From the NCBI RefSeq assembly GCF_000374065.1, contig NZ_KB893245.1, positions 372,001 to 436,000 of the forward strand: a stretch of DNA of 64,000 nucleotides. Reading direction: 5' to 3'. Source of the stretch: Spirosoma luteum DSM 19990. Lineage in GTDB: Bacteria; Bacteroidota; Bacteroidia; Cytophagales; Spirosomataceae. The notes below the pieces were generated by a model. It worked only from the letters and a program-made list of their open reading frames with translations, was not told where the DNA came from and did no database searches. This document shows positions 1-64,000 of this stretch, in pieces. A program made the translations under genes and the position numbers. The first letter of the stretch is position 1, and every line of letters starts with the position of its first letter.

Positions 1-915
1 GACCCGGAGGGCATCATTCAGCCAGGAGGTAAAGCGGCCACCCAGAATCGTGTTGACTACCGTGACGGGGATGAAATCGGGGTTGTTTTGTGTGATGCCT
101 TTGCCCCCAATGAGAAAGGTAGTTTCGCGGGCATCGTCTTTATTCACTAATAGTACCCGGCTTTTGTCGAAAGCTACCGTTGGCTCTGTCAACAGGGGCG
201 AGGTAGCGGCCGCCGTTTTCCAGCTTCCAAACAGGTCCGTCATGCGCTTCTTCATAGCGGCCGTATCGAAATCGCCCACTACGGCAATAGCGGCCCGGTC
301 GGTGGTGTAATTTTTTTGGTAAAACTGCCGGGCGTCAGCCGCCGTAATGGCCGACACTGCCGTTGGGGTACCGGTAACGGGGTTGGCGTAGGGGTGCCCC
401 TCGAATAGAAACTTGTTGAAATAGGAATTAATAACGTTTCTGGGACTTTCCTTCTGCTGGGTTAACTGGAGAAGTTGCCGCTGTTTGTACTTGTTAAATT
501 CAGTCTGATCGAAGGTGGGTTTTGTCAGTACATCCTGAATAATGCCGAATAATAAATCCGCATCTTTCACGGCAAACGATGCCGTAAGTTTTGCCGTCTC
601 CTTGTCGGCGTACGTATCCAGGCTGGCTCCCACGTACTCCACTTTTTCTTCCAGTTGCGCTTTGGTGTATTTCGCACTCCCGAACAACAGGGCATCGGCC
701 GTCATATTGCCTAACCCGTACCGATTCCCATCCTGCACCGCGCCCGCATCGAACACCGCCGATACGTTGATGAGTGGCACTTCGTGCTGTTCCATCAGGT
801 AGATGGTCAGGCCATTTTTGAGCTTGAACTTCTGGAAAGGGGGCAGTTTAAACGTCTGCGCCTGCGCTGAGCCTGTCAGCAGTAGCACTACTATGAACAG
901 TGTTATTTTTTTCAT
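1..915 (-). CDS. M16 family peptidase, probable non-catalytic subunit (3' end cut by window edge)
   Basis: The reading frame is open from the ATG at 913-915 to the window edge, so 305 residues are visible and the C-terminus is missing. A signal peptide of about 20 residues ends in AQAQ. The M16 fold is recognisable (LKNGLTIYLMEQHEVP near residues 30-45), but the place where an active M16 enzyme has HxxEH reads LANMTADALLFGS, so the zinc site is absent. M16 enzymes of this kind often work as a pair of one catalytic and one inactive subunit. The catalytic partner is the next gene upstream (1037-2380), and the two are probably one transcription unit exporting a periplasmic zinc protease. Family assignment is firm; the pairing is inferred from gene order and the missing motif. 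Confidence 0.85.
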   Translation of the reverse strand, partial: MKKITLFIVVLLLTGSAQAQTFKLPPFQKFKLKNGLTIYLMEQHEVPLINVSAVFDAGAVQDGNRYGLGNMTADALLFGSAKYTKAQLEEKVEYVGASLDTYADKETAKLTASFAVKDADLLFGIIQDVLTKPTFDQTEFNKYKQRQLLQLTQQKESPRNVINSYFNKFLFEGHPYANPVTGTPTAVSAITAADARQFYQKNYTTDRAAIAVVGDFDTAAMKKRMTDLFGSWKTAAATSPLLTEPTVAFDKSRVLLVNKDDARETTFLIGGKGITQNNPDFIPVTVVNTILGGRFTSWLNDALRV

Positions 916-920
916 GAAGC

Positions 921-995
921 TTTTGTCATCCCGACGCAGGAGGGATCTTGAATTGCACTAATACTTGAGATCCCTCCTGCGTCGGGATGACAAAA
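921..995. repeat. Intergenic palindrome with 28-bp perfect arms
   Basis: The arms 921-948 and 968-995 are exact reverse complements separated by 19 nt. The element fills most of the gap between the two M16 genes and starts 5 nt upstream of the ATG of the downstream gene. The core includes GTCATCCCGACGCAGGAGG. Its perfect symmetry suggests a mobile or recently duplicated palindromic repeat rather than an ordinary terminator, since no T-tract follows. It would fold into a very stable hairpin between the two cistrons and could act in mRNA processing or attenuation. Confidence 0.85.
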
Positions 996-1036
996 ATAAA
1001 TTCCAGACAAGCCCGATACCCTTAAAGTACAAGCGA

Positions 1037-2380
1037 TTAATTGTTTCTGGTGGGATTGGTTTTCGGTTCGGGCAGCAGGTAGCCTATGGTACGATTCCGG
1101 CTGGTCAGGTACGTTTTCGCCACCCGCTGAATATCCTCTTTCGTTACCTTGTTGTAAAGGGCCGGAGCTTCGTACAGCTTTTTATAATCGCCGAAATACA
1201 GTTCATACGTGCCCAGCGAGTTTGCTTTACCGTTAATGCTTTCCATCGTTCGGTAAAACTCCATCAGTTTCTGGTTTTTCAGCTTTTGGAGTTCGGTATC
1301 CGTGATGCCTTCACGCACAATTTTGTCAATCTGATACGCTATCGAACCTTCCAGTTTTTCGGCCGAAATACCATTGGCGGCAATGCCATAAATCGTAAAC
1401 AGGCCTGGGTCGAACGATAGCTCTACATTGGTAAACACCCGTGATGCCAGGGTAGAATCCAGCACCAGCGACTTCACCAAACGCGAGGAATTCCCCGAAC
1501 TCAACACCCCACTCAGCAAATCCAATGCGTAGTAATCCGGGTGACGGGTAGCGGGTATGTGGTAAGCCAGTAAAATATTCGGGGTAGCAATATCCTTGTA
1601 GGTAGTTGCCCGGCGTTCGCCGTTTTGCGGGGGTTCTACGGTGCGCAGGCTGTCGGGTAGTTTCTGGGCGGGAATGGGTGCCAGGTATTGCTCGGCCAGT
1701 TTATTCACTTGGGACGCCGTCACATCACCCACCACAACGGCCACCGCGTTGTTGGGCGAATAGTACGTTTTGAAGTATTTTTCGAGGTCGGCCTGGGTCC
1801 AGCGTTTAATGTCGGATTCGAAGCCAATAACCGGGAACATATACGGGTGTTCAACGAAGGCCGTTGCGCCAACCAGCTCGCTCAGTACCCGGAAGTTACT
1901 GTTTTCCAGTCCCGTACTCCGCTCCGACAGCACCACACCACGTTCGCTTTCTACCATGCTGGAATCAATGGCGAGGTCGCGGATGCGGTCGGCTTCCAGG
2001 TCGAAAATTGTTTCGAGGGCACCGCTCTGAAACCAGTCAGTATACACGGTGGTATTTTCAGTCGTATAGGCGTTGTTCGAGCCGCCGTTAGCCTCCATCG
2101 TGCGGTCGAATTGTTTGGGGCCGTATTTCTTCGCCCCGTTGAACATCATGTGCTCAAAAAAGTGGGATAGTCCCGTAATGCCGTGTACTTCGTTGCGGGA
2201 ACCCACTTTCCAGAACGTGTAGAAATTGGCGTTGGGAATGGAATGATCTTCGAGAACCATGAATTTCATGCCATTTTTGAGCGTGAAGGTCTGCACATCC
2301 TCCGCTTTGGGCTTATTCTGCGCCAGTGCTATACTCAGCGTAGCACTCAGGCCGACTAGCAACCCGATTCGTATCTTCAT
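1037..2380 (-). CDS. M16 family zinc metallopeptidase, catalytic subunit
   Basis: This 447-residue exported protein has the inverted zinc motif HFFEH at residues 73-77, with a downstream acidic helix (LETIFDLEADRI) that supplies the third ligand in pitrilysin-type enzymes. The start at 2380 was chosen because it gives a clean signal peptide (MKIRIGLLVGL, then ALAQ near residue 20); an in-frame ATG 54 nt further upstream would put 18 unrelated residues before it. The length fits a single-module M16B enzyme that dimerises with an inactive partner, encoded just downstream. The substrate cannot be told from sequence; such pairs are usually periplasmic or envelope-associated peptidases. Confidence 0.9.
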   Translation of the reverse strand: MKIRIGLLVGLSATLSIALAQNKPKAEDVQTFTLKNGMKFMVLEDHSIPNANFYTFWKVGSRNEVHGITGLSHFFEHMMFNGAKKYGPKQFDRTMEANGGSNNAYTTENTTVYTDWFQSGALETIFDLEADRIRDLAIDSSMVESERGVVLSERSTGLENSNFRVLSELVGATAFVEHPYMFPVIGFESDIKRWTQADLEKYFKTYYSPNNAVAVVVGDVTASQVNKLAEQYLAPIPAQKLPDSLRTVEPPQNGERRATTYKDIATPNILLAYHIPATRHPDYYALDLLSGVLSSGNSSRLVKSLVLDSTLASRVFTNVELSFDPGLFTIYGIAANGISAEKLEGSIAYQIDKIVREGITDTELQKLKNQKLMEFYRTMESINGKANSLGTYELYFGDYKKLYEAPALYNKVTKEDIQRVAKTYLTSRNRTIGYLLPEPKTNPTRNN

Positions 2381-2446
2381 GATAGTAGTTTGTCTGAAAA
2401 CGTTAAAAATAGTAGCGAGCGGGCACATTACCATAAGTGCGCTGCG

Positions 2447-2454
2447 TAGGTTTG
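2447..2454 (+). promoter_or_regulatory. Candidate -7 promoter box for the SDR gene
   Basis: TAGGTTTG matches the Bacteroidota -7 consensus TAnnTTTG and lies 28 nt upstream of the ATG at 2483, in the gap shared with the divergent M16 gene. No clear -33 TTG is seen at the expected distance. Confidence 0.5.
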
Positions 2455-2482
2455 CAGAAAGACACGATTACCAGACCTTACT

Positions 2483-3253
2483 ATGAATCAGTCTCTATGG
2501 TCGCTAAGCGGCCAACGCGCCCTGGTAACGGGCGGTACAAAAGGAATTGGTGAAGCGGTGGTTCGTCAGTTTCTTGACCTCGGCGCATCGGTATTTATTG
2601 TGGCGCGGGATAACGAACGGCTTCAGAAGCAGCTGGCAGCCTATCGGCAACAGGGCCATGACGTTGCCGGTGTAGCGGTAGATATAAGTCAGCCGGGTGC
2701 GGCCGATACCGTTATAGCGGCCGTCAGCGACCGGTGGGACGCGTTGGATATTTTGGTCAACAACGCCGGAACGAACATTCGAAAACCCACTGTGGACTAT
2801 AGCCCGGCCGATTACGAGCACGTGTTGAACACCAATATGCGTTCGGCCTATGAACTAACCCAGGCGGCTTACCCACTAGTCAAGACCTCAGGAATGGGTA
2901 AGATTGTCATGGTATCCTCGGTATCGGGATTAGCCCATACCAGCAGTGGGTCATTATACGGCATGACCAAAGCGGCTATGCTGCAACTCACGCGTAATCT
3001 GGCGGTAGAATGGGCTTCGGATGGGATTCGGGTCAACGCCGTTGCTCCCTGGTATATCAACACGCCCCTGGCAACGCCCGTACTGACCAACCCCGATAAG
3101 CTGGCGGGTATCCTGAAACGCACCCCCATGAACCGCGTTGGTGAACCGGAAGAAGTGGCTTCGGTTATTTCGTTCCTGTGCATGCCCGCATCGGGCTACG
3201 TGACCGGGCAGACGATTTCGGTGGATGGGGGACTAATGGCCTGGGCGTATTAA
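2483..3253 (+). CDS. SDR family NAD(P)-dependent oxidoreductase (tropinone-reductase-like)
   Basis: This 256-residue protein is a classical short-chain dehydrogenase. The nucleotide-binding motif TGGTKGIG is at residues 16-23, the structural NNAG at 93-96, and the catalytic Y159-x3-K163 in YGMTKAA, with serines at 154-155. The C-terminal GQTISVDGG segment is typical of the family. The overall pattern ([21 protein letters not shown]) is closest to tropinone-reductase-like SDRs, which reduce small ketones or oxidise alcohols in the cytoplasm. The natural substrate is unknown. It is transcribed alone, divergently from the M16 pair, and ends just before an inverted repeat. Confidence 0.9.
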
Positions 3254-3257
3254 AAGA

Positions 3258-3347
3258 AGGTATCGCGGACTTCAGTCTGCCAGTCATCGGCTAAATTTTC
3301 CAACTACAATTCGGTCTGTTGTTAGCAGACTGAAGTCTGCGATACCT
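3258..3347. repeat. Convergent-gap inverted repeat, possible bidirectional terminator
   Basis: The arms 3258-3280 and 3325-3347 (23 bp, one mismatch, core GGACTTCAGTCTGC) flank a 44-nt loop. The right arm runs into the stop codon of the leftward gene at 3346. It lies between convergent genes, so it may stop transcription from both sides, but it lacks a T-tract. The internal motif GACTTCAGTC is itself palindromic. It is a different repeat class from the one at 921-995. Confidence 0.75.
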
Positions 3348-4299
3348 ACACTCCCGTCACCATCGCTTTCATTTTGGCCATGGCTGTATTCGCTACTACC
3401 TGCGCATCCTGGGCGTAGTATAATTTATTGAATACTTCCAGCGAGAGCACAATTGGCTTGTCGGACCGTTTGATGAGTTTCAGGGTCTCCTTTATAGGCG
3501 CAACGCCATCGCCGGGATATACCCGGTCGGCATCGGTGATTTTTTCGCGGGTGAGATCGGCGGTGTAGTCGTTGACGTGAAACACCTCGATGGCCGGTTT
3601 GCCAACCAGCGGCAACATCGTATTGCCGGAGCCACCTTTGTAGAGGTGGTAAATATCCAGCAGTACCCGTGCGGAAGGATGACCGCTTTCAATGGCGATA
3701 AACATCACTTCGCTCAGGCGGTTCAGGTTGGGCGAAAAACCCCACAGTTCCAGTTGCGGTACCACGCCGGTTTTGTCACCAATGTCCAGAATGGCCCGGT
3801 ACCGTTCGGCGGCTTTGTACAAATCTATTTTGGGACTTCCCGGCGACTGTGCACCAATGGGGGGTGTAGCTACGCGTTTGCAGCCAATCTGGGCCAGTTG
3901 GTCCATTTCCCGCTTAAGCTGGTCAGTTCCTTTAGCCCGGGCGGCTTCATCATCCACAATCCAGGGGGCGAACCCAATGGCATTCTCGACGGTAATGCCC
4001 AGGTCACTCAATCGCTTACGCGCTTCGGGTAGGGTGCCCCCGCTGGCCAGATAGGTCTGCAAGGTTTCAATCCAGATCTCAACAGCCCGGAAGCCTGCTT
4101 TGGATGCTGTTTCCAGTTCTTTCACAAAGCCCAACTTGTGCCCCCGAATGGTACTCATGTTCAGGGAGAGGGTAAAAGGCGACTGAGCCGTGGGGGCAGC
4201 CGATACCGTTTCGGCGGTTGCCAACGTAGTAGACAGGGTTGCGCCGGCAGAAGCAGTTAACAAAGCCAGCGTTTGACGACGGGTTACGGATTGTGACAT
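3346..4299 (-). CDS. Tat-exported sugar phosphate isomerase/epimerase-like TIM-barrel protein
   Basis: This 317-residue protein has a twin-arginine-type signal (SVTRRQTLALL near residues 4-14) followed by an alanine-rich stretch. The mature part has the xylose-isomerase-like TIM-barrel pattern of the AP endonuclease 2 superfamily: GFRAVEIWIE near residue 70, a Glu-containing strand QLELWGF, the metal-site-like LLDIYHLYKGG, VFHVNDYT and LSLEVFN. Acid and histidine residues at the strand ends suggest a divalent-metal isomerase or epimerase acting on a sugar or cyclic polyol outside the cytoplasm. The family is clear; the substrate is not. It stands alone, convergent with the SDR gene. Confidence 0.85.
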   Translation of the reverse strand: MSQSVTRRQTLALLTASAGATLSTTLATAETVSAAPTAQSPFTLSLNMSTIRGHKLGFVKELETASKAGFRAVEIWIETLQTYLASGGTLPEARKRLSDLGITVENAIGFAPWIVDDEAARAKGTDQLKREMDQLAQIGCKRVATPPIGAQSPGSPKIDLYKAAERYRAILDIGDKTGVVPQLELWGFSPNLNRLSEVMFIAIESGHPSARVLLDIYHLYKGGSGNTMLPLVGKPAIEVFHVNDYTADLTREKITDADRVYPGDGVAPIKETLKLIKRSDKPIVLSLEVFNKLYYAQDAQVVANTAMAKMKAMVTGV

Positions 4300-4679
4300 G
4301 AATGAGGTAGAATTCAGGCGTTTTTTGACTACTACAGTAAACGGGAAATGGGCCTAAACCTACTTGTCTGCATCCATATCTAGACTCACAAAAGACTCGT
4401 TGGTGGTGTAACTGAAAGTGGTTAACTTCGGCTCACTGATAGGCTGTTCAATGTCCGACAGAAATGTGGATTGGGTGTCTGTTGCATTGAATGAGCTACC
4501 AGTGTGATTGTCTATTGCAGTAAACGGAAGCTGTTAATGATTAATGGTGTAGATATTGATTTGATTAACATAACGTTAGATTGTACAACAAGAATCACCG
4601 TAGCCTAAAGAGTCTGCAAGGAGTATTGGTAAATAGCCTTTATTAGCACTTATTAATGCGGCCTTGATACACCAAAACT
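4300..4679. other. 380-bp AT-rich intergenic region
   Basis: This gap separates divergent genes (3346-4299 leftward, 4680-4880 rightward). Base composition becomes visibly AT-richer from about 4500. I see no RNA gene, no credible longer frame and no TAnnTTTG box at a convincing distance from either gene. Confidence 0.4.
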
Positions 4680-4880
4680 ATGAAAAATCGACGCAGGTCT
4701 CTTCTCCTGTTCTTCGTGTTTACAGTTCTTGCAGGCTTCAACCTTTCCAGCCTACTAGGTCGTCCCATTTTTGAGAACATTCGATGGGTAGATGTTGTAC
4801 ACCTGATCGGCACAGTTGTGACGTTTGGGTTTGCAATCTTGTTTCTTAAGGAATACTTTTTCGGCCGTCACTCATCATGA
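4680..4880 (+). CDS. Small two-TM membrane protein, unknown function
   Basis: This is a 66-residue protein with a basic N-terminus (MKNRRRS), a first hydrophobic segment (about residues 7-22, LLLFFVFTVLAGF) and a second (about 38-56, VVHLIGTVVTFGFAILFL) ending in a basic and aromatic tail. The pattern suggests an inner-membrane hairpin with both ends inside. I do not recognise a family. It sits in an AT-rich stretch together with another orphan membrane protein 90 nt downstream, and the two may be co-transcribed. The coherent membrane pattern supports a real gene, but its small size leaves doubt. Confidence 0.5.
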   Translation: MKNRRRSLLLFFVFTVLAGFNLSSLLGRPIFENIRWVDVVHLIGTVVTFGFAILFLKEYFFGRHSS

Positions 4881-4970
4881 AGACTGGGCATCCCCCGAAA
4901 TAGTATATTAGTATGTGCCTGCGACGCAGACTCCGCTTTACATAATGTTCACTTATACAACACACGATTA

Positions 4971-5450
4971 ATGCAAAAAGCGGATAGGTTAAGATACATA
5001 GGGCTTTATCAAATTATCGGTGGTATCGTTGGTTGGTTAATGGTAGGATGGGCCTTACTGTCCGAAGAAGGTCAATCTAAGAGTTTAACCATCGTTGTAG
5101 TACTAGGAATTTTATTATTTAGTTTTTCGATTGTATGCGGCTGGCGGCTTCTCCGAAACTATAAACAGGCAATACTCTTTTCAGCAATTAATCAAGGGTT
5201 GCAAGTGCTTATGTTTGGCTTAAGCTCTGTTCTTTTCAAGTACTGCTCCGGTATTTACTTGTCCTTCGGAGTGAATGTATTGGATGACATTAAGATGAAA
5301 GCTAATATAGGTTTATCTATGTTCCATCTCTCTATCAATACAGGAGAACAATGGGAAATATCGGTTAATGTAATAGCCGTTTGGTTATTTGTGTATTTAA
5401 TCAGAGCACAGGAAAGTAGGGAGGAATATAATATTTTCACTACACGATAA
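4971..5450 (+). CDS. Multi-pass membrane protein, unknown function
   Basis: This 159-residue protein has about four hydrophobic segments: residues 11-30 (YQIIGGIVGWLMVGWALL), 39-58 (LTIVVVLGILLFSFSIV), 70-95 (AILFSAINQGLQVLMFGLSS) and 132-146 (VNVIAVWLFVYLIRA). I recognise no family or catalytic motif. The coding sequence is AT-richer than its neighbours and uses many A/T-ending codons, unlike the housekeeping genes in the window, so recent acquisition is possible. It is followed by a strong hairpin terminator (5524-5572). The membrane prediction is reliable; a function cannot be given. Confidence 0.7.
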   Translation: MQKADRLRYIGLYQIIGGIVGWLMVGWALLSEEGQSKSLTIVVVLGILLFSFSIVCGWRLLRNYKQAILFSAINQGLQVLMFGLSSVLFKYCSGIYLSFGVNVLDDIKMKANIGLSMFHLSINTGEQWEISVNVIAVWLFVYLIRAQESREEYNIFTTR

Positions 5451-5523
5451 GGCTACTGCTTTCTATAAATCTGTCTTTAATCAAATAACATAAAGATAGT
5501 TATGCGGTCCTCCTTAAAATAAT

Positions 5524-5572
5524 ACAAAAAAGGGCGAGGGGTAATAAATTTGTTCACCCCTCGCCTTTTTGT
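5524..5572. terminator. Bidirectional rho-independent terminator
   Basis: GCGAGGGGT pairs with ACCCCTCGC, and runs of A before and T after the stem allow termination on either strand. It closes the 4971-5450 gene. The loop contains TAAATTTG (5545-5552), which matches the -7 consensus by chance or by use. The remaining gap up to 5801 has no credible gene. Confidence 0.75.
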
Positions 5573-5801
5573 ATTTCGCCGTTGCGTCTTCATTAAATCG
5601 TTTGATGTTCTTCGCGGTGTATAGTTGCACGTTGAGTTTGTAGGGACTTTGCTTTTCCACCCTTCGCCCATTGCCCGGCTTAGCCAACCTGCCAGGAGTG
5701 GTCTTGCCAGGGATCGACAACCTAAAATAAGAATTTAATATGGCCCGGTTAAACATTCACGTTAGTAGACTGTCTCACCGCATAGTTAATGGCCACTAGG
5801 T

Positions 5802-7238
5802 ATGAATCATCAAACGAAGCAACAGCAACTGCGGTATTTGTTTGCCCGGGCCGGGTTTGGTGCCACACCCGCCGAATTGAACGAGGCTTCCCGGAGTACG
5901 CTCAGGAAAGTGGTTCGCCAACTGGTGAGCAACGGCAAATCGGTAGCGAGTTTGCAGGTTGTTGAGCCCGATGAGAACCGAACGAAACGCCAGTTGAAGG
6001 GTATGTTTCGCCAGGGACAACTCGACAAGGAGATGCTCCGGGAGCAAATCCGAGCCAACGCCCAGAAAGTGCGCGACCTGAATTTACAGTGGCTGGACCG
6101 GATGGTTTCCGGTACCGATGTCCTGCGCGAAAAAATGGCTCTGTTCTGGCACGGTCATTTCGCCTGCCGGACCATGGGGCGAAACCCGCTGTTTATGCAG
6201 CAGTACGCCAATACGCTCCGGGAGCACGCGCTGGGAAACTTCCGCGATTTGCTGATGGCGGCATCGAAAGAACCGGCCATGCTGCAATTTCTGAATAACC
6301 AGCAGAACCGGAAAAACGCCCCCAACGAAAACTTCGCCCGTGAAGTAATGGAGCTGTTTACGCTCGGTCGGGGCAACTACTCCGAATTCGACATTAAAGA
6401 AGCCGCCCGGGCTTTTACGGGCTGGCAGTTTACGCCCGAAGGTGAGTTTGTTTTTCGGGCGCAGGTACACGACGATGGAGAGAAAAAAATATTCGGCAAA
6501 ACGGGGACGTTCAACGGCGAGGACGTTATTGCTATGCTGCTCGAAAATCCGCAGACGGCCCGGTTCATTACGGCAAAAATCTACCGCTTCTTTGTGAATG
6601 AAACGGAGGATAAAAAACGAGTCGACCAACTGGCCGAGCAGTTCTACAAAAACGGATACGACATTGCCGCCCTGATGGAGACCATCTTCATGGCCGACTG
6701 GTTTTACGACGCTAAAAACATAGGTGCTCACATCAAGTCGCCGGTTGAGTTACTGGTGGGGTTACGGCACACGCTGGGTGTGCAGTTCGACCAGCCACAA
6801 CCGCAGATTTTTGTGCAGCGAACGCTGGGGCAACTGCTGTTCTACCCGCCCAACGTGGCGGGTTGGCCGGGCGGTAAAAACTGGATCGACTCATCGAGTC
6901 TGTTGTTCCGGATGCAGTTGCCCAATTATGTGCTCAAGACGGCCGAAGTGACGGTGCAGCCCAAAGAAGATGGTGATGTGAACACGCAGTTGCTGGCCCG
7001 CAAAGGCGGAACCACCTTTCGTACAACGGTGAACTGGGACGATTTTGAGAAGGAATTCACCAAAACGACCGATGCCGGGTTACCCGATGCCCTGGCGGCT
7101 TTCCTGCTGCCTTTCCCCCTGCGACCCGACCAGCGTATTTTGATTGAGAAACAGACTAAAACGGGGCAATCCCGTTCTGAACAGATTCGTATGGTAACCG
7201 CAGCCCTCATGAGCCTGCCGGAGTATCAACTAACGTAA
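5802..7238 (+). CDS. DUF1800 domain-containing protein
   Basis: This 478-residue protein belongs to DUF1800. Recognisable blocks are an N-terminal RYLFARAGFGAT, a central MALFWHGHFAC near residue 112, NENFAREVMELFTLG near residue 175, AARAFTGWQF near residue 205, and PPNVAGWPGGKNW near residue 355. DUF1800 proteins are almost always encoded beside DUF1501 proteins, as here (7329-8537). The biochemical role of the pair is not established; links to export and surface polymer handling have been suggested. No classical signal peptide is visible. The two genes are separated only by a palindromic element (7236-7322) and probably form an operon. Confidence 0.93.
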   Translation: MNHQTKQQQLRYLFARAGFGATPAELNEASRSTLRKVVRQLVSNGKSVASLQVVEPDENRTKRQLKGMFRQGQLDKEMLREQIRANAQKVRDLNLQWLDRMVSGTDVLREKMALFWHGHFACRTMGRNPLFMQQYANTLREHALGNFRDLLMAASKEPAMLQFLNNQQNRKNAPNENFAREVMELFTLGRGNYSEFDIKEAARAFTGWQFTPEGEFVFRAQVHDDGEKKIFGKTGTFNGEDVIAMLLENPQTARFITAKIYRFFVNETEDKKRVDQLAEQFYKNGYDIAALMETIFMADWFYDAKNIGAHIKSPVELLVGLRHTLGVQFDQPQPQIFVQRTLGQLLFYPPNVAGWPGGKNWIDSSSLLFRMQLPNYVLKTAEVTVQPKEDGDVNTQLLARKGGTTFRTTVNWDDFEKEFTKTTDAGLPDALAAFLLPFPLRPDQRILIEKQTKTGQSRSEQIRMVTAALMSLPEYQLT

Positions 7239-7322
7239 AGAGTGAAAGTGCGAATGAATGAAAGAGTGTACGATAAACACAACCCCTTTCGCTAATTCAT
7301 GCTTTCACTCATTCACTCTTTA
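7236..7322. repeat. GAGTGAAA-type intergenic palindrome, copy 1
   Basis: The element begins inside the TAA stop of the DUF1800 gene and ends 6 nt before the ATG of the DUF1501 gene, so it fills the whole gap. The left half is purine-rich (AAAGAGTGAAAGTGCGAATG) and the right half pyrimidine-rich (CTTTCACTCATTCACTCTTT). The outer 11 bases pair perfectly; inner octamers are degenerate. Four other copies are in this window. Confidence 0.85.
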
Positions 7323-7328
7323 CCAATT

Positions 7329-8537
7329 ATGAATCGCAGAAAATTCCTGAAACAATCGGCTTTTACTACGGCGGGAACAATGCTAATTCCGCATTTCCTA
7401 AAAGCCTACGAAGCGCAGATGATGGGTCAGGGACTGGCCGCATCGAACGGTAAAATTCTGGTTGTCGTGCAATTGTCAGGTGGTAATGACGGGTTGAATA
7501 CCGTTGTACCGTACCGGAATGATATCTACTACCGCGAACGCCCAACCATTGCCATCAAACCTGAAAAGGTGCTTACCCTGAATGACGAGATTGGACTGCA
7601 TCCGGCCATGACTCCGCTGAAAGCCCTGTACGACGAAGGGCTGGTGACGGTCATCAATAACGTGGGCTACCCGAACCCCGACCGCTCGCACTTCCGGTCG
7701 ATGGATATCTGGCAAACGGCCAGTGATTCCGATGCGTACCTGCAAACGGGCTGGGTTGGCCGGTATCTGGATGCTGCCTGCGCAGGTAAGGCACAGCAGC
7801 CGTTCCGTACTATCGAGGTCGATGATACGCTTAGTCTGGCCATGAAGGGCAACAGCCTGAACGGACTGGCCATGCTGGACCCCAAAAAACTCTACAGCCA
7901 GACCCGGAGTAATCTGGTCACCAACCTGAGTAAAGAGCACTCAACCAACGAGCCGGAAACGGTCTCGTACCTGTACAAAACCCTGGCCGAGACGGTATCT
8001 TCGGCGGAGTATGTGTTCAACAAGGCGAAGGTGCCCGGTACGAATACCACCTACCCGAATGGCGAATTGGGGAACCGGCTCAAAACGGTATCACAATTGA
8101 TTCAGGCAGGGGTAGATACCAGCGTGTATTACGTGTCGATAAGCGGATTCGATACGCACATCAATCAGCCGGGGCAGCAGGAACGACTGCTGGGTCAATA
8201 CGCTGAAGCGGTTGGGGCGTTCATGACGGATTTGAAAGCGGCAGGGCGTCAGAATGACATAATGCTCATGACCTTTTCCGAGTTTGGTCGGCGGGTGAAG
8301 CAGAATGCCAGCAACGGTACCGACCACGGTACGGCGAATAACGTCTTTCTGATTGGTGGTGGATTACCCGCCAAACGCGTGCTCAACGAAGCCCCCAATC
8401 TGAGCAAACTAACCGACGGCGATTTGACCTATTCGGTGGATTTTCGCCAAATCTACGCCACGCTCCTGCATGACTACCTTGGAGTCGACGATGTAGCTAT
8501 TCTGGGCCGTAAATTCAACGGGGTCAAAATTGTGTAG
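7329..8537 (+). CDS. DUF1501 domain-containing protein, Tat-exported
   Basis: This 402-residue protein starts with a twin-arginine signal MNRRKFLKQSAFTTAGT, which fixes the start at 7329; an ATG 30 nt upstream lies inside the palindromic element. DUF1501 blocks are visible: LVVVQLSGGNDGLNTVVPY near residue 45, PDRSHFRSMDIWQTA near residue 120, a GFDTH motif near residue 270 and FSEFGRRV with a DHGTAN motif near residues 310-335. The family is related to the alkaline-phosphatase/sulfatase fold and is exported as a folded protein. It is the usual partner of DUF1800. The molecular activity is not known. Confidence 0.93.
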   Translation: MNRRKFLKQSAFTTAGTMLIPHFLKAYEAQMMGQGLAASNGKILVVVQLSGGNDGLNTVVPYRNDIYYRERPTIAIKPEKVLTLNDEIGLHPAMTPLKALYDEGLVTVINNVGYPNPDRSHFRSMDIWQTASDSDAYLQTGWVGRYLDAACAGKAQQPFRTIEVDDTLSLAMKGNSLNGLAMLDPKKLYSQTRSNLVTNLSKEHSTNEPETVSYLYKTLAETVSSAEYVFNKAKVPGTNTTYPNGELGNRLKTVSQLIQAGVDTSVYYVSISGFDTHINQPGQQERLLGQYAEAVGAFMTDLKAAGRQNDIMLMTFSEFGRRVKQNASNGTDHGTANNVFLIGGGLPAKRVLNEAPNLSKLTDGDLTYSVDFRQIYATLLHDYLGVDDVAILGRKFNGVKIV

Positions 8538-8563
8538 GCGTTGACATTGGCCCTTGTAAAAGT

Positions 8564-8603
8564 GCCAATCCGGGATATCAGCTTCATCAATAGCCGGATT
8601 GGC
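8564..8603 (+). terminator. Hairpin terminator after the DUF1501 gene
   Basis: GCCAATCCGG (8564-8573) pairs perfectly with CCGGATTGGC (8594-8603), followed by GTATCCTTTT. It lies 26 nt after the stop codon. Confidence 0.6.
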
Positions 8604-8689
8604 GTATCCTTTTCAGTGTCAGGATTAAATTTTAGCAGCTATACGCTCAAATTATGCCTGAATGTGTGTTATTTCGCAAAGAGTCAGGT

Positions 8690-8697
8690 TAATTTTG
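8690..8697 (+). promoter_or_regulatory. -7 promoter box abutting purE
   Basis: TAATTTTG matches TAnnTTTG exactly. Only 3 nt separate it from the purE ATG at 8701, so the predicted transcription start falls on or next to the start codon. No clear -33 TTG is seen. Confidence 0.6.
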
Positions 8698-8700
8698 TGA

Positions 8701-9183
8701 ATGGTAGGTATTATAATGGGTAGCCTCTCTGACCGAAACGTCATGCAGGAGGCCGCCGACAGTTTGACCGAATTAGGCGTTGCGTGGGAGATGGATATCG
8801 TTTCTGCTCACCGGACACCCGAAAAAATGGTCGATTACGCTAAAACGGCCCGCGACCGTGGGCTACGGGTTATCATTGCCGGGGCAGGGGGGGCCGCTCA
8901 CCTGCCGGGCATGGTTGCCTCACTGACTACCCTTCCCGTTATTGGGGTACCCGTCAAATCCAGCAATTCGATTGATGGCTGGGATTCCGTTCTGTCCATC
9001 CTGCAAATGCCCTCCGGTGTACCCGTGGCCACGATGGCCCTTAACGGTGCTCGTAACGCCGGTATTCTGGCCGCGCAGATTGTGGGTACCTACGATGCCG
9101 CCGTTGAACAAAATCTCACCCTGTTTAAAGAAAATCTCAAAGAAAAAGTGGCTCAGATGAGCCAACAGTTAACGACTCCCTAA
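8701..9183 (+). CDS. purE: 5-(carboxyamino)imidazole ribonucleotide mutase
   Basis: This 160-residue class I PurE moves the carboxyl group of N5-CAIR to give CAIR in purine synthesis. The signature is clear: VGIIMGSLSDRNVM at residues 2-15, SAHRTPEKM near residue 36, and the glycine-rich IAGAGGAAHLPGM near residue 60 with GVPVKSS near residue 83. The length is normal. The start at 8701 gives the usual N-terminus, and a -7 promoter box ends 3 nt before it, so the mRNA is likely leaderless. A LysM protein follows 12 nt after the stop and is probably co-transcribed. purM lies 3 kb away in the same direction but in a separate unit. Confidence 0.96.
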   Translation: MVGIIMGSLSDRNVMQEAADSLTELGVAWEMDIVSAHRTPEKMVDYAKTARDRGLRVIIAGAGGAAHLPGMVASLTTLPVIGVPVKSSNSIDGWDSVLSILQMPSGVPVATMALNGARNAGILAAQIVGTYDAAVEQNLTLFKENLKEKVAQMSQQLTTP

Positions 9184-9195
9184 CCAGTGAACGAT

Positions 9196-10020
9196 ATGGA
9201 TACTGACAACAAAACAACCAACGCCCGGCCCACCGGAAACTCCAGTCTGCCTGCCATTACGCTGGTGGTGTTGGTGGGGCTTATTGCCGCGCTGCTTTAC
9301 GTGGGATACGGATACATCACCGACGATACGAATGGCTCCGACGAACTGACTAACGTAGCCATCGATTCAACAACGCAACAGCCACTGGCGCAGAATGACC
9401 CGGAGATGCTAATGGCGCCCGAAGGGGATGACAACGCCACGCAACCCGCCCCCGTAGACCTGTCGCAGGCAGCTCCGCCCGCCGATGCACCCGAAGTGAA
9501 TGCGGCTGCCGAAGAAGTAGCCGAAGCCAACCGCGAAACTACCAATGGGAAACCTGCTACTGCGGAGAAACCCAAATCGGAGAAGCCAAAAGTAGAGAAG
9601 CCGGTGGAAAAAGCGGTTGCAGCAAAGCCGGTAGAGAAGCCTAAAGCCGAAAAACCCAAGACGGAAGCGGTTGCCGAAAAACCGGTGGAAAAGGTAACCG
9701 TCAAACCCGGTGGCGTATCGAGTACGTACACGGTGGGGTCTGGTGAAACATTCTACGGGGTAGCAAATCGGTATAATATGAAACTCAGTACCCTGAAGGC
9801 CCTCAACCCCGGCGTATCCGAAAGCGATGTGAAAGCGGGTATCACGAAGTTAAACGTGAAAGCTATGGCCGTTCACACCGTAGGGCCGGGTGATGTGCTG
9901 CGGGTGGTAGCCCAGAAATATGGTGTGAGCAAAGAAGCCATTATGCGGGCCAACAAAAAAACGAAGGACATTGCCTCTCGGGGTGAGCGACTGGTAATTC
10001 CCTTTCCTGATAAGCAGTAA
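9196..10020 (+). CDS. Membrane-anchored LysM domain protein with Pro/Lys/Glu-rich linker
   Basis: This protein of about 274 residues has one N-terminal transmembrane segment (roughly residues 19-39, LPAITLVVLVGLIAALLYVG), a long disordered linker rich in A, E, K and P with repeated KPKxEKPxxEK units (about 90-175), and two C-terminal LysM modules. The first begins YTVGSGETFYGVANRYN, the second HTVGPGDVLRVVAQKYG. LysM modules bind peptidoglycan, so the protein probably spans from the inner membrane to the cell wall. ATG at 9196 was preferred; an in-frame GTG at 9187 would add three residues. It follows purE by 12 nt. Confidence 0.85.
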   Translation: MDTDNKTTNARPTGNSSLPAITLVVLVGLIAALLYVGYGYITDDTNGSDELTNVAIDSTTQQPLAQNDPEMLMAPEGDDNATQPAPVDLSQAAPPADAPEVNAAAEEVAEANRETTNGKPATAEKPKSEKPKVEKPVEKAVAAKPVEKPKAEKPKTEAVAEKPVEKVTVKPGGVSSTYTVGSGETFYGVANRYNMKLSTLKALNPGVSESDVKAGITKLNVKAMAVHTVGPGDVLRVVAQKYGVSKEAIMRANKKTKDIASRGERLVIPFPDKQ

Positions 10021-10044
10021 GGCCCGGAAAGGGTTATCTTCTAT

Positions 10045-10359
10045 CTAAAGCTTTTTTTTGCGCGGATTAATCCGAGTTAACGAGTCTATTTTTAACTCTT
10101 TAAATTGCTTCCCCAGTAATTCTACTCCTTTCCCGGAGAGAACTTCGGGTGTTTCATGCGTTTCCATTCGCCGGGTGGGCATGTCTACGGCCATTCCAGC
10201 GCCTTTTCTGATAGGAATAGGCACCGGGTTGCCCCCATCCCTGATAACCGGCATATTATCCAGGTTTTTGAGCGAGTCGACCCCGACTGCCCGGGAGCTT
10301 TGCTGTGCGAAACAGGTTGAAGCCGCAAGCAGGCATCCAACGGCGATAAATGATTTCAT
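10045..10359 (-). CDS. Small exported protein, unknown function
   Basis: This 104-residue protein has a signal peptide (MKSFIAVGCLLAASTCFAQ, cleavage after about residue 19). The mature part of about 85 residues is rich in charged and proline residues (NPVPIPIRKG, PTRRMETHETPEVL) and ends in a basic KKK tail. I recognise no family. A cysteine inside the signal does not look like a lipobox, so it is probably a soluble periplasmic protein. The credible signal peptide and the gap that it fills between the LysM and DUF481 genes support a real gene. Confidence 0.6.
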   Translation of the reverse strand: MKSFIAVGCLLAASTCFAQQSSRAVGVDSLKNLDNMPVIRDGGNPVPIPIRKGAGMAVDMPTRRMETHETPEVLSGKGVELLGKQFKELKIDSLTRINPRKKKL

Positions 10360-10427
10360 GAGTTACTAATCGTCTGTTTGTCAATGTAACAGACCCTATC
10401 CGACAGGAAAAGGTTGGAATGAACACC

Positions 10428-11279
10428 TCACTTGCGCTCGTAGGTCAGGCCAACGGTGAACCGTAAATCGTTGTTTTTCCGGCCGGGCACTACCAGACTC
10501 TCGTAGGCATTGGCCAGAGTAGAACGCAAACTAACAACCTCTGTAATCTTTAGCTGAACGCTCAAACTGGCATTCCACCGAACGTTGTACCGGCCTAACG
10601 CTGGTTGGTAGAAAGCGGTGTGGGTTACCCTAATCCGGTCGTTATCGAACGAGTATTCCCCAAATAAACGCGCTGAATTACGAATAATAGAAATGTCATT
10701 AAGTTCGGTGAAGTCCGTGCTTTCGCTGAGTATCACATCGGTAAGAGAAATGTATGCCCGTTTACGGTTCAGAAGTTTATAGCCAGCACCCGCTGCTGCC
10801 GTCAACCGCCGATTAATTTGTCGCAGGTTACTGCGCTCGTACGACCCGAAGGCCAGGTAATACAGTCGTCGCTCGCCCCGGTAGGTTGTCCGCAAATCGC
10901 CAAAATACTCCCGTTCAGCCAGGATGCCGTTCTGCTTGCCATACACAAAAGATGGATTGCTGGATAACCTGAAATAATTACTTAACCGGTAGTCAACGGA
11001 ACTGGTCAGTTGCAGCAGTGCCCGATCCACATTCCCGGCTGTAATGGTCCCATCGGCCGTGAACCGATACCGGAATACATGCACGACGGGATTCTTAACC
11101 ACAATCGTATCAATTTTTATCTGGCCCGTAGCGGTTCTGCTGGTATCGGTTTTACTGGTTTTTACCGAGTCGGAAAGCGAAGGACGCAATGGGTCAGGCT
11201 GTTCCACAATCTGGGCGTTTGCTAATCCACCCAGGAAAAGAAAAACAGTAAGTAAGACAAACGACTGGTAGTTTTTCAC
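10428..11279 (-). CDS. DUF481 family outer-membrane protein
   Basis: This 283-residue protein has a signal peptide (LLTVFLFLGGLANAQ), a Ser/Thr/Asp-rich region to about residue 65, then an antiparallel beta pattern of alternating hydrophobic residues: FTADGTITAGNVDRALLQL, SSNPSFVYGKQNG, YYLAFGSYERSNLRQ and a terminal RFTVGLTYERK. This is the pattern of DUF481 (YdiY-like), which forms outer-membrane barrels of unknown role. The terminal aromatic/charged strand supports barrel insertion. It is transcribed leftward, divergent from the Gfo/Idh/MocA gene. Confidence 0.75.
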   Translation of the reverse strand: MKNYQSFVLLTVFLFLGGLANAQIVEQPDPLRPSLSDSVKTSKTDTSRTATGQIKIDTIVVKNPVVHVFRYRFTADGTITAGNVDRALLQLTSSVDYRLSNYFRLSSNPSFVYGKQNGILAEREYFGDLRTTYRGERRLYYLAFGSYERSNLRQINRRLTAAAGAGYKLLNRKRAYISLTDVILSESTDFTELNDISIIRNSARLFGEYSFDNDRIRVTHTAFYQPALGRYNVRWNASLSVQLKITEVVSLRSTLANAYESLVVPGRKNNDLRFTVGLTYERK

Positions 11280-11293
11280 TGAAAAAAGCCTTG

Positions 11294-11326
11294 TTGAATC
11301 CGCAACTTAAAAAAAAGGTACATTTG
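11294..11326 (+). promoter_or_regulatory. Promoter for the Gfo/Idh/MocA gene
   Basis: TTG at 11294-11296 and TACATTTG at 11319-11326 are separated by 22 nt, close to the Bacteroidota consensus. The ATG lies 56 nt downstream of the -7 box. Confidence 0.6.
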
Positions 11327-11382
11327 GCGACTGACCCGAGGGTCATTTTCTTGATTTATTGCTAACGAATAAACCCTTTATT

Positions 11383-12348
11383 ATGACTCGCTGGGGAATT
11401 TTAGGTCCAGGACGCATTGCTCATAAATTTGCGCAGGACCTGCTCACCGTACCCGATGCCCAACTGTATGCCGTTGCCTCAACCGACCAGCAACGCGCTA
11501 ATGAGTTTGCCGAAACTTATTCTATTCCGCATGCTTTTGGCTCGTACGAACAGCTCCTTACTCTGCCCGATTTAGACATTGTGTACGTGGCTACGCCCCA
11601 CGTCAAACACCACGAAAACGTGCTGATGCTGCTGAATGGTGGCGTAGCGGTGCTGGGTGAGAAACCCTTTGCCATGAACAGCGAACAGGTGCGGGAAATG
11701 GTCGAAACGGCGCGGGAAAAGAAGGTTTTCCTGATGGAAGCTCTGTGGAGCCGGTTTATGCCCGGTATCAGACAGGCGCTGGAATTGAGCCAATCGGGTG
11801 CTATCGGTAAGGTCGTTTCAGTGAAGGCAGATTTCGGGTTTAAAGCACCTTTTGTACCTGACAATCGACTGTTCAACAAAGAGTTAGGTGGTGGGTCGCT
11901 GCTGGATATCGGTATCTATCCCCTGTTCCTGTCGTACCTGATACTGGGAAAGCCAACCACCATTAAAGCATCGGCTATTTTCGGGACGACGGGTGTGGAT
12001 GAGCAGTGCGGCATGGTGCTGACCTACGCCGATGGTCAGTTAGCGCTGCTGGATAGCACCTTGCTGGCCGATACGGACTGCATTGGCCTGATTCAGGGCG
12101 AAACCGGTCAGATTCGGATTCATAGCCGGTTTCACGAAAATAAAGGCGTGACGCTCATACAAGCGGAGCAGCCAGAAAAATCATTCGATTTTGACCGGGA
12201 AACCCACGGGTATGACTATGAAGCCCAGCATGTGATGCAGTGCCTGACCGAGGGTAAAACTGAAAGCCCCTTCTGGTCACTGGACGATAGCCTGAACCTG
12301 ATGGAACTGCTGGACAAAATCCGGGCTGAAGCGGGGATTGTTTATTAA
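11383..12348 (+). CDS. Gfo/Idh/MocA family oxidoreductase
   Basis: This 321-residue protein has an N-terminal Rossmann fold (WGILGPGRIAHKFAQDL near residues 3-19; VYVATPHVKHHENVLMLL near residue 70) and the family motif GEKPFAMNSEQV near residue 90, where the lysine of EKP is the usual catalytic residue. The C-terminal half matches the GFO/IDH/MocA alpha/beta domain (GGGSLLDIGIYPLFLSYL). Members oxidise or reduce sugars and related polyols with NAD(P). The pattern is close to trans-1,2-dihydrobenzene-1,2-diol dehydrogenase-like members, but substrate prediction is unsafe. The start at 11383 is the first ATG. A hairpin follows the stop, so it is probably monocistronic. Confidence 0.9.
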   Translation: MTRWGILGPGRIAHKFAQDLLTVPDAQLYAVASTDQQRANEFAETYSIPHAFGSYEQLLTLPDLDIVYVATPHVKHHENVLMLLNGGVAVLGEKPFAMNSEQVREMVETAREKKVFLMEALWSRFMPGIRQALELSQSGAIGKVVSVKADFGFKAPFVPDNRLFNKELGGGSLLDIGIYPLFLSYLILGKPTTIKASAIFGTTGVDEQCGMVLTYADGQLALLDSTLLADTDCIGLIQGETGQIRIHSRFHENKGVTLIQAEQPEKSFDFDRETHGYDYEAQHVMQCLTEGKTESPFWSLDDSLNLMELLDKIRAEAGIVY

Positions 12349-12358
12349 GAGAGAAAAT

Positions 12359-12422
12359 GAAAAGGGGCGGAAAGAGGGATTGGCAGGGGAAATCTGCCCG
12401 TTCCTCCTTTCCGCCCCTTTTC
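12359..12422. terminator. GA/CT-rich hairpin between the oxidoreductase gene and purM
   Basis: The arms 12359-12379 (GAAAAGGGGCGGAAAGAGGG) and 12402-12422 pair with two mismatches, and the right arm ends in CCCCTTTTCTT. It probably terminates the upstream gene. It resembles the GAGTGAAA palindromes in being purine-rich on the left and pyrimidine-rich on the right. Confidence 0.65.
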
Positions 12423-12423
12423 T

Positions 12424-12431
12424 TACCTTTG
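12424..12431 (+). promoter_or_regulatory. -7 promoter box abutting purM
   Basis: TACCTTTG matches TAnnTTTG and ends 4 nt before the purM ATG at 12436, predicting a leaderless transcript. It directly follows the hairpin 12359-12422. No -33 TTG is apparent. Confidence 0.55.
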
Positions 12432-12435
12432 CCGC

Positions 12436-13614
12436 ATGACTGACCGTTATGCCCAGCGCGGAGTTTCCGCTAGTAAAGAAGACGTTCACAACGCTATTGC
12501 CCAACTCGACAAAGGACTTTTCCCCAAAGCGTTCTGCAAAATTGTGCCCGATACGCTGGCGGGTGACCCGGATTTCTGCACCATCATGCACGCCGACGGA
12601 GCCGGAACCAAGTCGTCTCTGGCCTACATGTACTGGCGTGAAACGGGCGACCTGAGCGTTTGGCGGGGTATTGCGCAGGATGCAGTCGTGATGAATACCG
12701 ACGACCTGATTTGCGTGGGGGCTACCGGTCCCATGCTGTTGTCCTCTACCATCGGCCGGAACAAAAACCTGATTCCGGGCGAAGTGATTGCCGAGATTAT
12801 CAGTGGTACTGAAGAAGTTTTGCAGCTACTGCGCACTCATGGCATTGAGGTGTACAGCACCGGGGGCGAAACCGCCGATGTGGGCGATCTGGTCCGTACT
12901 ATCATTGTGGACAGCACCGTTATTGCCCGAATGCGACGTGATGACGTTATCAGCAACGACCAAATTAAACCCGGCGATGTCATTGTTGGGCTGGCATCCT
13001 TTGGGCAGGCTACGTACGAAACCCAGTATAACGGCGGTATGGGCAGCAATGGCCTGACCTCCGCCCGGCACGATGTACTGGCGCACACGCTGGCGAATAA
13101 ATACCCCGAAAGTTTCGATCCTGCTATTGACCGGAGCCTGATTTACAGTGGTTCCAAATCACTCACGGATACGGTTGACGGCACCGGACTCACAGTAGGC
13201 CAGCTGATTTTGTCGCCCACGCGGACGTATGCCCCGGTAGCGAAGGTGTTGCTGGACGAACTTCGCCCGCAGCTACATGGTATGGTGCATTGCTCCGGCG
13301 GGGCACAAACGAAAGTGTTGCATTTTGTGGACAACCTGCACATCATTAAAGACAATCTATTTCCCATACCGCCCCTGTTCCGCCTTATTCAGGCCGAAAG
13401 CGGCACAAGCTGGCAGGAAATGTACAAAGTCTTCAATATGGGACACCGGCTGGAAGTGTACCTGGCTGAAGAACACGCCCCGCGCGTTATTGAGATTGCC
13501 CGGTCGTTTGGCGTCGATGCCCAGGTGATTGGTCGGGTAGAAGCCTATTCCGGGAAGCAGCCGGGTCGGCGTTCGGTAACGATTACGAGTGAGGTGGGTA
13601 CGTTTATCTACTGA
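12436..13614 (+). CDS. purM: Phosphoribosylformylglycinamidine cyclo-ligase (AIR synthase)
   Basis: This 392-residue protein closes the imidazole ring of FGAM with ATP to form AIR, the fifth step of purine synthesis. It starts with YAQRGVSASKEDV, and the PurM-fold motifs are visible: HADGAGTKSSLAYMYW near residue 52, NTDDLICVGATGPM near residue 87, STGGETADVGDLVRT near residue 141, and the C-terminal MVHCSGGAQTKVLHF near residue 285. It is longer than the roughly 345-residue enterobacterial enzyme and matches the Bacteroidota form. The -7 box ends 4 nt before the ATG, so the mRNA is probably leaderless, as for purE. Confidence 0.94.
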   Translation: MTDRYAQRGVSASKEDVHNAIAQLDKGLFPKAFCKIVPDTLAGDPDFCTIMHADGAGTKSSLAYMYWRETGDLSVWRGIAQDAVVMNTDDLICVGATGPMLLSSTIGRNKNLIPGEVIAEIISGTEEVLQLLRTHGIEVYSTGGETADVGDLVRTIIVDSTVIARMRRDDVISNDQIKPGDVIVGLASFGQATYETQYNGGMGSNGLTSARHDVLAHTLANKYPESFDPAIDRSLIYSGSKSLTDTVDGTGLTVGQLILSPTRTYAPVAKVLLDELRPQLHGMVHCSGGAQTKVLHFVDNLHIIKDNLFPIPPLFRLIQAESGTSWQEMYKVFNMGHRLEVYLAEEHAPRVIEIARSFGVDAQVIGRVEAYSGKQPGRRSVTITSEVGTFIY

Positions 13615-13651
13615 TTTTGTGTAGCTTACGGCAATAATTGATTGCCTGACT

Positions 13652-14773
13652 ATGCGGTTTGTCTACCTGTTTTGTTGGTTATTACTGCCGCTTACGACCT
13701 GGGCACAGGCTACTTTCTCAGCAGTATGGCCGTTTGATGGTAACCCGGGTGGGAGTGCCAGTCACCCAAACGTTGGTACAGGTGGAGCTGATTTTGTGGG
13801 CGTAGCACCAAGTGGGGTAACGGCCGGGTCTGGTTACGTAGCTGGTCAGAATGGACAGGCAGTCAACTTAATCAACTGGTCACAAACCGGTGGTTGCAAT
13901 TTTGGCGAGTACGTGCAGGTAACGGTTCAACCCCTGAATGGTCAACGAATAACGTTGACGGGCCTAACATTTTATGTGAATCACTCGGTTAGTGCAATGG
14001 GTAACACCGGTCCCCAGGCTGTACGGGTTCGTTCCAGTCTGGATGGCTTTAGTAATGACCTTTCTCAACAAGGTGTTTCCAGTAGTTTTCAGCAGGTAAG
14101 TGTCGGTTTGGGCGGCTCCTTCGCCAACCAAACGGGGCCGGTTACGTTCAGAATTTACGGGTGTCCTCCAAATGGTGGTGGTGCGTTACGGCTCGATGAC
14201 CTTATAGTCAATGGTAGCGTTACGACCGCTCCTCTGCCCGTAACGCTACTCTATTTTACGGCTAAACCCGATGGGGACCGCGTTCAACTGGCGTGGGCTA
14301 CCACGCAGGAAATTAATGCCGGCCAGTTCAGGGTTGAACACAGTCTGGATTTGGCCGAATACAAAACGGTTGGAGATATTGCCGCCAAAGGCACTACTGA
14401 TGAACGGCAATACTACGGCCTGACTGACCTGAACCCCCAACCCGGCATCAACTACTACCGCCTGAAACAGGTTGACCGGGATGGATCTACGCAGGTTTTT
14501 AAGCCCGTTGCGGCCACTATCCGGGCCAGCGAACCCGTGATGACCGTATACCCAAATCCCACCGATGCAGACCGCATTCACCTCCGGCTCTGGAACGCCG
14601 ACGATGCCCGCGTCCGCTTGCTGACTATTACCGGGCAATCTGTTGGCGGACAACTACAGCGCACACCCGGCGAAGCTGACTTCCGCCCTGTTTACCCGCT
14701 ACCGGCAGGTTTTTACTGGCTGGAGATTACTACAAACAACCAGCGACGCACGCTGACGGTACTAGTTCGCTAG
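13652..14773 (+). CDS. Secreted protein with type A T9SS C-terminal sorting domain
   Basis: This 373-residue protein has a signal peptide (FCWLLLPLTTWAQA) and a beta-rich N-terminal region of about 180 residues with a carbohydrate-binding or jelly-roll look. A fibronectin-like segment follows (PVTLLYFTAKPDGDRVQLAW, TTQEINAGQFRVEHS, GINYYRLKQVDRDG) that is common just before T9SS signals. The last 75 residues are a type A sorting domain (VYPNPTDADRIHLRLW, LLTITGQSV, GFYWLEI). It is therefore exported across the outer membrane by the type IX system and cleaved or anchored at the surface. The function of the N-terminal domain is unknown. It is convergent with the response regulator gene. Confidence 0.88.
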   Translation: MRFVYLFCWLLLPLTTWAQATFSAVWPFDGNPGGSASHPNVGTGGADFVGVAPSGVTAGSGYVAGQNGQAVNLINWSQTGGCNFGEYVQVTVQPLNGQRITLTGLTFYVNHSVSAMGNTGPQAVRVRSSLDGFSNDLSQQGVSSSFQQVSVGLGGSFANQTGPVTFRIYGCPPNGGGALRLDDLIVNGSVTTAPLPVTLLYFTAKPDGDRVQLAWATTQEINAGQFRVEHSLDLAEYKTVGDIAAKGTTDERQYYGLTDLNPQPGINYYRLKQVDRDGSTQVFKPVAATIRASEPVMTVYPNPTDADRIHLRLWNADDARVRLLTITGQSVGGQLQRTPGEADFRPVYPLPAGFYWLEITTNNQRRTLTVLVR

Positions 14774-14794
14774 CTGGAATTTTGGCAGCCTGTT

Positions 14795-15436
14795 TTAAAT
14801 ACCGTGTTCAATAGCGAACCGAACCAGGTCGGATACTTTGTTAATGCCCAGTTTGAAGTAAATATTTTTGCGGTGCGTTTTGACAGTTTCGATACTCAGG
14901 TGAATTCGGTCGGCAATCTGCTCATTATTAAGGCCTTCCCGAATCAGTGCGATAATTTCAACTTCCCGGAAGGTGAGGTTTAGCCGCCGGGCAAAATCAT
15001 CGCCAAAGGGGTCGTTGGCTGGTGGATGGGAGTGGGTTACGTTCGGGTCGAAATACGTATTTCCGGCTAGCACGGTTCGGATTCCGTTTAGCAGATCGGT
15101 AGTGGAGGCATCTTTGAGCAGGTAACCGTGCAACCCCAATCGCCGGGCTTCGTCCAGCAGTTTGGGGTGGTTGTACATCGTTAGCATCAGCACCCGAATT
15201 CCGGAAAAATTATCGAGAATGGTTTTGCCAAGGTCAATGCCGTTAGTGCCCTGTATATTCACGTCCAGCAGTACCAGATTCGGGCTTGTTTGCTGGATAG
15301 CCGTGAGCGCTTTACCAGCCTGAAACACCTGTCCGCAAACCGTTAGGTCGGGTTGCTCGTTGAGCAAACTCTGCAGACCGTCATTGAATAATTGATGATC
15401 GTCAATCAGCAGAATCCGGGTCGGTTGTTGAAGCAT
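14795..15436 (-). CDS. NarL/LuxR-family response regulator
   Basis: This 213-residue protein has an N-terminal receiver domain (ILLIDDHQLF, phosphoacceptor D58 in LVLLDVN, LMLTMYNHP, and lysine in GYLLKDA) and a C-terminal LuxR-type helix-turn-helix (LTFREVEIIALIREGLNNEQIADRI then LSIETVKTHRKNIYFKL). The start at 15436 was chosen because receiver domains begin a few residues before ILLIDD; it overlaps the last 35 nt of the kinase gene (15402-15436), implying translational coupling. The cognate sensor is the upstream TPR histidine kinase. The target genes are unknown. Confidence 0.92.
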   Translation of the reverse strand: MLQQPTRILLIDDHQLFNDGLQSLLNEQPDLTVCGQVFQAGKALTAIQQTSPNLVLLDVNIQGTNGIDLGKTILDNFSGIRVLMLTMYNHPKLLDEARRLGLHGYLLKDASTTDLLNGIRTVLAGNTYFDPNVTHSHPPANDPFGDDFARRLNLTFREVEIIALIREGLNNEQIADRIHLSIETVKTHRKNIYFKLGINKVSDLVRFAIEHGI

Positions 15437-17435
15437 CGGGCGTTTCGAAAGGAACATCAAGAACAACCAATGTCCCCCCTTCACTTGCATCACGCCACAG
15501 GGTCGCTCCAATGTATTCCGCCCGTAAATTACTGTTTTTCAAACCAATTCCCATAGGTTTATTTGTTGAATTAATCACTCGATTACCCAGTCCATCATCC
15601 TCTACCGTAATGGTCAACCGGTCGGGGTGGTAGAGGAGTTGTACAGCCGCCCGCTTAGCCTGAGCGTGTTTGTTAATATTCTGAATCAGCTCGGATACGA
15701 TCCGGTACACGTTCAGCCCGGTATCGGCAGGGAGTGTATGTTCGGTACCCGATGTGATGAAAGAAAAGCGCGTAGGCTGTACAGGCTGACTATTGACCAA
15801 TTGCTCAAGAGCACTATGCAGGCCAAGGCGGGTAAATTCGGGCGGCATGAGGTTGTGAGCAATACGACGGAGATCGGTGCTGCTTTTCTGTATCAGCGGT
15901 TCCAGTTCATCGAACTGGCGGGCCAACCCGGGGTCCTGCAACTGCGATCGAATATCGGCCAGCCGACGGCGCAGGGTGGACAGCGTACCCCCGAGGTCGT
16001 CGTGCAGATCGGCAGCCATGCGCTGGCGTTCAGCTTCCTGTGTTTGGATAATGCGGGCATCCGTTTCGCGAATGGCCTGATTAGCCCGGCGCAGTTCGTC
16101 ATTAGCCGTAACTAACTCGGCTGTTCGGACCTGTACGGTTTGTTCCAGCCCCCTGTTGAGTTGCTGAATTTGCCGTCGTTGCCGCTGAATTTTTCGGTAA
16201 GAGAGACCCAGGGCTACGGTAAATAGCAGGAGCATGGTTAGGCCAATCAACAGCCATAGCCGGATACGCTGTTGCTGCCGGGTTTCGCTGTCAAAGGTTT
16301 GCTGTTCCAGTTGTCTTTGTAGGGTGAGTTGGTCGAGTTCATTTTTCTGATTCATGGAAGCCAGTTTCCTGCTTTGAACAGCGTTGCGGGCGGTATCGGC
16401 TAAAGCCACGTACCGTTTGTAATAAAATAGGCTCTGCTGCCAATCCTGCCGGTTTTCATAAATTTTATGGGTGGCCAAATAAGCCTGCTGACGGGCTGAG
16501 AGCGTTGGGTATTTGTGGGTCAGCACTTTCCGGGCGTATTGCAACCCAAGATCATTCTGCCCCGTACCCGCATAGCCCATAGCCAGGATGGACCAATTGG
16601 TTGTGATAGAAATGGGTTCGTGCAGACTTTTCCAGAGTGGCTCTGCTTTTTTGGCGTAGGTAAGCGCCAGTTCATAGTCCTGCATTTTCAGGTAAAGAGC
16701 CGATAATACTTCGTAAATAAAGCCCAGATTTGTTTTTGCCCCCATACCGGTTTCCCGCAAAATCCGTTCGGCAGCTAAATAATGGTGCTCACTTTCCCGG
16801 AAGTTCATCTGGTCTTCGTAAATAATTCCCAGTTTTTCTTCGATATCAGCTTGATAAGCCACGGTAGTTTGTGGGCTGACACCACTACCTTTAGCGAGCA
16901 GCGTTCGGGCATCTTCCAGAAAGCGTAGGGCCTTATCATAGTCGCCGGATAAGGTATATAATTCCCCTAAGTTCAGCTCAATTCGCCACAGGAGCTTAGG
17001 GTCCTGTCGGGCTTTCAAGAGCACTTCTCTGGCCTGATAATTGAGCCGAAGGGCTTCGGGATAATCAGTACGGAAATCGCGGTAATAAAACTCCCTGATC
17101 AATAACGCTTTTACAGTAAACTCAACATTTTGCCGGGCGCGAGCCTGCTGTAGTAACGCATCGGCAAAATACAGGCTGCTGTCTTTCCTGTTTTCCCACC
17201 AGCTATAAAGCCTGCCCAAATAATAGAGGGCTTCAAAGCGAGTGGTATCAGTACGCGTATTGGTGGGGCTGGCCAGTGCCCGCTGGTATTGTTGCCTGAC
17301 CAGTAAAGAAATACTGTCCATATACAGTTTATCCATCCGGCGATCAACGACAAAAGGAGGAAGTTTCTGGGCATGTACGCACTGCCACTGGTAACCCAGC
17401 ATGATAAGCAGCAGTAAAGACCTCATTATGTGCAT
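15402..17435 (-). CDS. TPR-containing sensor histidine kinase (HisKA_3 type)
   Basis: This protein of about 677 residues has a signal peptide (MRSLLLLIMLGYQWQ), then tetratricopeptide-like repeats over residues 40-380 (YLGRLYSW, LGELYTLSGDYDKALRF, LYLKMQDYELALTYAKKA). One transmembrane helix (about 392-413, LWLLIGLTMLLLFTVALGL), a coiled coil, a HisKA_3 domain with the phosphoacceptor in ADLHDDLGGTLS, and an HATPase_c domain (ELIQNINKHAQA, VEDDGLGN, GIGLKNSNLRAEYI) follow. The TPR part is periplasmic and probably senses an envelope or protein signal. ATG at 17435 was chosen; 17426 is equally possible. It overlaps the response regulator gene by 35 nt. Confidence 0.92.
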   Translation of the reverse strand: MHIMRSLLLLIMLGYQWQCVHAQKLPPFVVDRRMDKLYMDSISLLVRQQYQRALASPTNTRTDTTRFEALYYLGRLYSWWENRKDSSLYFADALLQQARARQNVEFTVKALLIREFYYRDFRTDYPEALRLNYQAREVLLKARQDPKLLWRIELNLGELYTLSGDYDKALRFLEDARTLLAKGSGVSPQTTVAYQADIEEKLGIIYEDQMNFRESEHHYLAAERILRETGMGAKTNLGFIYEVLSALYLKMQDYELALTYAKKAEPLWKSLHEPISITTNWSILAMGYAGTGQNDLGLQYARKVLTHKYPTLSARQQAYLATHKIYENRQDWQQSLFYYKRYVALADTARNAVQSRKLASMNQKNELDQLTLQRQLEQQTFDSETRQQQRIRLWLLIGLTMLLLFTVALGLSYRKIQRQRRQIQQLNRGLEQTVQVRTAELVTANDELRRANQAIRETDARIIQTQEAERQRMAADLHDDLGGTLSTLRRRLADIRSQLQDPGLARQFDELEPLIQKSSTDLRRIAHNLMPPEFTRLGLHSALEQLVNSQPVQPTRFSFITSGTEHTLPADTGLNVYRIVSELIQNINKHAQAKRAAVQLLYHPDRLTITVEDDGLGNRVINSTNKPMGIGLKNSNLRAEYIGATLWRDASEGGTLVVLDVPFETPDASTTDPDSAD

Positions 17436-17490
17436 AACGGAACAACTTGCCGGCGTAAGAACCAAGCAAAGCACGTAGATTTATTGACTT

Positions 17491-17515
17491 AAAAAAATAC
17501 CCCTTTCGGGGTATT
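17491..17515 (-). terminator. Terminator-like hairpin in the leader of the histidine kinase gene
   Basis: AATACCCC (17496-17503) pairs perfectly with GGGGTATT (17508-17515) across a 4-nt loop. Read leftward, the stem is followed by seven Ts (17491-17497 complement), which is a complete rho-independent terminator. It lies 56 nt upstream of the kinase start codon and no leftward gene ends here, so it may be an attenuator. Confidence 0.6.
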
Positions 17516-17953
17516 GCGAGGTTGGGTGTTATGGGGCGACCTTTGTTCGGTTATCATTCTATCCACACCCTTTTTATATATGACCCCTCTCCTGATTTTT
17601 GCCCGTTTCCGGGCCAGAAAATACGGGTGATTTCCCATTTATTAGGGTAATTTTCCCCTTGTTCAACCCCATCTAGCCCGCGAGTTTTGGCATGGGTAAA
17701 GGTTTACCTGACAACGGGGTTTTACCTTCTCTCATTTCTGTTCATATCAACCAGTCAAACTCAGGAACACACATTTTTTTCCTGGTTCAGCTTAGTACCA
17801 GTTTGTTTACTTTTTATTCATGCGGGTAGTTTCCTATAAAGGTTCTGAACCATCGGCCCAACGGATGCAATGGCAGCCACCAGCCTACAGTAAAATCCTT
17901 TCTGTCCTATAAACGGGTTTATTTATTCACCATTTCATATATTCCTTACAGCA
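17516..17953. other. 438-bp intergenic region between divergent genes
   Basis: This gap separates the leftward kinase gene from the rightward DUF4440 gene. I see no credible gene, RNA or TAnnTTTG box on either strand. It contains several T-runs and a GGGTGTTATGGGG stretch, but nothing I can name. Confidence 0.35.
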
Positions 17954-18394
17954 ATGAAAACGTATAGTCTATCTCTTCTCCTAATGGTTACCCTCTGCCA
18001 ACTTAGCCATGCCCAGTCATCAAAGATTGACCCCGCTATCCTGAGTGCCAACAAAACGTTCATGCAGGCGTTCAGCCAGGGTGCTACCGACATGGGTAAG
18101 TTTTACGCGAGTGATGCCCAGCTCTTTCCTCCTAATGGGGAGATGATTAGTGGGAGCACGGCCATTGGCCCATTCTGGAAAGGCGCTTTTAATATGGGAA
18201 TAAAGAATGCAACGCTGGAAACGACCCAGACCGAAAAGGCGGGTGACTGTATCATCGAAACAGGTGCTTACACGCTGACCGGTACCGACGGTAAGCCGAT
18301 GGATAACGGTAAATACCTGGTGGTATGGAAAAATGAAGGGGGTAACTGGAAACTCTACCGCGACATCTGGAACAGCAGCGTAGCTGCGAAATAG
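17954..18394 (+). CDS. Exported DUF4440 (SnoaL/NTF2-like fold) protein
   Basis: This 146-residue protein has a signal peptide (SLLLMVTLCQLSHAQ) and a mature NTF2-like domain. Typical DUF4440 features are ILSANKTFMQAFSQGAT, FYASDAQLFPPNGEMISG, a TAIGPFWKG motif and the C-terminal YLVVWKNEGGNWKLYRDIWN. The fold forms a cone with a ligand pocket; members range from ketosteroid-isomerase-like enzymes to binding proteins, and no catalytic residues can be assigned here. The protein is probably periplasmic. Two hairpins follow the stop codon, so it appears to be monocistronic. Confidence 0.88.
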   Translation: MKTYSLSLLLMVTLCQLSHAQSSKIDPAILSANKTFMQAFSQGATDMGKFYASDAQLFPPNGEMISGSTAIGPFWKGAFNMGIKNATLETTQTEKAGDCIIETGAYTLTGTDGKPMDNGKYLVVWKNEGGNWKLYRDIWNSSVAAK

Positions 18395-18409
18395 CCTTTA
18401 CGAGAATGT

Positions 18410-18503
18410 GGTGACTCAGTCTAAAAACTGAGCCATCACCTGGTTGGTTGTGAATGCCAGCAGAAAATGCTGCTGGATACTGGTGTTTCTAATGATGGCA
18501 TTC
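18410..18503. terminator. Two consecutive hairpins after the DUF4440 gene
   Basis: First stem: GGTGACTCAGT (18410-18420) pairs with ACTGAG and TCACC (18427-18440) around a 3-nt bulge. Second stem: CCAGCAG (18457-18463) pairs with CTGCTGG (18470-18476), inside an outer pair GAATGCCA (18452-18459) and TGGCATTC (18496-18503) that competes with it. No T-tract follows. They lie between convergent genes and may stop or process both transcripts. Confidence 0.5.
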
Positions 18504-18532
18504 TGGCGTAAACTCCCGGCAAAAAAGGCGCG

Positions 18533-19261
18533 TTAGGGGAGGATGTGGTTTTCGTAGGCAAATGTTATCAGGTGGGCAAGGCTCTTCACGTCGAAGCGTT
18601 TGTACATAGGCAGAATTCTCTTTTCAATAGCCGACTGTGATACGTTGAGGGAATGCGCAATTTCTTTGAATGCGTACCCTTTTGCCACCAGGGTCAGCGC
18701 TTCCTTTTCTTTGTTCGAAATAGCGTAATGCCGGAATAACTCTTTATTCAACTCGTCTTCAAATGCCGACTTGTCGGGGCCGTACGCGGCATAGCGCATT
18801 ACGTTTCCTAGGCTGATACTATGATTGATTTGATTGCGGCCAATAATTTCGGTGACTCGTCCATTCTCCGACTTGAATACGCCTACTTTGACAATGATGG
18901 GTATCGGATTCCCATTTTTGTGCATCTTTTTCACCTCAATCATAAACCCGTATTGGTCGAGGTGTTCAGTTTTGGTCAGGATAAATTTCAGGGCTTTGTC
19001 GTTTAATTCCCCCGAAAATGGCGCGTACTCCGGAGAGGTAATCGTAACGATAGTCAGCATATTTATCTCGTCGTCCCTGTACCCCAGAATCTCTTCCCAG
19101 CCGTCGGCGTACACCATTCTGCTTTCCCTGAATGAGTAGACGTAAATGGCTTCGTCGGGAAAACGCTGAATGGCTTTTTTGTATTCCAAATACTGCTTAC
19201 TGGTCAAATCAGCCGGTGTGGCTGTAATCATTGATTTTGAATAATCGCCCGGGGCATTCAT
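18533..19261 (-). CDS. PAS domain-containing LuxR-type transcriptional regulator
   Basis: This 242-residue protein has an N-terminal PAS-like sensor (residues about 35-140: IYVYSFRESRMVYADGWEEILGY, EVKKMHKNGNPIPI) and a C-terminal LuxR helix-turn-helix (about 178-235: KEKEALTLVAKGYAFKEIAHSL then VSQSAIEKRI). It has no receiver domain, so it is probably controlled by ligand or redox state through the PAS domain rather than by phosphorylation. It stands alone. A near-consensus promoter for the opposite strand lies in its upstream region (19318-19348). Targets are unknown. Confidence 0.85.
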   Translation of the reverse strand: MNAPGDYSKSMITATPADLTSKQYLEYKKAIQRFPDEAIYVYSFRESRMVYADGWEEILGYRDDEINMLTIVTITSPEYAPFSGELNDKALKFILTKTEHLDQYGFMIEVKKMHKNGNPIPIIVKVGVFKSENGRVTEIIGRNQINHSISLGNVMRYAAYGPDKSAFEDELNKELFRHYAISNKEKEALTLVAKGYAFKEIAHSLNVSQSAIEKRILPMYKRFDVKSLAHLITFAYENHILP

Positions 19262-19317
19262 ACTAAATGATGTGAATAATTAGCGTACATTTTTGGGAAA
19301 CCTGCGTTTTTCCTCAG

Positions 19318-19348
19318 TTGACACAGGTCTGGGCATGGCGTAGATTTG
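19318..19348 (+). promoter_or_regulatory. Orphan near-consensus promoter
   Basis: TTG at 19318-19320, a 20-nt spacer and TAGATTTG at 19341-19348 give one of the best Bacteroidota promoter matches in the window. It points rightward into a gap with no recognised gene and is matched by a strong rho-independent terminator at 19681-19708. Confidence 0.6.
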
Positions 19349-19575
19349 CAGGAATAAGTCAGGGTAATTGATACTTTATTCTCCCGCCCCTATTAAGTAA
19401 TCACGCAGAATTAGATTGCATTAATAAAAGAGTTAAAATACTGATAATCAAAATTTTAAACCTTGATACTCTTATCATAAAATTGCCCAATTACTTATCG
19501 ATAGTTACTTCGCAAAAAACCGAAGATAAATAAACATTTTTCAATCTATCCATACTATGATCTGTTTTCTCCGCA

Positions 19576-19680
19576 ATGGTCCGCGTTTGTACGAATCGGC
19601 TGTTTGATTTTGTGACTAAGCTGGTTACAGCCGTCAATCGACTTACAGTGTTGGAAGAAAACACAACCATCTCTACGTAA
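19576..19680 (+). CDS. Candidate 34-residue small protein
   Basis: ATG at 19576 opens a 34-codon frame whose TAA stop is immediately followed by the terminator stem at 19681. The peptide starts MVRVCTNRLFDFVTKLV and has an amphipathic helical middle. There is no visible ribosome-binding site, which is normal for this phylum. A frame of this length can occur by chance; the exact abutment with a terminator and the upstream promoter are the only support. Confidence 0.3.
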   Translation: MVRVCTNRLFDFVTKLVTAVNRLTVLEENTTIST

Positions 19681-19708
19681 AAAATACCCCATTGGGGTAT
19701 TTTTTTTG
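19681..19708 (+). terminator. Rho-independent terminator
   Basis: AAAATACCCC (19681-19690) pairs with GGGGTATTTT (19694-19703), followed by further Ts. It is rightward-oriented and ends the candidate unit 19353-19708. Confidence 0.85.
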
Positions 19709-19794
19709 CGTAAGAGGAAGGCTGATTGCAATGTGGTTAAGCAACGCGCTAGTTTGGCAGGAGATATTCCTGTTCGTGTTAGTGAGTACAGTGC

Positions 19795-19852
19795 ATAAAA
19801 AGCAGTACGACGGCTATTAATCCATCCTGATAGCTACCGCACTGCTTTTATA
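19795..19852 (-). terminator. Terminator of the Hint-domain gene
   Basis: AAAAGCAGT pairs with ACTGCTTTT (arms near 19795-19806 and 19841-19852), with an inner GGCTAT/ATAGCT pairing. Read leftward the stem is followed by a T-run. It lies about 30 nt past the stop of the gene at 19881. Confidence 0.65.
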
Positions 19853-19880
19853 CGAGGTAGTCTGGTAGTCTGCCGGAAAG

Positions 19881-20930
19881 TTACTTATCCAACACGATAG
19901 TTTCCCCTATCAGATAAGCACCGGATTCGGTGGTTAGGTTATAGACTGCTTGTACCGAGCGCGTTTTTTGCTCAAGTTGGACTACGCTGTAAGCAACTAC
20001 CTGATTGGTTCCCCGTTCGTACCGATACAAAACATCACCGGCCTTCACATCGCCGAGTGCTTTACGGCCCGTGGCGGTCAGTACAGGGTGGTTGGCGGTG
20101 GCTTCTAATAGCGTAGGGGCTGTGGGTGCCGTGCGTGTGTCGGCGGTGAGTTCATGGACGGCACTCAGCCATACACCTACCAGCTTGAAATCACGGTTGG
20201 TATGCTGCTCTATCTTTGTGATGGCAGTAGGCGTAAACGTCTTGGTTTGAGTGCTATAACCCAGTACCATATCACCCACGGCAAGACGGCTGATTTCTTT
20301 TGAAGAACCATCGGCCAGGGTCACGGGCGCATCCGGGGCGAAACAGAAGTTGTATTCTTCTTTTTTCTTTGCCCCGCCTTCATCCGATTTGCCCGCACCA
20401 CCCGACAAAAGTCCGGCCATTTCGCGCGAGAGTACGAAGGTAAGAGTCGACATCAGGCCCGGCTCTTTTTCGCCCACGTATTTGAGGTCATCGATGTAGG
20501 CATCCCAGGCTTTACGGTCGGCGGAGGCACCGGGAATAACGAAGGGTTTTATCTCTCCCGACTTCTCGTTTTTGTAAATGGCGAGTAGGCCGAGCTCCTT
20601 CGTATTTTCGGCCGAAAAGATTTTGTACAGGTAAATTTTTCGGGTAATGCCATCGGTGTAGTTGAACACATAGGCCGGGCGTTCTTCGTAGCGGTCCAGA
20701 ATAAACCCATCCGCTTTGAAATAGGTGTCTTTGTCGAGGTTGGCAATCTTGATGGCTTTGATTGCTTTTAGTTGTTCGAGCGTCATGCCAGCCGGGTCAG
20801 CATCGCTTTTGTATCCAACTGGTGAAGACTTCCCGAATGGCGTTGTTTCGGCCCAGACGCGCTGGCTGAGTAGTTGTGTGGTAATGGCACAGCAAAGGAA
20901 AACCAGGAACGATAGCAGGTTATTTCTCAT
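19881..20930 (-). CDS. Exported protein with C-terminal Hint (hedgehog/intein) domain
   Basis: This 349-residue protein has a signal peptide (residues 1-28, ending VWAE), a unique domain of about 150 residues with no family I recognise, a charged linker (KSDEGGAKKKEE, 181-192), and a Hint domain from C196 to the end. The Hint domain starts CFAPDAPVTLADGS and keeps the splicing block A cysteine (C196), AVGDMVLGY, and the block B motif TANHP (H281). The terminal His-Asn of true inteins is absent; the chain ends GAYLIGETIVLDK. It may perform only the first acyl-shift step, as in hedgehog-type autoprocessing, or be inactive. It sits 50 nt downstream of a Tat-exported amine oxidase. Confidence 0.8.
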   Translation of the reverse strand: MRNNLLSFLVFLCCAITTQLLSQRVWAETTPFGKSSPVGYKSDADPAGMTLEQLKAIKAIKIANLDKDTYFKADGFILDRYEERPAYVFNYTDGITRKIYLYKIFSAENTKELGLLAIYKNEKSGEIKPFVIPGASADRKAWDAYIDDLKYVGEKEPGLMSTLTFVLSREMAGLLSGGAGKSDEGGAKKKEEYNFCFAPDAPVTLADGSSKEISRLAVGDMVLGYSTQTKTFTPTAITKIEQHTNRDFKLVGVWLSAVHELTADTRTAPTAPTLLEATANHPVLTATGRKALGDVKAGDVLYRYERGTNQVVAYSVVQLEQKTRSVQAVYNLTTESGAYLIGETIVLDK

Positions 20931-20980
20931 GAGGTTGTTTGTTATGGAATCCGGCGTGCCGGGCAGTCGTAAAATAAAAT

Positions 20981-22570
20981 TTATTTCTTCGTATATTCAC
21001 CCACGCGGGCGTGAATGGCTTCTATCGCACGGTGGGCGGAGGTGAAGGCACCCGCCATCCAGGCGGTCAGGTACGTGGTGTGTTCACCGGCAAAGTATAT
21101 GTTGTCATCTGCTTCCAGCAGGGCCGGGTAGTATTTTTTACGGGTACTGTCATCATACGTAGCCCAGCCGCCACCCGTGTAGGGAACACGGTGCCAGGCC
21201 AGCGAAAATGAATTCTCGAACTCGGCCGGGTATTGCGCGTGAATTTTTGCCCCCTGCGTCAGTGCCAGTTTCTCGCGGTCGGCTATGGGCAGGCTACCCA
21301 CGGCTTCGGCCCGGCTGTAAAAATTGTAGTACCCAATCAACACGCCTTTCTTCCCCTGGAAACCGAACGACGGATACCATATCTGGTTAATATCCATGTT
21401 GGTCCGAGAAATGCCCCCGTAAATCCAGTCGTCTTCTTCCCAGAACCGTCGTTTGAATTGCAGACCAATTTTTCCCGTTTTAATGTACGGCACAAAGTCG
21501 GCGGCCCGCTTCACCGTTCCGGAAAGATCGGATTCGATATTTTTAAGCATGGGCAGCGGTAACGTACATACGCAGAATTCACCCGTTAGCTCAACGGGCT
21601 TACCCGCCTGCTGATACACCACCCGAACGCCGTTTTCGGTCTTGCGGAGCTCCGTTACGGGAGCGTTGAAAATTATCTTGTTGGTTAGTTTTTTCTCCAG
21701 TGCTTTGGGAATGGCATCCATCCCGCCGACGGGCTGCATGAGCGTGGTTTGCTGCTCATAGATGTAATCGCCAACATTGTAAAAAACGGGCTGCATGAAT
21801 CCCGACCGGAGTAAATCCGTGAGGCCGAATGGGTCGGTTACCTCACCGGGCAGGGTGCCCGCCCCCGGCTCAGCTTTGCCTTTGTAGCCGCGCCTGTTGG
21901 TGCCCTTGTAGAGGTGAGCCGTATTGAGGTCGCCCTCATTCTTCAGGAAATCGACCAGCTTCTCAATGTCCTCTTTAGTCAGTTGCTGATCCAGGGCCGA
22001 TTGGTCGAGGGATTTGGCGAGCAGTTCGGCGGTGTAGCCGCGCATGTCGTTATGGTATTCTTTGATACGAACCCGTCGATTCGCCAACGTATCCGTGCCC
22101 GTAGCATCGTCTGGGCGGTTATTGTACAGGTAGGCGGCTTCGTTGTTGCCATTGAACATTTCCAGCGGCACGCCCAACTCACGGCAGTATTGCAGAGTTA
22201 GCTGATGATGGTGCGGAATGCGGGCTGCTCCGCCGTTAAAATACAGGCCATCACCAAAGGAGCATGTTTGTGAGGCTCCCCCGTTCATTTCCGTTTCTTT
22301 GGTACCCCCCCGGATGGTCCAGACCCGGCCACCAGAGCGGGAGCGGGCTTCCAGAACGGTGCAATCGTAGCCTAGCTTACCCAGTTCGTAAGCCGTTGTC
22401 ATACCGGCCAGACCGGCTCCCAAAATAATTACCTTCCGGCCTTTGCCATCAATTCCCTTCCCATTAGCGGGTAAGTTCAGGGCCGATGTGGGCGCGGGCT
22501 GCAACATTCCCCAGGCTAACAAACTAGCATAACTGGCACTGGTAGCGTTGATAAAGTCTCTTCGAGTCAT
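20981..22570 (-). CDS. Tat-exported flavin-containing amine oxidase
   Basis: This 529-residue protein starts with a twin-arginine signal (MTRRDFINATSASYASLLAW). The FAD-binding motif GAGLAGM at residues 51-57 is followed by VLEARSRSGGRVWTI near residue 75, the dinucleotide-binding signature of monoamine and L-amino-acid oxidases. Other conserved parts are NGGAARIP near residue 109, YVGDYIYEQQ-like mid-region segments and a C-terminal NIYFAGEHTTYLTAWMAGA. It probably deaminates an amino acid or amine oxidatively, giving hydrogen peroxide, in the periplasm after folding with FAD in the cytoplasm. It lies between an exported Hint protein and an exported aminotransferase, all leftward. Confidence 0.9.
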   Translation of the reverse strand: MTRRDFINATSASYASLLAWGMLQPAPTSALNLPANGKGIDGKGRKVIILGAGLAGMTTAYELGKLGYDCTVLEARSRSGGRVWTIRGGTKETEMNGGASQTCSFGDGLYFNGGAARIPHHHQLTLQYCRELGVPLEMFNGNNEAAYLYNNRPDDATGTDTLANRRVRIKEYHNDMRGYTAELLAKSLDQSALDQQLTKEDIEKLVDFLKNEGDLNTAHLYKGTNRRGYKGKAEPGAGTLPGEVTDPFGLTDLLRSGFMQPVFYNVGDYIYEQQTTLMQPVGGMDAIPKALEKKLTNKIIFNAPVTELRKTENGVRVVYQQAGKPVELTGEFCVCTLPLPMLKNIESDLSGTVKRAADFVPYIKTGKIGLQFKRRFWEEDDWIYGGISRTNMDINQIWYPSFGFQGKKGVLIGYYNFYSRAEAVGSLPIADREKLALTQGAKIHAQYPAEFENSFSLAWHRVPYTGGGWATYDDSTRKKYYPALLEADDNIYFAGEHTTYLTAWMAGAFTSAHRAIEAIHARVGEYTKK

Positions 22571-22585
22571 TTTCTTTCAGGGGTG

Positions 22586-22613
22586 AGGAGTGCAGAACGA
22601 GGACCGCACTCCT
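22586..22613. repeat. Short palindrome upstream of the amine oxidase gene
   Basis: AGGAGTGC (22586-22593) pairs perfectly with GCACTCCT (22606-22613). It fills the 47-nt gap between the aminotransferase stop codon and the amine oxidase start codon, 15 nt from the latter. Confidence 0.6.
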
Positions 22614-22617
22614 AATA

Positions 22618-23805
22618 CTAACCGACTACCTTTTTGAAGCCATCCACAAAAATGGCCATCTCGTCCATCGTGCCGATGCTGACCCGGCAGTAGGGTTGCC
22701 CGTTGAAGTCGCGGGTCTGGATACCAATTCCCTGAGCAAACATCTGCCCCTCGAAGGTTTTGGTTTTCATACGAATGGGAAACAGCATAAAATTCGCGTG
22801 CGTTGGAATCACCTCGTAGCCCATGTCGGTAAGGGTCTTAGTGGTGTAATCGCGGGCTTTGGCGTTTTCGGCCCGGCAGTGATTCTGCCAGTCGGTATCT
22901 TTATAGCTGGCAATACCGGCCATCAGGGTTGTGATGCTCACTGCAAATTCGGCGTTGGTGTACGCATGCAGCGTTTTGAGCATGTCGGGCTGGGCAATGG
23001 CATAGCCCAGACGAAGCCCGGCAAATCCGTGAATTTTGGAGAACGTGCGGGCCAGAATAACGTTCAGTCCCTCGGCTACAAGCTTGCCAAGTTTAGGCCG
23101 GTCGGCGGGTTCATAGAAGTCAATGTAAGCTTCGTCGATGAAGACCGGTACTTTGGGCGCAACTTCGCGGCAAAAAGCCTCCAGTTCAGCTGTTGGTAGA
23201 ATCGTGCCGGTTGGGTTATTGGGGTTAACGATGTAGACCAGTTTTACGTCGGGGCGGCCCGCCGATGCGGTTAGGCGGGCTTTTATGGCAGCGAGGTCAT
23301 ATTTATAGTCTTTGGTCATGGGCAATGCCTCCACCTTGGCGCCAAACTTAGTGGCCCGCTGCAGCAGGTCATCGTAGGTCATAGCACTGGTCAGGATAGT
23401 CCCCTCACCTTTGGCAAAGTAATCGGCAGCAGCCATCAGTACATCCGACGATCCGGGCGACAGCATAATGTTTTCCGGCTTCACCATATCGTCGGCAGCA
23501 ATCATCGTTTTTAATTGTCCGAACTCAGTCCAGGCATACCGGTTACTTACTTCCGTTGCTTTTATCAGGGCTGCTTTGGCGTTGGCCGAGATACCGAGTG
23601 GATTCTCGTTGGCAAACAACCGCGCCCGGAGTTTCGGCATTTTGTCGAACGGATCATCGGCAAAAGCGAACTCATTGGTAAAGCCCGAAACGAGTGGAGC
23701 AGTAGGAGTAGCCGCTTCTGCGGATGTAAACCGACTCAAACCGAAACCTGCCGTAAGAAGACCGCTAGCCCGTAGCCAGTCCCGGCGATTTAGTTGTGAT
23801 GACAT
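22618..23805 (-). CDS. Tat-exported class I/II aminotransferase (HisC-like)
   Basis: This 395-residue protein begins with a twin-arginine signal (LNRRDWLRASGLLTAGFG), which fixes the start at 23805. The mature part is a fold-type I PLP enzyme close to histidinol-phosphate aminotransferases: NENPLGISANAK near residue 67, NPNNPTG at 194-200, DEAYIDF near residue 224, and the PLP lysine K257 in RTFSKIHGFAGLRLGY. A Tat signal on a PLP enzyme fits cofactor loading before export. The substrate is likely an amino acid or amino-alcohol phosphate, but it is not predictable. It is probably co-transcribed with the amine oxidase 47 nt downstream. Confidence 0.9.
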   Translation of the reverse strand: MSSQLNRRDWLRASGLLTAGFGLSRFTSAEAATPTAPLVSGFTNEFAFADDPFDKMPKLRARLFANENPLGISANAKAALIKATEVSNRYAWTEFGQLKTMIAADDMVKPENIMLSPGSSDVLMAAADYFAKGEGTILTSAMTYDDLLQRATKFGAKVEALPMTKDYKYDLAAIKARLTASAGRPDVKLVYIVNPNNPTGTILPTAELEAFCREVAPKVPVFIDEAYIDFYEPADRPKLGKLVAEGLNVILARTFSKIHGFAGLRLGYAIAQPDMLKTLHAYTNAEFAVSITTLMAGIASYKDTDWQNHCRAENAKARDYTTKTLTDMGYEVIPTHANFMLFPIRMKTKTFEGQMFAQGIGIQTRDFNGQPYCRVSIGTMDEMAIFVDGFKKVVG

Positions 23806-24109
23806 GATGATTTTTGGATTTATTAAGGATTTAATGATAGAAAACCAAAGATAACTCCTTAACACCTAAGGTTTTGTGAAAGTACGGATTAATTAGGATA
23901 AAAAAACGCCTTTTCCGCTAAAACACTTATAAATTATTCTGCCAATAACATTCAAAGCAAAACTTACTATGACTATGTAATTGTATTTGCCGAATAAATG
24001 ATGGTTATTTTTTGATAAGAGGTGTTTTGATGGTGACTTATTGAACGGTAAATTAAGGATGACTTTCGTGGCAGATTGGCGCGTTGCTAATTAATTAAAA
24101 GGCATAAAA
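23806..24109. other. AT-rich intergenic region
   Basis: About 300 bp upstream of the aminotransferase gene. It is AT-rich with homopolymer runs and contains no credible gene. The promoter of the leftward operon must lie here, but no clear TAnnTTTG box is found on that strand. Confidence 0.35.
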
Positions 24110-24137
24110 AATGGCCGATGTTAATACACCGGCCATT
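24110..24137 (-). terminator. Terminator of the lipoprotein gene
   Basis: AATGGCCG (24110-24117) pairs with CGGCCATT (24130-24137). Read leftward the stem is followed by TTTTTATGCC. It lies 29 nt past the stop codon at 24166. Confidence 0.8.
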
Positions 24138-24165
24138 ATCGTACTATGTTGGAAGTAACGATTTA

Positions 24166-24633
24166 CTATTGCTTTAAATAAACAAGCTGAACACTATACT
24201 TAACCAGTTCCACTTTTTTTGTTGTTGGATTAGTGAGCGAATCACCTGTCGCGATAACTGTACCAAGAAGCTGAGCAGGTATTTTTGTCGCGTCCAGTGT
24301 ATAAACGTCCGTGCTGCCCTTGGAATCTTTTAACGTTAGCGTAGAAGCAGTGGATTCCCAGTTCCCACTGTAGTCAAGTACAACTCCATTTGCGCGCTGA
24401 GTGCCTGTAAAAGTCTTATCCGTTTTAGTGGTAAACATATCCTGGTAGTTAAAAATAGCAGGATCGTTATCCGCATTATTCGCGGCATAAGGAGCCACAA
24501 AACCACTCGTACGGATTCTGTCTAACTTCCATGTTCCTACCAGTGGGTCAGGTGCCGGGTCACTACTTTTTGAGCAGGAGTTAAGGCCGGCGAATCCAAT
24601 TACCAGACAGATTACATATAGGTACTTTTTCAT
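24166..24633 (-). CDS. Lipocalin-like lipoprotein
   Basis: This 155-residue protein has a lipoprotein signal peptide with the lipobox GLNSC, so Cys20 should be lipidated and the mature protein anchored to a membrane. A short linker (SKSSDPAPDP) leads to LVGTWKLDRIRTSG, the hallmark start of the Bacteroidota lipocalin-like domain, which continues with alternating beta strands (KTDKTFTGTQ, GNWESTASTLTLKD) to the C-terminus. Members probably bind a small hydrophobic ligand or serve a structural role; nothing more specific can be said. It has its own terminator. Confidence 0.8.
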   Translation of the reverse strand: MKKYLYVICLVIGFAGLNSCSKSSDPAPDPLVGTWKLDRIRTSGFVAPYAANNADNDPAIFNYQDMFTTKTDKTFTGTQRANGVVLDYSGNWESTASTLTLKDSKGSTDVYTLDATKIPAQLLGTVIATGDSLTNPTTKKVELVKYSVQLVYLKQ

Positions 24634-24763
24634 AGTCGATTGTTTTTAACCAATTCAGAGATATAAGGAATGTAAGGGGCGTAAACTACAAAAAAAATAG
24701 ACAGACAACCATCCTTTATACGTTGAAACCTCACTTTTTGATGCAAGGGCCAGAGAAAAAATA

Positions 24764-24814
24764 AGAAGGTGCCTGATAGAGTATACCACTGAGGTTCTTT
24801 ATCAGGCACCTTCT
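24764..24814. terminator. Strong hairpin between the DUF4097 and lipoprotein genes
   Basis: AGAAGGTGCCTGATA (24764-24778) and TATCAGGCACCTTCT (24800-24814) are perfectly complementary. A-runs lie before the left arm, giving a T-tract for the leftward DUF4097 transcript that ends at 24829. Confidence 0.8.
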
Positions 24815-24828
24815 TTCCAAACCCGTTT

Positions 24829-25899
24829 CTATTGGTTCACGTACACACTGCCGCTATTAGCCGAGAGCGTTACCGCCACGCCACCGCCATTCAGCGTGCC
24901 TTTAATGTGATCTTTTTCAGTATCCCCACTGAAGTTGTTGAGTGGGATTTTGATGCGGTTACCACTCAAGTTCAGGCTGATTCCTTTATTGAGGGGCATT
25001 TTTACGTTGATATTGCCCGCGCTGGTAACCAGCCGAACGGGCCCATCCAGTTTGGTTATGCTTACATCGACACTACCCGCGCTGGTACTGGCGTCGATAC
25101 TCCCCGATACGTTAGCCAGCCGCACCGACCCGCCCGATGTGCCCGCTTTGAGGTCACCGTCAATATCGCTGCCGTTCACACTGCCTCCGCTGGTTTGAGC
25201 ATCGATGTTTCCCTTCAGGTCGGTGAGCCTGATACTGCCCCCGGACGTGTGCAAACGCAGAGTTCCCGACGAAGATTTGGCTTCAATACTGCCACCAGAG
25301 GTTTGCAGGTCGATGCGGTCCGATGTTTCGGCCTGCTTGCAACGGTCGAGGTGGATGCTGCCGCCGGATGTTTGGCCGTTGATATCACCGTTAATATCAG
25401 TCATGTTCAGGCTACCGCCACTGGTGCGGAACTTCTGCGGACCAGTCAGAGCGGCCAGACTTATACTGCCACCCGATGTACGCAGGTCGGTAGAAACATT
25501 ACGGGGTGTGTAAAATTTGAACCCAATGCTCAGTGATTTCTTCCAGCGGTCCGTCGTACGGTCATTGTTATTACTCCGGCGTTTGGCGGTGGCAATGATG
25601 GTACTCCCTTCCTGCGTAATGCTGATGTCATAATCTTTTAGCCTTTCCTGAATCTCGGCTTTGTCCAGATTAGTGTTTCCGTTGTTGCCGTGTACATACA
25701 TTTCCACCTTGGCGTTCATGTCGGTACCACCTTCAATGGTCAGACTACCGCCCGATGTTTCGGCCCGCACTGCTTTGATGTTGCCCGAAAAGGTTTTGGT
25801 TTGGTAAGGTGTCCTGTCGTCGGTACGGCCAGGGACGAAGGAGGTAAGCGCGATTGTGCCCGCGCTCAACAGGGTTAGTAGAAACTGGTTGCGTTTCAT
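24829..25899 (-). CDS. Exported DUF4097 beta-repeat protein
   Basis: This 356-residue protein has a signal peptide (LLTLLSAGTIALTSFVPG) and a long parallel-beta-like region built from about ten units of 17-25 residues, each starting with a T-S-G-G-S or T-S-A-G core (RTSGGSISL, QTSGGSIHL, HTSGGSIRL, QTSGGSVNG, GTSGGSVRL). This is the DUF4097 family, predicted to form a solenoid. It is probably periplasmic or on the cell surface; a role in adhesion or envelope stress is often assumed but not shown. The repetition is visible at DNA level in the recurring CCGCCCGATGT pattern of the complementary strand. Confidence 0.9.
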   Translation of the reverse strand: MKRNQFLLTLLSAGTIALTSFVPGRTDDRTPYQTKTFSGNIKAVRAETSGGSLTIEGGTDMNAKVEMYVHGNNGNTNLDKAEIQERLKDYDISITQEGSTIIATAKRRSNNNDRTTDRWKKSLSIGFKFYTPRNVSTDLRTSGGSISLAALTGPQKFRTSGGSLNMTDINGDINGQTSGGSIHLDRCKQAETSDRIDLQTSGGSIEAKSSSGTLRLHTSGGSIRLTDLKGNIDAQTSGGSVNGSDIDGDLKAGTSGGSVRLANVSGSIDASTSAGSVDVSITKLDGPVRLVTSAGNINVKMPLNKGISLNLSGNRIKIPLNNFSGDTEKDHIKGTLNGGGVAVTLSANSGSVYVNQ

Positions 25900-26321
25900 A
25901 ATGGTCGTTTGTTTATACCGTAAAGATGCTGTTTAACGAATGAAGGTTGCACACACCCGGATTTCTTTACCGTTCTGCCATTAAAACGGCACCCAGCCTC
26001 CCTGGCGATTCATCTACCCGCAAAGTGAACTGAACTCTAATTCCAATGCGCCAAAGCCGGTACCGACCACGTTTGAACCACTGGCTATTTACAAATAAGC
26101 CATGTTGGTTATTGAAGGCAAAAGTACTGGCTAAACAAATGTGCGTTTGATTCCAGCGTTAGGCTAAATGGCTGATTACCTATCCCTCCCGGGGGACTAC
26201 GCTGTAATGTAACTTCCCGGGAGGGATAGATAATCAGGGGGTAGAATCCTTTCTTTTCTCAAACATTCCAAACCGGATGGCAGTTTTAAAATTGAATGAT
26301 TCTTTACTCAACTTTACCGTT
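25900..26321. other. 422-bp intergenic region between divergent genes
   Basis: This gap contains the palindrome 26172-26237 and otherwise no recognisable gene or RNA. A short in-frame ATG at 26277 precedes the real start at 26322, but the intervening peptide is not a signal sequence. Confidence 0.4.
26172..26237. repeat. Intergenic palindrome with 22-bp arms
   Basis: The arms 26172-26193 and 26216-26237 (core TATCCCTCCCGGG) differ at one position and flank a 22-nt loop. It sits about 85 nt upstream of the OMP gene start. No T-tract follows either side, so it is not a standard terminator. Confidence 0.8.
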
Positions 26322-27341
26322 ATGAAAAATTTAATGAAAACAACTTTATTACTGGCATTCCTCTGTGGGACGGGTCTGGTGTACGGCCAGCAGAATTCAA
26401 ACGACGACCGCAATCAGAATGGTAACCGCAGTTCCGAAGACCAGCGCGAACGGTACAACAATCAGCGGGATTTCCGGCAGGACCGGATGCAGGATGAACG
26501 TGATGACCGGCAAATGCAGGAAAGACGCGAAAATCAGCGTAGGGACGATATTTTCGAGCAACGCCGGAACTACAACATGCGCGACAACAACAGTCGGGCC
26601 TACGACAATCGCTATGAAAGCCGGATGGACGCGGGCGACCGGTACAAGAACACCTATGACGAGCGTGACCTGAGTAAAGCGTATGACCAGGGATACGATG
26701 ATGGACTGAACTCTGCTGAGAAAGAACAGCGACAGGAGCGCCGGGATAATTATCAGAACTTCGCGTTCGGTATTTATGGCGGTGCAAACGTAACCCGTTT
26801 TGCTGGAGAAGATACCCAAGGTAACGCCCTCAGCGGCCGGTTGGGATATCAGTTAGGACTCTTCTTCCGGGGTGGTGGCCGGGTTTATGGTCAGATAGGG
26901 GCTGAATACCTCACCTCCAGCTCCGACATTTCGACCGTTAGTAGCACTACGGCATTGCCATCCAGCTCAACCGCTATTTCGTATAACAGCATTACCTCCA
27001 ATGTAAACCAGCAATACATCCATGTACCCGTGTACATTGGTTTCAAGCTGGTCGAATCAGATCGGGGTGTATCGGCTGTTCGGTTCCAGATAGGGGCAGA
27101 ACTAGCCGCTCCGCTGAAAATTGTCAATGACCTTAACACATCGGCTCCCAATGCTATCAAGCAAAGCAACCTGGCTTCTACTACATTTAATGGATTAGCC
27201 AGTCTGGGATTCGATGCCGGTCCTCTTTTCCTGTCAGCCGTATATCATTATGGTTTCCAGGATATTCTGAAAGAACCGGTTGATGGAATTGTGAATTCCC
27301 AACGCAGGATACTCAGTGTCAATGTGGGGTTGAAATTTTAA
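26322..27341 (+). CDS. Outer-membrane beta-barrel protein with a long Arg/Asp/Asn/Gln-rich region
   Basis: This 339-residue protein starts at 26322, where the signal peptide begins (MKNLMKTTLLLAFLCGTGLVYGQ). Residues 23-145 are made almost only of D, R, N, Q, E and Y (for example QDRMQDERDDRQMQERRENQ), a highly charged disordered or helical stretch. From about residue 150 a porin-like barrel of the OMP_b-brl_2 type follows (FAFGIYGGANVTRFAGED, YQLGLFFRGGGRVYGQIGAEY) and ends with RRILSVNVGLKF, a typical terminal strand. It resides in the outer membrane with the charged segment on one side. The role is unknown. Confidence 0.85.
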   Translation: MKNLMKTTLLLAFLCGTGLVYGQQNSNDDRNQNGNRSSEDQRERYNNQRDFRQDRMQDERDDRQMQERRENQRRDDIFEQRRNYNMRDNNSRAYDNRYESRMDAGDRYKNTYDERDLSKAYDQGYDDGLNSAEKEQRQERRDNYQNFAFGIYGGANVTRFAGEDTQGNALSGRLGYQLGLFFRGGGRVYGQIGAEYLTSSSDISTVSSTTALPSSSTAISYNSITSNVNQQYIHVPVYIGFKLVESDRGVSAVRFQIGAELAAPLKIVNDLNTSAPNAIKQSNLASTTFNGLASLGFDAGPLFLSAVYHYGFQDILKEPVDGIVNSQRRILSVNVGLKF

Positions 27342-27369
27342 TAACGTCAGTTCGTTGACCTGAACGAGT

Positions 27370-27440
27370 CGGTCAGTTAGTGAGTTTAGTTGGTGGTAGA
27401 TTACTTTTGTAGTTACCGCTGCAAACTCACCAACCGACCG
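27370..27440. repeat. Intergenic palindrome upstream of the siroheme gene
   Basis: The arms 27370-27387 (CGGTCAGTTAGTGAGTTT) and 27423-27440 pair with two mismatches. The right arm ends 9 nt before the ATG at 27450, the same layout as the GAGTGAAA elements but with a different repeat unit. A -7 promoter box lies in the loop. Confidence 0.7.
27402..27409 (+). promoter_or_regulatory. -7 promoter box for the siroheme gene
   Basis: TACTTTTG matches TAnnTTTG and lies in the loop of the palindrome 27370-27440, 40 nt before the ATG. The transcript would begin inside the loop and contain only the right arm. Confidence 0.5.
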
Positions 27441-27449
27441 GCTTTTTTT

Positions 27450-28016
27450 ATGAATACACTCTTCCCCATTTTCGTTAAGGCAGAGAACCTGCATACGCTC
27501 ATTGTGGGTGGTGGGTACGTAGGTCTGGAAAAGTTAACGGCCCTGCTTGGTAACGCGCCCGCTGCCCGTATCACCCTGATAGCTCCCGACATCCGGGATG
27601 AAATTCGGGAGTTGGCCCGGCAGAACCCCAGGATTCAGCTTGTTCAGGAGCCTTATCACGCTGTCTATCTGTCGGATAAAGACCTGGTTATTGCGGGTAC
27701 TAACGACAAGGCGGTCAACAAACAGGTGCAGCTTGATTGTAAAGCGCATCGTATCCTGGTCAACGTAGCTGACACCCCCGATTTGTGCGATTTTTACCTG
27801 AGTTCGGTCGTGAAGAAGGGTGACCTTAAAATTGCCATCTCGACCAATGGTAAATCCCCCACGTTTGCCAAGCGGTTCCGGGAGGTGCTGGAAGAAATCC
27901 TGCCCGACAGCCTACAGGAAACCCTCGATAACCTGACCGCCATCCGTAATCAGCTAAAAGGCGATTTTGTCCAGAAAATGGAGAAACTAAACGAGATAAC
28001 GAAGGTGTTGCGGTAA
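27450..28016 (+). CDS. Precorrin-2 dehydrogenase / sirohydrochlorin ferrochelatase-like protein
   Basis: This 188-residue protein corresponds to the N-terminal module of CysG. A Rossmann motif (TLIVGGGYVGLEKL near residues 17-30) begins an NAD domain that oxidises precorrin-2 to sirohydrochlorin. The later ISTNGKSPTFAKRFREVLEE segment near residues 135-155 is the conserved part linked to ferrochelation. The stand-alone form is common in Bacteroidota and supplies siroheme for sulfite or nitrite reductase. The start at 27450 was chosen because the family normally begins shortly before PIFVKAENL. The FMN reductase gene follows by 18 nt. Confidence 0.88.
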   Translation: MNTLFPIFVKAENLHTLIVGGGYVGLEKLTALLGNAPAARITLIAPDIRDEIRELARQNPRIQLVQEPYHAVYLSDKDLVIAGTNDKAVNKQVQLDCKAHRILVNVADTPDLCDFYLSSVVKKGDLKIAISTNGKSPTFAKRFREVLEEILPDSLQETLDNLTAIRNQLKGDFVQKMEKLNEITKVLR

Positions 28017-28034
28017 GTAACAACCCGGTATCCG

Positions 28035-28568
28035 ATGCGTATTCTCACCATATCCGGCAGTTTGCGGGCGGCATCAACCAACACCCTGTTGCTGGAGGCT
28101 ATCGCAGAGTTGGCCCCTCCATGGGTAACCGTTAGCCGCTATAGCAGCCTCGATAACCTGCCTCATTTCAGCCCCGAACGGGATACCGATCCGGCACCCG
28201 AAGCCGTAACCGCCCTTCGTACGCAACTTAGGGAAGCCGACGCAGTCATCATCTGTACACCCGAATACATTCATAGTATGCCGGGCGTTCTGAAAAATAT
28301 GCTCGACTGGATAGCGTCGTCGGGCGAGTTCATCAATAAACCAGTAGGCGTTCTTAGCGCGAGTCCTTCCGATATGGGTGGCACACGGGCGCACACAGCC
28401 TTGTGGCACACCATGGAGGTTTTGATGGCGCAAGTACCCGAAAAGGCATCGCTGATTATTCCCTTCGTTCGGCAGCGGATGGATGCCGATGGACTGATTA
28501 CCGACCCGGCTCTAAAACAGGAACTGCAAACGGTGTTAACAACACTGATAGATACAGTCGGGACGTAA
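28035..28568 (+). CDS. NADPH-dependent FMN reductase-family protein
   Basis: This 177-residue flavodoxin-like protein starts with the flavin-phosphate loop ILTISGSLRAASTNTLLLE and contains IICTPEYIHSMPGVLKNMLDWIAS near residues 74-96, the hallmark of NADPH:FMN/quinone reductases (azoreductase/ChrR type). It should bind FMN and reduce flavin, quinones or metal oxyanions with NAD(P)H in the cytoplasm. The electron acceptor cannot be predicted. It lies 18 nt after the siroheme gene and 48 nt before an aldo/keto reductase, so the three may form a redox operon. Confidence 0.9.
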   Translation: MRILTISGSLRAASTNTLLLEAIAELAPPWVTVSRYSSLDNLPHFSPERDTDPAPEAVTALRTQLREADAVIICTPEYIHSMPGVLKNMLDWIASSGEFINKPVGVLSASPSDMGGTRAHTALWHTMEVLMAQVPEKASLIIPFVRQRMDADGLITDPALKQELQTVLTTLIDTVGT

Positions 28569-28616
28569 ACGGCACAAGTCTGGAAATCTTTCTTTGTCTC
28601 AAAATAACGAACCAAT

Positions 28617-29618
28617 ATGAAAAACAGAACACTGGGAAACACAGGCGAACAACTATCCGCTATTGGGCTGGGCTGTATGGGTATGAGCCACGGCTATGGC
28701 ACGCCCGATGATATGGAAAGCATTGCCACCCTGCATAGAGCACTGGATCTGGCTATCAATTTCTGGGACACGGCCGATATGTACGCGAATGGTGTCAATG
28801 AAGAACTGGTTTCGCGGGTACTGATGCCTAATCGGGATAAGGTATTTATCGCCACCAAGTTCGGGTTCCGGCATAAGGAGGGTGTTTCAGGTATTGGTGG
28901 TCTACCGGGGACTTATTTCGACGGTTCGCCCGCCTGGATGAAACAGGCCGTTGAGCATAGCCTGAAACGGCTTAGAATCGACACCATTGACCTCTATTAT
29001 GCCCACCGAATCGACCCGAATGTGCCGGTTGAAGAGATGGTGGGCGCAATGGCTGATTTAGTAAAAGAAGGTAAAGTGCGTTACCTCGGCCTGAGCGAAG
29101 CCTCGGCGGCTTCCATCCGCAAGGCTCACGCTGTTCACCCGATTGCTGCCCTGCAAAGCGAATATTCCCTACTGACCCGCGATGTAGAAAAAGAAGTACT
29201 GGGCACCGTTCGTGAACTGGGTATCTCGCTGGTGCCCTACTCACCGTTAGCAAGGGGGCTCATTACCAACACGCTCGATGTAACACAACTGGATGCCAAA
29301 GATTTTCGGCGTACCCTGCCCCGCTACAATGATGAGAACCGGGATAATAACCAGTCGCTGGCGAGTGCATTTGCCGATTTGGCGGCCGACAAACAACTAA
29401 CGGCGGCTCAACTGGCATTGGCCTGGGTACTGGCGCAGGGCGATGATATTATCCCGATTCCCGGTACGAAGAAGCGGAAATACCTCGAAGAAAACGCGGG
29501 AGCAGTTGAGGTAGTCCTTTCGAAATCAGACTTGGAAGCTATCGAGGCATTACTGGCCCGTTACCCAAACACGGGTCCGAGGTACAGTGAAGGAGCCCTC
29601 AAGCTGGTGAATCGCTAG
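28617..29618 (+). CDS. Aldo/keto reductase
   Basis: This 333-residue protein has the AKR TIM-barrel pattern: an N-terminal [32 protein letters not shown] near residues 50-65 with catalytic D and Y, the catalytic lysine in IATKFGF near residue 83, and the catalytic His in [10 protein letters not shown] near residue 125. The C-terminal [18 protein letters not shown] is the NADPH-binding segment. It belongs to the AKR13-like group, which reduces aldehydes and ketones; the specific substrate is unknown. It follows the FMN reductase gene in the same direction. Confidence 0.93.
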
Positions 29619-29673
29619 AGAGCAGAACTGAATGTGCCCGCGTCCTAGCGGCAGCTACCAACGAAATTTTCCC

Positions 29674-30684
29674 ATGACTTTTGACCAGGCAATTGACCAG
29701 ATGAATGCGTATGGGCGGCAACGTCAGCCGTTTTTGTTTGTCCTGGATTTTGATCTCAAACGGCCCCTTGTCCTGCGCCCGAACGAGTGGAAGACGCATG
29801 ATATTGCCTTTGATTTTTCGGGAACACCAGCCCCGGCTTCTCCTGAGCCATTCTGGTTTCGCCGGTATCCCATGCCGTTTGAACAATACCGGATTGGGTT
29901 CGATTATGTGGTGAAGAACATTCACCTGGGTAATTCGTTTCTGGTAAACCTGTCGGGGCAAACGCCCATAGAAACCAACCTCGCCCTGGCCGATATATAC
30001 GCCCGTACTACAGCCCGCTATAAACTTCGGCTGGCTAACCAATTCGTGTGTTTCTCGCCGGAACCGTTCGTACAGATTCGGGGCAACCGGCTGTTGAGTT
30101 TCCCGATGAAAGGCACTATTATGGCCAATCTGCCAAATGCCGAAGCGACTATTCTGGCCGATGCCAAAGAAGCCGCCGAACACGCCACCATCGTTGACCT
30201 GATTCGGAGCGACCTGAGTCGAATTGCTCAAAAAGTGTGGGTAGAACGGTACCGCTACATTGACCGGATTGACACGCATGAGGGTGGTCTGCTCCAGGTG
30301 AGTTCGGAAATAGCAGCCCTGTTACCCGACAACTGGCGCGACCAGCCCGGTACGTTGCTGGCCAGTCTGCTACCTGCCGGGTCGATTAGCGGGGCACCCA
30401 AACCCAAAACAATCAAACTTATTCACCGTGCCGAACAATACGACCGGGGCTATTACACGGGGGTTTGCGGGTATTTCGACGGCGAGCATCTGGATAGTGG
30501 TGTTATGATCCGGTTTATCGAAAATCAGCAGGGGCAGCTCGTTTTCAAAAGTGGTGGCGGCATTACAGCCCGTTCCAATGCCTGGTCGGAGTATCAGGAA
30601 CTGATTGACAAGGTGTATTTACCGGTAGCCGTCGAAGTCGACTCATCGATAAAATCACCGGTAAAATCGTCGTTTATCCAGTGA
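29674..30684 (+). CDS. pabB: Aminodeoxychorismate synthase component I
   Basis: This protein of about 336 residues is a chorismate-binding enzyme. The core motifs are FSPEPFVQIRG, FPMKGTIMAN near residue 145 (the PIKGT-type motif of PabB/TrpE), EHATIVDLIRSDLSRIA, PAGSISGAPKPKTIKLI and YYTGVCGYFDG. It converts chorismate with ammonia or glutamine to 4-amino-4-deoxychorismate for folate synthesis. It is the short Bacteroidota form that lacks the full N-terminal domain. ATG at 29674 was preferred over one 42 nt upstream because the family begins near MTFDQAI. It overlaps or abuts the class IV aminotransferase gene. Confidence 0.88.
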   Translation: MTFDQAIDQMNAYGRQRQPFLFVLDFDLKRPLVLRPNEWKTHDIAFDFSGTPAPASPEPFWFRRYPMPFEQYRIGFDYVVKNIHLGNSFLVNLSGQTPIETNLALADIYARTTARYKLRLANQFVCFSPEPFVQIRGNRLLSFPMKGTIMANLPNAEATILADAKEAAEHATIVDLIRSDLSRIAQKVWVERYRYIDRIDTHEGGLLQVSSEIAALLPDNWRDQPGTLLASLLPAGSISGAPKPKTIKLIHRAEQYDRGYYTGVCGYFDGEHLDSGVMIRFIENQQGQLVFKSGGGITARSNAWSEYQELIDKVYLPVAVEVDSSIKSPVKSSFIQ

Positions 30685-30689
30685 TTCCT

Positions 30690-31289
30690 ATGCTCTTCTG
30701 TCTGGAAACAATTTGCATCCGAAACCGGCAACTTCAGAATCTTTCGGCGCACAACGACCGGTTCAACCGCACCCGGCTGGCCTGTTGGCAACTGCACAAA
30801 CCTGCCCGGCTTGAAGACGTCATTCAGCTGCCCGATTGGCTGCTGCCAACAGAGACCTACAAGTGCCGCGTAACGTACGGGCCAGCTATAGAGACGATTG
30901 AATTTGAGCCATACCACATCCGGCCCGTACAGCGTCTGGCCCTGGTGGATGCGGATGGATTACATTACGGACATAAATACGCTGACCGGCAGGCCATCAA
31001 CAATCTGTTTGCCCGGCGTGACTCTGCCGACGATATTCTTATGGTGCGCGATGGTTTACTGACGGATACCTCGTATGCCAACGTAGCCTTGTTTGATGGA
31101 AAACGCTGGCATACTCCGGCAAAACCTCTACTCGAAGGCACGCAACGCGCCCGGTTGCTGGCTGATGGAATCCTGCACCCCGCCGACATACGCCCCGCCG
31201 ATCTGCCTCAGTTCGAGAGCATCAAATTAATGAACGCCATGCTCGACTGGGAGCAAACTACGCCCATACCTACACAGGCCGTTCGCTAA
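30690..31289 (+). CDS. pabC: Class IV aminotransferase, probable aminodeoxychorismate lyase
   Basis: This 199-residue PLP protein of the branched-chain aminotransferase / D-amino-acid aminotransferase fold has a PLP lysine in YGHKYADR near residue 97, a DDILMVRDGLLTDTSYANVALF segment with the family's E/T-S-x-N pattern, and LEGTQRARLL. PabC removes pyruvate from aminodeoxychorismate to give 4-aminobenzoate. It is short for the family and starts directly after pabB, with ATG at 30690; a GTG at 30681 overlapping the pabB stop is the alternative. The function is inferred mainly from pairing with pabB. Confidence 0.8.
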   Translation: MLFCLETICIRNRQLQNLSAHNDRFNRTRLACWQLHKPARLEDVIQLPDWLLPTETYKCRVTYGPAIETIEFEPYHIRPVQRLALVDADGLHYGHKYADRQAINNLFARRDSADDILMVRDGLLTDTSYANVALFDGKRWHTPAKPLLEGTQRARLLADGILHPADIRPADLPQFESIKLMNAMLDWEQTTPIPTQAVR

Positions 31290-31421
31290 CGATGGCACCT
31301 GAAGTAACCTGCCACGTTACCCAGGTATACGGGTAGCGGGAAGGAGTGTTTGAATTGGTAAATCACCGGGAGGGGAGGAATGAGAAGACGTGGGCGTAGT
31401 TTTGCAGGTAGTCAACTAAAC

Positions 31422-31464
31422 AAAAAATGGGCTACTAAACATCGTCTGGTGTCTGGTAGCCCAT
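31422..31464 (-). terminator. Terminator of prfA
   Basis: ATGGGCTAC (31427-31435) pairs with GTAGCCCAT (31456-31464). Six As before the left arm give a T-tract for leftward transcription. The gap 31290-31508 holds nothing else recognisable. Confidence 0.75.
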
Positions 31465-31508
31465 GTGTTATCACCGGCGTCGCTGATGCTTATCGGTAAA
31501 AGAATAGA

Positions 31509-32582
31509 TTAAACCGTTGCCCCTTCCTTCAGTCGTTCGGCGTTCTCGGCTATGCGGAGCTGCTCGATGAAGTCGCCAATGTCGCCGTCCATCACGGCGG
31601 GCAGATTATGCGTAGTAAGACCAATACGGTGGTCAGTTACACGGCTTTGCGGGTAGTTATAAGTTCTGATTTTGTCGGATCGGTCGCCACTGCCAACCAT
31701 CGTTTTGCGCTGGGAAGCAATAGCCTCGTTGTGCTTCTTGAGTTCCATCTCGTAGATACGGGAACGCAGAACGGTCAGGGCTTTGTCGAAGTTTTTCAAC
31801 TGCGAACGTTCATCCTGACACTGCACGACCATTCCCGTGGGGATGTGGGTCAACCGAACGGCGGAGTAGGTTGTGTTTACGGACTGACCACCCGCACCCG
31901 ACGAGCAGAAGGTATCTTTCCGAATATCGTTCATGTTGATGTCAACATCCACCTCTTCCGCTTCGGGCAGTACGGCCACGCTGGCCGCGGAGGTATGAAT
32001 GCGTCCCTGCGTTTCGGTGGCGGGTACGCGCTGCACCCGGTGAACGCCCGATTCGAATTTGAGTTTGCCGTACACATCCTCTCCTTCTATTTCGGTCACG
32101 ATTTCCTTGTAGCCGCCCGATGTGCCTTCGGTAAAATCAACCAGCGACATGCGCCAGCCCATTTTTTCGCAGAAACGCTGGTACATCCGGAAAATATCGC
32201 CCGCAAAAATAGCGGCTTCGTCGCCCCCGGTGCCGCCCCGAATTTCCAGAATGACGTTCTTGCTGTCATTGGGGTCTTTCGGCATTAGCATCTCTTTCAG
32301 CAGCTCCTCCAGCTCCTCCCGGCGGGGTAGTAACTCATCAAGCTCCGCTTTGGCTAAGTCTCTGAAATCTTCGTCCTTTTCGGTCGCCACGATCTGTTTG
32401 GCATTTTCGATTTCCTCGAGCAGTTGCGTATAAGCCCGATACTGCGCTACAATCTTCTCCAGATCTTTATATTCTTTACTCAGCTTCATAAATCGCTTCT
32501 GGTCAGAAACGGCTTCTGGCTGCACAATTTGCTGGGATACTTCGTTGAAGCGTTCGCGAATGGCTTCTAACTGGTCAAGCAT
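31509..32582 (-). CDS. prfA: Peptide chain release factor 1
   Basis: This 357-residue protein is a class I release factor. The anticodon-like PxT motif appears as RVPATETQGRIHTSA, which separates RF1 (UAA/UAG) from RF2. The catalytic GGQ is in SSGAGGQSVNTTYSA near residue 225, where the glutamine is normally methylated. A C-terminal RVTDHRIGLT segment is also typical. It triggers hydrolysis of peptidyl-tRNA in the ribosomal A site. It is transcribed alone from a TAATTTTG promoter on the minus strand and ends in a terminator. Confidence 0.97.
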   Translation of the reverse strand: MLDQLEAIRERFNEVSQQIVQPEAVSDQKRFMKLSKEYKDLEKIVAQYRAYTQLLEEIENAKQIVATEKDEDFRDLAKAELDELLPRREELEELLKEMLMPKDPNDSKNVILEIRGGTGGDEAAIFAGDIFRMYQRFCEKMGWRMSLVDFTEGTSGGYKEIVTEIEGEDVYGKLKFESGVHRVQRVPATETQGRIHTSAASVAVLPEAEEVDVDINMNDIRKDTFCSSGAGGQSVNTTYSAVRLTHIPTGMVVQCQDERSQLKNFDKALTVLRSRIYEMELKKHNEAIASQRKTMVGSGDRSDKIRTYNYPQSRVTDHRIGLTTHNLPAVMDGDIGDFIEQLRIAENAERLKEGATV

Positions 32583-32637
32583 AGTATATTACTTTATCTG
32601 CCAGGGTTGTGGCAGTGATACAGACAAGTATGAAATA

Positions 32638-32645
32638 CAAAATTA
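32638..32645 (-). promoter_or_regulatory. -7 promoter box for prfA
   Basis: The complement of 32638-32645 reads TAATTTTG, a TAnnTTTG match 56 nt upstream of the prfA start codon. No good -33 TTG is seen. Confidence 0.45.
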
Positions 32646-32751
32646 CAAAAATCGCGGCAGTTCGATTATGTATTGGTTGATTGCAACCAAGCCGTTGTTG
32701 GTGTGGTTTTCTATCTGAATGACGATATGTATCACTATTGAGTTCCTGTTT

Positions 32752-33333
32752 ATGAAACGCCACCTGCTTTCCAGTCTATTACTAATTACTTTTTTATTTT
32801 CCTGCAATCCCGAGCGGGTGCATTATACCACCGAATTAAAGCAGGAAATGGCCGACTCAAAAATCAAGCGTATAACCAACGCCGACCTTATTGCCACGGT
32901 AGATAATCTGGGCGGAAAGATTAGTGCGGTTATTCAGAAAGATTTAGCGACGCAGCTTCAGAGAACAACCGACCCGGCGGAGCGGGCCAAACTTTGCCAG
33001 TTAGTGAACTTGCCCCGAATCAAAGCCATTGCTAAGAGTTATGAAGTCGATATAAGGCTGCTGGGAGCGGCTGATATACAGAGCAAAATGCTGGACGCAA
33101 AAGAACGGGAAATTCTGGATGCGTACCGGTATAGCGTGGGGCAGAAACAGGTACCAATTTCCAATATTCAGAAAATCGATGATACATCGTACGTGTACAA
33201 CGCGGTTGTTCCGCTGAATAGTCTAATCTGCGATGCCTGTTTCGGGAAAGACACCCTTCCCTTTGCCGTCTGGCACATCGGTTTTCAGAAGCGTGAAGTG
33301 GTCCGTCGGATGCAGTCCTCGAAGAAAAAGTAA
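32752..33333 (+). CDS. DUF3365-like lipoprotein with degenerate heme motif
   Basis: This 193-residue protein has a lipoprotein signal (LLLITFLFSC, Cys17). The mature part resembles Bacteroidota DUF3365/Tll0287-like proteins: KIKRITNADLIATV, a conserved Cys in AKLCQLVNL near residue 87, and EILDAYRYSVGQKQ. In that family a late CxxCH binds heme c. Here the equivalent site near residue 165 reads CDACFGK, so the axial His is replaced by Phe and covalent heme of the usual kind is unlikely. The family link is by eye and moderate. A structural or altered-cofactor role is possible. Confidence 0.55.
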   Translation: MKRHLLSSLLLITFLFSCNPERVHYTTELKQEMADSKIKRITNADLIATVDNLGGKISAVIQKDLATQLQRTTDPAERAKLCQLVNLPRIKAIAKSYEVDIRLLGAADIQSKMLDAKEREILDAYRYSVGQKQVPISNIQKIDDTSYVYNAVVPLNSLICDACFGKDTLPFAVWHIGFQKREVVRRMQSSKKK

Positions 33334-33363
33334 GTATCTTTCGTAGAAACAGATTTTGCTGAC

Positions 33364-34005
33364 ATGGAAGCAGTTGCTCTTAAACTACCGATGACTCTCC
33401 AGGAGCGTAGTGATGCGCCTGACGAAATTCGTATTCAGGCTACGTGGGAGGAATACCTGGAACTGGCCGGGCAGGTTCCCTATAACATTGACTACTATGA
33501 AGGGGAAATTATTTCGATGAGCCAGGCCACTGATTTACACGAGCAGTTGATTGCACAACTTATTACGCTGTTTAACAATTTTCTCGACGACCAACCCGAT
33601 TATCGGGTGCTGGGCAGCAATGTCAAAATTTGTATTTCGGAGGGATTGGCCGAATTCAACGCTGATTTGTCCGTTGTCAACGGGCCTTCAGACTATGCGC
33701 TTTTGCCAAGTGGACGCCAATCGACAGCCCGTATTAAAAACCCGGAAATTGTAGTCGAGGTTTTATCAAAGAGTACCAAAGCCTATGATCAGTCCGATAA
33801 ACTGGACCAGTATCGGCTAATCCCGTCTCTGCGACATATTCTTTTCATTAGCCAGGAAGAGGTATTTGCGCGGGTGTATTCCCGCACGGAGCAACCCTTT
33901 CAGTGGATTGATACCGATTACCGGTCTATTAATGATGCCATTCAGGTAGGCCAGCTGGCACTACCCCTGCGAACTATTTACCGTAAAACGGCTTTAGCTG
34001 TCTGA
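33364..34005 (+). CDS. Uma2 family protein (PD-(D/E)XK-like, DUF820)
   Basis: This 213-residue protein has the DUF820/Uma2 layout: TWEEYLELAGQVPYNIDYYEGEIISMS near residue 25, HEQLIAQLITLFNNFL, an acidic NADLSVVNG near residue 100, and NPEIVVEVLSKSTKAYDQSDKL near residues 120-142, which carry the D and E-x-K-like residues of the nuclease fold. These proteins are abundant in Cytophagales and cyanobacteria and their role is unsettled. Its last 28 nt overlap, on the opposite strand, the end of mnmH (33978-34005). Confidence 0.88.
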   Translation: MEAVALKLPMTLQERSDAPDEIRIQATWEEYLELAGQVPYNIDYYEGEIISMSQATDLHEQLIAQLITLFNNFLDDQPDYRVLGSNVKICISEGLAEFNADLSVVNGPSDYALLPSGRQSTARIKNPEIVVEVLSKSTKAYDQSDKLDQYRLIPSLRHILFISQEEVFARVYSRTEQPFQWIDTDYRSINDAIQVGQLALPLRTIYRKTALAV

Positions 34006-35027
34006 CCATCAGCCCAGGCAATCAACTGCCTTGCCGTTTCTGTCGGCTTATCTTCCCGAATTTCTATAGGATGAACCTGAGTCGCATCGCGCTGGGACAG
34101 GCCGTGTAAATAGGCTTTATCGTAGTAGTCCAGCGTAAGGTCGGCCACGGTAGCATAATCGTTTCGCATCAGGGCATCCAGTGCCTCTTTCGTTACTTTC
34201 CCGCCCAGGCGCTTCTGAATCCGTTCCGTTGCATCCACTAATAGCTGATGGTCGATACCGGCGTATTCGTGAACCAGACGTTCTACCCGGCACGATTTTG
34301 TTACATCGATAAAAGCAACCGGCGCGGCCCGCATCTGGTGCCAGAGTGGCATCGGAATAAAGCAGGAACCGATGCTCCGGCTTTCGTCTTCAAGCCAGAT
34401 GCGTTTGGTACAGTCGAGTTGCCGCCACTGCTGATGAATAAGATTTTCAAACTGTTCCGTAGCGGGTTGTGGGTCCTGACCAATAGCCCCGTAGGTTGAG
34501 CCTTTATGATTGGCCAGCCCTTCCAGGTCGATGATTTGTTCACCCTGCCGGGCCAGTTCCTTCAGAATATCGGTTTTGCCGCTCCCCGTTTTACCCCCCA
34601 GAATTAGCAGCTTTTTAGGCTCCAGAAAGGCTGAAAGTACCGTGTTTCGGTACGCTTTGTAGCCGCCCACCAGCGTCGATGCCGTGAGTCCGGCAGTGTC
34701 CAGCAACCAGGCAAACGAGCTGCTGCGCATGCCGCCACGCCAACAGTGAACCAGTACTTCTTTCCCCTGTGGGTTGAGTTTTTTCGACTGTTTTACAAAG
34801 TCAGCCAATTTTGGTCCTACCAGAGAAAGTCCGAGCAAAACCGCTGAATCTTTGCCCGCGTTTTTATACTTTGTACCCACCTGCGCCCGCTCGTCATTAT
34901 CGAATAGGGGAATACTAACCGCCCCCGGAATATGCGCATGCTGGTACTCTCCCGGCGACCGGACATCGATAATGGGCAGGGTTTGGGCTTTGTCTAAAAA
35001 CTCTTCAACCGGGTGTTTGTGAATCAT
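33978..35027 (-). CDS. mnmH: tRNA 2-selenouridine(34) synthase
   Basis: This 349-residue protein has an N-terminal rhodanese domain ([19 protein letters not shown]) with its cysteine in [13 protein letters not shown] near residue 94, and a C-terminal P-loop domain ([12 protein letters not shown] near residues 142-153). MnmH converts 2-thiouridine at the tRNA wobble position to 2-selenouridine through a geranylated intermediate, using selenophosphate. No selD is in the window. The start codon overlaps the pdxJ stop by 4 nt (35024-35027), so the two are translationally coupled. The 3' end overlaps the convergent Uma2 gene. Confidence 0.92.
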
Positions 35028-35743
35028 TGGATGCTCAGGCAGCGTAAATAGAGTTGAATAGTATTCTCCAGACCCAGATAAAGAGCATCGCTTATCAGCG
35101 CATGGCCAATGGAAACTTCTTCGAGGTGGGGTATCTGCTCATTAAAATAACGTAGATTTTCCAGGCTCAAATCGTGCCCGGCATTCAGGCCCAGGCCAAT
35201 TTCCGTAGCTCGTTTGGCCGCGCGAACAAAGGGAGCAACGGCCGATTCCGGGTCCTGGAGATACTGCGTGGCGTATGGTTCGGTGTACAGCTCAATCCGG
35301 TCCGTACCAACTGCTTTCGCGCCATCAATCATCCGTTCGTCGGCATCCACGAAAATGGAAACGCGGATACCATCGGCTTTAAACGTGTCGATCAGTTTTC
35401 GCAGGTGGTCGGCGTGGCGAATGGTGTCCCAGCCTGCATTGGATGTAATGGCATCGGGCGCATCGGGCACGAGCGTTACTTGGGCTGGTTTTACCCGTTT
35501 CACTAACTCAATAAATCGCTCGTCGGGATTGCCTTCAATGTTGAACTCAGTCGTAACCACTTCATGTAGGTCCAGCACATCCTGATACCGAATGTGCCGT
35601 TCATCGGGGCGGGGGTGTACGGTAATGCCCTGCGCACCAAAACGTTCACAATCGAGGGCAACCTGTACCAGATTCGGGTTATTGCCGCCCCGCGCATTCC
35701 GAAGGGTCGCAATTTTGTTAATATTTACGCTTAAACGGGCCAT
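35024..35743 (-). CDS. pdxJ: Pyridoxine 5'-phosphate synthase
   Basis: This 239-residue TIM barrel condenses 1-deoxyxylulose 5-phosphate with 3-amino-2-oxopropyl phosphate to pyridoxine 5'-phosphate. Motifs are clear: [17 protein letters not shown] at residues 4-20, [13 protein letters not shown] near residue 40, [27 protein letters not shown] and [13 protein letters not shown] near residue 190. The length is normal. It is the first gene of an operon with mnmH. A GAGTGAAA-type palindrome begins 7 nt upstream of its start codon and separates it from the divergent yqeY gene. Confidence 0.95.
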
Positions 35744-35750
35744 GTATAGT

Positions 35751-35873
35751 AAAGAGCGAAAGTACGAAAGAGCGAAAGAGTTAATTGGCGCTCTTGGTTT
35801 TGTAACTTTGCAGCAAGAGTGAAGGTTCAGTAGTTTTTTATCGCTCTTTCACTCATTCACTCTTTCGTTCTTT
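35751..35873. repeat. GAGTGAAA-type intergenic palindrome, copy 2 (divergent gap)
   Basis: The left half starts AAAGAGCGAAAGTACGAAAG and the right half ends in TCACTCTTTCGTTCTTT. The halves are degenerate reverse complements with a central loop that holds a -7 box. The arms start 7 nt from the pdxJ start codon and end 4 nt before the yqeY start codon, so each divergent gene has a pyrimidine-rich arm directly before its ATG. Confidence 0.8.
35803..35810 (+). promoter_or_regulatory. -7 promoter box for yqeY
   Basis: TAACTTTG matches TAnnTTTG and lies in the centre of palindrome copy 2, 67 nt before the ATG. Transcripts starting here would carry only the right arm of the element. Confidence 0.5.
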
Positions 35874-35877
35874 AACT

Positions 35878-36327
35878 ATGTCGCTAAAACAACAAATCGA
35901 CGCGGATATAAAGCAGGCCATGCTGGCTAAAGATCAGGATAAATTACGGGCACTCCGGGCTATAAAATCAATGATTTTGCTCGAAGAAACCAAAGAAGGA
36001 CAGCACGGCGATCTTAAACCCGAAGACGAGACCCGAATTCTGACCAAAGCGGTGAAGCAGCGAAAAGACTCGGCCGATATTTACCGGCAGCAAAACCGCC
36101 CCGATCTGCTGACCGTAGAAGAAGCCGAGATTGCCGTTATCGAGAAATACCTGCCCCAGCAACTATCGGAAGCTGAGTTGAAAGAAAAACTACAGACCAT
36201 CATGAATCGCATCGGTGCATCGGCTTCCTCGGATATGGGTAAGGTGATGGGAGTTGCCACGAAGGAACTGGCTGGTCAGGCGGATGGGAAAGCCATCTCC
36301 GCCATGGTGAAGACGCTACTTTCTTAA
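35878..36327 (+). CDS. GatB/YqeY domain-containing protein
   Basis: This 149-residue protein is a stand-alone YqeY. The sequence begins LKQQIDADIKQAMLAKDQDKLRALR, has the helical middle RKDSADIYRQQNRPDL, and ends with SSDMGKVMGVATKELAGQADGKAISAMVK, the domain shared with the GatB tail that contacts tRNA in the amidotransferase complex. The separate protein has no proven activity. It starts 4 nt after palindrome copy 2 and its stop codon lies inside copy 3, so it is bounded by repeats on both sides in a run with cvpA and rlmN. Confidence 0.92.
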   Translation: MSLKQQIDADIKQAMLAKDQDKLRALRAIKSMILLEETKEGQHGDLKPEDETRILTKAVKQRKDSADIYRQQNRPDLLTVEEAEIAVIEKYLPQQLSEAELKEKLQTIMNRIGASASSDMGKVMGVATKELAGQADGKAISAMVKTLLS

Positions 36328-36411
36328 AGAGCAAAAGAGTGAAAAGTGAAAGAGTGAATGAACGACTCCGATAACTTTCACTCTTTCGCTCTTTCACTCA
36401 TTCGCTCTTTA
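36325..36411. repeat. GAGTGAAA-type intergenic palindrome, copy 3
   Basis: The element starts at the TAA stop of yqeY and ends 3 nt before the proposed TTG start of the CvpA gene. Left and right halves pair over about 37 bp with few mismatches. The right half includes TTCACTCTTTCGCTCTTTCA. Confidence 0.88.
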
Positions 36412-36414
36412 AAT

Positions 36415-36963
36415 TTGAACACACTCGACTTACTTATGCTGATTCCCCTGGCCTGGGGAGCGTTTAACGGTTACCGCAAAGGACTTCTGGTCGAAATTGT
36501 GGGCATCATTGCGTTTGTGGTGGCTATGATTGTGGGCTTCAAGTTTCTGGGATTTGGTATTGAGCTTTTAAGCCCGTATATCAGCCGGGAAGTGGCCCGA
36601 CGAATTCTGCCGTGGCTGGGTTTTTCCATCATCTTTTTCCCGACGGTGATGATGATTAATCAGGTAGGCTTCACTATCCGGCGATCCCTCAAATACTCGG
36701 TGCTAGGTACGTTCGATAGCGTAGCGGGGGCAGCCGTCGGTGTTTTTACGTGGGTATTTGGAATTAGTGTCATTCTTTGGCTGTTGAGTTATATGAATGT
36801 AAAAATGCCGCCCCGCCAGGTCGAAACGGCTTTTTTGTATCCTTATATTCGGCCCATTGCCCCAAAAGTGATGGATAAAGCCGCGGTATGGGTGCCGAAA
36901 GGACTGGAAGAAGGGAAAAAATGGCGGGCAGAAAATATAATGAGTGAAAGAGCGATAGAGTGA
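36415..36963 (+). CDS. CvpA family membrane protein
   Basis: This 182-residue protein has four transmembrane segments and the CvpA opening NTLDLLMLIPLAWGAFNGYR followed by KGLLVEIVGIIAF. Members are linked to colicin V production, purine genes and envelope homeostasis, without a defined activity. The start is taken as TTG at 36415, because family members normally begin MNTLD; an in-frame ATG at 36358 would add 19 residues that are only a translation of the palindrome. The C-terminal residues MSERAIE and the stop codon lie in palindrome copy 4. Confidence 0.82.
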   Translation: MNTLDLLMLIPLAWGAFNGYRKGLLVEIVGIIAFVVAMIVGFKFLGFGIELLSPYISREVARRILPWLGFSIIFFPTVMMINQVGFTIRRSLKYSVLGTFDSVAGAAVGVFTWVFGISVILWLLSYMNVKMPPRQVETAFLYPYIRPIAPKVMDKAAVWVPKGLEEGKKWRAENIMSERAIE

Positions 36964-37015
36964 AAGGCCAGTTTTATTCCTGACGCTCTTTTATTCTATC
37001 GCTCTTTCACTCTTT
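36941..37015. repeat. GAGTGAAA-type intergenic palindrome, copy 4
   Basis: A perfect 17-bp core pairs 36943-36959 (AGTGAAAGAGCGATAGA) with 36995-37011. The left arm overlaps the last codons of the CvpA gene and the right arm ends 4 nt before the rlmN ATG at 37020. Confidence 0.88.
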
Positions 37016-37019
37016 GACC

Positions 37020-38081
37020 ATGAAACAGGACATCCGCAAAACAACGCCCGCTCAACTGAAAGACTGGCTTACCCAGCAGGGTGAACAGGGCTTCCGGGCG
37101 AAACAGGTGCACGAGTGGCTTTGGAAGAAATCGGCCCGGTCGTTTGAGCAAATGACGAACCTGTCATTGTCCACGCGGGACTTGCTCAATGCTCATTTTG
37201 AGATTCGACCGCTTACCATTGCTGAAGAACAGCGCAGTAACGACGGCACCATCAAATCCTCGTTCCGGCTCTTCGACGGTAATCTGGTGGAAGGGGTGCT
37301 GATTCCAGCTTTGCGTAATAGCGACCAGGAGCGCGACGGCGCACCGAGAATGACGGCCTGTGTATCGAGTCAGGTAGGTTGCTCGCTGACCTGCAAATTC
37401 TGCGCGACGGGCTATATGGACCGTAAGCGCAACCTGGATGCCGCCGAAATTTATGACCAGGTAGTGGCCATTGACCGGCAGGCGAAAGAGAATTATGATG
37501 CCCCGCTTTCCAACATCGTGTACATGGGCATGGGAGAGCCGCTGTTGAACTACAAAAACGTCCTCGAATCCGTCGACCGCATCACCTCGCCCGATGGCCT
37601 GGGAATGTCGCCGAAGCGAATTACGGTTTCTACAGCGGGTATCGCCAAAATGATACGGCAACTGGGCGATGATGCCGTGAAGTTTAATCTGGCGTTGTCC
37701 TTACACGCGGCTAATGACCAGAAACGCGATCAGATTATGCCCATCAACGAGAGCAATACGCTTGACGTGCTGGGCGATGCGCTGGGTTATTTTTACAAAA
37801 AGACGGGTACCCGGATTACCTTCGAATACATCCTGTTCTACAACTTCAACGACACAGTACAGGACGCTCAGGAACTCTGGAAGTTTACAAAGCGTGTTCC
37901 GGCCAAGATTAATATCATTGAATACAACCCCATTGCGGAGGCAAACTTCAAAAATACCGATCCTCAGACACTGGATAAGTTTGCCGGATTCCTGGAAAGT
38001 AAAGGCGTGACGGTCAATGTGCGTCGGAGCCGCGGAAAAGACATCGATGCCGCCTGTGGTCAACTGGCCGGAAAGAAGTAA
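37020..38081 (+). CDS. rlmN: 23S rRNA (adenine(2503)-C(2))-methyltransferase
   Basis: This 353-residue radical-SAM enzyme methylates A2503 of 23S rRNA and A37 of some tRNAs. The iron-sulfur cluster motif is C121-x3-C125-x2-C128 in CSLTCKFCATGYMDRKRN. NIVYMGMGEPLLNY near residue 163 is typical, and the methyl-carrying cysteine near the C-terminus is C346 in DAACGQLAGKK. The family is RlmN, not Cfr, by overall pattern and housekeeping context. The start is the ATG at 37020; a TTG two codons upstream is the alternative. The palindrome copy 4 ends 4 nt before it. Confidence 0.95.
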   Translation: MKQDIRKTTPAQLKDWLTQQGEQGFRAKQVHEWLWKKSARSFEQMTNLSLSTRDLLNAHFEIRPLTIAEEQRSNDGTIKSSFRLFDGNLVEGVLIPALRNSDQERDGAPRMTACVSSQVGCSLTCKFCATGYMDRKRNLDAAEIYDQVVAIDRQAKENYDAPLSNIVYMGMGEPLLNYKNVLESVDRITSPDGLGMSPKRITVSTAGIAKMIRQLGDDAVKFNLALSLHAANDQKRDQIMPINESNTLDVLGDALGYFYKKTGTRITFEYILFYNFNDTVQDAQELWKFTKRVPAKINIIEYNPIAEANFKNTDPQTLDKFAGFLESKGVTVNVRRSRGKDIDAACGQLAGKK

Positions 38082-38141
38082 CGGGGTCAACTACCTTACG
38101 TGTGTTAACAATTTGGTAATACGGCTCTGCGCTGTTTGGCG

Positions 38142-38149
38142 TACTTTTG
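38142..38149 (+). promoter_or_regulatory. -7 promoter box for the phosphate transporter gene
   Basis: TACTTTTG matches TAnnTTTG, 57 nt before the ATG at 38207. A TTTG at 38112-38115 is a possible but rather distant -33 element (26-nt spacer). Confidence 0.5.
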
Positions 38150-38206
38150 TGGCAATCATCAGCTTACGGACCCACCGTTGGCCTGTTCACAGAAGACAAC
38201 TTTCTC

Positions 38207-39628
38207 ATGTTTGGATTAGAAACGGATGTTTTTATCCTCCTCTTCATCAGCCTCTTCGCTGCCTGTGCCTTTGAATTTGTAAATGGTTTTCATGATACGG
38301 CAAACGCCGTTGCTACCGTCATTTACACCAACTCGCTAAAACCAACCGTTGCCGTTGTCTGGTCGGGCATTTGCAACTTTGCGGGGGTTTTACTGGGCGG
38401 TATCGGGGTGGCCATGGGTATTGTGAACCTACTGCCGGTCGAGTTGCTGGTCGATCAGAACGTATACCACAGCATCGCCATGGTATTAGCCCTGCTGATC
38501 AGCGCTATTATCTGGAACTTGGGAACCTGGTATTTTGGTTTGCCCAGTTCCAGTTCGCATACGTTGATTGGTTCTATTCTGGGAGTGGGCCTGGCGTTTG
38601 CCACAATGCCCGAAAACAAGACAGGGTCTGCCGTTAACTGGGATAAAGCCATCGAAACGGGCGAAGCGCTGCTGCTGTCACCCCTGCTGGGTTTTAGCCT
38701 GGCCATTATATTGATGTTTTTACTTCGCCGGTTCGTGAATGAGGAAGCCAAAGCCCAGTTGTTCAAAGAGCCTAAAAAAAATGCTCCTCCGCCAGCCTGG
38801 ATTCGGGCTATCCTGGTCACGACCTGTTCGCTGGTGAGTTTCTTCCACGGAAGTAATGACGGTCAGAAAGGAGTAGGGTTAATTATGCTTATCCTGATTG
38901 GCGTCGTTCCGTACCATTTTGCCATTAAAACCGATCTCGACCCCAGCCTTCTAAGTACTAATATTAGCGGGATTGAGCAAAGCATCGCTACGCTGGATTC
39001 AACCCGCCTTTCGGCGGTTAACCGGGCCCGGTTAATGCAGACGCGAAACGAACTGGCCGGATTGAATAAACTGGTCAATGGTCCTTTGGTTGACAACAGG
39101 ATTCCAAACGAGGAGAGACTGGAAGTTCGTCGTGACCTGTTGCTGATTAACAGCAATATGAAAAAAATTGTGGAAGACGAAGGGGCTAACCTGAGTGCGA
39201 GTCAGGTGGCAACGCTGAACGTAAACCTGGGCGAAGAAAAAGGGCTGCGCCGGTTCACGGACTACGCGCCGTTGTGGGTTATTTTGATGATTGCCCTATC
39301 CTTAGGACTCGGGACCATGATTGGTTGGCGACGGATTGTAGTGACCGTAGGCGAAAAGATTGGTAAACAGCACCTGACGTACGCGCAGGGTGCGTCTGCC
39401 GAGCTGGTAGCCGCCGTCATGATTGGCGTAGCGTCGGGCCTGAAACTACCCGTTAGTACTACACACGTGCTCTCATCGGGCATTGCGGGTACTATGGTAG
39501 CTAACAAAGGCATTAAAAACCTCCAGGCTGATACGGTTCGTAACATTGCTCTTGCCTGGATACTTACACTGCCCGTTACGGTACTGTTATCGTTTACGCT
39601 CTACATATTCTTCCGCTGGCTGTTGTAG
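38207..39628 (+). CDS. PiT family inorganic phosphate transporter
   Basis: This 473-residue membrane protein of the PiT/PHO4 family has both signature repeats: FVNGFHDTANAVATVIYTNSL near residues 25-45 in the N-terminal half and SFFHGSNDGQKGVGLIMLI near residue 210 in the C-terminal half. It has 10-11 transmembrane helices with a soluble loop of about 110 residues (residues 240-350, rich in RLEVRRDLLLIN-type helices) between them. It imports phosphate by proton or sodium symport. ATG at 38207 starts the family-typical N-terminus. No DUF47/PhoU-like partner gene is next to it. Confidence 0.92.
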   Translation: MFGLETDVFILLFISLFAACAFEFVNGFHDTANAVATVIYTNSLKPTVAVVWSGICNFAGVLLGGIGVAMGIVNLLPVELLVDQNVYHSIAMVLALLISAIIWNLGTWYFGLPSSSSHTLIGSILGVGLAFATMPENKTGSAVNWDKAIETGEALLLSPLLGFSLAIILMFLLRRFVNEEAKAQLFKEPKKNAPPPAWIRAILVTTCSLVSFFHGSNDGQKGVGLIMLILIGVVPYHFAIKTDLDPSLLSTNISGIEQSIATLDSTRLSAVNRARLMQTRNELAGLNKLVNGPLVDNRIPNEERLEVRRDLLLINSNMKKIVEDEGANLSASQVATLNVNLGEEKGLRRFTDYAPLWVILMIALSLGLGTMIGWRRIVVTVGEKIGKQHLTYAQGASAELVAAVMIGVASGLKLPVSTTHVLSSGIAGTMVANKGIKNLQADTVRNIALAWILTLPVTVLLSFTLYIFFRWLL

Positions 39629-39640
39629 AAGCCAGGTTCG

Positions 39641-40516
39641 TTAGCGTTGCGTGTAATCAGACAAAGGTAAGCCGTCGCCATCATCGCGAACGGTATTGAG
39701 AATCTGTTCAACTTCGCGAACCCGTTCGGTATCGCCGTTTTTCTCGAAAGCCAGGGTCAAATTCCGGAGTACCCGCCGAACGATGTCGGCATTGGTGCAG
39801 GGCTGATAAAAGGTGTCCAGCCGTTTAATGTTCAACTGGTCGATGTACTGGTCAATGTCCTTGGTAGTGAAAACCAGCCCCCGGTTAAATACGTTGATGT
39901 AAAACTGAACACCCGCGTTGTTTTTGTAGGTGAGCACAAACAAGTTAGGCAGATTTACGCCGTAAACGGGCAGATTTAACCGTTTGGCAATGAGCATATA
40001 CAGTACACAAAGCGTGATGGGATTGCCCCGGCGCGATTCGAGCACCTGATTGATCATGGAATTGGCCGGGGAGTGGAAATGCTTCGTGTTGGGCGCAAAT
40101 TTCAGTTTCGAGAAAAAAGCCGTATTCATCGCCTTTATCTGTTCATCGGGATGCATATCCATTTTGAAGTCCACCCACACATCATAGAACAACTGTTCAA
40201 CATCCTGCTTGAGCTTATGCAGCGAGAGGTCAGGATATTGATAGGTGGCCACAATCCACAGTCCTTCCAGTAAATCCATTGCCCCGCCGTTTTTCCAGTC
40301 GCGCATCCGGTCCAGAACGGATTCGTATTGGAGGTCATGGATAATTTCTTCGATGCGCTTCTGGAGGGCGGAATTAAAACTCCCTTCCCACTCCGTTTCC
40401 AGGAGTGGAATCATTTGCCCGCCCATCTGCCGAATTCGCTGTTCGACGTGGTCCACAACTTCCGGGTCTTCGTCGTCCAGAAGCGAAATAAGGGCTTTCA
40501 ACTCGTTGTCGTTCAT
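39641..40516 (-). CDS. Transglutaminase-like / SirB1 family protein
   Basis: This 291-residue protein has an N-terminal helical region with a HEAT-like start (ELKALISLLDDEDPEVVDHVEQ) and a central transglutaminase-core-2 domain: DEQIKAMNTAFF, ANSMINQVLESRRGNPITLCVLYMLIA with a conserved Cys near residue 180, and a C-terminal helical tail. SirB1-family proteins are widespread and cytoplasmic; their activity is unproved despite the transglutaminase-like fold. It is transcribed leftward, convergent with the phosphate transporter gene and divergent from galE. Confidence 0.85.
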   Translation of the reverse strand: MNDNELKALISLLDDEDPEVVDHVEQRIRQMGGQMIPLLETEWEGSFNSALQKRIEEIIHDLQYESVLDRMRDWKNGGAMDLLEGLWIVATYQYPDLSLHKLKQDVEQLFYDVWVDFKMDMHPDEQIKAMNTAFFSKLKFAPNTKHFHSPANSMINQVLESRRGNPITLCVLYMLIAKRLNLPVYGVNLPNLFVLTYKNNAGVQFYINVFNRGLVFTTKDIDQYIDQLNIKRLDTFYQPCTNADIVRRVLRNLTLAFEKNGDTERVREVEQILNTVRDDGDGLPLSDYTQR

Positions 40517-40582
40517 TCGTATAGATTACCAGGCTGAGTATCCTCAGAATAAATACTACTTTCGTAAACCTCCTGAATATAC

Positions 40583-40590
40583 TACTTTTG
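40583..40590 (+). promoter_or_regulatory. -7 promoter box for galE
   Basis: TACTTTTG matches TAnnTTTG, 56 nt before the proposed TTG start at 40647. TTTCG at 40560-40564 is a partial -33 match with a spacer of about 18 nt. Confidence 0.5.
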
Positions 40591-40646
40591 TTGGGTTGTA
40601 CGACCTGCTACGTTAAAGTAGCAACAAAATTTTCATAGAAAACAGT

Positions 40647-41693
40647 TTGACTCCTACAGGCAATTCCCCCAAAATTCTGGTTACCGGCGGAGCTGGGTTT
40701 ATTGGTTCCCACACGGTTGTTTCGCTGGTTGAGGCTGGTTTTGAACCGGTTATCATTGATGATTTCTATAACTCAGAGCGTTCTGTACTCGACGGATTAA
40801 AGGCGATTTTAAATCGGGATATTACCTGCTACCCGGTTGATTGTAATGACGCTGCGGCCATGGCCGACATCTTCCAGAAAGAAAGCCCCGCTGGTATTAT
40901 TCACTTTGCGGCTTACAAAGCCGTTGGTGAATCGGTGGCTGAACCGCTGAAATACTACCGTAATAATCTGGACTCGCTGTTATTATTGCTGGAAATGATG
41001 CCCAAATACGGTGTGCAAAACCTCGTGTTTTCGTCGTCCTGCACCGTTTATGGTCAGCCAGAGCAGTTGCCCGTTACGGAAGAAACGCCCCGTCTGCCTG
41101 CGCAGTCACCTTATGGGAACACGAAAGCCATTGGCGAAGACATCATTCGGGATGCTGTACGGGCCAAGCTGCCCGTCAAAGCGCTGGCGCTTCGGTATTT
41201 CAATCCAATCGGGGCACATCCTTCTGCCGAAATCGGTGAGTTACCCTTGGGCGTTCCCGCCAATCTTGTTCCCTTTATCACGCAGACGGCGGCCGGTATC
41301 CGGTCCAGCCTGACCGTGTATGGCAACGACTATGACACGCCGGATGGTACCTGCATTCGCGACTATATTGATGTAATGGATTTGGCGGATGCCCACGTGG
41401 CGGCTCTCCGTAAGCTAATCAATGAGTCAGCCACGAGTCTCTACGATGTGATTAACATTGGCACTGGCAGGGGTGAAACCGTTCTAAACGTTATAAAAAC
41501 GTTTGAACAGGTAACGGGTGTCGATGTAAACTATCAGATTGGCCCACGCCGGGCTGGCGATGTGGAACAGGTTTATGCCGATGTCTCGAAAGCCAATCAG
41601 GTGCTGGGATGGACAGCCCGTCGTTCGCTGGCCGAATCATTGCGTGATGCCTGGAAGTGGCAGCAGAAAATCAGCCAGCGTGAGCGAAAGTAA
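40647..41693 (+). CDS. galE: UDP-glucose 4-epimerase
   Basis: This 348-residue extended SDR interconverts UDP-glucose and UDP-galactose. The NAD motif GGAGFIGSHT is at residues 14-23, the catalytic serine is in SSSCTVYG and the YxxxK is in PYGNTKAIGED near residue 155; the family phrase RYFNPIGAHPS near residue 184 and RDYIDVMDLADAHVAAL near residue 240 are present. The start must be TTG at 40647, since an in-frame stop lies at 40614 and no ATG or GTG falls between. It heads a nucleotide-sugar cluster with rfbB and rfbA. Confidence 0.93.
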   Translation: MTPTGNSPKILVTGGAGFIGSHTVVSLVEAGFEPVIIDDFYNSERSVLDGLKAILNRDITCYPVDCNDAAAMADIFQKESPAGIIHFAAYKAVGESVAEPLKYYRNNLDSLLLLLEMMPKYGVQNLVFSSSCTVYGQPEQLPVTEETPRLPAQSPYGNTKAIGEDIIRDAVRAKLPVKALALRYFNPIGAHPSAEIGELPLGVPANLVPFITQTAAGIRSSLTVYGNDYDTPDGTCIRDYIDVMDLADAHVAALRKLINESATSLYDVINIGTGRGETVLNVIKTFEQVTGVDVNYQIGPRRAGDVEQVYADVSKANQVLGWTARRSLAESLRDAWKWQQKISQRERK

Positions 41694-41751
41694 GGTTCGC
41701 CGGTATGCTTATTGCACATTGCTAAAAACAGTAGATAAGAAACAATAAATC

Positions 41752-42819
41752 ATGAAACTATTAATCACCGGTGGGGCCGGATTTATCGGGTCGCACGTTG
41801 TCCGGCTGTTCGTTACCAAATACCCTGAATACCAGATTTACAACCTCGATGCGTTGACCTACGCCGGGAACCTGGCCAACCTGTCGGACATTGAGCACGC
41901 GCCAAACTATACGTTCATAAAAGGGGATATTACCGACGCCAAATTTCTGGAGGATATGTTCACCGAACTTTCCTTTGATGGGGTCATCCACCTCGCAGCC
42001 GAATCGCACGTCGACCGCTCCATTACCGACCCCATGTCGTTCGTGATGACCAACGTGGTTGGAACGGTAAACCTGCTCAATGCCGCCAAAGATAGCTGGA
42101 AGGGTACCGACGGTAAGGCAGCTTACGAGGGTAAGCGTTTCTATCATGTCTCAACCGATGAGGTGTACGGTTCCCTCCACAATCCGGAAGATTTCTTTAC
42201 CGAAGAAACGGCTTATGAGCCGCAGTCTCCTTATTCCGCTTCCAAAGCGGCTTCGGATCATTTTGTTCGGGCTTATGGCAACACCTACAAGTTGCCGGTA
42301 GTAATCTCTAACTGCTCCAATAACTACGGTCCGAATCACTTCCCGGAGAAACTGATTCCGCTGATGATTCATAACATCCAGACCAACAAACCGCTGCCCG
42401 TGTACGGCAAAGGAGAGAACGTCCGGGACTGGCTGTATGTCGTCGATCATGCCCGCGCTATCGATGCCGTTTTCCACACCGGCAAACTGGGCGAAACTTA
42501 TAATATTGGTGGTTTTAATGAATGGAAGAACCTCGATCTGGTACACCTGCTATGCCAGATTATGGACCGCAAGCTGAATAGGGAAGAGGGTACTTCCGCT
42601 AAATTAATTACCTACGTAACGGATCGGGCCGGGCATGACCTTCGGTACGCCATTGATGCCCATAAGATTATGAATGAACTGGGCTGGCAACCGTCGCTTC
42701 AGTTTGAAGAAGGTCTCGAAAAAACGGTCGACTGGTTCCTGGCCAATCAATCCTGGCTCGACAATGTCACATCAGGTGCCTACCAAGGCTATTATCAGGA
42801 CATGTACGCAAATCGTTAA
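41752..42819 (+). CDS. rfbB: dTDP-glucose 4,6-dehydratase
   Basis: This 355-residue extended SDR converts dTDP-glucose to dTDP-4-keto-6-deoxyglucose. It shows TGGAGFIGSHV at residues 5-15, HLAAESHVDRSI near residue 82, the STDEVYGSL motif near residue 130 and SPYSASKAASDHFVRAY near residue 162, where Y and K are catalytic. NNYGPNHFPEKLIPLMI and GENVRDWLYVVDHARA are RmlB-specific. Together with rfbA downstream it makes the dTDP-sugar precursor for surface polysaccharide. rfbC and rfbD are not in the window. Confidence 0.96.
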   Translation: MKLLITGGAGFIGSHVVRLFVTKYPEYQIYNLDALTYAGNLANLSDIEHAPNYTFIKGDITDAKFLEDMFTELSFDGVIHLAAESHVDRSITDPMSFVMTNVVGTVNLLNAAKDSWKGTDGKAAYEGKRFYHVSTDEVYGSLHNPEDFFTEETAYEPQSPYSASKAASDHFVRAYGNTYKLPVVISNCSNNYGPNHFPEKLIPLMIHNIQTNKPLPVYGKGENVRDWLYVVDHARAIDAVFHTGKLGETYNIGGFNEWKNLDLVHLLCQIMDRKLNREEGTSAKLITYVTDRAGHDLRYAIDAHKIMNELGWQPSLQFEEGLEKTVDWFLANQSWLDNVTSGAYQGYYQDMYANR

Positions 42820-42898
42820 CAAAGGTGAAAGAGCGAATGAGTGAATGAGCGTTTTCAATGCTTTCACTCATTTGCTCTTTCACTCTTTTACTCGTTAA
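42812..42898. repeat. GAGTGAAA-type intergenic palindrome, copy 5
   Basis: The outer GTTAAC (42815-42820) pairs with GTTAAC-like bases at 42894-42899, and the core GTGAAAGAGCGAATGAGTGA pairs with the right arm at 42861-42884 with two mismatches. It fills the gap from the rfbB stop to 2 nt before the rfbA ATG. Confidence 0.85.
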
Positions 42899-42900
42899 AC

Positions 42901-43761
<861 letters not shown>

Positions 43762-43803
43762 GAAAAGAAACTGACCACATCAGCGCCTTGTGGGTTGACT
43801 GAT

Positions 43804-43839
43804 AAAAAAATGCCGGGGCAAATTGCTCCGGCATTTTTT
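43804..43839. terminator. Bidirectional rho-independent terminator after rfbA
   Basis: AAAAAATGCCGG (near 43804-43816) pairs with CCGGCATTTTTT (43828-43839). It has A and T tracts on both sides and lies 42 nt past the rfbA stop. Confidence 0.88.
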
Positions 43840-44175
43840 ATTAACCTAACCTATAAGAAATATCATTATTGGTGCTTGCTCCAGTAGCAATGGCATCAAC
43901 TATAGGCCAAAGGTACAACCTGAAGCAGGCCAGATAAAGAGAATAAATACTGTTTTTAGTTACTGTAATCAGAGTAGGCGAAAATCCGCACTTTAGTACG
44001 TAGTTCTACGTAATAGTATATTCTTTGTTTAAGTTAAACTGTTGTCTATTAGTTAATTAAGTTATTTCGTTAGTGAACAGGAAATATGGGAATAAGCGCT
44101 TCATGTTGTATGTTCGCTACGCTTTCCGGTTTTATCCATCCCCCTATTTTTTACTTTATTATCTCTTTTAAGCGC
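43840..44175. other. AT-rich regulatory gap upstream of the uncharacterised pair
   Basis: This 336-bp gap is AT-rich. It holds the TACGTA inverted repeat (43997-44012) and a TATTCTTTG sequence a few bases downstream, which is one base longer than the -7 consensus. An in-frame ATG at 44086 would add 30 residues without a family pattern to the next gene. No RNA gene is seen. Confidence 0.45.
43997..44012. promoter_or_regulatory. TACGTA inverted repeat, candidate operator
   Basis: TACGTA (43997-44002), 4 nt, TACGTA (44007-44012) make a 16-bp dyad. It sits just upstream of a -7-like TATTCTTTG, where a -33 region would be, and 164 nt before the next start codon. A dimeric regulator, for example the NarL-type regulator encoded at 46265-46939, is a plausible but untested binder. 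Confidence 0.4.
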
Positions 44176-44580
44176 ATGAACGATTCTATTTTTAATGAAA
44201 ATGCAGGGCGTTTTCTCACTGCTAAAGAAACCCAATCCCTCAAAGAGGCATACCGCAATTGTAAATTGGCCTGTGGTGGAAAAGAGGAGGAATACACTCG
44301 CTCGGAGTTTTTCGGTCTCGACAGAGTAAAGCAACTGCTGAAGCAAGCTGGCTGTGTGGGGATTCGTGTCCATTATGCCAACCGTTGGGAAAATGAGGAT
44401 GGGAAGCCTACCGAAGTGGGCAAGGGGGAATTTAAGCCCCGTGTTTTGCTAACGGGTGTCGATGCAAGGGGGAGGGATTTGGGCACTCAGCCAAACACGG
44501 GTGGCCTTAAAGATGATGGCGATTCGGGGGATATGGTAGTGGGTGATGGATGGACGTGTCCCAAACAGTGTGCTACGTAG
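44176..44580 (+). CDS. Uncharacterised soluble protein with GCxGIR motif
   Basis: This 134-residue protein (start at 44176, MNDSIFNENAG) has an N-terminal helical region (LTAKETQSLKEAYRN), a central FFGLDRVKQLLKQAGCVGIRVHYA, a VLLTGVDARGRDL segment and a C-terminal CPKQC. I recall the layout Gly-Cys-x-Gly-Ile-Arg plus a later GVD and a terminal CPxxC from uncharacterised Bacteroidota proteins, but I know no function. It has no signal peptide or membrane segment. It precedes by 18 nt a seven-TM protein, so the two probably act together. The cysteines could bind a metal. The function is unknown. Confidence 0.7.
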   Translation: MNDSIFNENAGRFLTAKETQSLKEAYRNCKLACGGKEEEYTRSEFFGLDRVKQLLKQAGCVGIRVHYANRWENEDGKPTEVGKGEFKPRVLLTGVDARGRDLGTQPNTGGLKDDGDSGDMVVGDGWTCPKQCAT

Positions 44581-44598
44581 TTGGAAGGGCATTAAATC

Positions 44599-45270
44599 AT
44601 GATAGAAAGACTTTTTCATCTAATTGAAAAATACCCTTTAAATTTAGTTTCTCATTTGTTCAGTCTGCTTCCAATCGTGCTGGGGCTGACCTTTTTCAAT
44701 TGTCTGTCAAAGAGTTATAGGCTTGTTCTGTTGCTGTTTGCGCTCTATTTCATCAGTGATACGTATTCGCTCTGGCTGGTTATGGCGCGGGTGAGTACGT
44801 ACCCCATCCAAAACCTACAACCGCTATTTGAAATAAGCATCGTAACTGCCGTTTACCTAAACAGTTTTCAAAAAAACGAGACGGAGAAATGGGTGAAACT
44901 CGCTGCTATTCTGAGTGCAATCATTATTATTTTCAGTTATCGGCAAAATACTATTTCAACGGTTGGCCTTACCACACAACGCCTGTTTGAAACAGTAGTG
45001 GTACTGCTCTACTTCAATAAAATACTGATAGAAGCACGGGTGAAAAATATCCTGTTCCATAGCATGTTCTGGCTAAGTTCGGGATTGTTGATTTATTCGG
45101 CCGGTACATTCTTCTTTTCACTTTTTAGCTCATACCTGTACAGCGATACCATTACAAATGAAGAATTCGACCCGTTCTGGAAACTGAATCAAATTTTGTT
45201 CATTATACTCTGCCTGATGTCGTCCGTTGGTATATGGGTTTGCAGGTACGAAACGGATAACCTGTCTTAA
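44599..45270 (+). CDS. Uncharacterised seven-TM membrane protein
   Basis: This 223-residue protein has about seven hydrophobic segments (residues near 18-36, 42-62, 72-92, 98-116, 128-145, 152-176 and 197-216; for example LLPIVLGLTFFNCL and LVLLLFALYFISDTYSLWLV). I see no catalytic motif or named domain. It begins 18 nt after the 44176-44580 gene and is very likely co-transcribed and functionally paired with it. The coding sequence is AT-rich. It precedes a two-component system in the same direction, which has its own -7 box. Confidence 0.75.
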   Translation: MIERLFHLIEKYPLNLVSHLFSLLPIVLGLTFFNCLSKSYRLVLLLFALYFISDTYSLWLVMARVSTYPIQNLQPLFEISIVTAVYLNSFQKNETEKWVKLAAILSAIIIIFSYRQNTISTVGLTTQRLFETVVVLLYFNKILIEARVKNILFHSMFWLSSGLLIYSAGTFFFSLFSSYLYSDTITNEEFDPFWKLNQILFIILCLMSSVGIWVCRYETDNLS

Positions 45271-45339
45271 CAGGGAAATCAATAAAACGGGGTTGCCGTT
45301 TACTCAATGGTTCGGGTAAGCAATTGACATTCAGTCAGG

Positions 45340-45347
45340 TATTTTTG
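45340..45347 (+). promoter_or_regulatory. -7 promoter box for the two-component system
   Basis: TATTTTTG matches TAnnTTTG, 37 nt before the kinase ATG at 45385. A TTG at 45324-45326 is too close to be a standard -33 element. Confidence 0.4.
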
Positions 45348-45384
45348 ACCTTTACTCATCATGGATTACCTGTAAATCGAGATA

Positions 45385-46197
45385 ATGTCGACAAACGCCG
45401 GTTTTGCAATTGCCGTTGGGACGGCTATATTATTGATAATGGCCGTGTTCATTATCATCTTTGTCGCCTATTATCAGCAAAAACAAACCCAGCAGCAGCT
45501 CGCCATCAAAGAGCTACAGGCGCAGCATCGGCAGCAGCTGATGGAGGCTACATTCCGGGGGCAGGAAGAAGAACGCAAGCGGCTCGCCGAAGATATGCAC
45601 GACGGTATTGGCACTATGCTGTCAATTACCAAAATGAGCCTGAACCAACTGGAAAAACAGTTGAGTAGTACGATGGAACTGGCGTTACAGTTTCAGAAGA
45701 CGCGCTCCATGATTGACGAAACCATGACAAATGTCCGGCGTATCAGTCGGAACCTGGTTCCGACAACCCTGGAGCGGTTTGGTTTGCTGGCCGCTCTGGA
45801 AGAACTTGCCGAACGCGCAACAACACCCGAAACGGAGGTGCAGCTCGTATACACCGAATCGGCCATCCATTTGCTCCCCGTTACGGAGTTGATGTTTTAT
45901 CGCATTGCGCAGGAGTTGGTAAACAATGCCATCCGCCATGCCCGTGCCGGGCACATAACGATTCAACTGGTTTATTTTGATAGCGAAGTCAGACTAGCTG
46001 TACTGGATGATGGCGTTGGGTTTGATGTTGATGCCGTTATGGAGAACAGGCAAACCGGGCTGGGGCTGCGCAACATTGAGAGTCGCCTGAACGTAGTCAA
46101 TGGCCATGTAACGTTCGATTCATCCCCCGGCCGGGGTTCCCGAATTCATGTGCAGGTTCATCTGCATGAAATACAGCCGGCAAAAATAATGAGTTGA
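45385..46197 (+). CDS. Sensor histidine kinase (HisKA_3 type)
   Basis: This 270-residue protein has a single N-terminal transmembrane helix (about residues 8-30, VGTAILLIMAVFIIIFVAY), a coiled-coil linker (QQKQTQQQLAIKELQAQHRQ), a HisKA_3 domain with the phosphoacceptor in LAEDMHDGIGTML near residue 74, and an HATPase_c domain (AQELVNNAIRHARAG, LDDGVGFD, GLGLRNIESRLNVV, SSPGRGSRI). It has almost no periplasmic part, so it probably senses a membrane or cytoplasmic signal, perhaps through the membrane protein encoded just upstream. The response regulator gene follows by 67 nt. Confidence 0.93.
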   Translation: MSTNAGFAIAVGTAILLIMAVFIIIFVAYYQQKQTQQQLAIKELQAQHRQQLMEATFRGQEEERKRLAEDMHDGIGTMLSITKMSLNQLEKQLSSTMELALQFQKTRSMIDETMTNVRRISRNLVPTTLERFGLLAALEELAERATTPETEVQLVYTESAIHLLPVTELMFYRIAQELVNNAIRHARAGHITIQLVYFDSEVRLAVLDDGVGFDVDAVMENRQTGLGLRNIESRLNVVNGHVTFDSSPGRGSRIHVQVHLHEIQPAKIMS

Positions 46198-46264
46198 TTT
46201 GTTTGCGGGATAATGGCTACTTTCGACTAATGATTATGGCTTTAACCCTAACGCTTCCTTTCCC

Positions 46265-46939
46265 ATGAGAAAAATTAAACTAGCCCTCTGCGACGATCAT
46301 ACGCTGTTCCGCATCGGCATGGCCACCATTGTTGGCCAGATTCATGATTTCGAACTGGTTCTGGAAGCAGGTAATGGTCAGGAATTGATCGACAAAATTC
46401 CCCGCAAGATGCCCGATGTGGTGCTGCTCGACCTTCAAATGCCGGTTATGGATGGAACCGCTACCGCCGATTACTTGCGGGAACATTATCCACTCATCAA
46501 GATTGTGGTGTTAACGATGCATGACGAAGATAGAATGGTCCTGCATTTACTGGAGAAAGGGGTTAGCGGCTATCTGCTCAAGGATGCCGAAGCGGGTGAA
46601 GTAGAAAAAGCCGTTCGTAAGGTGATGGATGAAGGGGTATACCTAAACGAGTTCGTATCGAAGGCTATGCTTCGCAAAATGACTAATAAAACAACGGTCA
46701 ATAAGCCGGTCAACGCTTTCTACAACAGTAAAGTACTCTTATCGGAACGGGAAAAAGAAGTACTGATGCTCATTTGCGAAGGCCTTTCGACGAATGAAAT
46801 CAGCGAAAAAATCTTTTTGAGTCCCCGCACGGTCGAAGGGCATCGGCTACGTATTCTTGAAAAAACGGGTACCAAAAATACGGCCGGTATGGTGGCTTAT
46901 GCCTTTAAGAATGATCTGGTTAGCAACACTATGGTTTAG
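46265..46939 (+). CDS. NarL/LuxR-family response regulator
   Basis: This 224-residue protein has a receiver domain (LALCDDHTLFRIGM, phosphoacceptor D56 in VVLLDLQMPVMDG, VLTMHDEDR, GYLLKDA) and a C-terminal LuxR helix-turn-helix (LSEREKEVLMLICEGLSTNE and SPRTVEGHRLRIL). It is the partner of the kinase encoded directly upstream. The regulon is unknown; the TACGTA dyad at 43997-44012, upstream of the neighbouring membrane-protein pair, is a candidate site. A promoter for lemA follows about 120 nt downstream. Confidence 0.93.
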   Translation: MRKIKLALCDDHTLFRIGMATIVGQIHDFELVLEAGNGQELIDKIPRKMPDVVLLDLQMPVMDGTATADYLREHYPLIKIVVLTMHDEDRMVLHLLEKGVSGYLLKDAEAGEVEKAVRKVMDEGVYLNEFVSKAMLRKMTNKTTVNKPVNAFYNSKVLLSEREKEVLMLICEGLSTNEISEKIFLSPRTVEGHRLRILEKTGTKNTAGMVAYAFKNDLVSNTMV

Positions 46940-47060
46940 GGAAGCGGATTCGATGGGTCCGGTAGCGGGTAAACCCATTAGTCGATTACCAGTTATCAAA
47001 GCAGAGGCCGGATAAAATTGGTAAAAACGCCGTTGGCGTAGTTTTACACCAACAAATTAG

Positions 47061-47068
47061 TAGTTTTG
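47061..47068 (+). promoter_or_regulatory. -7 promoter box for lemA
   Basis: TAGTTTTG matches TAnnTTTG, 44 nt before the ATG at 47113. TTG at 47033-47035 is a possible -33 element with a 25-nt spacer. Confidence 0.45.
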
Positions 47069-47112
47069 ACCAACTTTGCCCCTAATCACATAACACTGGT
47101 CTCTGCTATACC

Positions 47113-47694
47113 ATGTCAAAAACATTAATTGTCGTAGTTGTTATCGCCCTCGCGCTGGGTGTGTTTGGTTGCAGTTCGTACAACGGTCTGGTTCAGGAAG
47201 ACACGAACGTGCAGGAGAAATGGGCGCAGGTTCAAACCCAGTACCAGCGCCGGTCGGACCTGATTCCCAACCTGGTTCGAACCGTACAGGGAGCGGCCAA
47301 TTTCGAGAAGAGTACGCTGACCGAGGTCATTCAGGCCCGTGCCAGAGCAACTAGTATCAACCTTAATGCTGATCAGCTTACCCCCGAAAACATTCAGAAA
47401 TTTCAGGCGGCACAGGATCAGTTGAGTGGTTCGCTGTCCAAACTGCTGGCGGTAGCGGAGGCTTATCCGCAACTGAAAGCAACGCAGAATTTCTCTGAGT
47501 TACAGGCCCAGTTGGAAGGGACGGAAAATCGAATCTCTGTTTCCCGGAACGACTTCAATGGAGCGGTAAAAACCTACAATCAGTCGGTTCGTTCGTTCCC
47601 GAACAACATCTTCGCCGGCATTTTTGGCTTCCCCGTAAAAGGATTCTTCGAAGCTTCACAGGCCGCCCAAAGTGCACCAACGGTTCAGTTTTAA
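47113..47694 (+). CDS. lemA: LemA family protein
   Basis: This 193-residue protein has an N-terminal hydrophobic segment with a lipobox-like ALGVFGCSSYN (Cys20), so it may be a lipoprotein. The LemA core follows: NVQEKWAQVQTQYQRRSDLIPNLV near residues 32-55 and a long helical bundle to RISVSRNDFNGAVKTYNQSV and FPVKGFFEA at the C-terminus. LemA proteins are envelope proteins of unknown activity and are often encoded with TPM-domain proteins, exactly as here. A palindrome separates it from the next gene. Confidence 0.93.
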   Translation: MSKTLIVVVVIALALGVFGCSSYNGLVQEDTNVQEKWAQVQTQYQRRSDLIPNLVRTVQGAANFEKSTLTEVIQARARATSINLNADQLTPENIQKFQAAQDQLSGSLSKLLAVAEAYPQLKATQNFSELQAQLEGTENRISVSRNDFNGAVKTYNQSVRSFPNNIFAGIFGFPVKGFFEASQAAQSAPTVQF

Positions 47695-47709
47695 TGAACG
47701 ATGTAGCCT

Positions 47710-47756
47710 GAATAATGGATGATGACGATCCCGGAGGTAGTCATTGTCCATTATTC
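47710..47756. repeat. Intergenic palindrome between lemA and the first TPM gene
   Basis: GAATAATGGATGATGAC (47710-47726) and its near reverse complement at 47740-47756 pair with two mismatches. It lies 15 nt past the lemA stop and 30 nt before the next ATG. The unit is related to AATGGATAATG-type sequences. Confidence 0.7.
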
Positions 47757-47786
47757 GTTAGTCATTTTACATTTTCAGGATAAATC

Positions 47787-48215
47787 ATGAATCCCTTCAC
47801 CGCCGATGAACAGCAGCGCATTGTAGCCTCCATTCGGCAAGCCGAAAGGAATACATCGGGCGAAATCCGGGTACATGTAGAAGCGCACTGTACGACGGCC
47901 GACCCCGTTCAACGGGCTATTGATGTATTTGCTCACCTGGGGATGCATCAGACCAAAGACCAAAACGGCGTCCTGTTCTACCTCGCTCATGCCGACCGTA
48001 AATTTGCCGTTGTTGGTGATAAAGGAATCGATGCGAAAGTGCCCGCTGATTTTTGGGAGACTACCAAGGATCTACTCCGTAGTCATTTTGCAAAGGGAGC
48101 CTATGCGGATGGCTTGAGCCGGGGAATAGAACAGGCCGGGCAACAGTTGAAACAGTATTTCCCTTACGCCAGCGATGATACCAACGAACTAGCTGACGAT
48201 ATCTCGTTTGACTGA
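47787..48215 (+). CDS. TPM domain-containing protein (short)
   Basis: This 142-residue protein has the TPM domain: FTADEQQRIVASIRQAERNTSGEIRVHVE at the start, QNGVLFYLAHADRKFAVVGDKGID near residues 55-80, and GLSRGIEQAGQQL near the end. There is no signal peptide, so it is probably cytoplasmic or needs another way to the membrane. TPM domains occur in envelope and photosystem repair proteins and resemble acid phosphatase folds. Its stop overlaps the start region of the next TPM gene by 8 nt, so they are translationally coupled. Confidence 0.9.
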   Translation: MNPFTADEQQRIVASIRQAERNTSGEIRVHVEAHCTTADPVQRAIDVFAHLGMHQTKDQNGVLFYLAHADRKFAVVGDKGIDAKVPADFWETTKDLLRSHFAKGAYADGLSRGIEQAGQQLKQYFPYASDDTNELADDISFD

Positions 48216-49059
48216 TACCGCCGTGACCGTACCGAATTTTTTCTATACAATTGTTCGTATTCTCCGTCTTGCACTCGTGGTACTGCTGCTGCTTGCGCCA
48301 GCCGGTGTATGGGCGCAGGACTCCGCCACCGATACCGGCACATCGACTGTAATTCCCGATAAGCCAAATCCACCCCGGCTGGTCAACGATTTTGTGGGTA
48401 TTTTATCCAGCTCTGACCGGGCCCAACTGGAACAGAAACTCCGGGTTTACAATGACTCAACGTCAACCCAAATTGTTGTTGTGATCGTTAAAACGACCGA
48501 ACCTTATCCCATTGGCGATTTTGCCTTTCAGGTAGGGCGAAAATGGGGTATCGGTCAAAAGGGAAAAAATAATGGTCTGGTGCTTGCCTGGGCTACGGAA
48601 ACCCGCAAAGTATACATTGCCACGGGCTATGGACTGGAGGGTGCCATCCCGGATGCCATTGCCAAGCGGATTATATCGAACACCATTGTTCCGGCCTTTA
48701 AACAGGAGCAATACTACCAGGGGTTGGACAACGCAACGACCGAAATCATTCAGCGGGCCAGTGGCGAATACAAAGCCGACCCCGACACGGATACGGGTGA
48801 TGGCGGAATACCAATTATCTTCATCGTTTTTGGTGTCATCCTCATTATCTTTTTCTTTTCCCGACGTAACAACGGGGGTGGGGGAAGCAACCGCAATAGG
48901 GGAGGAGGTTGGGGCCCCATCTTCCTGCCAACCTCAACGTACTCTGGCTGGGGTGGCTCAGGCGGTGGTGGCTGGAGTGGCGGTGGTGGAAGTGGAGGAG
49001 GGTTCGGTGGCTTTGGTGGTGGTAGTTTCGGGGGTGGGGGTGCCGGAGGAAGTTACTAA
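48208..49059 (+). CDS. TPM domain-containing protein with glycine-rich tail
   Basis: This 283-residue protein has an N-terminal signal or anchor (LRLALVVLLLLAPAGVWAQ), a TPM domain (LVNDFVGILSSSDRAQLEQKL near residue 50, TQIVVVIVKTTEPYPIGDF, NGLVLAWATETRKVYIATGYG), one C-terminal transmembrane helix (IPIIFIVFGVILIIFFF near residues 199-215) and a tail made largely of glycine, serine and tryptophan. It starts at TTG 48208 or GTG 48223; no ATG is available. The gene overlaps the previous stop codon. This lemA-TPM-TPM order is a common Bacteroidota operon. Confidence 0.9.
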   Translation: MTDTAVTVPNFFYTIVRILRLALVVLLLLAPAGVWAQDSATDTGTSTVIPDKPNPPRLVNDFVGILSSSDRAQLEQKLRVYNDSTSTQIVVVIVKTTEPYPIGDFAFQVGRKWGIGQKGKNNGLVLAWATETRKVYIATGYGLEGAIPDAIAKRIISNTIVPAFKQEQYYQGLDNATTEIIQRASGEYKADPDTDTGDGGIPIIFIVFGVILIIFFFSRRNNGGGGSNRNRGGGWGPIFLPTSTYSGWGGSGGGGWSGGGGSGGGFGGFGGGSFGGGGAGGSY

Positions 49060-49079
49060 AGCCAGATTAACCGAGTCAC

Positions 49080-49652
49080 TTAAACAAGCTGTTTCTCAAT
49101 TAGCAGGATGAACAGATGAATCACTTTGATGTGAATCTCCTGAATGCGGTCGGCATAGCCAAAATGGGGTACCCGAATCTCAACATCGGCCTGACTGGCC
49201 AGCTTTCCGCCGTCTTTACCGGTCAATAAAACCACCTTCATTCCTTTGTGCCGGGCGGCTTCAACAGCTTTCACCACATTGGCCGAATTGCCGCTTGTGC
49301 TTAGGCCCAGCAGCACATCACCCTCACTGCCCAGGCCTTCTACAAACCGGGAAAAAACGTAATCGTATCCATAGTCATTACTAACGCAGGAAAGATGGCT
49401 GACGTCAGAAATGGCAATGGCTGCCAGGGAACGACGATCATCGCGATAACGGCCTGATAATTCTTCCGCAAAATGCATGGCATCGCAATGGGAGCCTCCG
49501 TTGCCACAGGAAATAATTTTACGGCCATTGCGCAGGGCGTCAGCCATCAGCGTTGCCGCCTGTTCAATGGCCGTCAGATGAGCAGGATCGTTGAGAAACG
49601 TATTCAAAACCGATTGTGCTTCGGCTAGTTCCTGCCGGATAATATCAAGCAT
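49080..49652 (-). CDS. gmhA: D-sedoheptulose 7-phosphate isomerase
   Basis: This 190-residue SIS-domain protein isomerises sedoheptulose 7-phosphate to D-glycero-D-manno-heptose 7-phosphate, the first step to LPS-core or S-layer heptose. Motifs are [27 protein letters not shown] near residues 43-68 and [22 protein letters not shown] near residue 113, the two phosphate loops of GmhA. The start at 49652 was chosen because homologues begin at this helix. It is convergent with the TPM gene and follows the Wzi-like gene, which fits a role in surface polysaccharide. Confidence 0.92.
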
Positions 49653-49693
49653 TAATGACGTAGTAAAGTAGAAAATCGGTAAGGCGTGGCGTG

Positions 49694-51475
49694 TTAAAAT
49701 ACCCAGTTCTGGTAAGGCATATTCCAACGCAGGGCAAAGCTAGCGACTTGTTCGGAATAACTGTTAGGGCGAAACTGGCTGTCCTGAAACCGGTACAGGA
49801 AACGACTTTCCAGAAATATGTTGTGCCGAATCATGTAAGAAGCGCGTAAATCAGCGTAGGTCACAACGGTTTTTCGTCCCTGTCCAATAAAATTTCCTTC
49901 GTTACGAAAGCGGTACGTATAATCCTTCAGGATATTACCGCCGTAATTAATATCAGCCGCCGGATCGGTGCCGTACATCATGACCCCGGCAATAAGATTA
50001 CCCGACAAACGCTTTCGCTGATACCGGACAATGCCCAGCCCTTCGGCAAAATTACTACCCAGTGGGTGGGCCAATGGCTGGCTAAAATGGGCGTAGTTGG
50101 TTTGACCGGCACTAACCGTTGCCGAGGCTTCGTGCGAGTACGTGTACGGGCGGGCCAGATTGAGTTCGAGTTGCAAATCCAGGTTAGGCACCTGAAACGC
50201 ATCGATGTATTTGCCGCCAAGCTGAAAGGCAAACTTATTAGTCCAGTCGCCTGTGCCACGCAGTAAGGGCCTTAGTCGGAATTCGTCCAGCATGAACTGG
50301 GTGTACACCATGAACTGCGATAAGAAATTAGCTTTCAGGTCGATCCCAATAAACGCGTTATCACTACTGCCCACACTCGACTCTACGTAACGGTATAAAA
50401 TAATGGGATTCAGGTAGTTAAGGTCCAGTCGGTCGCGGCTAAACACTTCCGCTTCAAACACGCCCAGATTGATATTGTCGGTTATGTTAACGCTCAGGTG
50501 GTGCATAGCCGCAAACTTGGGCGGAATGAGTCTGACCCCCGTCGGTAGGGGAGCCTGGGTATTTTGGAGCTGTGTAAACAGGTTGGTATATTGAATCCGG
50601 CTCCCTAAGCGCGTGGAGAACTTCATAAATAGGTGTGGGGGGCTGTTATCCGACAGGAAAAGTGACCGGAATCCGTTTCCGAAAAAATTGCGGTCGTGCC
50701 CAAATTGTACGTTGATAATCTTGAGGGCATTGAACGTAATGTATCCCCTTGCCGACAGGAAATCGACACCGTTGTTGCGAAACGGTTTTACAAAGCTCTG
50801 GCCCGGAGCCGCAACCAGTTGATCGCTTTTTTGGCCATACGTTTGACCATATTGCTGTATGTATTCGGGGTAAATAGCCTGATTGTCGGAGAAGAACGTG
50901 TAAAAGCCCAGTTTTTTACCAATCGTTCCCCGGACCTCCAGCCCCCGGCTGTTAACAAAAAGTAATTGCCGGTTATTGGTCAGCACATCCGACTGGCCGG
51001 ATGTATTGTCGACCCCCACGCCAAAATAGAACGCTGGATTAACGTGCAAATCAAAATCCGGGGTTTGTAAGCTGTAGAAATCTGCTTTCTTTTTATAGAA
51101 ATGCTTTAGCAGTGGCTTCCCACTTTCCCAGATGGATGGGGCTACGTCTGAACTGCGGGTAAATGGGTTTTTCTGTAACGAATCGTAGTTGGATACCCAC
51201 TCCCAACTGTCATTGCGAAGGTAATCGAAATTGAAATAGTCGGAGTCGGAAAGGTCACGGCCAGGGTTAGCCTCTATACTATCAACCAACTGAATAATAC
51301 TTTCCCGATTATAAGGCTTTACGGAGCTGTGAAAACCTTTGGCCCAGCTGTTTTGCCGGATTTCCAGCCGGTCAATGAGGTGGTAATAATCAGCGTTGAG
51401 TGGTACAAATGGGCTCTGGGCCCGGACACACAAAGAGAGTAAAAAAAAACAGAAAACGTAAACGGTGCTACGCAT
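49694..51475 (-). CDS. Capsule assembly Wzi-family outer-membrane protein
   Basis: This 593-residue protein has a signal peptide ([13 protein letters not shown]), an N-terminal helical domain of about 120 residues ([28 protein letters not shown]), and a large beta-barrel with many aromatic strands ([31 protein letters not shown] near residues 255-285, split here between strands). This pattern is the Bacteroidota Wzi family, linked to anchoring or assembly of capsule in the outer membrane. The last residues MPYQNWVF end in Phe, as expected for barrel insertion. gmhA follows it by 41 nt in the same direction. Confidence 0.85.
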
Positions 51476-51599
51476 GTAACTTACTGGCTGTTGAGCTTAT
51501 TTATAACGATTGGGCCGCTATTGACCGCTCAAATTAGTTATTTGGTTTGGATATACGCCAACCTTGCGGCTAATTTACGGCGAAAGACACCCACAAACT

Positions 51600-52250
51600 A
51601 TGTTTGTTTTCTCGCAACAGCCCTCGGTGGCCAATCAGTTCATCGCCGAACTGCGAAATGTATCGATTCAGCAGGACAGGCTCCGGTTTCGCCGAAATCT
51701 GGAGCGGCTGGGCGAACTGATGGCGTATGAAATCTCGAAAGTATTGCCGTATCATTCCATCGACGTACAAACGCCACTGGGGATATGCCGTACGCAGGTA
51801 CTCCGGCAGCAGCCGGTACTGGCCACTATATTACGGGCCGGATTGCCATTCCATCAGGGATTTGCCAATTATTTCGATCAGGCGGAGAGTGCGTTTGCTG
51901 GTGCCTATCGTGGACAATCGGCGGCCGGTAGTGAGGAGTTCGAAATTTCGATGGACTACATGGCGTGCCCTGATTTAAGCGGAAAAGCGCTGATTCTCTG
52001 CGACCCCATGCTGGCAACGGGCCGTTCCCTCGAAAAAGTGTACCATGCACTGCTCCAGTATGGTATTCCGTCCCAAACGCATATTGCCGCCATTATTGCC
52101 AGCCCGGAAGGGGTCCGGCATATACAGCAACAACTACCGCAATGCCATCTGTGGCTGGGTGCTGTTGACGATTACCTTGATGACCATTTCTACATTGTTC
52201 CTGGTCTCGGTGATTCGGGAGATTTGTCCTTCGGTGAAAAAATTTGTTAG
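51600..52250 (+). CDS. upp: Uracil phosphoribosyltransferase
   Basis: This 216-residue protein salvages uracil with PRPP to UMP. The PRPP-binding loop is in ALILCDPMLATGRSLEKVY near residue 138, preceded by TILRAGLPFHQGF near residue 78 and the uracil-contact region at GLGDSGDLSFGEKI at the C-terminus, typical of Upp. The start at 51600 begins MFVFSQQPSVANQ; an in-frame ATG at 51564 would add 12 residues. It is divergent from the Wzi-like gene and ends alone. Confidence 0.93.
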   Translation: MFVFSQQPSVANQFIAELRNVSIQQDRLRFRRNLERLGELMAYEISKVLPYHSIDVQTPLGICRTQVLRQQPVLATILRAGLPFHQGFANYFDQAESAFAGAYRGQSAAGSEEFEISMDYMACPDLSGKALILCDPMLATGRSLEKVYHALLQYGIPSQTHIAAIIASPEGVRHIQQQLPQCHLWLGAVDDYLDDHFYIVPGLGDSGDLSFGEKIC

Positions 52251-52294
52251 CCCCAAACAGCGTAAAACACAGGACTTTTAATGAGTTAGCAAAA

Positions 52295-52302
52295 TAGATT
52301 TG
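52295..52302 (+). promoter_or_regulatory. Candidate -7 promoter box for the large T9SS protein
   Basis: TAGATTTG matches TAnnTTTG, about 180 nt before the ATG at 52484. The 230-bp gap is AT-rich and has tandem TATACTATTAGTA-like sequences, but no other signal. Confidence 0.35.
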
Positions 52303-52483
52303 CCCATTCAGTAAAAATTCAGGAAGCTATTGAGTATAGTATTGAATTTTTCTTTTTCTTACGCCATAGCCAGTAATCCAATTCAATATATATACTATTA
52401 GTAATATGTACTATAACTATGGTATACAAAGGGTACTGGCTGTGTTTCTCTATTTTATCACAAATTAACCCATTTCAATTCTC

Positions 52484-55171
52484 ATGATTAAAAATTTACG
52501 AAGGTTTAGAGTTAGTTCAATGCTTGCGCTGGCTCTACTAATAACACCGTTTGCCATTAATGCGCAAACCGTAGACGGCCTGAAGCAACAGGCAAGAGAG
52601 GCCAAAGTTTCCAGCGACCTGTTAACCGTTATTTCCAACGGGGGGATTGTCCAGCAGGCACCTATCGCTGGTCTACAGCGGGATAACCTGTTTGTAACCT
52701 CCGGTAATTCAATTGCTATCGATGCGGTGGCCAATTCGGAAAGTGAGGGGCAGGCACTTCTGCAGACTTTACAGGCGATGGGACTCCGCGATGGGATTAT
52801 TTCTCAGCAACGCGTATCGGGGTATCTACCTATTGATAAACTCGACGAGTTAAAGAATGTATCATCCCTGAAATTTGTCCGCCCGTCTTATCAGCCCATC
52901 CATAGCGTTGGTGCTGTAACATCGCAGGGCGATACGTCATTACGGTCCTACGTAGCCCGTACAACGTATAGTGTAGACGGAACAGGGGTTAAGGTAGGTG
53001 TCCTGTCGGATTCATATAATAATCTGGGTGGTGCCCCTGCCGGTGTTGCTTCGGGCGATTTACCGCCGAACGTGCAGGTGCTGAAAGATATGCCGAGTGG
53101 GGGTTCTGACGAGGGACGTGGTATGGCCGAGTTAATTCATGACGTGGCTCCTGGTTCTCCACTGGCGTTTTATACGGCGTTTGTTAATCAACTTGATTTT
53201 GCCAAAGGAATTCGGGACTTAGCCACAGCCGGTTGTAAAATTATTACGGATGATGTTTTGTATTTCGCCGAGCCATTTTTTCAGGATGGGCCCATTGCCC
53301 AGGCTATCGATGATGTGGTGAATAACGGTGGGGTCACTTACTTCTCATCGGCGGGTAATAACGCGCGGACTTCATACGAGAAGGCCTATAATCCCATTCC
53401 TGCCAATACGCTTCCAGCCTCGGTTACACTTCCGCCAGGCTACGTATCGGCGCATAACTTTGGTAGTGGCGATATCCGTCAATCCTTCTTACTGCGTGGT
53501 GGTAACCGCACAACCATTATTTCGTTCCAGTGGGATGATCCGTTCTTCTCCGTTAGCGGTGGGGCTGGTGCTCAAACCGATATGGATATACTCGTTTATA
53601 TTGGTGGAACTTATCGTGGCAACCTTTCGGGAACTTCCGATAACCTGGGAGGAGATCCTTTAGAGATTATTGCTATAAGGAACCCTGGTGCAGACGTTAC
53701 GATTGAGTTGGTACTGGCCAAATACGCCGGGCCTGATCCAAATATCGTAAAATGGGTCTATTTCGGTAACGGTGTCACGACAACCATCGAATACGACACG
53801 AAAAGCTCAACGGCGGTAGGGCATACCAATTCAAGTCGCTGTATCAGTGTAGGAGCGGCTGCGTTCTACAACACACCTGCTTATAATGGTGCTACAACGG
53901 CTACAGTTGAGGGTTTTTCATCGGCCGGTGGTACGCCCATCTATTTCACTACTTCGGGTGCGCGTCTTGGGGCACCTGTTACGCGCCAAAAACCGGAGAT
54001 TACCAGTGTGGATGGCGGTAATACAACATTCTTTGGGTCAGATACCAACAGGGATACCGATGCGTTCCCGAACTTTTTCGGTACGTCGGCAGCGGCTCCT
54101 CACGCAGCGGCTGTGGCAGCCTTGATGAAACAGAAAGTGCCAGGTATCACATCGGCGGCCATTTTGTCGACGCTGGAAAATACTGCTCTGGACATGGATG
54201 ACCCCGTCACGGCGGGCTTCGATACGGGCTTTGACTTTGGCACTGGCTACGGCTTTATCCAGGCTGACAAGGCTTTGCAGGCTTTACAGACTATTACCAG
54301 CACCTTTAGTATTACAGGGGTAACGACGGTAAGCTGTGCTACGGTATCGGCTGGCCTGCGCACACTCACCTTCACGCCCCAGTACAGCGGACTGAATGGC
54401 CAGCCGGTGAGTTTCTCGGTGGTCAATGAAATGCTGCCCACCACCGCTCCGGGCCCATACACCCTCAACCTGTACATCGATAACCCCACCATCACCCTGA
54501 AAGCTACCCAGACGGGCACTCCGGGCGAAGCCAGTTTCGTCTACAACTGGCTGGTGGCCTGTGGTGGCAGTACCACACCGCCCCCCACACCACCAACCTC
54601 AGGTCCGTTTTCTATCACGGGGGTAACTACGGTGAGTTGTAGCCCCGTGTCGGCTGGAGCACGGCTGCTGACCTTTAACCCGGAATACAGCGGTGTGAAT
54701 GGCCAGCCAATCAGTTTCTCGGTGGTCAATGAAATGCTGCCCACCACCGCTCCGGGTCCCTACACGTTGCGGGTTTACACCGATAACCCGGTTATTACCC
54801 TGAAGGCCACCCAGAGTGGCACCCCCGGGGAAGCGAGCTTCTCCTACAACTGGCTGGTGGCCTGCAATGGCGGTACTCCGGGCAGTGCGCGGGTGGGTAC
54901 TGGCTCGGAGCTGAGGGGCAAACTGAAAGCTACGATTCTGCCCAACCCGGTATCGGATGAGTTCCGGCTTCGTCTGGAAGGGTTGCAGGGTCAGACGGTT
55001 CGTCTGGAGTTGAGTGATGTGAGTGGTCATTCGGTGATAAATCGTCTGGTTGAGGTGGTCAGTGACGATCATCAGGAGTCGGTACGGTTCGCTCAGCCGG
55101 GTCGTGGGTTGTACCTGTTGCGGGTGAGCCAGGGTCAGCAGGCGGTGACTCTGAAAGTGATTCGGGAGTAA
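52484..55171 (+). CDS. T9SS-secreted S8-like serine peptidase homologue with atypical triad
   Basis: This 895-residue protein has a signal peptide (LALALLITPFAINAQ), a propeptide-like region to about residue 160, and an S8 subtilisin-like domain (165-600). It keeps the Asp (D176 in VGVLSDSYN), the oxyanion Asn (SSAGNNA, 288-294) and the Ser (S535 in FGTSAAAPHAAAVAAL). At the place of the catalytic His (normally HGT) it has E210 in SDEGRGMAEL. Two tandem beta domains (608-694 and 709-794) and a type A T9SS sorting domain (ILPNPVSDEFRLRLEG to the end) follow. It is exported to the surface. Activity is uncertain because of the triad change. Confidence 0.85.
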   Translation: MIKNLRRFRVSSMLALALLITPFAINAQTVDGLKQQAREAKVSSDLLTVISNGGIVQQAPIAGLQRDNLFVTSGNSIAIDAVANSESEGQALLQTLQAMGLRDGIISQQRVSGYLPIDKLDELKNVSSLKFVRPSYQPIHSVGAVTSQGDTSLRSYVARTTYSVDGTGVKVGVLSDSYNNLGGAPAGVASGDLPPNVQVLKDMPSGGSDEGRGMAELIHDVAPGSPLAFYTAFVNQLDFAKGIRDLATAGCKIITDDVLYFAEPFFQDGPIAQAIDDVVNNGGVTYFSSAGNNARTSYEKAYNPIPANTLPASVTLPPGYVSAHNFGSGDIRQSFLLRGGNRTTIISFQWDDPFFSVSGGAGAQTDMDILVYIGGTYRGNLSGTSDNLGGDPLEIIAIRNPGADVTIELVLAKYAGPDPNIVKWVYFGNGVTTTIEYDTKSSTAVGHTNSSRCISVGAAAFYNTPAYNGATTATVEGFSSAGGTPIYFTTSGARLGAPVTRQKPEITSVDGGNTTFFGSDTNRDTDAFPNFFGTSAAAPHAAAVAALMKQKVPGITSAAILSTLENTALDMDDPVTAGFDTGFDFGTGYGFIQADKALQALQTITSTFSITGVTTVSCATVSAGLRTLTFTPQYSGLNGQPVSFSVVNEMLPTTAPGPYTLNLYIDNPTITLKATQTGTPGEASFVYNWLVACGGSTTPPPTPPTSGPFSITGVTTVSCSPVSAGARLLTFNPEYSGVNGQPISFSVVNEMLPTTAPGPYTLRVYTDNPVITLKATQSGTPGEASFSYNWLVACNGGTPGSARVGTGSELRGKLKATILPNPVSDEFRLRLEGLQGQTVRLELSDVSGHSVINRLVEVVSDDHQESVRFAQPGRGLYLLRVSQGQQAVTLKVIRE
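54305..54864 (+). repeat. Tandem duplicated domain within the S8-like gene
   Basis: Two units, 54305-54562 and 54608-54864, encode about 86 residues each and share long identical stretches such as GTCAATGAAATGCTGCCCAC. The encoded repeats begin FSITGVTTVSC and end YNWLVAC. A Pro/Thr-rich spacer separates them. Confidence 0.9.
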
Positions 55172-55194
55172 GCACCGACCAGTAATAGTCAATA

Positions 55195-55238
55195 AAAAAG
55201 GGTCGGCCTGTCCATCACTGGACAGGCCGACCCTTTTT
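55195..55238. terminator. Strong bidirectional terminator
   Basis: A perfect 19-bp stem (55195-55213 with 55220-55238; core GGGTCGGCCTGTCC) with A and T tracts on both sides separates the convergent S8-like and lolA genes. Confidence 0.92.
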
Positions 55239-55259
55239 CTATGCTATCCGTTTATAATT

Positions 55260-55889
55260 CTAGCGCAAGTCCACGACTTCAACACCTGGATGCTTCGAAT
55301 TGTCGAAAACGAAGTAAGAATCAGAGACCTTTACGTTCGGCGTGAATTTCGTGATGGTATACGACGTTTTTTTGCCATCCTTATTCGTTATCACCCAATT
55401 ACGGATAGATTTGTCGGCTTTGTCAACCGAAATCTGCACGTTAGAAACAGCGTTTTTTGTTTGTGTAGGCGTTAACTCGATTACTTCCAGCGTACGCTTA
55501 CCCTGCTTTTGTTCTTTCAGGAAACGGTAATTGTAGCCCTTCTTATAGAGGGAATAGATCTGCGTAGGGTTTAGCTCACCGCTGCTATTGGCATCGTAAT
55601 CCTGAACGTTCACTTCGTTTGATTCCCTCATGTAGGTCGACATGGTCTTGCCATCATTATAAACTTCCTGTCCACCTACCGCTAGCCTGAACTTATCATC
55701 TTTTACGGTCAAATCACCCTTTTCGGATCCTCCTGCACCGCCGTAGGTGAATGAGGCCTGGTAGGAGTTGAGGGATTTATAGCGACCACTCATCGCATCT
55801 AAAATAGTCTGTGCCCGTTTGTCTTTTTGCGCTACGGCTGGTAGTACAGCAAACAACGTCAGGCTTAATATCCATGCTAATTTTTTCAT
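55260..55889 (-). CDS. LolA-like outer-membrane lipoprotein carrier protein
   Basis: This 209-residue protein has a signal peptide (LSLTLFAVLPAVAQ) and the LolA fold: AQTILDAMSGRYKSLNSYQASFTY near residues 26-50, GDLTVKDDKFRLAVGGQEVYNDG, TMSTYMRESNEVNVQDYD and a C-terminal NVKVSDSYFVFDNSKHPGVEVV. LolA carries lipoproteins across the periplasm to the outer membrane. Proximity to ftsK is typical in Bacteroidota. A strong hairpin separates the two genes here, so the lolA transcript may be independent. Confidence 0.88.
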   Translation of the reverse strand: MKKLAWILSLTLFAVLPAVAQKDKRAQTILDAMSGRYKSLNSYQASFTYGGAGGSEKGDLTVKDDKFRLAVGGQEVYNDGKTMSTYMRESNEVNVQDYDANSSGELNPTQIYSLYKKGYNYRFLKEQKQGKRTLEVIELTPTQTKNAVSNVQISVDKADKSIRNWVITNKDGKKTSYTITKFTPNVKVSDSYFVFDNSKHPGVEVVDLR

Positions 55890-55941
55890 TTTTTATCCTT
55901 TTTACTTTTCTGTGCAGGTTTATGTATACCTATTAGACAGC

Positions 55942-55980
55942 ATTCAGGCCCGAAACGTTTAATCCGTTTCGGGCCTGAAT
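55942..55980. terminator. Perfect hairpin between ftsK and lolA
   Basis: ATTCAGGCCCGAAACG (55942-55957) and its exact complement (55965-55980) form a 16-bp stem with a 7-nt loop. It probably ends the ftsK transcript; only short T-runs flank it. Confidence 0.75.
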
Positions 55981-56006
55981 TGTTTCGGGTGATATGAGTC
56001 AGAGAG

Positions 56007-58580
56007 CTACTCGCCTTTAAGTCGTTTCAGGATTTCTTCCAAATGCTGTAGATCCTGAACCAGCACCTCCCGGGCTTTACTACCTTCAAACGGGCCAACG
56101 ATTTTAGCCGCTTCCAACTGGTCGATTAGTCGCCCGGCACGGTTGTAGCCGAGTTTGAGTTTACGCTGAATAAGCGACGTACTACCCTGTTGGTGAATGA
56201 CGATGAGCCGGGCGGCTTCGTCAAACATAGGATCGCGGTTGTCGAGGTCCACATCTTTGTCGTCGCTCTGACCACCATCATCGCCAACGAACTCGGGCAG
56301 CGCGTAGGCATCGTCGTAGCCGCGCTGGTTGCCAACAAACTCGCACAGGTCTTCTATTTCGTTCGTATCCACAAACGGACATTGCAGCCGGATAATATCG
56401 GAGTTTGACGACAGCAGCATATCACCCATGCCTACCAGTTGCTCAGCCCCGCCCGTGTCCAGGATGGTGCGGGAGTCTATTTTGGAGGTCACCTTAAACG
56501 ACAGACGGGCCGGGAAGTTGGCCTTTATCAGACCGGTAATAACGTTTACAGAGGGGCGTTGCGTAGCTACAACCAGGTGAATACCAATGGCCCGTGCCAA
56601 CTGAGCTAACCGGGCAATGGGCTGCTCTACTTCCTTCCCGGCAGTCATCATCAGGTCGGCTAATTCGTCGATAATGAGAACGATATAGGGCAGGAACCGG
56701 TGGCCCTTTTCGGGGTTTAACCGGCGTTTGACAAACTTTGCGTTGTATTCCTTCAGATTTCGGCAGCCGCCATCCTTCAGCAGGTTATAGCGATTGTCCA
56801 TTTCGATACAAAGCGAATTGAGCGTGTTGACCACCTTCTTCGTATCCGTGATAATCGGCTCTTCGGAATCGGGAAGTTTAGCCAGAAAATGGCGTTCCAG
56901 TTTATTGAACAGGGTCAACTCTACTTTTTTTGGATCAACCAGCACCAGTTTCAGTTGCGAAGGGTGCTTTTTATAAATCAACGAAGTAAGCAGCACATTC
57001 AATCCCACGGATTTGCCCTGACCAGTAGCACCCGCCATGAGCAGGTGGGGCATTTTGGCCAGGTCGGCTACATAAATTTCGTTCGAGATGGTCTTGCCCA
57101 GCACAATCGGTAAATCAAATTTGCTGTTGCTGAACACGTCGCTGGTAATCATCGACCGCATCGAAACCATTTCCCGGTTCTTGTTCGGTACTTCGATACC
57201 AATAGTTCCCATACCCGGCATGGGGGCAATGATACGAATACCCAGGGCGGACAGGCTCAGGGCAATATCGTCTTCCAGGCTTTTGATTTTGGAAATCCGG
57301 ACCCCCTTCGCCGGAACAATTTCATACAGCGTAACCGTGGGGCCGATAGATGCCTGAATGGAGTCTATTTCAATGCCAAAGTTACGGAGTGTACTCTCGA
57401 TTCGCTCTTTGTTAACCGTCAGCTCATCGTCAGATACCTGCGCTTTCCGGCTGTTCTGGTAGTCGGTCAGCAGATCATTGGTTGGGTATTGGTACTGCGG
57501 TAAGTCGAGCGTCGGGTCGTACAAACCATGAACCGAAACCAAGTCGTCTTCCTCAAACGGGTCAGGTTCGAAGGTAGGGGCTGGTACGGCACTAAGTTCG
57601 TCGGTATCAATTGGGTCATCCGCTACGGCTTCCCTGTTTTTGATAGTCAGCGTAACGCCCGTGGGTTTATTTGCTGCTTCGGGCTGCGGGGACTCGGGCT
57701 CCACCACATCGGGCTGGACGGTATCATTGGAATAAGGGGTAGCCGGTCTGGCAACTGCGTGGCTATGCGTTTCCGGTGAGGTGTCCTGTGGGTCAAATTC
57801 GCTATCCTCATCCGGCTCAAGTTCGCTTTCCTCGTACGTTTGTAGCGGGTCGCTACTGTAACTGCGGGGCCGTGGCTGAGTGGGGAGCGATAAATCCGGC
57901 AGCTTTATCTGCCGCACATTGAAAAAGTAAACGATGAAGAAGAATAGCAAAAAAGTGATGAATGCTAAATTACCCCAGCCAAACAGGCTATATAGCGTCA
58001 CATTGGTTTCGTAACCAATACCCCCGCACCATACACTGGCGGTAGCGGCAGAATCGGTAACCAACACTATGTATCCTAAAAACAGGCTCAGCCAAATGGC
58101 CATAAACAATAAGGCTGTGGTAGTGCGGCTGAGGGGTAACAACTCCACGCCAAAGGTTAATTTATAACCAGCCAGAAAAACAATAAAGGGCAACGCGAGG
58201 GCACCTACTCCAAACCAGCGAAACACGAACGCATGGGCAATGTAGGCACCAACCAGACCAACCCAGTTGCGGGTTTCGCTGGCTGATTCAACCAGGGGTG
58301 CCGAAAAGGCGGCCCCTACCACACTCTGGTCGGCGGAGCCGTTGAGCAGGTAGGATACGAAAGCGACTAATAGTCCTATGGCCAGACCCATTAGCAAAAC
58401 GCCGAATGTAAGTGTTGAGCGTTGGTCGGTAAACCAGCGGTCGAGTGCTGCCCCCCAGTTATACGAATCCCTGCGGGTAGGGCTGGCAGTTTTGCCATTC
58501 GGTACGCGGGGGCGAGGCTCATTACGGTCAGCCGGACGTCGGAGTGTATTCTGTCGCGGAGAAGTGGTTGGTTGGGCCAT
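56007..58580 (-). CDS. ftsK: DNA translocase FtsK
   Basis: This 857-residue septal DNA pump clears and sorts chromosome ends at division. It has four or five N-terminal transmembrane helices (residues 55-225; for example LTFGVLLMGLAIGLLVAFVSY), a Pro/Glu-rich linker (230-380), the alpha domain, a RecA-like motor with Walker A GATGQGKS near residue 515 and Walker B YIVLIIDELADLMM, and a C-terminal gamma winged helix (RLIVIHQQGSTSLIQRKL near 780) that reads KOPS-like sites. The linker is shorter than in Escherichia coli. It is transcribed leftward, 150 nt after pyrD. Confidence 0.96.
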   Translation of the reverse strand: MAQPTTSPRQNTLRRPADRNEPRPRVPNGKTASPTRRDSYNWGAALDRWFTDQRSTLTFGVLLMGLAIGLLVAFVSYLLNGSADQSVVGAAFSAPLVESASETRNWVGLVGAYIAHAFVFRWFGVGALALPFIVFLAGYKLTFGVELLPLSRTTTALLFMAIWLSLFLGYIVLVTDSAATASVWCGGIGYETNVTLYSLFGWGNLAFITFLLFFFIVYFFNVRQIKLPDLSLPTQPRPRSYSSDPLQTYEESELEPDEDSEFDPQDTSPETHSHAVARPATPYSNDTVQPDVVEPESPQPEAANKPTGVTLTIKNREAVADDPIDTDELSAVPAPTFEPDPFEEDDLVSVHGLYDPTLDLPQYQYPTNDLLTDYQNSRKAQVSDDELTVNKERIESTLRNFGIEIDSIQASIGPTVTLYEIVPAKGVRISKIKSLEDDIALSLSALGIRIIAPMPGMGTIGIEVPNKNREMVSMRSMITSDVFSNSKFDLPIVLGKTISNEIYVADLAKMPHLLMAGATGQGKSVGLNVLLTSLIYKKHPSQLKLVLVDPKKVELTLFNKLERHFLAKLPDSEEPIITDTKKVVNTLNSLCIEMDNRYNLLKDGGCRNLKEYNAKFVKRRLNPEKGHRFLPYIVLIIDELADLMMTAGKEVEQPIARLAQLARAIGIHLVVATQRPSVNVITGLIKANFPARLSFKVTSKIDSRTILDTGGAEQLVGMGDMLLSSNSDIIRLQCPFVDTNEIEDLCEFVGNQRGYDDAYALPEFVGDDGGQSDDKDVDLDNRDPMFDEAARLIVIHQQGSTSLIQRKLKLGYNRAGRLIDQLEAAKIVGPFEGSKAREVLVQDLQHLEEILKRLKGE

Positions 58581-58730
58581 GCGTAGGGTTAAGGACTATA
58601 GCAGTAGGTAAATTTCCCACTTTTTGACGAATAAGCGTGACGAATTGAAAAATATTGCGCCTTTTTACCCAACGGGAATTTTACCCACTGCTATTTAGTG
58701 ATAATACAGTACACGGAAAGAGACCCGGTT

Positions 58731-59780
58731 CTATAAATCCTGGAGTAGTTTCTGATTGATACGTTTGGCCAGGCCAGGTCCTTCGTAGATAAAACTCGTG
58801 TAAACCTGCACCAGGCTGGCCCCGGCACGTAATTTCTCCTGAGCATCTTCGGGTGAGAAAATGCCGCCCACACCAATAATGGGAAAAGCACCCCCGGATT
58901 GTTGATGCAGATAACGAATTACTTCGGTTGACCGATCACGCAACGGGCGACCGCTTACGCCACCCGCTCCCAGTTGAGAAACTGTATCCGAATCGGTTAG
59001 GAGCCGGTCGCGGCTAATGGTTGTGTTTGTGGCTACTACGCCCGAAATTTTGGTTTCGGCTACAATACCCACAATATCGTCCAGTTGACCATTGGTCAGG
59101 TCAGGCGCAATTTTTAATAATATCGGTTTAGGAATGGATTGCCGGTTATTTTCCTGCTGTAGTGCCGTTAGTATTTTCGTGAGGGGTTCCCGTTCCTGCA
59201 AATCGCGCAGACCGGGCGTGTTGGGTGAGCTGACATTGACCACAAAATAGTCTACAGCAGCAAATAATTCGCGGAAGCTAATCAGGTAATCTGTCAGCGC
59301 GTCCTCATTGGGCGTGTCTTTATTTTTGCCAATATTGCCCCCCACAATAACGCGTCGTTCCCCTTTATTTTTCCCGAAATACTGAAGCTTTGCCGTAGCC
59401 ACACTAACGCCCTTATTATTAAATCCCATCCGGTTGATAAGACCGCCATCGGCTTTCAGGCGAAAAAGACGGGGGCGGGGGTTGCCGGGTTGCGGGCGGG
59501 GTGTAACGGTACCGATTTCAACAAATCCAAACCCCAAATCGCTCAACTCGCTAACCATCTCTGCGTTTTTGTCGAACCCGGCCGCCATACCAACCGGATT
59601 GGGAAACGTAAGCCCAAATACGGTTCGGGCCAGTCGTGGGTCATTTATAACGTAAAGTTTCTGGCAAAGGGTAGAAACACCCGGAATAGAAAGGGCTAGC
59701 TTGAGTACTGTCGTAACCGTATGGTGAATGGTCTCCGCATCAAAACGAAACAAAATGGGAAGAATAATGCGCTTGTACAT
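58731..59780 (-). CDS. pyrD: Dihydroorotate dehydrogenase (quinone)
   Basis: This 349-residue class 2 enzyme oxidises dihydroorotate to orotate with FMN and passes electrons to membrane quinone. It has the N-terminal amphipathic extension ([19 protein letters not shown]) that gives membrane contact, [16 protein letters not shown] near residue 63, a [15 protein letters not shown] motif near residue 175 with the catalytic serine, and [11 protein letters not shown]. The start at 59780 is the first ATG. A TTG-N21-TACTTTTG promoter ends 5 nt before it, so the transcript is probably leaderless. Confidence 0.95.
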
Positions 59781-59785
59781 ACGGG

Positions 59786-59817
59786 CAAAAGTACGCAAGT
59801 CTTGCGTGTCCTATCAA
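59786..59817 (-). promoter_or_regulatory. Near-consensus promoter abutting pyrD
   Basis: On the minus strand TTG (59817-59815), 21 nt and TACTTTTG (59793-59786) form an almost perfect Bacteroidota promoter. The box ends 5 nt before the pyrD ATG, so transcription should start at or next to the start codon. Confidence 0.7.
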
Positions 59818-59838
59818 CTTTGTCCGATAGAGAATAGG

Positions 59839-60711
59839 TTAAGCAAACAGGTCAGAGGATAAATACCGATCACCCCGGTCGCAGATAATGCAAACGATCA
59901 CGCCCGACTCCAGTTCCTGCGCTAACCGAACGGCTGCGTGTACCGCTCCCCCGCTGCTCATACCGGCAAAAACGCCTTCAACGCCGGCCAGTTTACGGGT
60001 CATCATCGTTGCCTCCTGGGCAGATACTTCCATAACCCGGTCGACTCGCTGAGGCTCAAAAATTTTGGGCAGATACTCAACGGGCCACTTTCGAATACCC
60101 GGAATAGACGACCCATCGGTCGGCTGGCAACCCACAATCTGCACATCGGGGTTTTGTTCCTTCAAATAACGGGAAGTGCCCATAATGGTCCCTGTAGTGC
60201 CCATTGACGATACGAAATGAGTTACCTGACCATCCGTATCACGCCATATTTCGGGGCCTGTTGTCCGGTAGTGAGACAGGTAATTATCCGGGTTGGCAAA
60301 CTGGTTTAGCATCAGAAAGCCACCTTTCTGCACCTGTTCTTCGGCATAATCGCGGGCTTTTTCGATGGTTTCGGTCAGGGTAACTTTAGCCCCGAAGGCT
60401 TCCATCGTCAGAACACGCTCATGGGTCGAGTTTTCGGGCATCACCAATTCAATGGCAATGTCGTACAACCGGGCAATCATCGCCAGTGCAATGCCCGTAT
60501 TTCCGCTGGTTGCTTCAATCAGTTTCATACCGGGTTTCAGTTCACCCCTTGCCAGGGCACCCTGAATCATACTGGCTGCGGCCCGGTCTTTTACACTACC
60601 ACCGGGGTTGTTTCCTTCGAGCTTGCCGTACAGTCTTACGTTTGGATTGGGATTTAGCCGGTTCAATTCAACCAGGGGTGTATTACCGACTAAATCGAGC
60701 AGGGTTGCCAT
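59839..60711 (-). CDS. cysM: Cysteine synthase B
   Basis: This 290-residue fold-type II PLP enzyme makes cysteine from O-acetylserine and sulfide or thiosulfate. The PLP lysine is in NNPGGSVKDRAAASM near residue 40, the substrate loop EATSGNTGIALAM near residue 65, and the phosphate loop SSMGTTGTIMGTSRYL near residue 168; NVRLYGKLEGNN precedes it. The N-terminal layout and length are those of CysM rather than CysK. It starts at the ATG at 60711 and lies upstream of pyrD in the same direction with a gap of 58 nt. Confidence 0.93.
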   Translation of the reverse strand: MATLLDLVGNTPLVELNRLNPNPNVRLYGKLEGNNPGGSVKDRAAASMIQGALARGELKPGMKLIEATSGNTGIALAMIARLYDIAIELVMPENSTHERVLTMEAFGAKVTLTETIEKARDYAEEQVQKGGFLMLNQFANPDNYLSHYRTTGPEIWRDTDGQVTHFVSSMGTTGTIMGTSRYLKEQNPDVQIVGCQPTDGSSIPGIRKWPVEYLPKIFEPQRVDRVMEVSAQEATMMTRKLAGVEGVFAGMSSGGAVHAAVRLAQELESGVIVCIICDRGDRYLSSDLFA

Positions 60712-60880
60712 GCTGATTTATTGGAGGCTTGTTCTTGAGTTGTCAAGGTCAAAGACACCAAATAAGTTCGCCAGTGCCTTTTTTGTGGACAAAATCAACT
60801 CGTTGAAAATGGGACTGTAACGAGCTTGATGCACTTATTGTCGTACGATTGAATTTATTTTTAATAACAAATTGCCGGAT

Positions 60881-60892
60881 GCAAAATTTTGC
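60881..60892. promoter_or_regulatory. 12-bp perfect palindrome GCAAAATTTTGC
   Basis: It lies in the 253-bp gap between the divergent cysM and LytTR genes, 72 nt before the latter's start. Its symmetry suggests an operator; no binder can be named. I find no other gene or RNA in this gap. Confidence 0.35.
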
Positions 60893-60964
60893 GTAAACTT
60901 GCTGACACAGAAAGGTATAGCAATGTATCGACTGTTTATTTCACACCTTTAATTCAACCCTACA

Positions 60965-61420
60965 ATGAAAGCATTTCTGCTTACCCAATCGCTCACGCCC
61001 ATCCATGTTGAGCAGCTCGCCGGTCAATTTGCCCTCCCCGATATGACCCTTCCCTTTTTAGGGAGCCGCCGTAAAATGCCTATGCACCGTATTGTACGAT
61101 TGGAAGGAGAAGGGAATTACACGTTGTTTCACTTTTCTGATGGCAGCCATTTGATGGTGTCCATCACCCTGAAAAAACTGGAGGAACGCCTGTCTGATAA
61201 AGTGTTCGTACGGCCGCACAAAAAAAACATTATTAATCTGCTCTACCTGGAAGCGCTTCATCCAGAAAACCAGCAGCTGAGTGTAAGTCTGGTCAATGGC
61301 GACCGGGTGGAGGTATCGCGCCGGAAAGCTAGTTCATTCATGAAACAGGTTCGCGGATTCCAGGAGGAGTTGCTCATACTTAGTGCGAACCCCTTTGCCA
61401 TCAGTAAGATTGTAGCCTGA
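60965..61420 (+). CDS. LytTR-family DNA-binding protein
   Basis: This 151-residue protein consists of a short N-terminal extension (about 40 residues) and a LytTR domain (about 45-140): MHRIVRLEGEGNYTLFHFSDGS, SITLKKLEERL, FVRPHKKNIINLLYLEAL and VEVSRRKASSFMKQV. LytTR domains bind imperfect direct repeats in promoters. There is no receiver domain, so it is regulated by other means or by its own level. The typical form is common in Cytophagales and its targets are unknown. It stands alone and ends in a terminator hairpin. Confidence 0.92.
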   Translation: MKAFLLTQSLTPIHVEQLAGQFALPDMTLPFLGSRRKMPMHRIVRLEGEGNYTLFHFSDGSHLMVSITLKKLEERLSDKVFVRPHKKNIINLLYLEALHPENQQLSVSLVNGDRVEVSRRKASSFMKQVRGFQEELLILSANPFAISKIVA

Positions 61421-61424
61421 ATAG

Positions 61425-61458
61425 TTACCGGTTCCTGATATACACCAGGAACCGGTAA
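61425..61458. terminator. Bidirectional hairpin between the LytTR gene and fadD
   Basis: TTACCGGTTCCTG (61425-61437) pairs perfectly with CAGGAACCGGTAA (61446-61458). It lies between convergent genes; T-rich sequence follows at 61470. Confidence 0.8.
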
Positions 61459-61469
61459 CCAATAAAAAG

Positions 61470-63173
61470 TTATTTTTTCAACTTTGCCAGTTCCTCATCC
61501 CGCAGGGGCCGACGCAGGATTTTACCCACGTTTGATTTTGGCAGTTCGTCGCGAAATTCGATTTCGCGTGGTACTTTGTAAGCGGTCAGGTTTTCGCGGC
61601 AAAAATCCTTAATTGTTTCTGCCGTGAGGGCGGGATCTTTGCGAACCACAAAAATCTTCACTACCTCGGTCGATTTCTCATTGGGAATGCCAATACAGGC
61701 CACTTCCAGCACGCCGGGGCATTGTGCCACCACATCTTCCACCTCGTTCGGGTATACATTGAAACCGGATACCAGAATCATATCCTTTTTACGGTCAACA
61801 ATCTTGAAAAAGCCGTCTTCATTCATCACGCCAATATCACCGGTTTTAATCCAATCACCCATCATGGAATTGGCCGTTTCTTCGGGGCGATTGTAGTATC
61901 CTTTAAATACCTGTGGACCCCGCGCTATAATCTCACCGGCTTCGCCAATGGGTGCATCAGTTCCGTCATCCAGAATAATTTTCATGTCGGTACTGGGCCA
62001 GGGAATGCCAATCGTGCCTACCCGCACGCCCCCGTCAATGGGGTTTGAAGACAGGACGGGCGATGTTTCGGTAAGTCCGTAGCCTTCACAGGGTGTATTA
62101 CCGGTTAGTTTAGCCCAACGTTCGGCCACGGATGTCTGCAAGGCCATACCACCGGCCGATGTTACTTTGAGGTGGCTAAAATCTACCTCACTGATTCGCG
62201 GGTGATTGAGCAGGCCATTATACAGCGTATTGACACCGGTAAAGGCCGTGATTTTGTATTTTTTCAGGTCGTCGATAAACGCGTTCAGGTCGCGTGGGTT
62301 GGTGATGAGCAGGTTCATCCAACCGCTTTTGAGGGCTGCCAGCGCATTCGTTGTCAGGGCATACACGTGGTAGAGGGGAAGGGCTGCCACAATGACGCCT
62401 TCACCATCAGGAATGCCACCGGGTTTCATCCAAAAATCCTGTCCCTCTACATTGGCTATAACGTTCCGGTGGGTTAGCATAGCTCCCTTCGAAACGCCCG
62501 TAGTGCCACCCGTATATTGCACAAAAGCAAGATCGGTGTTGCTAATCTCTACCGACCTAAACGGTTGGGTATTTCCCCGCCTTAATGCGTCATTGAATGA
62601 GATAGCATCGGGGAGTTTATAAGCAGGAACCAGTTTCTTTACGTATTTGACAACTACGTTGACAAGCTGCTTCTTCGGAAATCCCAGCAAATCACCCAGC
62701 TCGGTAACTACCACGTGCTGGATATCGGTACGATCAATTATTTTTTCCAGATGGCTGGCAAAATTGGCCAGAATCACAACGGCTTTGGCACCAGAGTCTT
62801 TAAACTGGTGCTGCATCTCGCGGGGCGTATAGAGTGGATTCGTATTGACCACCGCCAGGCCCGCCCGCAAAGCCCCGAACATGGCTACCGGATATTGCAG
62901 CGTATTAGGCATTTGGATAGCCAACCGGTCCCCCTTTCGAAGGCCCAGTTCATTTTGCAGAAAAGACGCGAACTGTGCCGATAATTTGTCTAATTCTCCG
63001 AACGTAATCTGTTTATCCATGCATGCATAGGCAGGGCGGTCAGTGAACCGGCGGCAACCCTCTTCCAGCAATGCTGCCAGTGATGAGTAGGCATCGGGGT
63101 TTATCTCGTAAGGAACTCCCTGCGGATAAAACCGTCGCCAGGGATATGTATTGAGAGTTGATTCTGTATCCAT
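61470..63173 (-). CDS. fadD: Long-chain fatty acid-CoA ligase
   Basis: This 567-residue ANL-superfamily enzyme activates fatty acids as acyl-AMP and then acyl-CoA. The P-loop-like motif is VQYTGGTTGVSKGAMLTHRN near residues 212-231, GYGLTETSPV near residue 360, DWIKTGDIGVMNEDGFFKIVDR near residue 440 (the hinge) and the C-terminal lysine in LPKSNVGKILRRPLR near residue 555. It matches FadD in length and motif wording. The start at 63173 follows from the family-typical N-terminus (MDTESTLNTYPW). The promoter box CAAAACTA on the plus strand lies about 104 nt upstream. Confidence 0.94.
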   Translation of the reverse strand: MDTESTLNTYPWRRFYPQGVPYEINPDAYSSLAALLEEGCRRFTDRPAYACMDKQITFGELDKLSAQFASFLQNELGLRKGDRLAIQMPNTLQYPVAMFGALRAGLAVVNTNPLYTPREMQHQFKDSGAKAVVILANFASHLEKIIDRTDIQHVVVTELGDLLGFPKKQLVNVVVKYVKKLVPAYKLPDAISFNDALRRGNTQPFRSVEISNTDLAFVQYTGGTTGVSKGAMLTHRNVIANVEGQDFWMKPGGIPDGEGVIVAALPLYHVYALTTNALAALKSGWMNLLITNPRDLNAFIDDLKKYKITAFTGVNTLYNGLLNHPRISEVDFSHLKVTSAGGMALQTSVAERWAKLTGNTPCEGYGLTETSPVLSSNPIDGGVRVGTIGIPWPSTDMKIILDDGTDAPIGEAGEIIARGPQVFKGYYNRPEETANSMMGDWIKTGDIGVMNEDGFFKIVDRKKDMILVSGFNVYPNEVEDVVAQCPGVLEVACIGIPNEKSTEVVKIFVVRKDPALTAETIKDFCRENLTAYKVPREIEFRDELPKSNVGKILRRPLRDEELAKLKK

Positions 63174-63276
63174 ATGGAGATTAATGTTTAAGAGCAGAAA
63201 ACGCTGCACCCTAGTCCCTTATAATACCTAATAATGCAGGGTATTAGTCGCATTTTTAGACAATTGACGTATGCAA

Positions 63277-63284
63277 CAAAACTA
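63277..63284 (-). promoter_or_regulatory. -7 promoter box for fadD
   Basis: The complement of 63277-63284 reads TAGTTTTG, a TAnnTTTG match 104 nt before the fadD start codon. A good -33 TTG is not found. Confidence 0.45.
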
Positions 63285-63457
63285 GCAAAATTGTTCAATT
63301 TTTTCATGGATGTATATCAATCCTTTCCAAACGTGCTTTGGACACTGTGTACATAGCTATTAATGAGTGCCTTAACCGCTTGTCAATACATTTCACCTCT
63401 CATATAAGACTGATGCTAAACTGCAACATTACGCTGGTAAACATGTCCTTACTCTAA

Positions 63458-63527
63458 ACGCCCCAACGCGTTTAAGTTAAGATAAGAGTGCGTAAACGCC
63501 GGAACAACGATGTGTCCGGCGTTTTTT
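63458..63527 (+). ncRNA. Orphan terminator with upstream hairpin, candidate structured RNA end
   Basis: AAACGCCGGA (63494-63503) pairs with TCCGGCGTTT (63515-63524), followed by a T-run: a complete rightward terminator. A smaller AAACGC/GCGTTT hairpin precedes it near 63458-63475. The only rightward frame upstream is a 40-codon ORF at 63234-63356, and fadD runs the other way. The terminator therefore ends an unrecognised transcript, or is simply a barrier for antisense reads into fadD's promoter region. Confidence 0.35.
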
Positions 63528-63673
63528 GATTTTTTGGCTAACGAACCGATCATTTATCCAATGGGTATATATCGAAAAAAATAACCTGAAAAACCATACT
63601 TCAACCTAAAAGGTAAAACAAGCAATCATTATCTGTGCATAACAATTTTACCGGTATACCTGAAATATAAACT

Positions 63674-63743
63674 AATCGGCACACTATTTGGTAATAGAGG
63701 CATATTCGGTGTTCAGCTAGGTTTACTTAATTTTGTGCCGATT
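63674..63743. repeat. 10-bp inverted repeat upstream of the Lrp-type gene
   Basis: AATCGGCACA (63674-63683) and TGTGCCGATT (63734-63743) are exact complements, 50 nt apart. The right arm overlaps a TAATTTTG box (63728-63735). It is 122 nt upstream of the Lrp-type start codon; the gap otherwise holds nothing I recognise. Confidence 0.45.
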
Positions 63744-63822
63744 TAAGGGGGTTTTGGTTCTATTTCTTTTGATTTTTGCAAAAAATCAATATCTTTTAAG
63801 AATTTTCTATTGGAAAAGGTAG

Positions 63823-63830
63823 TAGCTTTG
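63823..63830 (+). promoter_or_regulatory. -7 promoter box for the Lrp-type gene
   Basis: TAGCTTTG matches TAnnTTTG, 35 nt before the ATG at 63866. A second box, TAATTTTG, lies at 63728-63735. Confidence 0.5.
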
Positions 63831-63865
63831 TGACGTTTTGTAACCAAGTTTCAACTGACTGTTTT

Positions 63866-64000
63866 ATGTCGAGTCAAAAATTAGATCAGATAGATCGCAA
63901 TGTTTTAGAGATTCTGCAAGCCAACGCTAAAATCACCAACGCACAACTTTCTAAAGAAATTGGCCTTTCGCCCGCCCCCACACTGGAACGGGTTAAAAAA
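63866..64000 (+). CDS. Lrp/AsnC family transcriptional regulator (3' end cut by window edge)
   Basis: Only 45 codons are visible, and the frame is open to the window edge. The sequence MSSQKLDQIDRNVLEILQAN is the AsnC-type helix 1-2 region, followed by NAQLSKEIGLSPAPTLERVK, the recognition helix of the winged helix-turn-helix. A RAM ligand-binding domain for amino acids should follow outside the window. Lrp proteins commonly autoregulate from upstream inverted repeats. The start is the ATG at 63866, preceded by a -7 box. Confidence 0.88.
   Translation, partial: MSSQKLDQIDRNVLEILQANAKITNAQLSKEIGLSPAPTLERVKK

Follow-up and report, generated by a model that had tools for sequence, protein, structure and literature searches.

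The elements described here are intergenic palindromic repeats with an unusual feature, i.e., at a given gene junction their shape recurs from species to species and their sequence does not. They are located mainly between co-directional genes, where they commonly extend from the stop codon of one gene to the start codon of the next, and at the yqeY-cvpA junction the palindrome sits where the two genes overlap by 4 nt in other relatives. The arms of these elements stay complementary while unrelated words replace their sequence. These observations suggest that the sequence counts for less than the shape and the place. As an explanation, we propose that the elements are intercistronic palindromic spacers that are made and re-made at the level of the DNA, and that are tolerated on the shared message by means of their folding; this proposal may well be right and may equally be wrong.

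The window, i.e., the whole stretch of 64,000 nucleotides that was analysed, contains the five palindromes reported in the original prediction, and the predicted RNA fold of each of them beats 200 of 200 of its own shuffles (z from -4.6 to -10.1). The first one (7236–7322) lies between a DUF1800 gene (5802–7238) and a DUF1501 gene (7329–8537), and it opens with the TAA stop codon of the DUF1800 gene. The second (35751–35873) occupies the gap between the divergent genes pdxJ (35024–35743, minus strand) and yqeY (35878–36327, plus strand); both of its arms flank a promoter-like motif, TAACTTTG (35803–35810, plus strand), that is located in the loop and has the form TAnnTTTG, which we take to be the -7 promoter element of the Bacteroidota. 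The third (36325–36411) runs from the stop codon of yqeY (TAA at 36325) to the start of cvpA, which is probably the TTG at 36415, directly after the element and 21 nt ahead of an ATG. The fourth (36941–37015) lies on the 3' end of cvpA and reaches nearly to the start of rlmN (37020); its left arm is formed by the 3'-terminal part of the cvpA reading frame, whose TGA stop codon (36961) falls inside the arm. The fifth (42812–42898) is located between an rmlB-like gene (41752–42819) and an rmlA/rfbA-like gene (42901–43761). Filling of the gap from stop to start, as had been claimed, is the usual arrangement, but it does not apply to 35751–35873, which lies between the start codons of pdxJ and yqeY. 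It was also correctly noted that the neighbouring genes are unrelated, that the elements are unlike an IS, and that the copies are not identical and carry reordered units of 7–8 nt. In the window's elements these units are mostly of 8 nt, and rare units are mirrored between the arms. The two-octamer consensus GAGYGAAWGAGYGAAW has 34 matches with three mismatches or fewer in the window versus 4.6 expected, a number that was reached by none of 100 dinucleotide shuffles of the window, and 31 of the 34 are inside the five elements. A sixth palindrome (47695–47786, MFE z -4.6) also fills its gap and uses a vocabulary of 7-mers similar to AATGGATGATG; its place and shape, but not its words, assign it to the same class. 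A scan of the window with Rfam 15 at the gathering score gave no matches, and a comparison of the element at 36322–36415 with plasmid and phage records gave no match at E 0.01.

The five palindromes are not the only copies in this genome. Exact GARYGARWGARYGAR words occur 149 times in the 6.6 Mb of its 68 contigs versus 2 for the reversed control, and the 1.065-Mb contig that holds the window has by itself 17 elements in the order purine then pyrimidine and none in the opposite order. At the family level, one or more matches were detected in 197 of 222 genomes; the counts range from 0 to 500 per genome, and many of the low ones do not exceed the control. A scan of named genomes yielded at least 118 loci, selected by the octamer pattern, many of them in Spirosoma, Larkinella, Fibrisoma, Fibrella and Dyadobacter, and others in Hymenobacter, Pontibacter, Saprospiraceae and scattered groups. 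The four named loci that most resemble the contig of the window are from Spirosoma (77.7–81.5% over 487–7709 bases), and its genus is therefore referred to as Spirosoma-like. A complete element is present in 49 of the 62 Spirosomataceae loci versus 10 of the 56 others, where the assignment to the family was made by hand from the titles and Emticicia and Arcicella were counted in. In the open-access literature, consulted mostly as titles and the openings of abstracts, we recognised no description of these elements.

The position of the elements with respect to genes was established for a set of 89, found in 2.07 Mb that comprise the 1.065-Mb contig, six stretches of contig C2 and the 118 named loci. 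Genes were predicted with our own codon-score caller; therefore, start codons and the distances to them are approximate. Mapping the copies against these gene boundaries placed 71 elements between co-directional genes, 8 between divergent and 6 between convergent genes, 1 within a gene, and left 3 undetermined. Among the 71 tandem elements, 42 are flush on either side, with the stop codon of the preceding gene and the start codon of the following one, and in 64 the left end is placed at -35 to +14 nt relative to the end of the gene; the gene ends within the left arm in 44 of them, including 18 in which the first bases of the element are exactly the stop codon. The octamer detector found 89 elements in the purine-left order and 0 in the opposite one, which is partly a matter of design, since it searches for runs of GANN tetramers, purine then pyrimidine, and the opposite order was counted separately, in this set with a filter that drops the neighbours of other elements. 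Strong hairpins of any kind (MFE z below -3) were predicted in 48 of 75 convergent gaps of the window's genome, in 82 of 311 tandem gaps and in 3 of 60 divergent ones. Given that the gaps with elements are mostly tandem and that strong hairpins are commonest in convergent gaps, the GANN class is spread unlike the bulk of hairpins. Purine-left polarity was also tried as a rule for all tandem hairpins and was discarded, with 19 of 41 in this order, and 11 of 16 of those that fill the full gap. The TAnnTTTG motif is found in the loop of none of the 71 tandem elements and of 2 of the 8 divergent ones. In the region from -120 to 0 it precedes 7 of the 71 element-bearing genes versus 40 of 259 genes behind hairpin-less tandem gaps, the values for comparison being 63 of 260 for divergent gaps and 3 of 138 for tandem gaps under 30 nt; a lower frequency of promoter motifs ahead of element-bearing genes is only suggestive.

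Counterparts of the window's elements are present at the same junctions in relatives. For yqeY-cvpA-rlmN, the sample consisted of 30 loci of the genus, in which 35 of 36 genomes gave a match, and of 30 chosen genomes of other genera. The yqeY-cvpA junction was measurable in 52 of the 60, and it is a 4-nt overlap in 12, a gap of 41 nt in 1, a gap of 45–180 nt in 38 and a longer one in 1; in 32 of the 38 gaps of 45–180 nt a hairpin above the threshold was predicted. In the genomes with the overlap the junction reads ATGA, GTGA or TTGA, and in those without it the yqeY stop and the cvpA start are at opposite ends of the gap, i.e., the quartet of the overlap is split. Overlap and long gap are found within a single genus (L293 versus L294 and L295), and this contrast also exists in the genus of the window (L225 versus the rest). 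Depending on the species, the words at this junction are GAGYGAAW, GATTGAAT, AATGGTTGA, ACAACGAACA, GGGCATGGGGCA or others, and across the orthologous gaps of relatives other vocabularies, such as GATTGAAT, AATGATG, AATGGTTGA, ACAACGA and GGGCATGGGGCA, are found. The GAGYGAAW family as first defined is therefore real but too narrow, being one vocabulary among several at the same gaps. The rmlB-rmlA junction has a gap of 45–180 nt in 25 of 29 loci (a set without L374), with a hairpin above the threshold in 17 of the 25; for DUF1800-DUF1501 the values are 15 of 23 and 8 of 15, the set being the 23 best loci, without the more distant L338–L344. A gap of this length separates cvpA and rlmN in 44 of 55 loci and only 7 of the 44 have a hairpin above the threshold, because the analysed sequence began at the stop codon and the end of cvpA, which often contains the left arm, was outside it. 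In the 64 hairpins of the four orthologous junctions, the left arm is over half purine in 62. Counted from the initial base of the stop codon, the median start of the stem is at 6 nt, which leaves 3 nt behind the stop; its median end lies 14 nt from the final base of the start codon, which leaves 11 nt ahead of the start.

The comparison with the closest relative found (G211), which is 84–88% identical over most long matches and 72% in one, indicates how fast these sequences are rewritten. Two of eight element gaps are nearly unchanged (99.3 and 95.9% identity), two are partly changed (83.8 and 78.5%), and four show only 61–67%, which is the level of non-orthologous elements (63.0 ± 6.4%, highest 73); the flanks of seven of these gaps are nevertheless 85–91% identical. 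For individual elements, the identity is 99.3% at pdxJ-yqeY, 67.4% at 36325–36411 and 61.2% at 42812–42898. By eye, a purine and a pyrimidine arm are still present in all eight elements of the sister species.

In spite of this drift, the two arms of an element change together. At yqeY-cvpA the left arm scores 17.9 with its own right arm, 8.3 with those of other species and 5.6 with shuffled arms, and in each of the 38 cases the own score is above the mean of the between-species scores. The corresponding scores are 17.6, 8.9 and 5.6 at rmlB-rmlA (own higher in 23 of 25), 16.3, 9.2 and 5.8 at DUF1800-DUF1501 (13 of 15), and 8.8, 6.4 and 5.3 at cvpA-rlmN (33 of 44). Here, as for the non-GANN tandem hairpins and for pdxJ-yqeY, the shuffles preserve base composition only. 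When the comparison is made with the right arms of other junctions of the same genome, the own partner is better in 21 of 27, 22 of 26 and 16 of 20 cases (p 1.7e-3, 3.6e-4 and 4.8e-4), the last set, on the rlmN side, having been chosen by own score; among 23 elements of the window's genome it is better in 19 (p 9e-4) and the single best in 9, and all these p-values ignore kinship, related species not being independent. Since the own partner is superior to other arms of the same genome, the match of the arms exceeds what the vocabulary of the species provides. The picture is less clear in the pooled 89 elements, where the own score is 24.8 versus 19.6, and the partner is the single best match in only 4. 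A gene end is also mirrored in the opposite arm, as TTACAAT/ATTGTAA in the sister species and TTAAAG/CTTTAA in the genome of the window.

A process at the level of the DNA could produce this pattern. The nascent strand would fold back and copy one arm as the template for the other, i.e., by template switching, and slippage of units of 4, 7 or 8 nt would add, drop or reorder words; in this way the sequence could drift fast yet the arms stay matched, wherever intergenic sequence is free to change. Template switching between neighbouring inverted repeats has been described as a way to create, restore and perfect the stems of hairpins (PMC8794818). Possible signs of it in our data are the arms that change together and the mirrored gene ends. 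On the mRNA, the spacer would fold into one long hairpin that may bring the stop and the start near each other, and the downstream gene would keep the benefit of the terminating upstream ribosome in spite of the 60–150 nt between the two genes. We propose that the spacer is tolerated in the shared message because the fold keeps the stop and the start close. Translational coupling is stated to be most efficient at small distances (PMC12548453), and in Bacteroidetes SD motifs are present at few genes (PMC6728339). Against the explanation, the 8 divergent and 6 convergent elements are outside the scope of such a bridge. Genome-wide, closeness of stop and start in the predicted folds was found in none of 311 tandem gaps at p ≤ 1/60, and this path measure is uninformative because the ends of shuffled sequences come equally close.

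Selection on the RNA is the strongest of the alternatives, and we consider it doubtful as the explanation of the elements. According to it, the hairpins stabilise or process the mRNA (protection as by REP, or a site for RNase III) or act in attenuation, and compensatory changes keep the pairing. The strong predicted folds, the co-directional gaps and the joint change of the arms are all in agreement with this, as is the general frequency of strong hairpins at 3' ends given above. Nevertheless, no excess of G.U over A.C mismatches is seen in the sense strand, with 61:65 in tandem elements and 42:39 at orthologous junctions, in a test that stands without a positive control (the non-GANN tandem hairpins gave 12:19). 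In addition, runs of four or more T accompany only 2 of 5 scored GANN tandem hairpins versus 26 of 45 convergent hairpins, and by their sequence the elements appear atypical as intrinsic terminators. The divergent pdxJ-yqeY gap is a further argument against this alternative. The two genes are divergent in all 26 loci in which pdxJ was found (of 30 examined), all 27 usable loci of the genus carry the TAnnTTTG motif in this gap, and paired arms are on both sides of it in 23 of the 27. A transcript that starts at this motif holds one arm only, so RNA pairing hardly explains this palindrome, and DNA-level copying between the arms can explain it. The mismatches of this gap, 13 G.T to 42 A.C in the sense of yqeY, show an asymmetry that our model does not account for. 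From the lack of a G.U excess and from the arms around the promoter-like motif, it follows that selection for RNA pairing is not sufficient by itself to account for the matched arms; the purely RNA-based reading of the original prediction, which considered folding and RNase III, is not borne out by these same results, nor is it directly refuted.

According to a second alternative, which we judge unlikely, the pyrimidine-rich right arm is the leader of the next gene, either a translation enhancer or a protein-binding repeat, and the palindrome is a by-product of a shared vocabulary. The purine-left order (89 to 0, in part by the design of the detector, and 62 of 64 at the four orthologous junctions) and the start codons close behind the right arm would agree with this, as would the scarce use of SD motifs in Bacteroidetes (PMC6728339). 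The TAACTGA heptamer repeats of Beggiatoaceae, Cyanobacteria and some Bacteroidetes offer a precedent, being tandem heptamers directly ahead of start codons; according to PMC4679880, they are direct repeats of one fixed word with only one inverted set in that genome. The palindromes differ from them in having inverted arms, mostly 8-nt units and changing words. Against a leader with an incidental palindrome are the better match of the own partner in the same-genome comparisons, the mirroring of rare units and gene ends, and the purine-left order in only 19 of 41 tandem hairpins.

Even less probable are short mobile palindromes of the REP/MITE type that were spread by a transposase and then diverged. 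Copies throughout the genome, 12 Y1_Tnp matches in it, and gaps with and without the element in one genus are in favour of mobility. The REP/BIME elements with RAYT are likewise reported to be many-copy intergenic palindromes (PMC3733652, PMC2817692). Those described here differ in having longer arms of tandem degenerate units, and no conserved head was found. Near-identical copies were not encountered either, the best full-length paralogue of 36322–36415 being 78% identical among 40 scored of 86 candidates, and unrelated words occupy orthologous gaps. GANN words flank the transposase gene in none of the six Y1_Tnp neighbourhoods examined of the 12; other palindromes are found there, and one neighbourhood (L378) carries a AATGGATAATGAACAATG palindrome that draws on a different vocabulary. 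On the basis of these tests, the elements are not REP/RAYT. Chance or an assembly artefact has nothing in its favour and is almost certainly wrong, in view of the 0 of 100 shuffles, the 149 versus 2 words, and the counterparts in 197 of 222 genomes of the family at varying depth.

The proposed intercistronic spacers can also be compared with other known systems. Byps, the mitochondrial translational bypass elements, are hairpin-type elements. According to PMC4592705, they are insertions past which the translation machinery is proposed to move; they are inside coding sequences, whereas the palindromes lie between genes, where passage of the ribosome is a proposal. The MIRU (mycobacterial interspersed repetitive units) are short repeats at junctions, inserted at start codons with coupling kept, and they are described as containing a short ORF coupled with a -4 spacing inside the repeat (PMC12548453). 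The place typical of MIRU, the stop/start junction of co-directional genes, is also that of our elements (42 of 71 flush; overlaps in 12 of 52 loci at yqeY-cvpA); unlike MIRU, the palindromes have no conserved sequence and show unrelated words at one junction across species. Hairpins made by template switching resemble them in the DNA copying that creates and perfects inverted repeats; these were described for RNA genes (PMC8794818), whereas here a standing process at gene junctions is proposed. It is possible, as a tentative view, that the palindromes form a class of element defined by shape and place, i.e., a stop-to-start hairpin that replaces 4-nt overlaps in one clade, is re-invented in new words by DNA copying between the arms, and serves on the mRNA as a bridge for the terminating ribosome to the next start, as an intercistronic counterpart of the bypass hairpins.

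If the proposed explanation is true, covariation of paired arms, usually taken as proof of selection on RNA, can come largely from DNA copying between the arms, and this clade offers many natural replicates for testing covariation of this origin. Natural variants allow the contributions of shape and of sequence to be told apart, since the sequence at a single junction differs between related species. The elements would also illustrate the way in which operons of a phylum poor in SD motifs can accept long insertions where neighbouring genes are coupled.

Palindromes of other kinds were also seen in the 1.065-Mb contig that holds the window (C1). A second family there is built from GTTTACGGTTTATGG-like units of 7 nt, its left arm is not purine-rich, and its members lie at C1 positions 217994, 542059, 703321, 885517 and 959296. 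Within the window, the palindrome at 921-995 has arms of TTTTGTCATCCCGACGCAGGAGGGATCT, with close variants at positions 538619 and 757842 of the same contig, and the convergent gap at 3258-3347 holds the palindrome AGGTATCGCGGACTTCAGTCTGC. Other palindromes were found near the Y1_Tnp genes in six neighbourhoods of the S. luteum genome (L375-L380, from 12 matches), for example GTTCCGCAAGCGGGGGAA at L377.

Strong predicted hairpins are very common in convergent gaps of C1, where 48 of the 75 gaps of 40-200 nt showed an MFE z below -3. At the divergent pdxJ/yqeY gap (window 35744-35877) and its orthologues, the arm mismatches, read in the yqeY sense, comprise 42 A.C versus 13 G.T, i.e., a strand asymmetry.

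Among the matches listed, L098, L135 and L141 carry palindromes of the main, GANN class; their contigs come from metagenome assemblies and bear the labels Bordetella parapertussis and Anaerolineae. Either wrong binning or transfer may account for GANN palindromes under these labels.
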